Assembly: GCA_028066245.1 (NCBI GenBank)
Contig: JALCBR010000044.1
Location: 1-37,702 of the forward strand
Direction: 5' to 3'
Length of the DNA stretch: 37,702 nucleotides
Origin: Pirellulales bacterium
GTDB taxonomy: Bacteria; Planctomycetota; Planctomycetia; Pirellulales; S012-138
Shown piece by piece: positions 1 to 37,702 of the stretch (its first letter is position 1; every line of letters begins with the position of its first letter). Both the position numbers and the translations under genes were made by a program. The notes under the pieces were generated by a model. The model worked only from the letters and a program-made list of their open reading frames with translations. It was not told the origin of the DNA and made no database searches.

Positions 1-309
1 GTCCAGGAGTTCGACATTCCCCCGGGCACGGACATCGTAATCAATGCGACTTCGATTGGTTCTTTCGACGAAGACGCCCGGGTGCCGGTTGCCATCGACA
101 CACTGGAAGGTGCAAAACTGGCTGCCGATGTCGTTTTACATCCCACGCGGACTCGATTTCTCGACGAGGCCAAATCGCACGGATGTGAGGTACTTGACGG
201 TTTGGCCATATCTGTCAACCAGGGCGCTTTGGCCTTTCAACTCTGGACGGGTGTTGATCCAGACCTTTCGGTCATGCAGGACGCCTTAGAGGAGTTCTTT
301 GGCGTTTGA
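1..309 (+). CDS. aroE: Shikimate dehydrogenase, C-terminal part (5' end outside window)
   Basis: The reading frame is open from base 1 and stops with TGA at 307-309, so only about the last 102 residues are present. The family reduces 3-dehydroshikimate to shikimate with NADPH in the cytosol, in the aromatic amino-acid pathway. Near residue 13 the fragment has I-N-A-T-S-I-G, the conserved N-A-T-S-x-G motif of the nucleotide-binding domain. It then has a D-V-V-L-H-P-T-R-T-R-F-L segment (family pattern D-x-x-Y-x-P-x-x-T-x-L/F-L) and G-L-x-x-x-V-N-Q-G-A-L-A-F-x-L-W, the usual C-terminal helix region. The end matches a normal family C-terminus, so nothing suggests truncation other than the window edge. 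A hairpin terminator follows 43 bases downstream. Confidence 0.93.
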   Translation, partial: VQEFDIPPGTDIVINATSIGSFDEDARVPVAIDTLEGAKLAADVVLHPTRTRFLDEAKSHGCEVLDGLAISVNQGALAFQLWTGVDPDLSVMQDALEEFFGV

Positions 310-351
310 CGACGCTTTGAGTCAGCGAAATGGTCACACAGAACCAAGGGT

Positions 352-406
352 AAACGCACTCTTGGCGAGCGAAAATGGTCGTTCGCGCAGCGGTGTGCGT
401 TTTTTT
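352..406 (+). terminator. Rho-independent terminator after aroE
   Basis: An outer stem AAACGCAC (352-359) pairs perfectly with GTGCGTTT (395-402). It encloses an inner stem GCGAGCG/CGTTCGC (one G-U pair). A run of seven T follows at 400-406. This is the right place and orientation to end aroE transcription. The rest of 310-652 shows no convincing gene. Confidence 0.75.
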
Positions 407-652
407 CACCCAAGACCCAAAGGCAGCGGGTATGATGATATGCAGGCACTGCGGCTTTCACGTGGTGTTTTCCTGCCTTTGACAGCTGGATTGCCAGAAC
501 CCTCATCCTTCATTGGGGTTTAGAGTTGGTGAAGGTGGCGGCCATCCAGTTCCCCGCCTCTGACGATGATACTGGTTCCTAACTAAGACATTACCTAGAC
601 TAGGTTGGGTCTGATAGGAAGAGGTACGTCATGTGCAAATTGGTGGCCCGCC

Positions 653-1366
653 TTGGCGATCAGTGACTCGACTGCCCGACGCTACGAGCTGCGCGATCCT
701 GACGTTCGGCTGATGCTCCAGGTGCGCGATAACGACGCCGAAGCATTTGGCGAGTTGACCAGACGCTACCAAAACAGGGTTCTCAACCTGCTTGAGCACC
801 TTGTTGGGCGCGGGCACCAACGGGCTGAGGATCTGACCCAGGATGTGCTGATGCGAGTCTGGAGGGCACGCAGCACGTACAAGCCAGGCAGCAAGTTTTC
901 CACTTGGCTGTTCACAATCACCAATAACGTGGCATCTAATGCCCGCAGGAGCCAGGCCAGGAAGGCGGAGGTTCAGGTCACCGGTAGCGCTAGTGACTCT
1001 CAAGCAGGTCCAACGCTGGATGAGATGGCGCCTGCGGCAAGCGGGTCCATGCCTGTCCAACGTGTGGACAAGCAGGAACTGCAAGACGTTGTCCGAGCCG
1101 CGGTGGATCAATTGCCTGACCGTCAACGCTTGGCCGTCCTGCTGAAGAGTTTTGAAAATGCCAGTTACGTTGACATTGCGGAAATCATGGATCTCACGCC
1201 TCAGGCTGTGAAGTCGCTGCTTTCCCGTGCACGAAACAACTTGAAAGAACTTCTGTCGCCTTATGTCCGGCAAGGGACAGACACAAGCGGACCGGACGAC
1301 GAACCACCTGCCAATGGCCAGGATCCCAATCGCCAGCCCAATTCCAACACACCAACTCCAAATTGA
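653..1366 (+). CDS. ECF-type RNA polymerase sigma factor (sigma-70 family)
   Basis: This is an alternative sigma factor that would direct RNA polymerase to a small regulon. Region 2 covers F-G-E-L-T-R-R-Y-Q-N-R, then E-D-L-T-Q-D-V-L-M-R-V-W-R-A-R and F-S-T-W-L-F-T-I-x-N-N-V (sigma 2.1-2.4). A short linker precedes region 4, with L-P-D-R-Q-R-L-A-V-L-L and a helix-turn-helix around Y-V-D-I-A-E-I-M-D-L-T-P-Q-A-V-K-S-L-L-S-R-A. I chose TTG at 653 (product begins A-I-S-D-S-T-A-R-R-Y) because GGTGG lies about 5 bases upstream and this N-terminus fits planctomycete relatives I know. An in-frame TTG at 605 would add 16 residues. The C-terminal 25 residues are Pro/Asn/Gln-rich and look disordered. The next gene, 36 bases downstream, encodes a membrane anti-sigma-like protein, so its activity is probably set by that partner. 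Confidence 0.9.
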   Translation: MAISDSTARRYELRDPDVRLMLQVRDNDAEAFGELTRRYQNRVLNLLEHLVGRGHQRAEDLTQDVLMRVWRARSTYKPGSKFSTWLFTITNNVASNARRSQARKAEVQVTGSASDSQAGPTLDEMAPAASGSMPVQRVDKQELQDVVRAAVDQLPDRQRLAVLLKSFENASYVDIAEIMDLTPQAVKSLLSRARNNLKELLSPYVRQGTDTSGPDDEPPANGQDPNRQPNSNTPTPN

Positions 1367-1402
1367 GCCCACAGCCGGTCGCTTTCGCCACTTCCGTATC
1401 CC

Positions 1403-1999
1403 ATGACTGCATCTGAGTCATCACAGCCGACCCAAGAAATCCGCGAGCACCTCGTGGCGTATCTTGACGGAGAACTCGACGCGGAAACGTCGCGCCGGGT
1501 CGATGACCTACTGTCGACGGATCCGGTTGTTCGCAAGGACGTTGCTGACTTGGACGCAACTTGGAATCTATTGGAGCATATGCCGCGGGCAGAGCTGGGC
1601 GAGAAATTCACGCGGACAACACTCGAACTCGTCGCTCAACAGGCCGAAGAAGAACTTGAGCAGCTTGGCACAACGCGGCCCAAGCTCAATATCGCGCTGG
1701 CGGCCACCCTAATTGTCGGCATGTTCACCGCCGGATTGTTGGGAGTTTTGGGCGCTGATCTCATCTCGCCCAATGACAACGAAGTGTTGCTCGAAAATCT
1801 GCCGGTGATTCAACAACTCGATCAATTGGAGCAGATCGGCGATTATGAGTTCCTGCATGAACTCCACAAACGCGAGATCTTTGAAGCAGAGATTGAAGAT
1901 GAGCCACCTGATCCCGATGAAGCCGGCGAAGTTGAAACCGGCGAACAGGGCGGTCAGCCGCAATCAGCTCAGAACGAGGTACAGAGAGAGCGTCCGTAG
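1403..1999 (+). CDS. Membrane anti-sigma-factor-like protein without full zinc-finger ligands
   Basis: A 198-residue protein directly downstream of the ECF sigma gene, probably its regulator. The N-terminal 50 residues (R-E-H-L-V-A-Y-L-D-G-E-L-D-A-E-T-S-R-R-V) match the start of the zf-HC2 anti-sigma fold. The later Cys-x2-Cys pair of the classical zinc-binding form is absent, so it would be a non-zinc anti-sigma. One membrane helix lies at about residues 97-119 (A-L-A-A-T-L-I-V-G-M-F-T-A-G-L-L-G-V-L). The C-terminal part outside the membrane is rich in Glu, Asp and Pro, and the last 45 residues are strongly acidic. Expected topology is N-terminus in the cytosol gripping the sigma factor, C-terminus outside sensing. 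The role is inferred from position and fold resemblance; no regulated promoter is recognised. Confidence 0.75.
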   Translation: MTASESSQPTQEIREHLVAYLDGELDAETSRRVDDLLSTDPVVRKDVADLDATWNLLEHMPRAELGEKFTRTTLELVAQQAEEELEQLGTTRPKLNIALAATLIVGMFTAGLLGVLGADLISPNDNEVLLENLPVIQQLDQLEQIGDYEFLHELHKREIFEAEIEDEPPDPDEAGEVETGEQGGQPQSAQNEVQRERP

Positions 2000-2093
2000 C
2001 GATTTCACGGCAAAGCATCCCAATAAGCCCGCTGTCTTAGCTCGCAAGATAAATCTCCCCGCGAACATGAACACATCGTGAAACGTCGATGTC

Positions 2094-3188
2094 ATGACTG
2101 AGAACTTTCATCCTCGATCCGTCTTCACACGTCCGACCGCCGTCGGAGTTTTCGCCCTGGTTGCGCTGTCTGCCGGAATTGGAGCCGGTTTCCTCGTTCG
2201 CAGCATCAATGCGCAGTCCTTTGCGGACAAGAGAGAGATCATTGAATCCATGCCCGCCGAGGAAAAGGCGGCCCTGCAAGAAAAACGCAAACGATTCGCC
2301 GAACTTCAAGACCACGAGAAAGAGCAACTCACCAAGGTCCATCAGTTCATTGCAGAATCGCCTGAGCGAGATCGCTTGAGCGCCACGATGTTCGCTTACT
2401 ACGACTGGGTCAAAGGGCTGGACTATTATGAACGTCGTGGACTGAGGGAATCAGACTTGAGCGTGGCTGCCCGTATCCAACGCGTAAATGCCGTTCGCTT
2501 GGAGCAGGTCAAACTTACTTTTGACGATGTCGTCTACTTGGCTCAGTGGCTTCGCCGAGTCATTCTTTCCCACGTAGACAACATTGATGCTTCCGAGTAC
2601 GAGCGTAGCCTTGACCGGACCCTCGCGTTGGCGTTTATCAAGTGGATCAACCACGGGTCGCCGACGATTCCCGAGCCGACACTTGAGGATTATGAAGCGC
2701 TCGCCGGAAGGCTGGGCATTCAGCATGCCTTTAAGACTGAGGGTGTGGACGAAGACGACCAAAAACTGGATCGTCGAGAGTTCGTCGCCAATCAGATCTA
2801 CCTCTACCTCTTCAACCAACGAGGACGACGCGGACGCTCTCGAGCCTATATCGACCATGATGAGTTGATGGAGTTCTTTGCGTCAGATCGCATGCCAGCG
2901 GAAGCCAAGGCGAGGATCATCAACTTCGATCGCACCCGACAGCATCGCGAATTGGCACATTTTTTCCTCATGGATAGAAATCCGAATTGGTGGAAGAACG
3001 TCAGCGGTGGACGTGGAAGGGGGGGCCGTAGAGAGGGTGACCGCGATGACGGCGGACGTCGCGATGGCAATCGTGGCGGCGGACGCGGTCGCGGAGGAAG
3101 GCCACAACGCCCTGGGAGCGATGACCAACTGGAATTCAGCCCGTTTGAAGGTCTCAGCGAGAACGTCTTTAAAGACGGGAACATCTAG
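2094..3188 (+). CDS. Membrane-anchored protein with Gly/Arg-rich C-terminal tail, third gene of the sigma cassette
   Basis: I do not recognise a named family. The 364-residue product has an N-terminal membrane segment or uncleaved signal at about residues 16-37 (A-V-G-V-F-A-L-V-A-L-S-A-G-I-G-A-G-F-L-V). A charged, probably helical region follows (E-E-K-A-A-L-Q-E-K-R-K-R-F-A-E-L-Q), then a mostly alpha-helical body with an acidic stretch at E-G-V-D-E-D-D-Q-K-L-D. From about residue 303 to 340 it becomes a low-complexity run of Gly, Arg and Asp with repeated G-G-R, G-R-G and R-D-G units, ending in a short ordinary C-terminus. It starts 94 bases after the anti-sigma-like gene in the same direction, so it is probably co-transcribed and may be the envelope output or sensor of that system. 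ATG at 2094 is the only good start near the membrane segment. Confidence 0.7.
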   Translation: MTENFHPRSVFTRPTAVGVFALVALSAGIGAGFLVRSINAQSFADKREIIESMPAEEKAALQEKRKRFAELQDHEKEQLTKVHQFIAESPERDRLSATMFAYYDWVKGLDYYERRGLRESDLSVAARIQRVNAVRLEQVKLTFDDVVYLAQWLRRVILSHVDNIDASEYERSLDRTLALAFIKWINHGSPTIPEPTLEDYEALAGRLGIQHAFKTEGVDEDDQKLDRREFVANQIYLYLFNQRGRRGRSRAYIDHDELMEFFASDRMPAEAKARIINFDRTRQHRELAHFFLMDRNPNWWKNVSGGRGRGGRREGDRDDGGRRDGNRGGGRGRGGRPQRPGSDDQLEFSPFEGLSENVFKDGNI

Positions 3189-3300
3189 AGAGAGATTGCG
3201 GCTACACCGCTTGAGAGCCTCGTTTTTACGGCTCCCGCCCGTGATAGGCGCTGCTCGCTGAGCACATGCATCTTGCACCCATCACGGATCAACTCTGACG

Positions 3301-5319
3301 TCACTCGTCGCCGGTGAGCGCGGCACATTGATCCGTATCGACGATTTGTACGCTGACGTAGTGGGCAACTTGGATGCGGAAATTCGTCAACGCTGCAAGA
3401 CCCTGCCGGTGTGATTCAATCGCCTGCTCCATCGCAAAAAGATGGTCCCGCAACGGCCGGTCTTGCGGAAAGTTGGATTCTGACGTGACGCTCGCCACCC
3501 CGGCTGATTCACAAGCGCTTTGCAGATGGGACAGCTGGTCGACGGCTGTCGTCAGAGAATCAGACCTGACGGCAACGTCCTGAGAAAGCAACTGTCGTTC
3601 CAATTCTGTGAAGTTCGCTTTCGGATTGGCGGGAAAGGAAACGTGGCGTCCAACGTCCGGTGCAGAGGAGACCACATCCGCCAAGGCCCAGCCAGCTGCG
3701 TGGTACTTCAACTCAGCTTCTAGCCGGCGAGCGACCGCATCGCATTGAGCCGCGCGAAGGCAAAGCATTCCGGTTGTTCTCCGCGGGCGGTCGGGTGCTA
3801 CCAGGAACTGTTTCTGCAGCGACCGGAGAGCGTATTCATGCTTTAGCTCCAGTTGAATCTCTGCCGCAGCTTGACAGGCTTGCCAGTACTTTGCAGCGGC
3901 TGTTGGCTTTTGGCCTGGAGCTGCGAGCCGCCAAACGTCGCAAAGCGAAACGACCGGGTCATCAGGATTCTCGCGCAGGGGGAAGTCCGCCAATAATTCG
4001 GGAAGCAACCCGTCACAGTTGCGTCCATTTGGTCTTAAGCGGTAGTGGCTTTGGTAACGGTCTGTCAAAGGACGTAATGCTTCATCCAAAGACCGCGACG
4101 GACCCTCCGTGCCTTGGATCGGCGCGGAGGGACGCCTGTCGCTCGGGACAGCTTCCCAACCTGGAGTACTCCCAGGTGCCGAACGATTGTTCTTGATGGG
4201 CGCCGTTTCGCCCTTGGCATTCTGGGGCGGAGTGAGTCGCGCAGCGTCGAGCGGCGGATGGAAAGTCCTCGGCGCATCAACGGAACTGCCGGCAGAAGAA
4301 CTTGGGGGAGCGGAGGCAGCCGCTCCAGTACGTTGCGGCTGGAAGTCACTCGTCCCGCTTACTGGAACAACGCGTTCCGCCAAGCCTGCGGCACCGTCAG
4401 GGATCACATGTTCACGGATGAGCATGCCGGTCAGAACTTGCGGGCTTTGGTTTCCGCCCACGGCCAGCGCATACTCCGCAATATCAGCGTTGTACGCATA
4501 GACACCATCCAGAAAAGCTAACTCTTGTTCATAGAGTTGTTGGGCAAGGCTAAGGCAATCGGCGCCCGTCACTAGGCCTTGTTGATGAGCTTGAGCAAAC
4601 GCCGTCCAAGCATCGCTTGCGGCAATGACGGAAGCAGCACGAGCCTTGACAACCTTGTGACGCGCGGGAATCTGATCGTTGAGCAATCGGACTTCTCGTG
4701 GTGCTGACTGGTCCGTGAAGATTTCATGGAATCGCGTGTCATATCCGCCGGCGTGCGGAATGCTAACGGCAAGTATGTCAGCATCAAACGATTGCCCCAT
4801 TCCAGCTGCAAATTGACCAACGGAAACCGCGTAATCAGCCTGCGCCGATTGCAGCTGAGCGTCCGTCTGATGCAGCACCGCAGTGGCCAGTTCACGTTCA
4901 AACTCCGTCGCAGCGTGGCGAGAGATCTCGAGCAACTTCATGTGATAGCGCTCTATCACACAACGCTGGGCATGCGCCTGTGACAACTGCCAAAACAGGG
5001 CAATGACCTCCTGGCGGCGTTCCGCTGAGGCCATGGCAATGGCCTCTTCCAGCCGAATCCGCTGTGGATCGTCGCTGGCTGAAACCGGAATCAACAGGGT
5101 TTCGATCAATGACGTCGCGGTGCCCCGCGGGGAAGAGCTTTGGACGTTTTGCTCTGTTAGTCCAGGTGCGTGGTTGGCGCTCAATTCCCGGTCACTCAAG
5201 CTCTGTTCTCTGGCGGCATCAACCGAATCAACTGCCGAAGGTTGCACGAGAGCGGACCGCAATCCATCGTCGCTCTGCGCACAAAGCAACGCTGAAACCA
5301 CCAACGCGACGACATCCAT
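3301..5319 (-). CDS. Secreted protein of unknown function, helical (TolC-like composition)
   Basis: A 672-residue product with a short N-terminal signal-like segment (M-D-V-V-A-L-V-V-S-A-L-L-C-A). Residues about 80-320 are alanine/glutamine-rich and helical. Residues about 330-420 form a Pro/Ser/Ala-rich, probably disordered linker. A second helical block runs from about 425 to the end. The long-helix pattern, and phrases such as A-V-L-H-Q-T-D-A-Q-L-Q-S-A-Q-A-D-Y, recall outer-membrane efflux (TolC-type) proteins. There is no clear family motif and I do not call it a TolC. It sits just downstream of the OmpA-type lipoprotein gene on the same strand, 184 bases away, with a long inverted repeat in the gap. 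A cell-envelope location is inferred from the signal segment and this neighbour. Confidence 0.7.
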   Translation of the reverse strand: MDVVALVVSALLCAQSDDGLRSALVQPSAVDSVDAAREQSLSDRELSANHAPGLTEQNVQSSSPRGTATSLIETLLIPVSASDDPQRIRLEEAIAMASAERRQEVIALFWQLSQAHAQRCVIERYHMKLLEISRHAATEFERELATAVLHQTDAQLQSAQADYAVSVGQFAAGMGQSFDADILAVSIPHAGGYDTRFHEIFTDQSAPREVRLLNDQIPARHKVVKARAASVIAASDAWTAFAQAHQQGLVTGADCLSLAQQLYEQELAFLDGVYAYNADIAEYALAVGGNQSPQVLTGMLIREHVIPDGAAGLAERVVPVSGTSDFQPQRTGAAASAPPSSSAGSSVDAPRTFHPPLDAARLTPPQNAKGETAPIKNNRSAPGSTPGWEAVPSDRRPSAPIQGTEGPSRSLDEALRPLTDRYQSHYRLRPNGRNCDGLLPELLADFPLRENPDDPVVSLCDVWRLAAPGQKPTAAAKYWQACQAAAEIQLELKHEYALRSLQKQFLVAPDRPRRTTGMLCLRAAQCDAVARRLEAELKYHAAGWALADVVSSAPDVGRHVSFPANPKANFTELERQLLSQDVAVRSDSLTTAVDQLSHLQSACESAGVASVTSESNFPQDRPLRDHLFAMEQAIESHRQGLAALTNFRIQVAHYVSVQIVDTDQCAALTGDE

Positions 5320-5394
5320 GTCACCAAACCTGATCGATACGAGAACGCGGGAAAGCGAACCGCCCTACGCTTCTGTGAGCGCAAGCAAGGGTCG

Positions 5395-5430
5395 GGCGAT
5401 CGTGTCAAACAACAACCTGACACGATCGCC
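5395..5430. repeat. Perfect 13-bp inverted repeat between two envelope genes
   Basis: GGCGATCGTGTCA (5395-5407) and TGACACGATCGCC (5418-5430) are exact reverse complements around a 10-base loop, AACAACAACC. It lies 76 bases upstream of the minus-strand start at 5319 and 74 bases past the stop of the OmpA-type gene. No T-run follows on either strand. It is therefore a poor standard terminator; an operator or an RNA leader hairpin for the downstream gene is equally possible. Confidence 0.6.
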
Positions 5431-5503
5431 GCAGACGGTCAATCCGAGTCCTTTCGGATCGCTAGCGCTGCTGGCGCCGTAAACGAAGGTTCACCCGCAC
5501 ACC

Positions 5504-6322
5504 TCACCGCAGACCGGCGTCATCCTGTGGCATGATGACAAACTCGATCCGGCGGTTCCGTTCTCTGCCTGCGGGTGAGCCGTTGGAGAACAATGGTGTC
5601 GAGCCGCCCATACCCGCAACGCTTAGATGATCTGCCGAAAGACTGCTCACCCGGGTCATGGCATCCAGCACGGCAATCGCTTGGTTGGCGGTAATCTGTT
5701 GTTCCATGATCGCACTGCGTGAGGCTGCAGGATCGCGATCCAAATGGCCTTCGATGCGAATTCGCCGACCGGAGAAGTTCTGCTCCAGGATACGGGCGAT
5801 GCCTGCGATTGAACTGTTGGCCTGAGCGCTCAGCCTCGTGTCACCCGGGACAAACAGCCGATCGGCCGACATCGTAACGCGAATCACGTCGCCGTCACGG
5901 CTGGCGCTTGCACCCTCGACATCGATTGCCGGCAAAGTCTCCGCAAGACTATTGTTAGGCGTGATCGCCGCTCCGCCACGGCGTTGGGTGCTGGCCTGCA
6001 ACAGGTCAAATTCACGCTGCTGGGCTTCGTTCCGGTCCTTGAGTCGAGCAACCTGCGCTACCGAGCTGCGAAGCTGCTCGCGCAATGCGTCAACATTCTC
6101 CTCATACAACTTGGATTGCTGCTGGCTCTGAGCCAAGAGTTGGTTCAACCGCTCGTTCTCCGCACTCAACTCATTGGCGCGCACCAAAGCTTGCCCTTGT
6201 TCTTGCTGGGCAGTTAGCGTCTGTTGCTGGGCAAGTTGATAAGCATCCATGTTGGGTGCTTGGCAGCCAACCCACAACGCAAGGAAAACCCCCCATACAC
6301 CGGTTGTCGAAACCGCGCGCAT
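5504..6322 (-). CDS. OmpA-family outer-membrane lipoprotein with coiled coil
   Basis: The C-terminal ~110 residues form an OmpA-like peptidoglycan-binding domain. It shows I-R-I-E-G-H-L-D-R-D (position of the conserved G-H-T-D Asp), a helix ending A-N-Q-A-I-A-V-L-D-A-M, and G-R-E-R-N-R-R-I-E-F, which carries the conserved Arg. The N-terminus reads M-R-A-V-S-T-T-G-V-W-G-V-F-L-A-L-W-V-G-C, a lipoprotein signal with lipidated Cys at residue 20. Residues about 27-115 are Gln/Glu/Leu-rich and should form a coiled coil. The expected role is tethering the outer membrane to peptidoglycan. ATG at 6322 gives a compact signal peptide. An in-frame ATG at 6385, with AGGAGA about 13 bases upstream, would add 21 residues to the n-region and is a real alternative. 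Confidence 0.85.
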   Translation of the reverse strand: MRAVSTTGVWGVFLALWVGCQAPNMDAYQLAQQQTLTAQQEQGQALVRANELSAENERLNQLLAQSQQQSKLYEENVDALREQLRSSVAQVARLKDRNEAQQREFDLLQASTQRRGGAAITPNNSLAETLPAIDVEGASASRDGDVIRVTMSADRLFVPGDTRLSAQANSSIAGIARILEQNFSGRRIRIEGHLDRDPAASRSAIMEQQITANQAIAVLDAMTRVSSLSADHLSVAGMGGSTPLFSNGSPAGRERNRRIEFVIMPQDDAGLR

Positions 6323-6592
6323 CCGCGGAATACGTCGGGCGAGGAAGGAGGCGCTGTTGCACTTTGTGGGCACCACAATAATCATCCGCAGTGCAGATTC
6401 TCCTTGCCAACGCATGGCTGAGTGCGCGTGGCGTCGAGGAATACGCGTCGAGGAATACTTCGCCGAGCAAAAGGCGGCGAACCGTACTCAAAGCCTGTCA
6501 CCAACGCAAGATGCATATCGGAACACGCTGCGCGTGGCATGCGGTCTCAGGAACCACGCAGTAGACCCCGATCGCGTTCGGCTCAATGCCTG

Positions 6593-7255
6593 CTAGCAAG
6601 AAACCTTGAGCTGCGCGCTAGCGGCCATGTGCCGTCTTAGCGGCGGTGAAAGCACATGATGATCAAATTGCAGCTCATCCTGGCTGGCCGCTTCGTCTGT
6701 TTGAATGGCCGGACTCACCGGAGAAACGTCGTTGAATTGTCGGTGCTCCCAGGATTTTCCATACAGAGCATAGCGCATCTTTTCAGGCAATTCCGGATAC
6801 GAACCATAGAAGCGTTTGATGAAATTGCGATGCCAGCGTTGTGGCTTGTGCGCCTCCCAGCCGTAGCGCTTCATGACGCGGTCGGACAAGCGAAGATTTG
6901 CAGCATCGCACAACAGAGCGTCTGCTTTCTTGATTCTCGCAATCTCGTCCAATGCCGTCAGCGCCACGTTGACTGTTGCCAATGAAGTTCCAACGCCGCT
7001 TTCCACATAGCGAAGAGCCAGGAAAGATGAATGCCCCCACGGCTGGTTGTAGAACAACCGGCATTCGTCTCGTCGCGTGTAGCGATGATACCAGCTTCCC
7101 AGAAAGCCCAGTTCGGGAATGGAGACAACCTTGGGCAGCGGACGAAAGCGGATTCGGTCCAGGCAACCGGACCGCACAATAATCACGCCGAACCGCCGCT
7201 GGCGGATCAATTTATTCTCTTCTTCCAGACCGGAGATCGACGCAAATAGCCGCAT
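6593..7255 (-). CDS. Conserved-looking protein of unknown function, possibly acyltransferase-like
   Basis: A 220-residue soluble protein without signal or membrane segment. The core holds L-G-S-W-Y-H-R-Y-T-R-R-D-E-C, then a helix with A-D-A-L-L-C-D-A-A-N-L-R-L-S-D-R-V-M-K-R and Y-G-W-E-A-H. The N-x-R-L-x-D/R-x-x-x-x-x-G-W-E arrangement resembles the final strand/helix of GNAT acetyltransferases (N-x-x-A-x-x-x-Y-x-x-x-G-F), but no acetyl-CoA loop is obvious, so this is only a suggestion. The last 50 residues are polar and probably disordered. I prefer ATG at 7255, with GGGG about 10 bases upstream, over an in-frame GTG at 7297. It stands alone, divergent from dnaG across a 495-base gap. Confidence 0.65.
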   Translation of the reverse strand: MRLFASISGLEEENKLIRQRRFGVIIVRSGCLDRIRFRPLPKVVSIPELGFLGSWYHRYTRRDECRLFYNQPWGHSSFLALRYVESGVGTSLATVNVALTALDEIARIKKADALLCDAANLRLSDRVMKRYGWEAHKPQRWHRNFIKRFYGSYPELPEKMRYALYGKSWEHRQFNDVSPVSPAIQTDEAASQDELQFDHHVLSPPLRRHMAASAQLKVSC

Positions 7256-7750
7256 GAAATCAAACCCCAAGCAAACGTTTAAAAGACAAACATACACTCT
7301 GGCAAGTCATCCGTTGGCTGAACACGCTGCTTGTGAGCCGATCGTGCGCCGTTAGAATCGACTTAAGTTGAATGCAACGCGTGGATGGCTCTTGGGTATT
7401 GTTGGGAATGTGGCGGGAAAATTGATTTCGCAATGCCTTGAACGTCAACAAGCATGTTCGATCCTCGTGACGTTTTCGACTTCACGCTTGTGAAAACGTC
7501 AAGAGATATGGGGGCTGGTTGCATGACAGCAAAGTCATTGCTTGCGAAGCAGTTACGGCGATTTTGTCACGTTGACCGGCCTCAGACGCCTCCCTATAAT
7601 CCCCGACCGCATTGTTGGACCAAGCACGTGACCGGCGGCCCATCCCGCAAACTGTGGCCGCAGTTCACGAGCAAAAATTGCCAGGCAGCACATCCGCATG
7701 GCCGCCGGCAGATCCCGTAGAGTCCAGCGAAAAGTACCCAGGAGCCGCGC
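7256..7750. other. Divergent intergenic region upstream of dnaG
   Basis: No gene is supported in these 495 bases. Both this region's outer genes point away from it, so it should hold two promoters. I could not place a convincing -35/-10 pair. It contains a clustered AACGTCA motif and a 10-bp inverted repeat (7441-7501), listed separately. Confidence 0.6.
7441..7501. promoter_or_regulatory. Candidate operator: three AACGTCA sites including a 10-bp inverted repeat
   Basis: AACGTCA occurs at 7441-7447 and again at 7495-7501, and as its reverse complement TGACGTT at 7468-7474. The last two belong to a perfect inverted repeat, TGACGTTTTC (7468-7477) and GAAAACGTCA (7492-7501). A smaller nested repeat TTCAC-gctt-GTGAA lies inside it. 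The spacing is about 27 bases between motif starts. A repressor site or an RNA hairpin are both possible; function is inferred from symmetry and position only. Confidence 0.4.
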
Positions 7751-9589
7751 TTGACCGCAGGGTCGTTTCAAGACGCAAAGGAACAAGTTCGCCAGGCGGT
7801 CGATATCGTCGACCTAGTGGGCGGCTATCTGGATTTGCGCCGCGAGGGGCGACTCTTCAAGGCGCTTTGCCCATGGCATGATGACTCACGTCCCAGCTTG
7901 ACGGTCAATCAGGAACGGCAGACCTATCGGTGCTGGGTTTGTGATCTTGGCGGCGACATCTTCAACTTCGTGATGCGCATGGAGGGCATTGAGTTCCCCG
8001 CCGCGTTGCGGATGCTGGCGGATCGCGCTGGAATCGTGTTGCAGCAGACGCCTGCCGCCGCGCAAGCGCGTGACGAGAAATCGCGACTGTACGCAGCGAT
8101 GGCTTGGAGCGTGCGGCAATACCATCAATGTCTACTGCATGACCCCGCCGCGGCTCCGGCGCGAGAGTACCTTAGGTTACGTGGATTCACGACTGACACG
8201 ATACACCGTTTTCATCTCGGCTTTGCCCCCAACCAATGGGATTGGATTCAGGCCCGTGCGACAAGTGAGGGAGGCACGCTCTCGCGCCTGGCGAGCGTAG
8301 GCGTGCTCGGACAAGGTGAGAATCGGTCTGACTACTACGATCGCTTCCGCGGCCGGTTGTTGTTTCCCATTCGCGATACGCAAGGTCGCGATGTTGGGTT
8401 AGGCGGGCGCGTCCTGCCGGAGTTCGCCGACGAACGCTCGGCCAAATACGTGAACTCACCCGAGACACCGTTGTTCGCCAAGAGCCGGTTGTTGTACGCC
8501 TTTGACGCGGCGCGCGATGCGATCTCCCGCAGCCGTACGGCGGTCGTTGTTGAAGGCTACACGGACTGCTTAATGGCTCATCAACTGGGCATGAAGAATG
8601 TCGTTGCTGTGCTGGGCACGGCGATCGGCGAAGGACATATCAAAGCGTTGCGGCCATTCGCAGACAAAATCGTGCTGGTTTTAGACGGCGATGAGGCAGG
8701 GCGCCGCCGCGCTGCGGAAGTGTTGCAGTTGTTCGTGTCAGCTCAAATGGACGTTCGCGTGCTCACGCTGCCAGAAGAGTCTGACCCTTGCGATTTCTTG
8801 CTCGCGAAGGGAGTCGAGGCGTTTCAGCAGGCGATTGATACTGCCGGCGACGCATTGGATTACAAGTTGAATTTGGTCAAGAACAAGTTGACTAAGAATA
8901 TTGGTCCGCACGAAGTTCAATCGGCGGTGGAAGAGGTGCTGTCCGTGATGGCCCATGCGCCTCGCTTGTCTAAAGCGACAACCACGGAACATCGAATGAA
9001 GGAAGATTCGCTTCTCGCAACCTTGGCAGCGCGAAGTGGCATTGGTGAACAGTCTCTCCGCCATCGGATGAGCGAGCTGCGCAAAGCCAAGAAATCGCCA
9101 ACCTCCAGAGAACAGAAGCAGCCTACGGTCAGTTCAAGTGAAATGACCAAATGGGAGCGGCAACTTTTCGAGGATGTGCTGCTTGCGCCGCAGTGTTTGC
9201 CAAAAGTGCGCGCCACAATTCAGCTGGAAAATTTCACCTGCTCTGAATCGCGCGAACTCTTTGATGTGCTGTGTGCACTTGAAGAGCAAGGGGTGGCGCC
9301 GGGCGTGGAAAGCTTGCTGTTGAGAATTGATGACTTGCAGTTGCAAAGCCGTATCTTGGCGCTGGCCGAAGACGGACAATCGAGAACTGCTGGCCGCTCC
9401 ACGGATGAGATCACGGCCGAATTGAATGAACTGCTGAAAAACCTGAGTGACAATTTCACCCGAGAAGGAGAGTCACGCCGGCTCCATGAGCTCCGCACGG
9501 GGCAGTTGTCGGAAGCAGAACTGGATCTGAACGAGCTCATCGCTCAAAAGCGGCGCCAGCAGGGAATTTCCTCGCCCACGGACGGGTAG
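7751..9589 (+). CDS. dnaG: DNA primase
   Basis: Synthesises the RNA primers used at the replication fork, working with the DnaB helicase. The N-terminal CHC2 zinc ribbon shows C40-P-W-H43 and C61-x2-C64. The middle RNA-polymerase core has R-L-L-F-P-I-R-D and G-x-G-G-R-V-L. The TOPRIM domain has V-V-V-E-G-Y-T-D (about residue 267) and V-L-D-G-D-E-A-G (about residue 312), both catalytic metal-site motifs. The C-terminal ~170 residues are helical, as expected for the helicase-binding region. At 612 residues the length is normal. The start is TTG at 7751, supported by AGGAG at 7740-7744, 6 bases upstream. It precedes the housekeeping sigma gene, the long-known primase-sigma order. Confidence 0.97.
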
Positions 9590-9687
9590 GCTGCGCGCGC
9601 CGTCAGGGATCCGCAGTGTTCAAGAAATTGAATACCGCGGGCGCCCAACTATGTACGGACACGTCGTTCTCGCAGACGGCGTGCATC

Positions 9688-9693
9688 AGGAGG
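9688..9693 (+). promoter_or_regulatory. Ribosome binding site that fixes the rpoD start
   Basis: AGGAGG, a perfect Shine-Dalgarno core, lies 6 bases before GTG at 9700. This argues for that start over the in-frame GTG at 9616, which would prepend 28 residues with no resemblance to sigma region 1.1. Confidence 0.8.
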
Positions 9694-9699
9694 ATTTCC

Positions 9700-11469
9700 G
9701 TGCCGGAATTCGCATACGAAGTTCAAGAACTGATCGCCCAGGGAAAACACCAGGGATACTTAACTTACGATCAAGTCAACGCTTGCTTGCCGGATGATGA
9801 CGTCAATCCGGAGAAGCTTGATTCCCTGCTGGTCGAGATCGAGGAGCAGGGGATCGAGCTGTACGAGGAAGCGCCACAGGAAGCAGCGACGATTCCTTTC
9901 CCGGCAAGCGGTGACGTACAACCGAGCGTTTCGAACTCGGAACGCTCAGCCGAGGCACAGCCGGCGTCATTGGCGATTGCCGGTCGGATCGGACCGGCTC
10001 AAACGCAGGGCCAGAAGCCTGGCAAGCCATCGCCGACAGAGCAGCTCATGCTTGAGTCGGCCAAGTGGAGCGACGACCCGATTCGGCTCTATCTCTCTCA
10101 AATGGCGGAGATCCCGCTGTTGGCCAGAGAAGAAGAAATCTCGCTGGCCAAGAAAATCGAACTTACGCGCAAGCGTTTCCGAGCCACGGTGCTTGGCTGC
10201 CATCTGGCGATGCGGAACACCGCGGAAACATTGGAAAAAGTCCATCGGGGAGAGCTCCCCTTTGACCGAACGATCAAGGTCTCGTTGACCGAGTGTTTGA
10301 CCAAAGAGCAGATTAGCGCGCGAATGCCTGGTCATTTGCAAACGTTGCGTGGCATGTTCTCCACCAACGAGCGCACATTCCTGGAGTTCGTCGACAAGCG
10401 GCGATCTGCGGAGCAACGGACTCAGTCGCGGCGCAGTTTCATCAACCGTCGCCGCAGGGCAACCGTGCTGATTGAAGAACTCAGCCTCCGCACGCGCCGC
10501 ATTCAACTGATGATGGATGACATCAAGGCTTGCCTGGCCAAGATGGAGCGAATCAAGCAGAAGATTGCCAATCTGGAGCATCGCGTTGGTACACCTGAGC
10601 GGATTGCCGAAGAACGAACGTACCTTCGACGTGAGCTGCATCAACTGATCATGCTTGCCCAGGAGAGTCCCAAGACGCTGCGGAAGCGCGTCAAGCTGAT
10701 GGAGCGCCAGTTTGAAGATTACGAGCACGCCAAGCGGCAGCTCTCCGGCGGTAATCTCCGATTGGTTGTGTCCATCGCCAAAAAGTACCGCAACCGTGGG
10801 CTCAGTTTCTTGGATTTGATCCAGGAAGGAAACACCGGGTTGATGAGGGCCGTGGATAAATACGAATATCGCCGCGGCTACAAGTTCAGCACGTACGCTA
10901 CGTGGTGGATTCGCCAGGCAATCACACGAGCGATCGCGGATCAGGCCAGAACCATCCGGATTCCGGTTCACATGATTGACGTACTGTCCAAGTTGCGGAA
11001 TACTGCGAAGAAGCTCGCACAACAGCTGGGACGTGAGCCCACAGCCGAAGAAACCGCCCGAGCGGCCGATATTCCACTTGAGGAAACGCGCCGCGTGATG
11101 GATATCGGTCGGCAGCCGGTCAGCTTGGACCGTCCGGTGGGTGAAAGCGAAGATGCCAGTTTTGGCGAGTTCATTGAAGACCACGCAACAACCAACCCGT
11201 TGGCTGACGCGTCACGCAGCATGCTGCGAGGGAAGATCGAAACCTTGCTCAAGACATTGACATATCGAGAGCGAGAAATCATCCGACTCCGTTACGGGTT
11301 GGGGGACGGTTACACGTACACTTTGGAGGAAGTGGGGCGGATCTTCAAAGTCACCCGCGAACGGGTGCGGCAAATTGAAGCCAAAGCCGTTCGCAAACTG
11401 CAACACCCAGTGCGAAGGATGCACTTGGAAGGCTTTCAGGAGCAACAGGAGACTGCCGAAGCCAGTTGA
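9700..11469 (+). CDS. rpoD: Primary RNA polymerase sigma factor (RpoD/SigA)
   Basis: The housekeeping sigma factor, 589 residues from GTG at 9700. Region 1.1 is at the N-terminus ([11 protein letters not shown], then G-Y-L-T-Y-D-Q-V-N). Region 1.2 follows at [11 protein letters not shown] charged, Arg-rich non-conserved region separates it from region 2, which is near-canonical: [38 protein letters not shown]. Region 3 begins at I-R-I-P-V-H-M. Region 4 has L-R-Y-G-L-G-D-G and the helix-turn-helix [20 protein letters not shown]. It lies 110 bases after dnaG in the same direction, and an intrinsic terminator follows 14 bases past its stop codon. Confidence 0.97.
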
Positions 11470-11482
11470 TCCACAGCACCAA

Positions 11483-11516
11483 ACACCGCCGATCGTGAGA
11501 TCAGCGGTGTTTTTTG
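11483..11516 (+). terminator. Rho-independent terminator after rpoD
   Basis: ACACCGC (11483-11489) pairs with GCGGTGT (11504-11510). After one C/A mismatch, GATC (11491-11494) pairs with GATC (11499-11502) around a GTGA loop. A T-run follows at 11510-11515. It ends the dnaG-rpoD unit and separates it from the next gene. Confidence 0.9.
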
Positions 11517-11580
11517 TTGGCGTGACACGGCCAGCGGCGTGCTCATCAATTAAGACAATGCACGAGCGAGAGAAGTCGCC

Positions 11581-12309
11581 ATGGCCATGACCTCGGATCA
11601 GATTCGTACGCTGCACAGAATACACCGCCAGCTGGAACACCTGGAAGATCGTCGTGCCCGCGGGCCGCGTCAGATGCAGGCGCAGTCCGCCGGGGTCAAG
11701 AAGCTAGAAGGTGACCATGCCCAGGCGAAGTCTGTTGCCCAAGCCGCGCGGATGGCTGCCGATCAAAAGCAATTGCAGCTCAAGTCCAATGAAGGCAAGA
11801 TCGAAGACTTGCAGGTCAAGTTAAACACAGCCAACAGCAACAAGGAGTACCAGGCGCTCAAAGAACAAATCGCTGCGGACAAGATGGCCAACAGCGTGCT
11901 GGAAGATGAGATCCTGGAATCCATGGATAAGATCGAGGAGTTGCAGGTCGCTGTCAGGCAGGCGCAAGAACGCCTGGAGAAAGGCAAAGCTGAACTTGTC
12001 AAGCTGGAAGGATCGATCGTTGAACAACTCAACTTGATCGAAGGCGACATCAAACGTCTCTCCGCAGAGTTGGCCCAAGCAGAAGCATCTCTGCCAGACG
12101 ACTTCCGCGCCACGTACGACCGCCTGGTCAAGTCAATGGGGGCGGATGCAATGGCTGAGGTTGAGGGTGAAATCTGTTCCGGCTGCTTCACTCGCATTCC
12201 GCCCAACAAGATCAGTCAAATGATGCTCTCGCACGAAGTGACATGTTTGAGCTGTGGCCGCCTGCTCTACTTGCCGGAAGATCGTGCGCCAAAACTCAAG
12301 GCACAATAG
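11581..12309 (+). CDS. Coiled-coil protein with C-terminal C4 zinc ribbon (COG1579-like)
   Basis: A 242-residue cytosolic protein. Residues about 5-185 are a long Glu/Lys/Gln/Leu-rich helix pair (L-E-H-L-E-D-R-R, then N-T-A-N-S-N-K-E-Y-Q-A-L-K-E-Q-I), where N-S-N-K-E-Y is a familiar turn in this family. The C-terminus carries a zinc ribbon: I-C-S-G-C-F-T-R-I-P-P, then V-T-C-L-S-C-G-R-L-L-Y, giving two C-x2-C pairs about 25 residues apart. The family is widespread in bacteria and its role is not settled; nucleic-acid or protein binding is usually assumed. ATG at 11581 is used; a second ATG two codons later is equally possible. It follows the rpoD terminator by about 65 bases and likely has its own promoter there. 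Confidence 0.85.
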   Translation: MAMTSDQIRTLHRIHRQLEHLEDRRARGPRQMQAQSAGVKKLEGDHAQAKSVAQAARMAADQKQLQLKSNEGKIEDLQVKLNTANSNKEYQALKEQIAADKMANSVLEDEILESMDKIEELQVAVRQAQERLEKGKAELVKLEGSIVEQLNLIEGDIKRLSAELAQAEASLPDDFRATYDRLVKSMGADAMAEVEGEICSGCFTRIPPNKISQMMLSHEVTCLSCGRLLYLPEDRAPKLKAQ

Positions 12310-12435
12310 CCATTACCTGGGCCTGCCCTCCGAAATAGAGGCTATCCTGATTGGGGATAACTTGAGTGAGTTTGACAACTTCGGCGCAAGTAAGACCGCC
12401 GTGTTCATCATCTCCACCAGGGAGTTGTCGCCGCT

Positions 12436-12579
12436 CTTGCAGCAGCCGACGAACGCCTCGCCGGACATTGGGAGACGACTACCTTCGCTGGTGCGATGCG
12501 AGCGACTGGCATCACGGCGCCTGACTTGAATCTGATCGAACTGGCGTTGGCAAAGCTGAAGGGGTCGTCCGCACGGTAA
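12436..12579 (+). pseudogene. IS630-family transposase remnant with internal deletion
   Basis: In one frame, without a start codon, the sequence reads D-E-R-L-A-G-H-W-E-T-T-T-F-A-G-A-M-R-A-T, then G-I-T-A-P directly followed by D-L-N-L-I-E-L-A-L-A-K-L-K, and ends at TAA (12577-12579). IS630 transposases have G-H-W-x-T-T-T-F ... G-I-x-A-P upstream and P-x-Y-S-P-D-L-N-P-I-E-x-x-F-A-K-L-K near the C-terminus, normally some 60-70 residues apart. Here the two motifs are fused at A-P/D-L-N, removing the intervening segment with one catalytic Asp. Upstream the frame fades after about ten Ala/Val-rich codons, so the N-terminal half is also gone. It is non-functional. Confidence 0.8.
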
Positions 12580-12706
12580 GTGGAAAACGCTCTAGCAGAA
12601 CAAGAATTAACAAAACGCTCGAGACCATCTCTCTGATTGGTGTCTGTTCGTCGGCCGTTCCCATCGCTTCGCGGACGCGAGATGGAATTGCCGCGGCGTT
12701 CCCGCG

Positions 12707-12960
12707 CGCCCTGCTCTCATGCGTACGGTTGAAATTAACATTGGTCAAATTTTTCTCGCCTCCAGGGGGGTGGCGCAAACGCGTCATGCCCAGCAATTGA
12801 CCGGCAACGCCACCGTGAACATCACCGGCAATCCTGACGTTAAGTTCAGCAGCATGTTAACCGTCAACCCCCTATGGTGCTCAGCAGCGCGCATGGCGGC
12901 GCGAAACACCCCCCAAATTTGACCAATGTCAATTTCAACCGTACGCATGAGAGCAGGGCG
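12707..12960. mobile_element. MITE-like element or degraded palindrome with 46-bp inverted arms
   Basis: Bases 12707-12752 and 12915-12960 are reverse complements with a single mismatch (45 of 46). They begin CGCCCTGCTCTCATGCGTAC and end GGTCAAATTT on the inward side. The 162-base interior has further weak symmetry: GGGGGGTG follows the left arm after a 12-base gap and follows the right arm directly, as if the original arms were longer. No target-site duplication is visible at the outer edges. There is no usable reading frame apart from short arm-encoded peptides that mirror each other. Size and structure fit a non-autonomous element. Confidence 0.6.
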
Positions 12961-13393
12961 TGTGAGCTCCCATCTCGGGGCAACTTGACAGCGTCCGCCC
13001 AGGCAGGCGGAACGGCAATCGGACAGGTGCTCTAGATCAAAGTCAAAGGCGAGACTGACATTGTTGGCCGAACGAACGCGAAAAACGTATCCCGAGGTCA
13101 CGGTTCTTATCTGAAGCTGATCAAGCCATTTTCAAGCGGATGACCGTGAGGGCTTTGAGCCGCTGGCTTTGGACGACTTTGCGAAACTCGCCCGAAATTC
13201 ACGTTTAATGGGAGACGCCGCGAAGGCGTTACCAGCGTGCCATCTCGCACAAAACACGCGCAGTGAATCTGGGCTACAAGTTCTTTGCTTCTTCTGCCAA
13301 TGGGCTTTTTCTTGCTCCGCACGTCTCCACGGTCTAACTTGTCAGGACACCGCACGACATATACCCTTCATGCCAATTTTTTAGGAGTCAGGA

Positions 13394-15724
13394 ATGAATC
13401 TCAGATTTTGTGGGCGATTTTCGATTGTCGCGTGGTTGCTTGTGGCCCTTTGCTCCGTTCCGCTTGCAGGCAAGGGAACCGGCGGGCAAGGGGCTGGCGA
13501 GTCCGAACTCTCCGACCGAGTGCTTGCCGAACACGAGCGGCACCTTGAGATGGCCAAGAACTCACCCTACGCGGGGATTCCCTGGCAGTTTGTCGGGCCG
13601 GAGATTCCCGTAGGACGAGTAACCGATGTGGAAGTTCATCCGTCCGCGCCCGAGGTGATCTACCTGGCATCGTGCGCCGGCGGTGTTTGGAAATCGACCG
13701 ATGATGGCGTCAACTGGACGCCCATTTTTGAGAACGCGGCATCATCCTCTATCGGTGACATTGCTATTGCTCCGTCCGACCCAAACATTGTTTGGATTGG
13801 AACTGGTGAATCGAACATCTTTCGCAGTTCCATGGCAGGCTTTGGCGTGTACAAGTCCACCGACGCCGGCAAAACGTTTGAATACTCTGGACTCGCGGAC
13901 ACGCAGCACATTGGCCGCGTCCTGGTTCACCCGACCAACCCTGACATCGTCTATGTTGCCGGAGCAGGTCACGAATACGAACACAATGAAGCGCGCGGCG
14001 TTTACAAAACAACTGATGGAGGCCGCACCTGGGACAAGGTGTTTTATCGCGGGCCGGATGTCGGTGCCATTGATCTCGCAATGGACCCTGAAGAACCTGA
14101 CACATTGTATGTTGGCACCTCGGAGCGCCGGCGTTTGCGTTGGAGTGATCCGTTGCCAGGTCCACAAAGCGGACTCCACAAAACGACCGACGGCGGTGCG
14201 ACGTGGGTCACATTGACAGAAGGGCTGCCTGACTTTTCCGCTGGTGAGTATGAACGCGTTGGCGTAGATGTTTGCCGTAGCCAGCCCAACACCGTCTACA
14301 CGGTGCTCAATCATGCCGCCGGACCGCGAGGAACTCGCGGAGCGGAGGTATACCGCAGTGACGACAAGGGCGCGACCTGGACGATGTGCGAAGGGACCGA
14401 CCAGGTTCGACGTGAGTTTCCTGCGTATGGCTGGGTGTTTGGCCAGATCCGCGTTGACCCGACTGATCCGGACATCATTTACGTGCTCGGGCTGGGATAC
14501 AGTCGGTCCACTGATGGCGGAAAATCGTTCTCACGGCTGCGCGGCAGCCATTCGGATTACCACGCAATGTGGATCAATCCGAACGACAACAGCCACGTGC
14601 TGGTGGGTAATGACGGCGGTGTCATGATCTCGCACGACATGTTGGCTTCGTACGAGCGCGGCCAAAACCTGCCAATTTCGACGCCGTTCAACGTCGGAAT
14701 CAGCGTTACACCAGAGAAGTTCTGGTTATATTCGTGCCTACAGGATTCCAGCGGATATCGTGGCTTGGTTGATCTCTCCAGTGGACGCGACAGCGTGACC
14801 TGGATGAAACGCTGGGAACGGGCTCCCGGTGATGAAGCTGGACGCCAAGCGATTGACCCGACCGATCCGACGATTGTGTATTCCGTGCGCCGCTATGGTG
14901 GCGGACCTTCTCGAACTACGGTCAGTAATGAGTCTCGTCAAGGTGGCCGTAGAAGCGGTGGCGGTGGGCGAAACCGACAGGGTGGGGGCCGAGCCGGTAG
15001 ACCAGACTTTGGCGGAGAACGTAAGCGAGCCCAATGGGTTTCACCGTTGATCATCAGTCCGCATGACCCCAAGCGAGTGCTCTACGGCGCGCAGTTCGTG
15101 TTCCTTTCCGATGACCAAGGCGAGAACTGGCGAAAGATCAGCCCGGACCTGACTAACTATGACAGAGACAAGCAAGGCAACATCGCTCATGCGGTGATGT
15201 TTGCGCTGTCGGAATCGCCAGTCGAGAAGGGTGTGATCTACGCAGGAACTGATGACGGCAACGTGCAAGTCACGCGTGATGAGGGTGAGAACTGGACCCT
15301 GGTAACAGACGGGCTGCCCGAAGGCCGTTGCGTATCCAGCATCGAGGCTTCGCACTTTGACGCTGGAACGGTGTACATCACGATGACCGGTCGCCGGCAT
15401 GATGACTTTGAGACCTACGTCTACAAGTCAACCAACTACGGCGAAACCTGGACCCGCATCAGCAGCAACATCCCCATGAGTTCGGCCAACGTGGTCCGGC
15501 AAGATCAGAAGAACAAAGATCTGTTGTTCGTTGGTACAGACAAGGGGACGTATGTCACCACCAACGGCGGAGAGAAATGGGACGTGCTGGGAAGCGGACT
15601 ACCCACCGTTTACGTGCATGACATGGTACTGCATCCGACCGAAGACATGGCCGTCATCGCCACGCATGGGCGCGGTTGCTGGGTGCTGGATATTCGTGGA
15701 TTGCGAACGAATTCGCCACAGTAA
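13394..15724 (+). CDS. Secreted beta-propeller protein with BNR/sortilin-like repeats
   Basis: A 776-residue exported protein. The signal peptide is at residues 1-24 (V-A-W-L-L-V-A-L-C-S-V-P-L-A). The body is made of repeats with S-x-D-x-G-x-x-W, such as K-S-T-D-D-G-V-N-W, K-T-T-D-G-G-R-T-W, R-S-D-D-K-G-A-T-W and K-S-T-N-Y-G-E-T-W, each followed by I-x-P-x-D-P-x-x-V/I-Y or similar. This is the VPS10/sortilin or glycosyl-hydrolase-like BNR propeller, large enough for two seven-bladed rings. Residues about 510-545 break the pattern with a Gly/Arg-rich insert (G-G-R-R-S-G-G-G-G-R). No catalytic residues are assigned; binding or hydrolysis of extracellular polymers is possible. ATG at 13394 has AGGAGT 7 bases upstream. 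Confidence 0.85.
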   Translation: MNLRFCGRFSIVAWLLVALCSVPLAGKGTGGQGAGESELSDRVLAEHERHLEMAKNSPYAGIPWQFVGPEIPVGRVTDVEVHPSAPEVIYLASCAGGVWKSTDDGVNWTPIFENAASSSIGDIAIAPSDPNIVWIGTGESNIFRSSMAGFGVYKSTDAGKTFEYSGLADTQHIGRVLVHPTNPDIVYVAGAGHEYEHNEARGVYKTTDGGRTWDKVFYRGPDVGAIDLAMDPEEPDTLYVGTSERRRLRWSDPLPGPQSGLHKTTDGGATWVTLTEGLPDFSAGEYERVGVDVCRSQPNTVYTVLNHAAGPRGTRGAEVYRSDDKGATWTMCEGTDQVRREFPAYGWVFGQIRVDPTDPDIIYVLGLGYSRSTDGGKSFSRLRGSHSDYHAMWINPNDNSHVLVGNDGGVMISHDMLASYERGQNLPISTPFNVGISVTPEKFWLYSCLQDSSGYRGLVDLSSGRDSVTWMKRWERAPGDEAGRQAIDPTDPTIVYSVRRYGGGPSRTTVSNESRQGGRRSGGGGRNRQGGGRAGRPDFGGERKRAQWVSPLIISPHDPKRVLYGAQFVFLSDDQGENWRKISPDLTNYDRDKQGNIAHAVMFALSESPVEKGVIYAGTDDGNVQVTRDEGENWTLVTDGLPEGRCVSSIEASHFDAGTVYITMTGRRHDDFETYVYKSTNYGETWTRISSNIPMSSANVVRQDQKNKDLLFVGTDKGTYVTTNGGEKWDVLGSGLPTVYVHDMVLHPTEDMAVIATHGRGCWVLDIRGLRTNSPQ

Positions 15725-15773
15725 ACGGCCTTTATCAAATTGGCCATCGTGTGGTAGTTTTCGGGTGCTCTCG

Positions 15774-15812
15774 TACCCCCTGTTTGCTTTGCAAACAGGG
15801 GGTATTTTATTT
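15774..15812. terminator. Bidirectional hairpin terminator between convergent genes
   Basis: TACCCCCTGTTTGC (15774-15787) pairs perfectly with GCAAACAGGGGGTA (15791-15804) around a TTT loop. On the plus strand TTTTATTT follows. It lies between the propeller gene (+) and the CHAT gene (-), 49 bases past the former's stop, and can serve both. Confidence 0.85.
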
Positions 15813-15860
15813 GATCATCAGCGATACGTTTAAAGAACACATTGCGGCAATCCGCGCGCG

Positions 15861-18800
15861 CTAACCGTCACCGCCGCCACCAAACCCTTGCCCATCCTTT
15901 CCTTTGATGGCTCCGCCGGTTGCTTTGTCAGGTTCGGTGGTCTCCTCTTCAAGGGATGCCTCTGGTGACAACCCCGAGTCAAACACCATATATCCGGCCC
16001 AAAAGAACGGGTGTGAAGCGTTGAACTGTTCATCTTTGCGAGCCAGATGGATTCGCCCCTCATTGGCGGGATCAACAGGCAACTGCAACGCCAGGAAGAC
16101 ACAACGCTGCCAGGCTTCCGCAGCGGATGTTGAATCAAGCTCCTTGACGAACTCTCGGACAAGGTCGTAACAAGTTTGACCACCGTTGCGCCAACGGCTG
16201 ATCATGACGGTTCGAGTTCCCATCGACATCATTCCCATAACGCTGAGAAACATCTCATCGCCGGTGACTGCGGCGGTTTGCGTCTTCAGGCCATCTTCCG
16301 CCTTGGTGTGATAGCCCGGCATGATCATTTCCTGAGGAGCGCCAAAGGGGAGCGGGAACCAATCCGCCAACGTGATGGCTCCCCGTCCACCTTTCTCCGT
16401 TGACAAGGGCGACCAGTTGAAGGGCTTGGTTGCGCTGCCGGTGATCTCGTCCAAAATAACCAGCCGGTCAAACAAGGCTGAATACACGGCTGGTGAGACG
16501 GGCATCTCCTGAGGAATTGCCGCCGCGCCGGGGATGTCCCGTTCCATGGCCGAGACCGCATTCGCAATCAACTCTTCGGGTTCTGGAATGGTCATTCTCC
16601 CCGTGGCGACGGCCGTGCTGGGGAGAGCCGTCTTGTTCTTGGCCGTCGGGAGCATCAACCCCAATGTTGGCGAGTAGCGAACTTGCATACGCGAGATCAG
16701 CGACTCCGTCTGGTCACCATCAGTGGGAAGCTGCAACGCCTCAAACGGGACATACCAAAACAACCCGTCTGGCACCACGATAAGTTCGCTGACTCCTTCA
16801 GGCATTGTTTGTGCGCCGTAGATTGTTTCCATCAGATCGACCCCGGATTGCCGCCAATCCGTGTCGGCCAAGTCATCGCCGCGCATCACACGGTTGGGCC
16901 CAAAGTTCCCCAGTTGTCTGAGGAATGTTTTGACTGGCGTCAAAGCGCGGGTCACGGATGGAATGCGCCAACGACCGTAGACCTCTTGACCCTCTGCCTT
17001 GCCGATTTGGAAGACATAGGTGTTGCGACTAGTCTGGAAGAAGATCAACGCAAGTTGGCCGTCTTTCATCTCGCGTCGGATTTCCATCGTCGGCCGTGTT
17101 GCCGGGAACGATAGCGACGACACCTGGCGGCACACCGACATCTCGCGCAACAAGACCTCTTGCGACTGACTGACCATGGCCAGCTCTTCCAGCAGTGTGG
17201 CTTGTTGATGCTGCTGTTGCTGATCGACAATCTTCCACGGCAATTCGCGAAGTTGCGTTTGCAGCCGCGCAGCGTTCTCAGCTAGGCCTGCATAGGCCGG
17301 ATACTGCGTCAACAAGTCTCTTCTCAACAAAAGTTGGTCAGGCGAGAGCTTTTCTTCCGGACCTTCCAGCAACCAACGCAGCCCTAATAGTCGACCACCC
17401 AGGGGCAATTCGCGGAAAAAACGATGTCGGCGAGCGAGATCTGCAATCTCCAAGGCCGCGTCGTTATCTTCCCGCGCCACGGCTAACTCAAACCAGTTTT
17501 CATACACGCGGTCATGAGGGGACCTCAGCATGGCCAGTGTACCCAACGGGTCCAGCAACCAATCTGATCGCGCCGGTTCTCGCAGCACAAACTCATACAG
17601 GCGGAGCGCCTTGATATCTGTAATCAGCCCTCGGGAAACCCTGTCGTCCACCAATTGCATGTGCAGCAGCCATCGTGAAGACCCTTGGGAAGTGCGCTGC
17701 AGTGCATCCGCCAGAGCCGTATCTCCGGCTCCCATTTTGCCAGCCTGATAATTTGCAATGGCCGTCAAGTGCTTGAAGCGAGTGCCGACCAGGCCACTCC
17801 CCATATCCCGGCGGGCGAACGCTCGCACCGTCTGGGTGAGAAATTGCTGAGCCTGTCGTGTATTGCCAGCAACGAGAGACTCTTCTGCGCCATCCAACGA
17901 GAGTGTGGCAACCAAGTGCATCAGCTTCTCGCGACGAGCCCAGCCTGCGGCGGCCTGCATAGGCGCATACGCGGCTTGCCGGTTGGAGAGTTGCGTGCAA
18001 ACGTACGCATTGTGGAATGCTTGCTCCATCAACGTCGGTCCGGCTGGATACAGATAGTACGCCTGGGCGTATGTCGCTTCGTTAAAGTTGTCAACGGCCT
18101 CGGAGAAGTCTCCCCGCTCCATCGCAATGCTGCCCATTTCATAGAAAGCAATCGGCGTCAATGGATGGTCATAGAGACCGCCCATCAATCGTCCACGCTG
18201 AAACAGCGCATAGGCTTCGCCTTCGGAGTTGTTCATCCTGGCAACCAACCCGCGCAAGATATCGCCGAAGCATTGCGAATAGTGGTTAGGCGGAAAAGTT
18301 GTCGCCAAGGCGTTATCCAGTTTGGAGACAATTGCCTCGTGTTGACACGCAGGCCCCGTCAGCTCTCTGTACCGCTGCATGGCAACGGCCGTGGATCGAA
18401 TGATCTCCATTGCGTTGAGCGGGTACTTTTGCGCGTTGTTGAGCGCTCCGCCTGGGATTGGGATGAGCCCTCCGCGGTTCATCAAAAGGTTTTCGCCAAG
18501 ATTGGCGACCTGAACGTTTTGACGCTTGGTTTGCCCCCAAGGAACGTTGACGGGCGCGAACGGCCTAATCTGCTGCTGGATGGGCCAATCGATCTTTAAC
18601 GGCCAATCCGACCATCGCAAAAACTGCAACAAGGCGTTTTCATACTGTTGCAGCGCTTCGGCAAACTGCCCCTGCTTATAAAGGCTCTCGCCGATGGCAA
18701 CGTGGTAACAAACCGCGTCGACGAATCGTCCGTTGGCACCCCGGGGGGACCCCCGTAGGCTATCACCCGCCGCATCGAGTGCGTTGGCAAGTTCGCCCTC

Positions 18801-18986
18801 ATCCAAAAACTTGTAGGCCAAATGGTATTCCATGGACGGAATGGGATTCCGCGTGTTGTTGGGAAAGCGGTCCTGTAACGCCCGGCTGCGGGCGGCGCGG
18901 TTCTGCGCCGCCGCTGGCCACGCCAGGACCATCAACAACAGGCAAATCCCCAAGAGAAGCCGACGCGAGTCGAGCATGGATTGCAT
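15861..18986 (-). CDS. Secreted TPR protein with CHAT domain lacking the catalytic dyad
   Basis: A 1041-residue protein with a clear signal peptide (R-R-L-L-L-G-I-C-L-L-L-M-V-L-A-W-P-A-A-A, residues 8-27). Residues about 45-500 are helical repeats of TPR type. Residues about 610-1000 resemble a CHAT (caspase-like) domain: L-I-V-V-P-D-G-L-F-W-Y-V-P-F-E-A-L, Y-S-P-T-L-G-L-M and G-T-R-T-V-M-I-S-R-W-R. The expected catalytic His segment (family H-F-A-T-H-G) reads R-L-V-I-L-D-E-I, and the Cys segment (L-S-A-C-x-T) reads I-M-P-G-Y-H-T, so both residues appear missing. The C-terminal 30 residues are Gly-rich. Export from the cytosol is unusual for CHAT proteins. A scaffold role is more likely than protease activity. 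It is monocistronic, with two hairpins in its leader. Confidence 0.8.
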   Translation of the reverse strand: MQSMLDSRRLLLGICLLLMVLAWPAAAQNRAARSRALQDRFPNNTRNPIPSMEYHLAYKFLDEGELANALDAAGDSLRGSPRGANGRFVDAVCYHVAIGESLYKQGQFAEALQQYENALLQFLRWSDWPLKIDWPIQQQIRPFAPVNVPWGQTKRQNVQVANLGENLLMNRGGLIPIPGGALNNAQKYPLNAMEIIRSTAVAMQRYRELTGPACQHEAIVSKLDNALATTFPPNHYSQCFGDILRGLVARMNNSEGEAYALFQRGRLMGGLYDHPLTPIAFYEMGSIAMERGDFSEAVDNFNEATYAQAYYLYPAGPTLMEQAFHNAYVCTQLSNRQAAYAPMQAAAGWARREKLMHLVATLSLDGAEESLVAGNTRQAQQFLTQTVRAFARRDMGSGLVGTRFKHLTAIANYQAGKMGAGDTALADALQRTSQGSSRWLLHMQLVDDRVSRGLITDIKALRLYEFVLREPARSDWLLDPLGTLAMLRSPHDRVYENWFELAVAREDNDAALEIADLARRHRFFRELPLGGRLLGLRWLLEGPEEKLSPDQLLLRRDLLTQYPAYAGLAENAARLQTQLRELPWKIVDQQQQHQQATLLEELAMVSQSQEVLLREMSVCRQVSSLSFPATRPTMEIRREMKDGQLALIFFQTSRNTYVFQIGKAEGQEVYGRWRIPSVTRALTPVKTFLRQLGNFGPNRVMRGDDLADTDWRQSGVDLMETIYGAQTMPEGVSELIVVPDGLFWYVPFEALQLPTDGDQTESLISRMQVRYSPTLGLMLPTAKNKTALPSTAVATGRMTIPEPEELIANAVSAMERDIPGAAAIPQEMPVSPAVYSALFDRLVILDEITGSATKPFNWSPLSTEKGGRGAITLADWFPLPFGAPQEMIMPGYHTKAEDGLKTQTAAVTGDEMFLSVMGMMSMGTRTVMISRWRNGGQTCYDLVREFVKELDSTSAAEAWQRCVFLALQLPVDPANEGRIHLARKDEQFNASHPFFWAGYMVFDSGLSPEASLEEETTEPDKATGGAIKGKDGQGFGGGGDG

Positions 18987-19518
18987 ATCTGGCCTCGTAG
19001 GTAATCGCGAGTTCCGTTACTCGCGGTGAAGCGGCCATCAGGCCGCGAAACGGGGGTTGGTCAGGGTGCCTTCCCGGTGACAACCGAGATCCGCTAGCAA
19101 TCGCTGAGGCAACTCAAACAACTGCCGTCCCCCGTTCCTTCTTGATTCGCACACCTGGTGACGCATTGTGTCACAACGGATCGCGTCCGTTCATTCCTCG
19201 TTGCCTGAGCTGAAAGCCAGCACAGCCAGCGTGGCCGCAGCAAGTGTGCATATCTACCACGATACCGTTTTGCACGAGACTGGCAAAACAAGTTCGCCAA
19301 ATGGCGTAAATTCCGGGCGCCGTGCCAGCATGCCAGCAACACACAGGACAATCCGATGCCCACGCGGAGCGACTCACCGCGGATTTTCTCATTTGCTGAA
19401 AGTCGGCCGGATTGTTGGACGATAACGATACTAACGAACAATCGGTCTGTGGCGCATGGCCTGTCCTTTCGCCACCGGTACTGCGCGCCGGAGAGCGAAC
19501 GAACATAGCGAGGGAACG
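18987..19518. other. Divergent intergenic region with two hairpins in the CHAT gene leader
   Basis: No gene is supported in these 532 bases. Near the CHAT start, CGCGAGT (19006-19012) pairs with ACTCGCG (19019-19025), and GCGGCC (19031-19036) pairs with GGCCGC (19041-19046) around ATCA. Both lie within 60 bases of the minus-strand start codon and could form in the mRNA leader. Promoters for both flanking genes should be here, but I cannot place them. Confidence 0.5.
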
Positions 19519-19782
19519 ATGAAGACATCCAAAGGGCGTATTCGGGCAATGCTGTGTGCCGCTGGCTTGACGATCGCTGGCTTTGCAACCGGGTGTCAGG
19601 TGGAGATTGGCGGTCAGACGCTGCCCAGTCCCTACTATCAGTTTGACGACGTCCAATACTACGCTCCGGGACCAGAATTCAAGCTTTCCAACGAAGCCGC
19701 GGCATTGCGATCTCGTGCTGCTGAGACCATCGCGCCCGGCATCGGTCGAAACGACCTGCCACCGGGAGAAATCTTGCGGTAG
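19519..19782 (+). CDS. Small putative lipoprotein of unknown function
   Basis: An 87-residue product. The N-terminus M-K-T-S-K-G-R-I-R followed by A-M-L-C-A-A-G-L-T-I-A-G-F-A-T-G-C is a typical lipoprotein signal, with the lipidated Cys at about residue 27. The mature 60 residues have no recognised domain and contain Y-Y-Q-F-D-D-V-Q-Y-Y-A-P-G-P-E-F, then an Ala/Arg-rich helix and P-P-G-E-I-L-R at the end. ATG at 19519 is chosen because GAGGGA lies 4 bases upstream and the signal peptide starts there. The open frame extends further upstream but encodes no export signal. A hairpin terminator follows. Confidence 0.75.
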   Translation: MKTSKGRIRAMLCAAGLTIAGFATGCQVEIGGQTLPSPYYQFDDVQYYAPGPEFKLSNEAAALRSRAAETIAPGIGRNDLPPGEILR

Positions 19783-19806
19783 CGCTCGGATATTCGGATA
19801 GAAAAC

Positions 19807-19840
19807 AACGACGCCGTCCATTCGGTCGGCGTCGTTTGTT
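19807..19840. terminator. Hairpin terminator between the lipoprotein and PDZ genes
   Basis: AACGACGCCG (19807-19816) pairs with CGGCGTCGTT (19827-19836), with loop TCCATTCGGT, followed by TGTTTG. A-rich sequence precedes the stem, so it may also act on the minus-strand PDZ gene that converges on it. Confidence 0.8.
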
Positions 19841-19874
19841 TGCGCATGCGATAGTGATCCGCTGCTCGGGCGGC

Positions 19875-20660
19875 CTACCAGTCAACTCCGAAACCGTTAA
19901 TGCGTAGACTCCCGCCACGGCGGTTGAGATAGAGTCCGTTGCCGCCGTAGTAGCCCGGATATCCAGGCCCGAAGCGATTGTTGTAGTAGCCATTGCGGCC
20001 CGAGTAGAAGTAGTCGCGCGGGCCGGCCGTGCCGTAGTATGGATACGTGTTGTAGCCGCGGCGAAACGGGTCATCGTAGTACGGAGTATAGTACCGGTTG
20101 CCGCGTGAGTTATAGCGGCGGTTACTGTTGGAGGATCGCCCAAGATAGCGATCATCCTGAAACTGAGCAGGCCGTTGCGGCTGAACGTCGCCAACCGGTC
20201 CTTTATTGCGTAGATCTACTTCCCAGTCCTGTGCGCGCGCGTCACGCCAGATGACAAGCTTGACGCGGTCGTTCTCGACTTCTTCCGCCACGACATCAAT
20301 CACGGTATCGGGATTGGAAACTTTTTGATCGCCCACGCGCATGATGTAGTCGCCCCGACGCAACCCAGCATTAAACGCGGGACTGCCGCGTACGACGTCC
20401 GTTATTAAGACACCGCCACCGGCAGATTGCCCCAGCATCACACCCATGCGCGGTCGTGGAGCATCGGGCTTTTCCTGCGATGCGGGTGGTGCCGGCAAAG
20501 GGAGTTCTTCCGGAGGCGGTAGTGTTTGTGATGTGGCGTTCTTGTCCGGCGGTGATACGGCTGGGGGCTGCCCATCCTGGGCCACACTCGCTTGCGGGCC
20601 AAGTAGCACGACCGTCAGCCCCAACGTCAAGCACGCCATGAAACCTCGTGTTGATGACAT
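19875..20660 (-). CDS. Secreted PDZ-domain protein with Tyr/Gly/Arg/Asn-rich tail
   Basis: A 261-residue exported protein. The signal peptide is about residues 1-28 (F-M-A-C-L-T-L-G-L-T-V-V-L-L-G-P-Q-A-S-V-A). A Pro-rich linker (about 32-68) leads to one PDZ domain (about 70-150) with G-V-M-L-G, V-V-R-G-S-P-A-F-N-A-G-L-R-R-G-D-Y-I and V-S-N-P-D-T-V. There is no protease domain, so it is a binding module rather than an HtrA/DegP enzyme. The last ~90 residues are dominated by Tyr, Gly, Arg and Asn (R-R-Y-N-S-R-G-N-R-Y-Y, Y-P-G-Y-Y-G-G-N-G). ATG at 20660 is fixed by AGGAGGG at 20670-20676, 9 bases upstream; a longer in-frame start at 20693 is less likely. Monocistronic. Confidence 0.85.
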   Translation of the reverse strand: MSSTRGFMACLTLGLTVVLLGPQASVAQDGQPPAVSPPDKNATSQTLPPPEELPLPAPPASQEKPDAPRPRMGVMLGQSAGGGVLITDVVRGSPAFNAGLRRGDYIMRVGDQKVSNPDTVIDVVAEEVENDRVKLVIWRDARAQDWEVDLRNKGPVGDVQPQRPAQFQDDRYLGRSSNSNRRYNSRGNRYYTPYYDDPFRRGYNTYPYYGTAGPRDYFYSGRNGYYNNRFGPGYPGYYGGNGLYLNRRGGSLRINGFGVDW

Positions 20661-20999
20661 TTGCTCAATCCCTCCTGTGAGAAAAGAAGCCAAATATTCC
20701 CATCGCCGGGCCTAGGGAATTATACGACAGATCGCATTGGCAAGTCTGCCAGAAGTGCAACCGTTGTTCCAAACGATTGCAAACTGCCGAGCGATCGAGA
20801 CTGGCGATTGCTAACTTATTGAAATTGCGAAACCTGCGGCATCACAGCGAATTCAGGTGTCCGGATAAACATTCAACGCCAACAACGTGGCTTTGTAAGA
20901 AACTCCAAAACTGCAGCCCAACCAAACCGGGGCTCAACCGCTCGTTGGACCGAAGCACTGATCAGCCGGCGGGCAGGGCTGAAACCGCACTGGCTCCGC
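20661..20999. other. Intergenic region, nothing recognised
   Basis: These 339 bases lie between the DUF983 gene stop and the PDZ gene start, both on the minus strand. Apart from the PDZ ribosome binding site at 20670-20676 I see no gene, strong hairpin or clear promoter. Confidence 0.5.
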
Positions 21000-21410
21000 C
21001 TATTGCTGCGACTTGTCGAAGAACACGTCCATGCCAAGCCAAAAAGCCCTGGCGTGCCGAAAGAAGAGTAGTGGAAAGGCTACGCAAAACGTGGCCAATG
21101 GCCAAAGCTGCGCATCCGGAGTAATTCCGTATCCAAGGTAGAGCGTGAAAAACACGGCCAGCGCGATGATGGTTGTTAGGCCGTAGTTGAAGTAGATCGA
21201 ACCGAGGTAAAACCCGGATTCGCGGACCAGGTCCAAGCCGCAGTGATCGCAACTCGCGTTCATGCTTAGGAAACCTCTAAAGAGCTTCCCTTGTCCACAA
21301 CGTGGGCATCGTAGACGACAGCAACGCCAGAAGACTGTCCAAAACCGCAGCGGCGTTTGGCCGGAAGGCGGAGGATTGGAGGGGACGTCGGTCGGTGGGG
21401 ACTGGTTCAT
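21000..21410 (-). CDS. DUF983-like small membrane protein with zinc-ribbon Cys pairs
   Basis: A 136-residue product. The N-terminal half has R-L-R-C-P-R-C-G-Q-G-K-L-F-R-G-F-L and then C-D-H-C-G-L-D-L, two C-x2-C pairs as in DUF983 proteins. Two membrane helices follow: Y-F-N-Y-G-L-T-T-I-I-A-L-A-V-F-F and L-A-T-F-C-V-A-F-P-L-L-F-F. The function of the family is not established. ATG at 21410 is used; an in-frame TTG at 21458 would overlap the upstream gene by 14 bases and has no ribosome binding site. It is the last gene of the minus-strand glycan locus and may be co-transcribed with the GT-C gene just upstream. Confidence 0.8.
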   Translation of the reverse strand: MNQSPPTDVPSNPPPSGQTPLRFWTVFWRCCRLRCPRCGQGKLFRGFLSMNASCDHCGLDLVRESGFYLGSIYFNYGLTTIIALAVFFTLYLGYGITPDAQLWPLATFCVAFPLLFFRHARAFWLGMDVFFDKSQQ

Positions 21411-21444
21411 AGCGCAAATCAGCGGAGTCACGCATTTTTCAGAC

Positions 21445-23352
21445 TCAATGGAGTTCAATCAAGCGGTAGCGGCGCCGATGGCCACCGATTGCCGCGCTTT
21501 CGTATTCGAGCACGGGAGTCACTGTTTCGGGAGCATCTTTTTCAGCTTGAGCGATCAGCTTGCTCAGCGTGGCGTTGAAATGCGTTTCTCCATCGAGCGA
21601 TTCCGCCAACAATACGTGCGAAAACCCGGCGGTACGGAGTTTTGCGGAAGCCTCCATGCCGTCCAACCCCTGCTGGTAGCCTGTTTCTCTCCGCCAGATG
21701 TTTTCCCGCGTGACCGGACAAGGAAAGTAATACATCCGATAATCCTGAGACAGGATGCACGCAGCTCTTGGCAGTTGTTGCAACGCAAACTGCGCGGCGA
21801 GATATGTCGGCTCCTCTCGCTGCAAAAATGTCGCACGTGATTCCACACCCAAAGCAACTGCAACATGCTTCCTTGCCCGATACAACGGCAACAAGGCCAT
21901 CAGCGCTAGCGCTCCCGCAATCATGCCGCGCGTTATCAATGCAGGCAGGGCGGCAAACCGGCAAGTTTCTACCAGCAGCCATGTGGCGGCTAGAATCAAC
22001 ACGGGAACAGCTGGCAACAGGAAGCGGAGATTTTGCCGCAGTGCAAACCAGATCATGAAATAGCAAGCCGCGAAGATCAGCAGAAAACCCAAGCCTCGTA
22101 GCCTGCGGGCAAACAGCACGCCCGGCAGAGTCGCCAGAAACAGACAACCGAGTTGATGTCCCCGACCGCCAAACGCATCCGGCTTCATGGTCAAATGCCA
22201 TGGCGCACCGGCGAGATCGGCAGCATTCCAGCCCAATGGCCGCTTGCTTTCCCGAATCGTGTCGGGACCGTTTGCGTTTCCTGCCAAAGAGGCAAAGAAC
22301 GGGTACACGGGATTCCCGCGATGCCATGCCGCACGAATGTACCATGCGGATGCGATCAAGAACGCGATGGCAAACACCACGACAGCGCCGCGCGCTACAG
22401 TTGACCATTCCACTTGACGACGAAGCACTCGCCACGCGGTTGCTAGAGCCAATGCCACCACAAAGATCAACGCAACGTATTTGATCGCCAGTGCAGCGCC
22501 GGCGGCCAATCCGGCCCGCAGAATCCAGGTGCGTCTCGCTGTCCGCTTGTCAGGTTCTCCCTCCAAGAGATATCTTCGCCAGGCGATCAAGCCCAACGTT
22601 GTAAACGCCGCCAATGCAATATCGTTAAGCGGCGATGTCATCTGATTAGACACCGCTGGTATCAGCAAGGCGATTGCCCCTGCGGTCACAGCCCAGTCCC
22701 GTCCGAGTAGGTCCCGCGCCAGACTCATCACCGCCATGGCGAACAGCACGCCCAATCCCCAGTGAATCAATTGTGCGGTGACTGCCCCTTCCAAAGCCAT
22801 TCCCCAGGCAAACCAGATCTCAGTCAACAAGGGAAACGTCGCATTATCGTGCCAAGGCACAAACAAGATCGCTTCCGCTTGCAGAAACTGCTTCGGCAGT
22901 TCCAAGTGATAACACAAGGCATCCCCGGCCGTGGCCGGAGAAAGTGCAGACACCATGGAGCCCGCCAACGCAAAGAGGCAAGCGAGAAAGAGTCCTTGCT
23001 GCCACCAGTTGGGCGGACCGGCGACATTGTGACTGACAGGTACTATCTCGCTTCCCAGTGAAATTGTACCCGTGCCAATCCTTCTGCATCTCTGTCGCCA
23101 GATCTGCCCCAGAGCCCAACCACATCCGGCAACGGTGAGTACGCGAATCAACACGAGATCGAGACATCCGATGAGTCCTAACCCGGTTAGTAGAGTGCCG
23201 GCGGTGATCAATCCGATCGCGAAACTCCAAGCCTGCCGGCTGAGCGCGTCTTCACCGGAAATTGCCCAGCGACGCACGAGTGGATACCCCAGTCCCCACG
23301 CCGTGAGAGCGATCGCCATGAAGGAAATCAACGAATGAAGTGTGTTAACCAT
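21445..23352 (-). CDS. Membrane glycosyltransferase of the GT-C type (ArnT/PMT-like)
   Basis: A 635-residue polytopic membrane protein with roughly 11-13 hydrophobic helices. GT-C enzymes use polyprenyl-phosphate sugars to glycosylate lipids or proteins on the outer face of the inner membrane. The first outer loop has P-A-T-A-G-D-A-L-C-Y-H-L-E-L-P, with an acidic residue soon after the first helices as in the ArnT/PMT family. S-P-L-N-D-I-A-L-A-A-F follows in a later loop. The last ~130 residues are a soluble domain. ATG at 23352 is chosen because the first helix begins there (M-V-N-T-L-H-S-L-I-S-F); a TTG at 23409 would add 19 basic residues. It lies inside the glycan locus, 19 bases after a small membrane protein gene. 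The acceptor is unknown. Confidence 0.8.
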   Translation of the reverse strand: MVNTLHSLISFMAIALTAWGLGYPLVRRWAISGEDALSRQAWSFAIGLITAGTLLTGLGLIGCLDLVLIRVLTVAGCGWALGQIWRQRCRRIGTGTISLGSEIVPVSHNVAGPPNWWQQGLFLACLFALAGSMVSALSPATAGDALCYHLELPKQFLQAEAILFVPWHDNATFPLLTEIWFAWGMALEGAVTAQLIHWGLGVLFAMAVMSLARDLLGRDWAVTAGAIALLIPAVSNQMTSPLNDIALAAFTTLGLIAWRRYLLEGEPDKRTARRTWILRAGLAAGAALAIKYVALIFVVALALATAWRVLRRQVEWSTVARGAVVVFAIAFLIASAWYIRAAWHRGNPVYPFFASLAGNANGPDTIRESKRPLGWNAADLAGAPWHLTMKPDAFGGRGHQLGCLFLATLPGVLFARRLRGLGFLLIFAACYFMIWFALRQNLRFLLPAVPVLILAATWLLVETCRFAALPALITRGMIAGALALMALLPLYRARKHVAVALGVESRATFLQREEPTYLAAQFALQQLPRAACILSQDYRMYYFPCPVTRENIWRRETGYQQGLDGMEASAKLRTAGFSHVLLAESLDGETHFNATLSKLIAQAEKDAPETVTPVLEYESAAIGGHRRRYRLIELH

Positions 23353-23371
23353 GCGTGAAGAACAAGTTGCT

Positions 23372-23575
23372 CTACAACGAACTGACCATCGCCGCGACCC
23401 ATGTGACAACGACCAGTATCACCCATAAGGTGATTGTCCAAGCCTTCCAAGCTGGCATGTGCGGTGGAGCACTCTCGCGACCTGCCCAGGCAAAGCGACG
23501 GATGACGCGCTTGGCGGTACTCAATGACTGCCCGGGCGGCGAGGTCTCCGTCAATCGAGTCTTTTGCGTTGCCAT
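23372..23575 (-). CDS. Small C-terminally anchored membrane protein
   Basis: A 67-residue product with a polar, basic N-terminal part (about residues 1-40; T-A-K-R-V-I-R-R-F-A-W-A-G-R-E) and a single strong C-terminal membrane helix (A-W-T-I-T-L-W-V-I-L-V-V-V-T-W-V-A-A-M-V). This arrangement, the tight fit between the GT9 gene (51 bases) and the GT-C gene (19 bases), and the same strand support a real gene. No family is recognised and there is no clear ribosome binding site before ATG 23575. It may help assemble or recruit the neighbouring transferases, which is inference only. Confidence 0.55.
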   Translation of the reverse strand: MATQKTRLTETSPPGQSLSTAKRVIRRFAWAGRESAPPHMPAWKAWTITLWVILVVVTWVAAMVSSL

Positions 23576-23626
23576 GTTTGATATTGTTGACGTAAGTGTT
23601 GCGCGCAAAGTGATCGCAAATTGATG

Positions 23627-25066
23627 CTAAACACGTCGAGCGATTGGACGATTCACGACGTGCCCTGTGATCTCTACTGATTGCCGGACATCACGCTTAC
23701 GTTCCGCTTCCAAAACGCCATCAATGACACCGGCGACTTGCCGTGGCTTGATGCCTTGCATGCAGGGATGATCTGGCAGCGGACAGGTTTCCAAATGACA
23801 GGGCGCACAAGCAACGGGGTGCTTCACAACGGAAACTTGGTCACCCCATGGTCGCCACTGTTCGGGATGATTGGTGCCGCTGTAGAGTACCACCACCGGC
23901 GTTCCACAAGCAGACGCAAGGTGGGCCGGCCCCGAATCCGCTCCTACGAGCACACTGCACTGCTGTAGCACGTGCGTCAGCTCCATGAGGGACATTTGCC
24001 CGGCAAGGTTCATTAATCGGTGAGCGCCACTTATGTGGACATCCGAGTTGGCAGCGACATGGCACTGTAGGAGGACAGCCTCCGCGAGATCTCGTTCGCT
24101 TGGTCCGCCTAACAGCACAACTTGCCGCGTCGTTTCACGAGCGATCAATTCCAAGGCAAGGCTTGCCCAAGACTCTGCCGGCCATATCTTGGCCGCTGTC
24201 CCAGCACCAATATGTAGCGCGATTGCGCCGCGAGAAATTGTCCTGGGAGAAACCGTGGTGGCCAACAGAGTTTGTGACTGAGAGTTCGACGATACGAATT
24301 CGCCGATTGAACTTTGCGACGGAGCCGTCACTTGTGGAGCAACATCCTCCGGAGGAATGGGCTTTGCGGAAATAAGCGAGGCAATCTCCGCCCGAGATGC
24401 CACTTCGTGTCGCTGCGGGACAAATGGAGTGCTATGTGTTAGCAGGAACCCGCCTCCTCCAGCTGACCATCCCACACGATTCACAGCTCCGGCTAACCAC
24501 ATCGCTACCGCATGCGGAAATTCGCCACGGACATCCACTGCTAAGTCAAATTGTCTGCGTCGCAACTGCCAAGAGTGAACAATCAGCGCGCGGACCCAGC
24601 GCCAATTTCCTGCGCGCGCGAACCGTGTTTCTGCCAGTACGTGCACCTGATCCACGAGCGTCAACTGTTGGAAGAATTCTTGATTCCACTTTGAGGTCAA
24701 GACTTCCAGGCTGGCGGTCGGGAATCGTTGTTTGATCCACTGCAGCAAGCCGGTTGAGAGGATTGCATCGCCAAAATGATCCAATTGAATCACAAGAATT
24801 GTGCGGATGCGCCGAGGGGAGATCGAGCCATGACGCACAAGTTTTCGCCAGAGATAGGCTGGCCAAAACAACAACCAACCTAACGCGTCAATCACCGCGA
24901 ACAGCACTCGCCAGCGAAGCCGAACGTATCTGTAGCGTCCCCGCTTGTCGCGCACGCGCAAGCTGTTAGGGTCGAGGTTTGTTCCAGGCTGTTTTGTTGT
25001 GTCTTTCACTTCACAATCCGGCATCCGTTCATCGACATCCGCGGAGCTTTTGCAACGGTGTGGCAA
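23627..25066 (-). CDS. Glycosyltransferase family 9 (heptosyltransferase-like)
   Basis: A 479-residue GT-B enzyme of the type that adds heptose to the lipopolysaccharide core. The N-terminal Rossmann domain starts at I-R-T-I-L-V-I-Q-L-D-H-F-G-D-A-I-L-S-T (family R-x-D-x-x-G-D-x-x-x-x-P). The C-terminal domain has H-I-G-A-G-T-A-A-K-I-W-P-A-E-S-W and V-G-A-D-S-G-P-A-H-L-A-S-A-C-G-T-P, the nucleotide-sugar site, and T-N-H-P-E-Q-W-R-P-W-G. An unusual ~80-residue N-terminal extension includes a hydrophobic stretch (V-L-F-A-V-I-D-A-L-G-W-L-L-F-W-P-A-Y) that could attach it to the membrane. TTG at 25066 has GGTGGAG 7 bases upstream; ATG at 25024 is an alternative giving 465 residues. Sugar donor and acceptor are unknown. 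Confidence 0.88.
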   Translation of the reverse strand: MPHRCKSSADVDERMPDCEVKDTTKQPGTNLDPNSLRVRDKRGRYRYVRLRWRVLFAVIDALGWLLFWPAYLWRKLVRHGSISPRRIRTILVIQLDHFGDAILSTGLLQWIKQRFPTASLEVLTSKWNQEFFQQLTLVDQVHVLAETRFARAGNWRWVRALIVHSWQLRRRQFDLAVDVRGEFPHAVAMWLAGAVNRVGWSAGGGGFLLTHSTPFVPQRHEVASRAEIASLISAKPIPPEDVAPQVTAPSQSSIGEFVSSNSQSQTLLATTVSPRTISRGAIALHIGAGTAAKIWPAESWASLALELIARETTRQVVLLGGPSERDLAEAVLLQCHVAANSDVHISGAHRLMNLAGQMSLMELTHVLQQCSVLVGADSGPAHLASACGTPVVVLYSGTNHPEQWRPWGDQVSVVKHPVACAPCHLETCPLPDHPCMQGIKPRQVAGVIDGVLEAERKRDVRQSVEITGHVVNRPIARRV

Positions 25067-25127
25067 ACTAGAACTCCACCCTAGCGAAGTTCTCAGGCAG
25101 CACTTCCCCTTGGTTTATAGCTGGTGA

Positions 25128-26297
25128 CTAGGCACGCGCGGCGGCGGACCACAACGCCTGTTCGTAGCCGGCTAATGTTGCTTCCGCGACATTCGCCCAT
25201 GTGAATTTGCTCGATACGTGTGCCGCGAGCTCTGCTGTACGGCCTTGCGCCAATGTGGTGTTGACCGCCATGCGAATGCTCGCTGCATCAGCCGGGTTTG
25301 CATAGGTGGCATGTTTGCCGAAATACTCCCGAGTACATCCCCGGTCTGTCAGCGCCAAGGGAGTCCCCATCATCCCCGCTTCGAGCGCAACCAGCCCGGG
25401 CGTCTCAAACCAGCTCATCAGGGCAACGCAGCCACAGCTTGCATAGGCGCTGGCAAGCAGAGGATCATCGTGCGCGATTCTTGGATGAAAGGTGACGTTT
25501 GTGTCTGCAGCAGCCCGGCATCTTGCTTCGTAGTCTTCGTGTCCACGAACGGCGTCACCCAAGATCACTAAACGTGCTCCCTGGCCGCGCATCGCATTGA
25601 TCAATCCAAGTTGGTTTTTCCGCGGTTCGATCCTGCCGGGAGCTAGGACATACCCTGCCCCTCCAACACGTTCTGCAAATGCGTGCGGATCACCATTTCT
25701 AAAGCGAGTGCTTGCACCGTTGGGCACGACGCGAATGGTCGCTTCCGGCAATCGAAAGCGGTCCATCAGTTGACGCCGCTCAGCGTCGGAGTTTGGCAAG
25801 AGTACATGCGCGGTCTCGTAAAGGCGTTTCCTCCATGTTGGCGTCCACGTCACCGCACCAGCAAGAGCAAACTTTCCTCGCCGCAGCAGTCGTTTCGCCA
25901 ACGAGCCTGATTCTTGCATGCGGCTTTCCACGTCAAACCAGGCGATCGGCGAAACCGCAACCGCCACGCCCCGCCGACGTGCCATTAACGCTAACGAGAG
26001 GTGCTCGCGCAGGCTGCCAAAGATATGCAGGACATCGGTTTCGCGACAACGGTCGAAGTCCTCGCGCCAAGGTCGTGCATCCAAACCAATTTCGCGAAGT
26101 ACATTGACCGTTTCGATAAGCTGGATCTCACCTCCGCCAGGCGAAAGCCGGCCTTGAGCGCTTCCCACCGCGCGCACACGCAGTGTCCGAGACTTCCTCG
26201 GCCGGTGAAGTAACAAGCTCGACGAAAGCCAAGTCATAGGTACGCCATGGGGATCGATCACGCCTGGAGGTTGAATCAATGTGGACACCTGGTCCAT
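25128..26297 (-). CDS. Glycosyltransferase family 4 (GT-B)
   Basis: A 389-residue retaining-type transferase. The N-terminal half has G-G-G-E-I-Q-L-I-E-T-V-N-V-L as the acceptor-side glycine loop. The C-terminal half has A-P-G-R-I-E-P-R-K-N-Q-L-G-L-I (the R-x4-K donor site), L-V-I-L-G-D-A, and S-W-F-E-T-P-G-L-V-A-L-E-A-G-M, the E-x7-E catalytic motif. It is cytosolic or membrane-associated and would add a sugar from a nucleotide donor to the growing glycan. ATG at 26297 has GAAGGT about 8 bases upstream; a second ATG lies at 26237. It sits 69 bases after the deacetylase gene and 61 bases before the GT9 gene, all on the same strand. Confidence 0.9.
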   Translation of the reverse strand: MDQVSTLIQPPGVIDPHGVPMTWLSSSLLLHRPRKSRTLRVRAVGSAQGRLSPGGGEIQLIETVNVLREIGLDARPWREDFDRCRETDVLHIFGSLREHLSLALMARRRGVAVAVSPIAWFDVESRMQESGSLAKRLLRRGKFALAGAVTWTPTWRKRLYETAHVLLPNSDAERRQLMDRFRLPEATIRVVPNGASTRFRNGDPHAFAERVGGAGYVLAPGRIEPRKNQLGLINAMRGQGARLVILGDAVRGHEDYEARCRAAADTNVTFHPRIAHDDPLLASAYASCGCVALMSWFETPGLVALEAGMMGTPLALTDRGCTREYFGKHATYANPADAASIRMAVNTTLAQGRTAELAAHVSSKFTWANVAEATLAGYEQALWSAAARA

Positions 26298-26366
26298 TCG
26301 GATACCTTCGTTGATCTCTGATTGAACTTGAACGTCGCGCTCACGTCTACTAAGTGTTGGGAGGGT

Positions 26367-27959
26367 TCACGGATCGGGGAATGCGTAGCGAAGCGATTTC
26401 TTCAAGAGCTGCCGCACGTTGCGCACCTGCAACTCGGTAACTGGCGTGTCTCGCTCCCAATCGATGAACTGCTTGACGGCTTGGCGTAGTGAAAACGCTT
26501 GAGGCAACGTTGTTCCGGCAAGGCACGGCGGTTGCGGGCGAGTTTGAAATGTGGGCCGCACGATTTTGCGACCACTTAGTGAGTTATCGAGAAACGGGTT
26601 GTTTGGCGACGCAAACTCGCGTGGAACCACCTCTTGTTGACGATTGTTTCTTGTCTTGGGAAAGCTGCGATGGTCAATGACGATATCGGGAGCATCAATC
26701 GCCACTGGGGCAACGTGATCTCCCAGCCAAAGATCGACCGCCGGAACCCACGGTCCGCTGGGCGAGAGCCGCCGAACGCGAATTCCCGCGGCGCAGGGAT
26801 CGACCTGGAGGCTAACTGCGGCTCGGGTACGCCACCACGCGCAAAAGTCGCGCATGTTCATTCGCCACAGCCCGGGGATAGCGTCAGCTGCCCGCAGAAT
26901 CTCACGTACCAATTCGGGATAGCGTCCCAATCTTCGTTCCGGATGACCGTAAAGCAGGACGGGTTCGCCAGCCTGAAAATTGGCTTCAAGCCAGGTCGTG
27001 AAATGACGTGTTGCGATCTCAACCGCGTGCTCCGCAGACTGCCCGCATCCTGTGGCGGCTTCTAGCAGCACGCCCAAAGAAATGGGGTGCACGGGGATCT
27101 GCAGCACGCTTGATGCTTCACCAGATTGAGTCGTGGGCAGGAACGGTCGATCGTCAAAGGCCAACGAGAATTCTGAGCTATGCGAAATGCCTAATTGCTC
27201 CAGGCTGTGGAGCAAACCTTCATTGAAACGCCCGTGAGGAGCGACAAATCCGTCCGGATCCAGTCCAGCTCGCTGCAAAGCGTCCATTCCTCGCGCAACG
27301 TTGTGCAGATTCTCGGCGGCATTTGCGTAGGTGTGATGCCAGTAGCCATGTCCTCCAACGTGCAAACCTTGTAAACGTGCATGAACGTCCGTTTGGTCTT
27401 CGTATGCTCTGCCGCACAGGTAATGACTCGTTGCGTTCTGACATCCATCAATGACGTCCAGAAACCGAGCGACGTCGCCAGAAGCAACTTCGTCATAGTC
27501 AATCCGCAGGCAGAACGCACCGCGAAATCCCGCAGGCACGGGCGAGATCGTTAGCCAGACGCCCCCCAAGGACTCGATCTTTTCTCGCAGTCTTGTCAGC
27601 AGGCGTCGACGTTCTGCACGTTTGTCAAACCGAGCGACGCACTCTTCCGGACTTAACTCCTTCAAATCCCAGCTGCGGCGAACGCTTGTTGTGTTGAGCA
27701 GCCGGTCGCAAAGACTTGTCGGAGGGCAACCATCATCAGACGCGTCACAGGCGGCGATATCGATTGCCTGTTGGCCGGGCAACAAACTAGGCGTTGATTC
27801 TCTTCGACTGTCAAACAGTACAAACCGTCCGTTGGGATGACCTGCGATCTCGCCTGCACACTGATCCACACGCCGGAACGGTACACCTTCCTGCTCCAAA
27901 GCCTGGGCCAGGCCTGGTGAAACATCGCTCAGGATCAGCGGCAACAAAGGCAAGCTCAT
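26367..27959 (-). CDS. Polysaccharide deacetylase-like (NodB fold) protein
   Basis: A 530-residue protein whose middle (about residues 145-390) matches the NodB/CE4 barrel. The metal-site motif reads R-I-D-Y-D-E (residues 152-157) where CE4 enzymes have T-F-D-D-G. The H-x3-H motif is present as G-G-H-G-Y-W-H-H-T (202-210). F-V-A-P-H-G-R-F (228-235) stands where R-x-P-Y/W is expected. The first motif keeps an Asp pair but with a Tyr between, so activity is likely but altered. The N-terminal 140 residues and C-terminal 130 residues are unassigned. No signal peptide is seen, so it may act in the cytosol on lipid-linked sugar. Its ATG (27957-27959) overlaps the upstream GT2 stop by 4 bases, giving translational coupling. 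Confidence 0.8.
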   Translation of the reverse strand: MSLPLLPLILSDVSPGLAQALEQEGVPFRRVDQCAGEIAGHPNGRFVLFDSRRESTPSLLPGQQAIDIAACDASDDGCPPTSLCDRLLNTTSVRRSWDLKELSPEECVARFDKRAERRRLLTRLREKIESLGGVWLTISPVPAGFRGAFCLRIDYDEVASGDVARFLDVIDGCQNATSHYLCGRAYEDQTDVHARLQGLHVGGHGYWHHTYANAAENLHNVARGMDALQRAGLDPDGFVAPHGRFNEGLLHSLEQLGISHSSEFSLAFDDRPFLPTTQSGEASSVLQIPVHPISLGVLLEAATGCGQSAEHAVEIATRHFTTWLEANFQAGEPVLLYGHPERRLGRYPELVREILRAADAIPGLWRMNMRDFCAWWRTRAAVSLQVDPCAAGIRVRRLSPSGPWVPAVDLWLGDHVAPVAIDAPDIVIDHRSFPKTRNNRQQEVVPREFASPNNPFLDNSLSGRKIVRPTFQTRPQPPCLAGTTLPQAFSLRQAVKQFIDWERDTPVTELQVRNVRQLLKKSLRYAFPDP

Positions 27960-28915
27960 TCGTGCGCGTCAGACTCCATCAACAGGGGAAGAAGTGTTTG
28001 TGGAAGCCACGGCCGGTTGTCAGCTTGGAACTGAGGGATTGGCTCTTTGGTTTGGTTTTGCGAACGTGAAAGGCGTTGGTTCTCCTTTCGAGCCTGCCAC
28101 AACCGACGATGCTTGTCCGCTTCAACCCATTTCGAAAAGCCTGACAACGCACAAAAGGCCCAACCTTCCGGTCCATCCAGCAAGCCACCTTTCCAGAGCA
28201 GTCGCCGTCCAAACTCGACAACAGGAGCGAGCCAGCGCTCTCGCCAACGTGGGATGAATCCTCGTTCATCTCGGAATTGCGCCTCCAAAGTGGTATAGCG
28301 ATCCATCTTTCGCAGGAAAGCATGCAGATCAGGAAGCGTAATATGTTCCAAGTGACTGCGCAGCCGCCCAACTTTTCCGACAACGTGAAGTCGCTCATGG
28401 ACATCGCCTGCCCACCGAGCTGCCTCGCGTTGAAAGAGTCGAACAGGTTGGTCATCCTGCGTCCCGGAGAACCGCATCCGCCGGCCAAAGATTCGACTAC
28501 GAATCGGCACGGCGAACGCACTTCGCCCCTCGCCGCGCGTGGCAATTGTCTCTTGAATCTCCGTTCTCAACGCCAACGTTGGCCGCTCATCCGCGTCGAT
28601 GGATAAGATCCAATCTCCGCGGCACTGTTCGATCGCATGATTCCGTTGCGCCGCGAAGTTGTCGAAGCTTCGCTCGAACACTCGGCAGCCAAGCTGCCCG
28701 GCCAGTTCCGATGTGCCGTCAGTTGAACCTCCGTCGATGAGTACGATCTCGTCGGCAAACTGCAACGAGGAAACTAGCGATAGCAACTGCCGGGCTTCAT
28801 TGAGTGCAATGATCGCCGCGGAGAGCTGGGCCCCTCTGGCTCGGCGTTTTGCTACGCGGGTTAATTTGCCGTGACCGCTCCGTGTACGGCTCCTCGCAAC
28901 TGCAGAGTGAGACAT
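27956..28915 (-). CDS. Glycosyltransferase family 2 (WaaE/KdtX-like)
   Basis: A 319-residue GT-A enzyme. The N-terminal domain has L-S-A-A-I-I-A-L-N-E-A-R-Q-L (about residue 31), L-I-D-G-G-S-T-D-G-T and the metal-binding I-D-A-D-E-R (106-111), with A-A-Q-R-N-H-A-I before it. This N-E/D-G-G-S-x-D/A-D-E pattern is that of the WaaE/KdtX group, which adds glucose to lipopolysaccharide core. W-A-G-D-V-H-E-R-L (family G-x-V-H-E) is the following conserved segment. The N-terminal 30 residues are very basic. Its start lies 2 bases past the stop of the upstream phosphotransferase gene, so the two are translated together. Acceptor unknown. Confidence 0.9.
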   Translation of the reverse strand: MSHSAVARSRTRSGHGKLTRVAKRRARGAQLSAAIIALNEARQLLSLVSSLQFADEIVLIDGGSTDGTSELAGQLGCRVFERSFDNFAAQRNHAIEQCRGDWILSIDADERPTLALRTEIQETIATRGEGRSAFAVPIRSRIFGRRMRFSGTQDDQPVRLFQREAARWAGDVHERLHVVGKVGRLRSHLEHITLPDLHAFLRKMDRYTTLEAQFRDERGFIPRWRERWLAPVVEFGRRLLWKGGLLDGPEGWAFCALSGFSKWVEADKHRRLWQARKENQRLSRSQNQTKEPIPQFQADNRPWLPQTLLPLLMESDAHE

Positions 28916-28917
28916 CG

Positions 28918-29760
28918 TTACGCAGCCTCCCGTGCCGAAGAACTCCCATGTTCATCAGCGAGCAAGGAGGAGGCATCTGCTGGCTGCGACTCATCCTGAT
29001 TCAAACGCCGCCATACCAAGAAAGAACGAACGGTGGTTCGTAGCCCAAAGTACGCTGCGGCAAACGCCAGCGCGATCTCAGGTCGCGCGAGTGCGAGCGC
29101 ACCAATCAGTAGGTGGACGCGGAGATCCGCGTTGCCGGGCAAGTTGTAAAGGCGACGGACCCGGTCGAACCGGACCGGCTGGCGAGGAACGTCATCGGCG
29201 GCGCGAACTGTATCGCTTGAGAATTGGCCATTTGCGTTGTCGGGCTGAGATTGACAGCTGACTGTGAGTTGTTCCTCCAGTCGAATTCCGTACTGCCACA
29301 AGTATTTCCCGCCGAGGAAAACAGCGAACAGTATCCAGGGCCACATCGCAGAGTAAGCAGTCGCCACACAAGCAGCACACGCTGCATGTAGAACGATGTC
29401 GCCAGCTTCGTCCACGTTGGCGTCAAGCCAGGCTCCCCAGCGAGAACTGCTCTCTTGCGTGCGGGCAAGTCGCCCATCAAGGCGGTCACAAATCCAAGCA
29501 AGCCATACCAGTAATGCTCCCCACTGCGGAAATCCACTGGCAGTTGTGAATGTTGCCAGCGCTATCATCGCCACGCCCAACAGCGTCACGTGCGCGGGTC
29601 GCCAACGAGTTTCCGCCATTCTGTCCGCAAGGACACCCACTAAAGGAACGATGTACCATCGTGAGATCGGATGCCTGGCGGCATGCTGCCAATCTGTGCA
29701 GGACGATCCATCGCATGTTGAGTTGTCATGGTGCGGGAAAGGCAAGATGTCGCTCATCAT
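28918..29760 (-). CDS. CDP-alcohol phosphotransferase, complete active-site motif
   Basis: A 280-residue membrane enzyme that transfers a phospho-alcohol or phosphatidyl group from a CDP-linked donor to an alcohol. The family motif D-x2-D-G-x2-A-R-x8-G-x3-D-x3-D is complete: D92-R-L-D95-G-R-L-A-R, G109, D113 and D117. About six membrane helices are visible around it. The N-terminal ~35 residues are soluble and polar. The first ATG (29760) overlaps the stop of the upstream GT2 by 4 bases, and AGGGAGG lies just upstream; a second ATG one codon later is equally likely. Substrate is unknown. A transferase making an inositol- or glycerol-phosphate lipid or decorating the glycan would fit the location. 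Confidence 0.88.
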   Translation of the reverse strand: MMSDILPFPHHDNSTCDGSSCTDWQHAARHPISRWYIVPLVGVLADRMAETRWRPAHVTLLGVAMIALATFTTASGFPQWGALLVWLAWICDRLDGRLARTQESSSRWGAWLDANVDEAGDIVLHAACAACVATAYSAMWPWILFAVFLGGKYLWQYGIRLEEQLTVSCQSQPDNANGQFSSDTVRAADDVPRQPVRFDRVRRLYNLPGNADLRVHLLIGALALARPEIALAFAAAYFGLRTTVRSFLVWRRLNQDESQPADASSLLADEHGSSSAREAA

Positions 29761-30926
29761 CGGCCTCCCTGCACGCCGGAGAGGAATGCCGGCCTGTTCT
29801 CTGGGGACGTTCCGGGCATGTTCCCGCTGATGATTTGTTCCGCGTTCAAAGTTGGATCAGACGTCGCCGGATATTCAATCGCTTGTCCCCGAGATTCGGA
29901 AAGTAAGGTCTGCTGACTGAATCTCTGAAAAAACTCCAACTCGCGTTCGATCTCCACACGACGACGGTTTCTAGGCGTGGATGAATTTCGAGTCCGCTGC
30001 TCAACACCTCTAGTTTTCCAGAGACGGCGCGCCTCCAACCATGCCCTCAGGAATTCCCATCGCTGCTTGTTTGATCGCAACGGCGCCGTCACGAGATCCC
30101 GAGCGATCCGCAGTCCACAGCCAAAAAGCTGTCGAACCTGGGAACGACGGCTGCGCAGGTTTTTCCATTGAAAAAGGAGGGTATTCCGCCATGCCAAGTG
30201 ATCGCATCCCTGCTTGCCATGCTCACGACCAAAGCTGACTTGCCCCTTGTGGAACGCAATCGCGTCAGGAACATATCGCAAACTCCAGCCACGCTGCCAA
30301 GCGCGGTAGGCGAGGTCGAGATCCTCGATTCGTCCTGGCAAATAGAGAGGATCAAACCCGCCTAGCTCACGGAACAACTGGCAGTTGACTGCCAAAGCCG
30401 CCCCCGCACAAGCTGTTTCCCCCGGAACGCGGATCGCACGCTGGTGCCCTGGGAACCGACCGGTCGCCTGCACCAAGCCATACCGCCAGCGGACAGCCGT
30501 TTTGAATCCCTCACACGTCACGCCGTCAAACTGCCAACACAGAGGAGCCGAGAGAAAGACCGCAGGCGCGTTTTGATCATCGTTGTGCCCAGCGCGGACA
30601 TGGAAGGGCTCGACAAGAGGATCAATGGCTCCTGACGCCAACTTGAGATCGTTGTTGAGCAGCAGTGCAACGGGGTAATCAAAGTCACCAGAAGCTCCTT
30701 CGATCACGTCATTGAATGAGCAGAGCCCGCGGTTGGGGCGTGGCAACACTTCGACTTCCGGGAACGTTGCTGCCAAGAATTCAAGCGATTCATCGCTCGA
30801 ATCATTATCGATAAGTATGACGTGGCATTCGTAGCGGCTTTGCTGAGCGGCGTGAAGCACCGACGGCAGACACTCCTCCAAGAGGTCCCGCCCGTTGTAA
30901 TTCAAGATTAGAATCGCCACTCGCAT
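29757..30926 (-). CDS. Glycosyltransferase family 2 (rhamnosyltransferase-like)
   Basis: A 389-residue GT-A enzyme. It begins M-R-V-A-I-L-I-L-N-Y-N-G-R-D-L-L-E-E-C-L, followed by L-I-D-N-D-S-S-D-E-S (donor loop), L-L-L-N-N-D-L (metal site, in place of D-x-D) and later F-x-Y-L-P-G-R-I-E-D-L-D-L-A-Y-R-A-W, the E-D-x-D-L-x-x-R catalytic/acceptor region. This resembles rhamnosyl- and dTDP-sugar transferases of O-antigen loci. The C-terminal 100 residues are basic and probably disordered. It lies downstream of a 162-base gap in the locus and its stop overlaps the next gene by 4 bases. A promoter could sit in that gap, but none is convincing. Confidence 0.9.
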   Translation of the reverse strand: MRVAILILNYNGRDLLEECLPSVLHAAQQSRYECHVILIDNDSSDESLEFLAATFPEVEVLPRPNRGLCSFNDVIEGASGDFDYPVALLLNNDLKLASGAIDPLVEPFHVRAGHNDDQNAPAVFLSAPLCWQFDGVTCEGFKTAVRWRYGLVQATGRFPGHQRAIRVPGETACAGAALAVNCQLFRELGGFDPLYLPGRIEDLDLAYRAWQRGWSLRYVPDAIAFHKGQVSFGREHGKQGCDHLAWRNTLLFQWKNLRSRRSQVRQLFGCGLRIARDLVTAPLRSNKQRWEFLRAWLEARRLWKTRGVEQRTRNSSTPRNRRRVEIERELEFFQRFSQQTLLSESRGQAIEYPATSDPTLNAEQIISGNMPGTSPENRPAFLSGVQGGR

Positions 30927-31088
30927 GCGGCTGGCATCCTTGCCTGCGAGATATCGTTTAACGGAGGGAGGTAAACCGCTGTCGTTGGCGTTCGTAGACA
31001 GAACGGAGCCCTGGCTTCCCCCCGAGGCACACCACTGGTTCTGCTCCTATCTCCTGCCCGACACGATAGTTCGGGACGTGACAGCAGG

Positions 31089-32051
31089 TCAAGACGAGGT
31101 CACAGCCGAGTGCGAGTTGGGATTGTCATCGTAGCGAACGACCCGCCACCAGCCGTTTTCGAACGCCAACGTCGTTCCTTCTTGAGGGCCATACCATTGA
31201 GCGAATTCTCGTTCCGCGGCTTCGTTCCGCAGCCCCCGTAGTACATCGAACGCCGCCAACGCAAGCGATAGCACCGCTATGGTCGCTAGCATAGCTTTGC
31301 CCCCCATGAACTTGACGTCAGCAAGAGTCATCGCGGCGAGGGCAATCACCGTGAGTACGTTCATCACGACATGGATTTCACACATCTTGCGGGCATATCG
31401 AAGAATCATCCGATTCCACTGGCGCGGCATAGCTGGTTGTGGGGTAGGTCGCGCTGCTCCGCCGCCGCGGACAACAAGCTCTCCGCGCACACGCTTGAGC
31501 CGTTTGATGAACGCTTTGTAGCGGACATCGTGTATGAGTCCAATCGACAGCAGTCCCACACTGGCTGCCACGCCGACGAGCATCCACCAACTCACGCCGG
31601 ACTGGCGAAACAGCCCCCACCCCATCCCCAAGGGGAGCAGTAAGTTCACCAGATGGTGCATCAGATAATCCAAGCCAGCACCATCAAGCGATTCCTTGTT
31701 CGCATAGCGAGCGAGTTGGCCGTCAACGTGGTCCAAGAGATACCAAAGCTGCAATAGCGCCGCACCCACTAACCAAGACACCATCGTCCCGCAGGTGAAA
31801 CAGGCCACAGCAGCGGTTGCAACGCCCAACGCGATAAAGGTCATCGCATGTGCGGAAACCCCATACGGAACCAGCACTCGTGTGACACGCAGGGCCAGCG
31901 GACGAGAAATGCGACGTGCCATCCAATTGCCAATCCGTCGATGGTCCGGCTTCTGGCACCGGTGTTCAAATTCAGTCCAAGAGAATGCATCTCGGCTGGT
32001 GATCGCGTCTTGGACGATGGGATCTTCTTGGACGGCGCTATCTTTCGGCAT
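31089..32051 (-). CDS. CDP-alcohol phosphotransferase with altered last catalytic residue
   Basis: A 320-residue polytopic membrane protein of the same family as the gene at 28918. The motif reads D107-H-V-D110-G-Q-L-A-R115, eight residues, G124, D128, then Y-L-M-H132. The fourth acidic position, usually the general base, is therefore His. The remaining metal-binding Asp residues are kept, so it may be active with His as base or have a different substrate. The N-terminal 60 residues are soluble; about six to seven helices follow. The two phosphotransferases differ clearly in sequence, so they are not a recent duplication. The gene stands 90 bases after the flippase gene. Start ATG 32051 is not backed by a good ribosome binding site. 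Confidence 0.85.
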   Translation of the reverse strand: MPKDSAVQEDPIVQDAITSRDAFSWTEFEHRCQKPDHRRIGNWMARRISRPLALRVTRVLVPYGVSAHAMTFIALGVATAAVACFTCGTMVSWLVGAALLQLWYLLDHVDGQLARYANKESLDGAGLDYLMHHLVNLLLPLGMGWGLFRQSGVSWWMLVGVAASVGLLSIGLIHDVRYKAFIKRLKRVRGELVVRGGGAARPTPQPAMPRQWNRMILRYARKMCEIHVVMNVLTVIALAAMTLADVKFMGGKAMLATIAVLSLALAAFDVLRGLRNEAAEREFAQWYGPQEGTTLAFENGWWRVVRYDDNPNSHSAVTSS

Positions 32052-32141
32052 CTGTTGGTTGGGCGGAAACGCCCCACAAGGAGGATGAACGAAAACCCAA
32101 TGACATCGCCAGTAGAGTGGATTTCCGAATTTGTCCCAAGC

Positions 32142-33731
32142 TCAGTTTGACGCTCCCCTGGTGAGAAACTCGCTCCAGCGGAAGCGGTTCCATCCACAAA
32201 CGATGATGAGTAACCACACCAGCAGACAAATCCCACTGGCAAGAGTTGCCTGCCCCCACGACATGCCGGGTGTGTTCATCGAAAGCAACATCGCAAGCCC
32301 ACACGGAATCAGCGCGACTCCGGTCGCGATCAATTGCTTGACCAGTTCCGCCCTGGGAACCGCGCGCATCGTCATGCTAAGAACCAAACTCAGATAGGCC
32401 AGGTTGGCCAACGCGGTGGCAATGGCAATCCGGAGCACGCCGCCCCCCGTGGCAACAGCGATTCCATTGAGGAAAAACGCGAGTACCGTCCCTGCCACCA
32501 TCGCCCCTAAGACGCCACGCCCTCGATTCCAAGCAACGAGACAGTGTTGTGCCGGCAGAGAGAGGCCCAGTGCCAAAGCCCCGCAAACAGTCGGAATCAG
32601 AGCCGGAAGTCCAGCTTGATATTCTGGCAGAAAACTCATCAACAGTGGCGGAGCAAAACACACCGCTATAGCCGCTGGTAACGATAGGACAACGGATATC
32701 ATTTCCATGAACCGAGCCGCCAATGCCGCCACGGACGTAGAGTTCCTGTTGACGCCCACGGCTTGGGTTAACCGCGGGCCGCAAACTCCGCTGAACACAT
32801 TTGCCAGGCCGTAGATCTGTATGGAGACGAGCAATGCGGTCGAATAGCAACCTAACTGGAATTCGCCATCGGCGATCGTTGCTAGCACGAAGAGCTTGTC
32901 CATCGATCGAAACAGCGACGAGACGATGCCCGCAGCCAAAAGCGGCGCGCCAATCTTCATTAAGCGACGAACCTCAGCCCCGTCCCAGGCAAACTGAAAT
33001 TGGTGTTCACGACGACGCTGCAAGAACCAGAGCGATGAGATCATCACCAAGGCAGTCGCCGTATACAGTCCCACCAGTCCCCATAGCCAGACGCAGATGC
33101 CGGTCGTCAAAACCGTGAGCACGGATTCCTGGAGAGCCAACAAAGATGTGGCCCGAACGCGGTGGTTGGCGCGCAGTAGCGTGACGCGGAATGTTGTGTA
33201 GCGCTGCAACATCGCCAAAGCGGCGATGGCGATGAATCCCACGGACCACTCGGTCGCCAGTTCGCTCTGTCCCCAAGTAACAACCGTCGCGACAGCGACT
33301 AGGATCAGCGCATAGCCCAAGCTCGTGAGCGTGTTGACGGTGAACGCCAGATTAATGGAGCGGGAAAGTTGAGGCGCCGCTTGCTGCCCTGATGCCAAGC
33401 TGACCTCGCGTGCGGCGGCTTTACTGACGCCAAGTCCTGCGTAATTTCCGTAGCTGAGTGCCAGTTTGAGACCTTGCCAAATACCAATTTGAATGGGCGA
33501 GAGAAGCATCCGGAGCAAGATGGCCGTCCCCGCGCCCAAGACCTGTCCAAATATTGTCGCCCCGCCAGCGGTGGCGGAGTCAGCCAAAAACCTTCGCCAT
33601 CCGCCAACGGGCATGGACGGAGTCAAAAGAGTTTTGGCTTGCAAAACAGCATCAACACGGCTGGCGACTTTCCTCGCGCCAGAAGGACGAGGAGTACTAG
33701 ACTCGATCTGTTTGACCGGAGGCTGCGTCAT
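32142..33731 (-). CDS. Polysaccharide/lipid-linked oligosaccharide flippase (Wzx/MOP superfamily)
   Basis: A 529-residue membrane protein with about 13-14 hydrophobic helices after a 60-residue polar N-terminus. The first helices read G-G-A-T-I-F-G-Q-V-L-G-A-G-T-A-I-L-L, followed by A-L-S-Y-G-N-Y-A-G-L-G-V, a pattern seen in Wzx and related exporters (G-x-F-x-P-x-x-Y-x-G-L/G-L-x-x-A in relatives). Its task would be to move the lipid-linked glycan from the inner to the outer face of the cytoplasmic membrane. ATG at 33731 is chosen over a longer frame (33785) because AGGAGG (33736-33741, minus strand) lies 4 bases upstream. The ATG overlaps the upstream stop by 2 bases (ATGA), so translation is coupled. 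Confidence 0.88.
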   Translation of the reverse strand: MTQPPVKQIESSTPRPSGARKVASRVDAVLQAKTLLTPSMPVGGWRRFLADSATAGGATIFGQVLGAGTAILLRMLLSPIQIGIWQGLKLALSYGNYAGLGVSKAAAREVSLASGQQAAPQLSRSINLAFTVNTLTSLGYALILVAVATVVTWGQSELATEWSVGFIAIAALAMLQRYTTFRVTLLRANHRVRATSLLALQESVLTVLTTGICVWLWGLVGLYTATALVMISSLWFLQRRREHQFQFAWDGAEVRRLMKIGAPLLAAGIVSSLFRSMDKLFVLATIADGEFQLGCYSTALLVSIQIYGLANVFSGVCGPRLTQAVGVNRNSTSVAALAARFMEMISVVLSLPAAIAVCFAPPLLMSFLPEYQAGLPALIPTVCGALALGLSLPAQHCLVAWNRGRGVLGAMVAGTVLAFFLNGIAVATGGGVLRIAIATALANLAYLSLVLSMTMRAVPRAELVKQLIATGVALIPCGLAMLLSMNTPGMSWGQATLASGICLLVWLLIIVCGWNRFRWSEFLTRGASN

Positions 33732-35626
33732 GCAACCTCCTGGCCGAGATTGGACTTCGTGGCGTTCTGAATTGGCGACGAACAATCTGCGCCGAGAATC
33801 TCAACCCTTGCGGAGCCAAACTCGTGCTGTTGTCGGGCGAGAATCTCGTTGACCGCTTTTCGAGCTGCATCGTTCCCCGTGGCGGCAAAGATGCTCTCGA
33901 AAGCGCGAACGGACACTCCCTTCCAGTCCCTCTGGTCAAGGATTTGAGCCAAGAGCTGGCTTAGCTGATCAACCGTGGTCGCCGATCCAATCCCACCCCA
34001 AGCTTCCGCAGGCAGCAGTTCTTGTCCGCCAGCGGGAACAAGTTCGATCACTTTCGCTCCATCCGCGGCTGCTTCGATCCCGGAACCCGAGGCAAGGTTT
34101 AATGTCACATCAGCCTGCCGAGCCAAATCAACAGCCGTTCCACGCTTTATCACCCTCGTTCGCACGCGCGGAAAATGCTCCACAATCCGCTGGAAACAGT
34201 CTCCATGCTCACAACGAGGGTGCCGTTTGATCGTCAGTCTGGCTCCCGGAAACCGTGACAATGCAGCGAAGACGTTGTTCACCAACTCAGCGTGAGCGCG
34301 CGAAGTGAGGTGAAACGCAACCGGTTCTGGACGATCATCACGCGGCCAAGTTGTCGCCAGTAACAGCACGTGAATGTTGCGGCGCGCTCTCTTTTTCACA
34401 TTGGCTTGTGCTTTTTTCTTTGAAGCGTTCTGTGAAGATCGGCGCGTGCGAGACCAATCCGCTCGTCCTGTGATGGCAATTCGTTCTGGAGAAATACCGA
34501 AGCGAACCAGTTGCGCCCGCGACGAATCACCCCAGGCCAAAATCGCATCAGCCATCAACGGTGCAAAGCCAAATTGCAATCGTGGTGCCCCGTGTTGAAT
34601 GACGAAGCTGGGGATGCCTTGCTTTTGCGCGGCGTTGACAGTCAGACGTTTTCCCGACGTTGCGTCTTCATCCAAGATCAAACACGTTGGGCGGTGTTCG
34701 TGCAGAGTTTCTTGCAGTTGTTCGTGCTCTTGCCAAAGCGAGTCGCCGTGGCTTTGAACCAACCGGAACAAAAACGACGAAATGCACCCAGCCAGGTCAA
34801 TGCCATCGATCAGGTATGGGGAGGGCGCGCCAGCGGAATCCCCAACGGATGAAAAGAACTTTTGCGTTTTCCCTTGTATCGGACGTGGCATCACAAGTTG
34901 ATGACCGCCCCGGAAGCGCCATTTGAGCCATGAGCGAGGTGCAAATTGCTTCCGCAACCAAATCGTGCTATGTCCGCGACAGCTAAACTCCGAACAGATC
35001 GGATCCAGGATACGCGGATTGCCGGAGAACATGACTCGTGCTCGTCGAGAACCAGATCTCGGCGTCACTAGCCGACACAGGCGTTCTACGTACGATCTCC
35101 TATCTCGCCGCGCCACCGACTCGTGAGTCTGACTGCCTGTCTCGGGTTGGAGAGGTGTGGCTTCTTGCTGGTCGGGCAGAATGCGTAGTGGGAATGCGTC
35201 TCGTTGAGCAATCGCATGTAGCAAAAGCCCGTATTCCTTGGTGGAAGTGGTGTTGTAGTCTGATACAGGTTCATACAACCGGCATTCCCCAGAGGGACGA
35301 TGGTTGCCAAAGAAGGCAATCAAGCGCAACCATTTCACGAACTCGTAGCGCAGCTTCAGTGCAAACAGGTCGGCCGCGTTCAGCGCAGGCGATTCTCCGC
35401 CATCGACAGAAGCGAAAAGAAACCTCGTATCACGTGCCGCCAATGCGGCCAGCTTGTGCGCCGTCTCATCAATCCATTTTTGACGAACGTCGCATTCCGC
35501 GTCCAGCGCCCAACGGCCAGCGTGTTGTTGCTCGTCAACCGCCAGCCAGTCTCCTTCCAGCAAGAGCGCATCGGCAGACTCTGGAAGTCTTCCGCATGCG
35601 AACTCCTTGCAGGTAAAAACGTACAC
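33728..35626 (-). CDS. GT-B-like capsule/teichoic-type transferase of unknown specificity
   Basis: A 632-residue soluble protein. The C-terminal half (about residues 330-610) looks like the GT-B fold of the CDP-glycerol glycerophosphotransferase and UDP-GlcNAc 2-epimerase group: P-S-F-V-I-Q-H-G-A-P-R-L-Q-F-G-F, D-A-I-L-A-W-G-D-S-S-R-A-Q-L, I-T-G-R-A-D-W, I-K-R-H-P-R-C-E-H, and N-L-A-S-G-S-G-I-E-A-A-A-D-G-A-K as the donor-binding loop. The N-terminal half (1-320) has no recognised domain; residues 160-200 are polar and probably a linker. It starts with GTG at 35626, 27 bases after the HAD-like gene. In this locus it may transfer a glycerol- or sugar-phosphate unit. Family assignment is moderate and the exact substrate is unknown. 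Confidence 0.7.
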   Translation of the reverse strand: MYVFTCKEFACGRLPESADALLLEGDWLAVDEQQHAGRWALDAECDVRQKWIDETAHKLAALAARDTRFLFASVDGGESPALNAADLFALKLRYEFVKWLRLIAFFGNHRPSGECRLYEPVSDYNTTSTKEYGLLLHAIAQRDAFPLRILPDQQEATPLQPETGSQTHESVARRDRRSYVERLCRLVTPRSGSRRARVMFSGNPRILDPICSEFSCRGHSTIWLRKQFAPRSWLKWRFRGGHQLVMPRPIQGKTQKFFSSVGDSAGAPSPYLIDGIDLAGCISSFLFRLVQSHGDSLWQEHEQLQETLHEHRPTCLILDEDATSGKRLTVNAAQKQGIPSFVIQHGAPRLQFGFAPLMADAILAWGDSSRAQLVRFGISPERIAITGRADWSRTRRSSQNASKKKAQANVKKRARRNIHVLLLATTWPRDDRPEPVAFHLTSRAHAELVNNVFAALSRFPGARLTIKRHPRCEHGDCFQRIVEHFPRVRTRVIKRGTAVDLARQADVTLNLASGSGIEAAADGAKVIELVPAGGQELLPAEAWGGIGSATTVDQLSQLLAQILDQRDWKGVSVRAFESIFAATGNDAARKAVNEILARQQHEFGSARVEILGADCSSPIQNATKSNLGQEVA

Positions 35627-35653
35627 AGGCTTCCTAAGCTCCCAGCGAGTTGG

Positions 35654-36421
35654 CTATCCGGCCTGCGTCCACAAACGGCGTAACGTGACATGGCTCGTCA
35701 GTTCGATGAGCGAGTTGACCCAAAGCCGACCGCTCCGAGCTCTCGCAGGACAGGCGATAGCTCGCAGCCCAACCGATTCTGCGCCAGCCAGTTCTCGCTC
35801 GCGAGACCCAACGTAGATGACGTCGTCTATCTTAAGGCGCAACCGCAAAACCGCTTGCAGGTATGCGGCCGCGTGCGGCTTGGCCGTGCCGAGGTCTTGC
35901 GATGTGACAACTGATTGAAACTGCGAAAGGCCATGCGAGTGCAACCAGCCTTTTAACTGTTCGCCTGAAACTTCGCTGTTCGCCAGCACGCCAAGAGCCA
36001 AGCCTTGCCGTGCGAACTGCGCAATCGCTTGCCTGACTCCCGCGAGCGGGCGCGATTCCTGAAACAGCCGGCCACGGCGAGTTTGTGCTGCGGCGCCAAG
36101 CTCGGAGCAGAGCATTCGGGGCACGCCGAGGCTCTGTAGCATTGCCAGGAGTGCTTCTCCAGACGTCGCACGGCCTGTCCACAAATCGTCGCTGACTTCA
36201 TCCCAAGCGTATCGCACCTCTTCAAAGGTGTTGATGGCAATTTTTCTTCGAAGTTGCACATGCAGCCAGCGCAGCCACAGTGAATCATCGTACAGCGTGT
36301 CCGCACCGGCAAAGATGATGCCGCGCGCCGCGAAGACCATGGGCGTGCGAGGCCAGACCGCTAAACTTTCACGCAAGATCTCCTTGCGAAAGGGCTCGCC
36401 ACGGCCAAGAATCCGCTTCAT
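35654..36421 (-). CDS. HAD-superfamily-like protein lacking the catalytic Asp residues
   Basis: A 255-residue soluble protein with the HAD layout but a broken motif I. The expected F-D-x-D-G-T-L reads F37-A38-G-A40-D-T-L, so the nucleophile and the general acid/base Asp are both Ala. Motif II is present as L-G-V-L-A-N-S-E, motif III as L-G-T-A-K-P-H-A-A-A-Y. Motif IV reads V-I-Y-V-G-S-R-E-R-E-L-A-G instead of the usual G-D/S-x3-D. Phosphatase activity is therefore unlikely. ATG at 36421 is preferred: AAGGA lies about 10 bases upstream, whereas the GTG at 36430 would be only 1 base from it. It is the first gene of the minus-strand locus, so it may be a regulator or binding subunit of the pathway. 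Confidence 0.8.
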   Translation of the reverse strand: MKRILGRGEPFRKEILRESLAVWPRTPMVFAARGIIFAGADTLYDDSLWLRWLHVQLRRKIAINTFEEVRYAWDEVSDDLWTGRATSGEALLAMLQSLGVPRMLCSELGAAAQTRRGRLFQESRPLAGVRQAIAQFARQGLALGVLANSEVSGEQLKGWLHSHGLSQFQSVVTSQDLGTAKPHAAAYLQAVLRLRLKIDDVIYVGSRERELAGAESVGLRAIACPARARSGRLWVNSLIELTSHVTLRRLWTQAG

Positions 36422-36829
36422 GCGTTCCACGTCCTTTGAGGCCGCGTTGGGCCTGGGGGTGATCCCTCACCACGGGTTGTTCGCGGAGCGAAAGTCTAGC
36501 AACGCCTGCAAATGCGGGTCAAGACAACGTCTCGCCATGCGGTATGCGGCACCCTTGACAGCAACGCCAGCATTGCCGAATTGATCCGCCGAACCACTTG
36601 ATGTGACGGGCCTTTGCAGCCCTCACCTCCGAGCGAGTCAACAATACAACATCTCGTTGTTGCCCGACTGGGCGAGACTTAGCTCGAGCGGACGCGGGCC
36701 AGCGGTCCGCGATCACCAGGGCATGGACAGAACTTGGGCTGGAATGGTAGCCTCAGATGTTTCTGTAGTTGGGTAGTCGAACGCCTTATGTCGAGGGCGT
36801 CCAAGCTGGCCACCAGCATGTTTTCTCTC
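36422..36829. other. Divergent intergenic region upstream of the glycan locus
   Basis: These 408 bases separate the HAD-like gene (-) from a plus-strand gene and should hold the promoter of the whole locus. I see no gene. A short hairpin, GCGGAC (36690-36695) with GTCCGC (36706-36711), is present. No reliable -35/-10 pair can be placed. Confidence 0.4.
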
Positions 36830-37486
36830 ATGAGTTCTTCGTTGATTCCGCCCCGTATTCTGTTTCGCTTTGCTGTGCCTTGCCGCAAATTGCCACCAGG
36901 GAACGTGGGCGTAGATTTTAAGTTGAGCGAGAAGTACCGTCTCCCGACGCTCCACGAACTGGAAGGAAATCCGACCTTTGCCGAAGTTCGCGTAGGTTGG
37001 AACGAAGCCGGGTTGGCATTCTCGGCCGAAGTAACCGGCAAGAAGCAATTCCCTTGGTGCCGCGAAGGGCAATTGGAAGAGAGCGACGGTCTGCACGTGT
37101 GGCTTGATACGCGCGATACGCAAACCATTCACCGGGCGAGTCGTTTTTGCCATCGCTTTGTCTTCATGCCTAGCGGCGGCGGTCCACGTCGGCAAGATCC
37201 TGTTGCCGAGCAAATTATGATTCACAGAGCCCGCGAACATCCAAAGCCCGCCCGAACGCGAGACCTGGTTGTCCGCGCCAAGACACTCGCTAACGGTTAT
37301 TTCATCCAGAGCTGGATCAATGGAGAAGGTCTAAACGGATTTGATCCCGCCGACGCCAGTCCACGGTTGGGCTTCCAGTATTGCCTGCTAGACCGGGAAC
37401 GCGGCGAGCAGACATTCAGCGTCAGCAATGAGTTTCCGTATTCGGATGACCCTAGCGTGTGGGGAACGCTGGAATTGGCATCATAG
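36830..37486 (+). CDS. CBM9-like (carbohydrate-binding) protein of unknown role
   Basis: A 218-residue protein without signal peptide from the chosen start. The core, P-T-F-A-E-V-R-V-G-W-N-E-A-G-L-A-F-S-A-E-V, then E-S-D-G-L-H-V-W-L-D-T-R-D-T, then H-R-F-V-F-M-P-S-G-G-G, resembles the CBM9/DOMON-like sugar-binding beta-sandwich: D-x-L-x-x-W-x-D-T-R and W at these positions are typical. ATG at 36830 gives M-S-S-S-L-I-P-P-R; in-frame ATGs at 36788 and 36818 are also possible and no ribosome binding site decides. Whether it binds sugar cannot be read from sequence alone. It is divergent from the glycan locus and next to the epimerase gene. Confidence 0.65.
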   Translation: MSSSLIPPRILFRFAVPCRKLPPGNVGVDFKLSEKYRLPTLHELEGNPTFAEVRVGWNEAGLAFSAEVTGKKQFPWCREGQLEESDGLHVWLDTRDTQTIHRASRFCHRFVFMPSGGGPRRQDPVAEQIMIHRAREHPKPARTRDLVVRAKTLANGYFIQSWINGEGLNGFDPADASPRLGFQYCLLDRERGEQTFSVSNEFPYSDDPSVWGTLELAS

Positions 37487-37631
37487 CGGGAATCATTTTG
37501 ACATCGCCAACGCGAAGTCCTGAGAGTCGGTGGCAATCTGCCGATAGTTGTTCCTTCGCACGGCTTGGCTTGTCCGCGGCAAGCAATGGATAGCCTGACA
37601 TCCCCCCGCGAGCATGCGGTGCGATCCTAGA

Positions 37632-37702
37632 TCACACGTCAAAATACTCGCGGTACCAATCGACGAAGCGTGTTATGCCTTCTTCCACGGTTGTTTCAGG
37701 GC
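37632..37702 (-). CDS. NAD-dependent sugar epimerase (UDP-glucuronate 4-epimerase-like), C-terminal end
   Basis: Only the last 22 codons are inside the window. On the minus strand they read P-E-T-T-V-E-E-G-I-T-R-F-V-D-W-Y-R-E-Y-F, then D-V and TGA (37634-37632). T-x-V/L-E-E-G-I-x-R-F-V-x-W-Y-R-x-Y is the usual end of SDR-family UDP-glucuronate 4-epimerases and similar sugar dehydratases. Such an enzyme would supply nucleotide sugars, which fits the neighbouring glycan locus. The rest of the gene lies beyond base 37702, so the exact activity cannot be judged. Confidence 0.85.
   Translation of the reverse strand, partial: PETTVEEGITRFVDWYREYFDV

Follow-up and report, generated by a model that had tools for sequence, protein, structure and literature searches.

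In the mycobacterial lineage, glycans are anchored by the product of the PIP synthase. The surface glycans of planctomycetes are poorly known, both chemically and genetically. A precedent for a phospholipid anchor comes from KpsS and KpsC, which build on phosphatidylglycerol (PMC12220298). AF2299, the closest solved relative of one of the phosphotransferases described here (CAPT1), uses a soluble donor and has a small polar pocket (PMC4634129). In Prevotella and Bacteroides, an alternative inositol-lipid cluster, consisting of an NTP transferase, a CDP-alcohol phosphotransferase and a HAD protein, lies by the inositol-phosphate synthase (PMC9246714). Our literature search found no paper that joins a CDP-alcohol phosphotransferase with a glycosyltransferase polysaccharide cluster, and two papers that came up for the family together with a flippase proved irrelevant; a paper on phosphonate glycans mentions LicD-like phosphotransferases, not the CDP-alcohol phosphotransferase family (PMC6697681).

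The locus studied here lies in the window, a stretch of 37,702 nucleotides from a Pirellulales bacterium (contig JALCBR010000044.1). Its genes all read on the minus strand, from 36430 to 21000. The initial annotation had listed thirteen co-directional genes, and while the common direction holds, the count does not: we find twelve, including a DUF983 gene, of which eleven are conserved. Since the DUF983 gene (21000-21458) has no counterpart in the loci of relatives, it was rejected as a locus member, leaving the eleven genes at 21445-36430 as one conserved unit (Table 1). Most of the proposed gene identities were borne out by Pfam matches above the cut-off, namely a single Wzx-type flippase (PF13440), two unlike CDP-alcohol phosphotransferases, here called CAPT1 and CAPT2 (PF01066, E 5e-6 and 3e-11), several transferases (two GT2, one GT4 and one GT9) and a PMT-type GT-C enzyme; the HAD and DUF983 proteins of the window also score above the cut-off. 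The GT9 protein matches NCBIfam heptosyltransferase II with an E of 2e-34, below that family's cut-off. The NodB-like deacetylase, also proposed earlier, falls below the Pfam cut-off when taken alone, yet D154, D156, H204 and H208 of its motif hardly vary among 14 homologues, and the gene tracks with the locus in relatives. ATGA overlaps between genes are indeed present, at 27956-27959, 29757-29760 and 33728-33731, the last being obtained when the Wzx gene is read from its first ATG (32142-33731); the first ATG of the GT-C gene is at about 23352. As had been stated before, the Pfam scan of the window genes revealed neither a Wzy nor a ligase nor an initiating enzyme, and within the locus it found no KpsMT ABC exporter either.

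Table 1. Genes at the locus, in gene order from HAD to GT-C, followed by the adjoining DUF983 gene.
Feature	Position	Strand	Basis
HAD-family protein, phosphatase-like	35654..36430	-	Pfam HAD_2 E 1e-11
GT-B glycosyltransferase, KpsC/Capsule_synth-like	33728..35626	-	invariant HPR motif, weak KpsC profile match
Wzx-type flippase	32142..33785	-	Pfam Polysacc_synt_3 E 4e-9
CAPT1, CDP-alcohol phosphotransferase fold	31089..32051	-	signature DHVDGQLAR-x8-G-x3-DYLMH, His132 at fourth Asp
GT2a glycosyltransferase	29757..30926	-	Pfam Glycos_transf_2 E 4e-10, synteny
CAPT2, canonical CDP-alcohol phosphotransferase, all four Asp	28918..29760	-	PF01066, signature
GT2b glycosyltransferase	27956..28915	-	Pfam Glycos_transf_2 E 6e-15, synteny
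NodB-like polysaccharide deacetylase, extra C-terminal region	26367..27959	-	Pfam E 4e-4, conserved motif residues
GT4 glycosyltransferase	25128..26297	-	Pfam Glycos_transf_1 E 1e-12, synteny
GT9 heptosyltransferase-like	23627..25066	-	Pfam Glyco_transf_9 E 1e-33
GT-C (PMT-type) glycosyltransferase	21445..23409	-	Pfam PMT E 5e-9, synteny
DUF983 membrane protein	21000..21458	-	Pfam E 7e-10; overlaps GT-C gene

Among 197 sampled genomes of the order, CAPT1 occurs in 22 (about one in nine) and CAPT2 in 19, and the two are found together in 17 (p = 3e-18). CAPT1 lies beside the same glycan genes in all 22 of its genomes; a position of the phosphotransferases away from glycan genes in most relatives, which would have spoken against the proposed link to a flippase and glycosyltransferase pathway, was thus not what we observed. 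Other genera and families of the order show the same succession of genes, with protein identities mostly of 27-57%, and the arrangement is therefore not a matter of chance; its retention over several families argues that the product is selected for. Two blocks can be discerned, HAD to CAPT1 and GT2 to GT-C, which are usually contiguous and sometimes separate, and both halves are retained even in relatives where they are split over different contigs. CAPT1 is present in every locus, and the Wzx flippase in 17 of the 21 resolvable ones. CAPT2 is missing from 5 of the 22 CAPT1 genomes and is thus dispensable in some relatives. GT-C is paired with CAPT1 also in L112. Gene content, synteny and co-occurrence together make us confident that the eleven genes form one conserved surface-glycan pathway. 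Elsewhere in the source genome there are three further CDP-alcohol phosphotransferase matches. Weaker CAPT1-like matches in other classes proved to be mostly other CDP-alcohol phosphotransferases, so that their tally of 37/392 does not describe the distribution of the locus; where the signature is readable, they carry Asp at D4 in all but L075, L076 and L086.

The two phosphotransferases differ in their active sites, a point overlooked in the initial annotation even though both family assignments stand. CAPT2 has the canonical signature DxxDGxxAR-x8-GxxxDxxxD both in the window copy and in every relative that was read, and its best match is the AF2299/IPCT-DIPPS class (E 5e-15). CAPT1 matches the same class (E 6e-16) and retains D1-D3, G and AR of the signature, while 24 of 24 copies found have His at the position of the fourth aspartate, which is presumed to be the catalytic base; we therefore file CAPT1 as a CDP-alcohol phosphotransferase-like variant, not as a canonical member. 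The structure model of CAPT1 (pLDDT 88) has the six-helix fold of the family and superimposes on AF2299 with a Z of 18.6 and an rmsd of 3.8 over 216 residues.

Upstream of HAD, relatives encode a CMP-sugar cytidylyltransferase and NeuB; this nonulosonic-acid module had been overlooked. The source genome carries the same type of NeuB and a cytidylyltransferase on another contig, unlinked to the locus. NeuB and CAPT1 co-occur across the 197 genomes (p = 5e-14), and a close NeuB is missing from seven CAPT1 genomes. The upstream linkage in relatives and the co-occurrence make it likely that the product contains a nonulosonic (sialic-acid-like) sugar. HAD, a candidate phosphatase for the nonulosonate 9-phosphate, adjoins NeuB or the cytidylyltransferase in relatives; the window HAD lacks the motif I nucleophile, the alignment giving FAGADT, with Ala at the nucleophile, versus FDMGDV in most relatives. 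The GT-B protein has no Pfam match alone, and 8 of 11 homologues match Capsule_synth. Its family profile matches that of KpsC, a Kdo transferase, weakly (E 0.002), and in a fold search only GT-B was recognisable, with UDP-GlcNAc 2-epimerases as the best matches and KpsC not among the matches listed. An HP motif has been reported for KpsC and some sialyltransferases, and the KpsC-like GT-B is probably a CMP-sugar transferase.

The direct observations are those on gene content, synteny and co-occurrence and on fold and residues, and all substrates and the order of steps are what we infer. The product is most likely a surface glycan that is linked to a lipid and carries phosphodiesters introduced by CAPT1 and CAPT2. 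NeuB and the CMP-transferase, linked in relatives and on the other contig here, would supply CMP-nonulosonate. An oligosaccharide would be assembled on a membrane lipid by the KpsC-like GT-B, GT2, GT4 and GT9 enzymes, Wzx would flip it, GT-C would attach a sugar on the outside, and the deacetylase would remove N-acetyl groups. CAPT1 and CAPT2 would create phosphodiester bonds in the product. CAPT1, whose His132 stands where an Asp base is usual, may use a common donor, for instance CDP-diacylglycerol, to form the lipid-phosphate anchor or linker; CAPT2 may form a second phospho-alcohol linkage, which is dispensable. We hold the assignment of the anchor or linker to CAPT1 only tentatively. The statement as a whole, a flippase-exported, lipid-linked nonulosonate surface glycan with phosphodiesters made by both phosphotransferases and CAPT1 favoured for the anchor or linker, is likewise offered with less than even confidence. 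Points against it are the loci without Wzx (4/21), the genomes without CAPT2 (5/22), the seven CAPT1 genomes without close NeuB and the lost nucleophile of the window HAD, as well as the soluble donor of AF2299 and the position of distant CAPT1-like genes in L113 and L114, which adjoin NTP_transf_3 nucleotidyltransferases.

The donor evidence points both ways. Inositol-phosphate synthase is found in 12 of 22 locus genomes versus 121 of 197 overall (p = 0.49, no enrichment) and is absent from the single-contig genome G005, which carries the locus; inositol was therefore rejected as a general substrate. A teichoic-acid-like route from CDP-glycerol was set aside too, as no glycerol-3-phosphate cytidylyltransferase scored above the family cut-off in the 197 genomes, and the weak matches lie mostly in long frames that are probably other nucleotidyltransferases. 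The sole match in the source genome to an L114-type nucleotidyltransferase resembles GlmU. With these donors removed, universal CDP-DAG is left, which suggests it as the simplest common, putative donor. On the other side, the soluble donor of AF2299 and the neighbours of the distant CAPT1-like genes point to a soluble CDP-alcohol.

The latter evidence also favours a possible, though still doubtful, alternative in which sugar hydroxyls receive a phospho-alcohol group (e.g. phosphoglycerol or phosphoethanolamine) that the phosphotransferases take from a soluble CDP-alcohol, the glycan itself being built on undecaprenyl phosphate by means of an initiating enzyme encoded elsewhere. The best matches of both proteins, AF2299 and DIPP synthase, are soluble-donor enzymes, and the dispensability of CAPT2 fits a decorating step. 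However, no dedicated alcohol-phosphate cytidylyltransferase is linked to or co-occurs with the locus, and CAPT1, retained in every locus, resembles a core step. It is improbable that CAPT1 is catalytically dead with a structural or regulatory role. For one mycobacterial PIP synthase, changing D4 to Asn nearly abolishes activity and keeps substrate binding (PMC4634129), and the loss of the HAD nucleophile in the window indicates that pseudoenzymes may occur in the locus; a dead site would, however, be expected to drift, whereas D1, D2, D3, G, A, R and the His of CAPT1 are invariant across 16 aligned sequences and conservation is higher in CAPT1 than in CAPT2 (mean column identity 45% vs 38%). 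That CAPT1 and CAPT2 produce a phospholipid that has nothing to do with the glycan, and share only its regulation, would suit a mostly phospholipid-making family and the ubiquity of CDP-DAG, but is improbable given the strict gene order, the co-occurrence and the fact that CAPT1 is never apart from glycan genes in 22 genomes.

In summary, the locus seems to direct the synthesis of a sialic-acid-like sugar coat that is carried on lipid at the cell surface, and CAPT1, with His for the expected catalytic aspartate, may link sugars to lipids in a novel manner. The substitution puts the accepted mechanism of the whole enzyme family to the test, as either His can take over the function of the base or the enzyme uses another acceptor. 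If the locus itself encodes the enzymes for the lipid on which its glycan is built, this would be an alternative to the usual priming with undecaprenyl phosphate. We consider it rather unlikely that CAPT1 represents a new class of CDP-alcohol phosphotransferase, with His for the catalytic Asp, that primes a flippase-exported glycan, by making a phosphatidyl-sugar anchor or by using a phosphate acceptor on the carrier lipid; were this so, glycan synthesis would start without any phosphoglycosyltransferase.

Compared with known systems, the locus shares with Wzx-dependent O-antigen, capsule and exopolysaccharide loci a flippase, several glycosyltransferases and co-directional, overlapping genes, and differs in its two CDP-alcohol phosphotransferases, in having no recognised Wzy or initiating enzyme among its genes, and in the absence of the flippase from some relatives. 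Group 2 capsule loci, where KpsS and KpsC act on phosphatidylglycerol, resemble it in the KpsC-like GT-B, a weak match, and in a possible phospholipid anchor, whereas here Wzx takes the place of the KpsMT ABC exporter and there are dedicated phosphotransferases. As in the Prevotella and Bacteroides cluster, a CDP-alcohol phosphotransferase and a HAD protein stand together; the description of that cluster mentions no flippase and glycosyltransferase set, while the HAD here accompanies NeuB in relatives. The PIP synthase (PgsA1) of mycobacteria has the same fold as CAPT1 and uses a lipid donor, but CAPT1 lacks the fourth Asp and the locus is not accompanied by inositol-phosphate synthase. With AF2299 and IPCT-DIPPS of Archaeoglobus fulgidus, class I CDP-alcohol phosphotransferases, CAPT1 and CAPT2 share the transmembrane fold and most of the signature; they differ from these in the His at D4 of CAPT1, in carrying no fused cytidylyltransferase domain and in both being encoded within a glycan locus.

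The assembly amounts to 4.94 Mb and is split into 186 contigs, one of which, C69 (37,702 bases), is the window in its entirety. By gene reading and Pfam, twelve minus-strand genes run from 36430 down to 21000 (see table), one fewer than the thirteen counted in the initial annotation, whose ATGA overlaps are indeed present. Elsewhere in the genome, other contigs hold three more CDP-alcohol phosphotransferase matches (best E 3e-36), and thus the two in the window, CAPT1 and CAPT2, are extra copies. A protein that combines TPR repeats with a CHAT (caspase-like) domain is encoded downstream of the locus. Further off, neighbouring DNA primase-like and primary sigma factor-like genes, read by eye, are arranged as in the macromolecular synthesis operon; rpsU was not noticed by eye in front of them.

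Features of the locus, in minus-strand order, and of other regions discussed
Feature	Position	Remark
HAD	35654-36430	
GT-B		no Pfam match
Wzx		
CAPT1	31089-32051	
GT2a		
CAPT2	28918-29760	
GT2b		
NodB-like deacetylase		
GT4		
GT9		
GT-C		
DUF983	21000-21458	outside conserved unit
ATGA overlaps	27956, 29757, 33728	
TPR/CHAT protein	15861-18986	1041 aa
Primase/sigma factor pair	7751-11469	
NeuB row	L111:8656-11668	G000:C156, own genome
GT-C/CAPT1 pair	L112:6632-10270	G563:C156
Distant CAPT1-like gene	L113:72-1624	
Distant CAPT1-like gene	L114:3033-4627	

The locus is a real, conserved unit. The order from HAD to GT-C recurs in the fetched neighbourhoods of relatives, with protein identities mostly of 27-57%. 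In an even draw of 197 genomes of the order Pirellulales, many of them fragmented assemblies in which gene absences are soft, CAPT1 was found in 22, CAPT2 in 19 and both in 17 (Fisher p = 3e-18, a test that ignores shared ancestry). All 22 CAPT1 genes adjoin these glycan genes, so the association proposed in the initial annotation is not one that dissolves in most relatives. Both halves of the locus are retained, on separate contigs, in G004, G010, G014 and G023. CAPT2 was not found mid-locus in G126 and G189, which are otherwise similar except that G126 is also missing the deacetylase, and Wzx is missing from 4 of the 21 resolvable loci (G005, G043, G070, G077). CAPT1 is therefore the constant element, with CAPT2 and Wzx common but dispensable. 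The locus probably represents a single surface-glycan pathway, for which we infer every step from sequence to chemistry.

The HAD gene of the window reads FAGADT where most relatives have FDMGDV, an exchange of the catalytic nucleophile Asp for Ala (Glu in three relatives). A phosphatase role is therefore doubtful in the window, where this copy may be inactive.

The CAPT1 model (pLDDT 88) has the family fold (Z 18.6, rmsd 3.8 over 216 residues against AF2299, the solved Archaeoglobus fulgidus homologue), and its profile matches AF2299 with E 6e-16. The signature, DHVDGQ[LV]AR-x8-G-x3-DY[LW]MH, keeps the first three family aspartates (D1-D3) and has His at the fourth, D4. This His occurs in 24/24 copies (23 genomes, one fetched twice), one of them from another order of the class, while all CAPT2 copies read have Asp. 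D4 is the presumed catalytic base of the family (PMC6506517), and its D-to-N exchange in mycobacterial PIP synthase nearly abolished activity but kept substrate binding (PMC4634129). Because CAPT1 is conserved above CAPT2 and the rest of its site is kept, we think it likely to be an active variant enzyme, and the His makes a mechanistic question testable. Two distant CAPT1-like genes adjoining NTP_transf_3 nucleotidyltransferases have His or Asn at D4, and loss of D4 thus extends beyond this locus. A His-type CAPT1 from another order of the class lies directly behind GT-C and methyltransferase genes, with the rest of the locus missing; GT-C and CAPT1 (35% identity each) may there form a minimal version of the locus.

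Clustering of flanking genes pointed to nonulosonic (sialic-acid-like) sugars, with a cytidylyltransferase in 8 loci and a NeuB synthase in 7, upstream of HAD or, in loci without HAD, directly upstream of GT-B; Pfam confirmed one of each. Additional cytidylyltransferases adjoin the locus in G009, G027, G061 and G066. In the window's own genome, contig C156 carries a NeuB of the linked type (48% identity to the linked one) with a cytidylyltransferase beside it. The same-strand row there comprises NeuB, an SpsF-like cytidylyltransferase and, by eye, a Gfo/Idh-like oxidoreductase. Across the 197 genomes, a close NeuB (E up to 5e-79, a cut-off chosen after the list was seen) occurs in 15/22 CAPT1 genomes versus 4/175 others (p = 5e-14), and none of these four has the deacetylase. 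In the GT-B family alignment, EDAT and HPR motifs are invariant, and an HP motif occurs both in enzymes of the KpsC type and in some transferases that use CMP-sialic acid (PMC10148158). The family profile matches KpsC weakly, 8 of 11 members match Capsule_synth, and a fold search with the gene returned GT-B, otherwise unspecifically. We infer a CMP-nonulosonate or Kdo transferase.

As to the phosphotransferase substrate, inositol-phosphate synthase is present in the window's own genome, but genomes with the locus show no enrichment of it (12/22 CAPT1 genomes versus 121/197), and G005, a single-contig genome in which the locus occurs, lacks the synthase. Glycerol-3-phosphate cytidylyltransferase gave no match above the family cut-off in the 197 genomes. 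The type of nucleotidyltransferase that adjoins the distant CAPT1-like genes was not found in the own genome, where the only match resembles GlmU. CDP-DAG is the one donor to be expected in all these genomes, and a phosphatidyl anchor made by CAPT1 would therefore be the simplest common denominator. Against this stands the likeness of CAPT1 to AF2299, a soluble-donor enzyme, so we give almost equal weight to the alternative that phospho-alcohol groups from a soluble CDP-alcohol are put on the sugars. For the phosphatidyl anchor, the phosphatidylglycerol anchor of the KpsS/KpsC system provides a precedent (PMC12220298).
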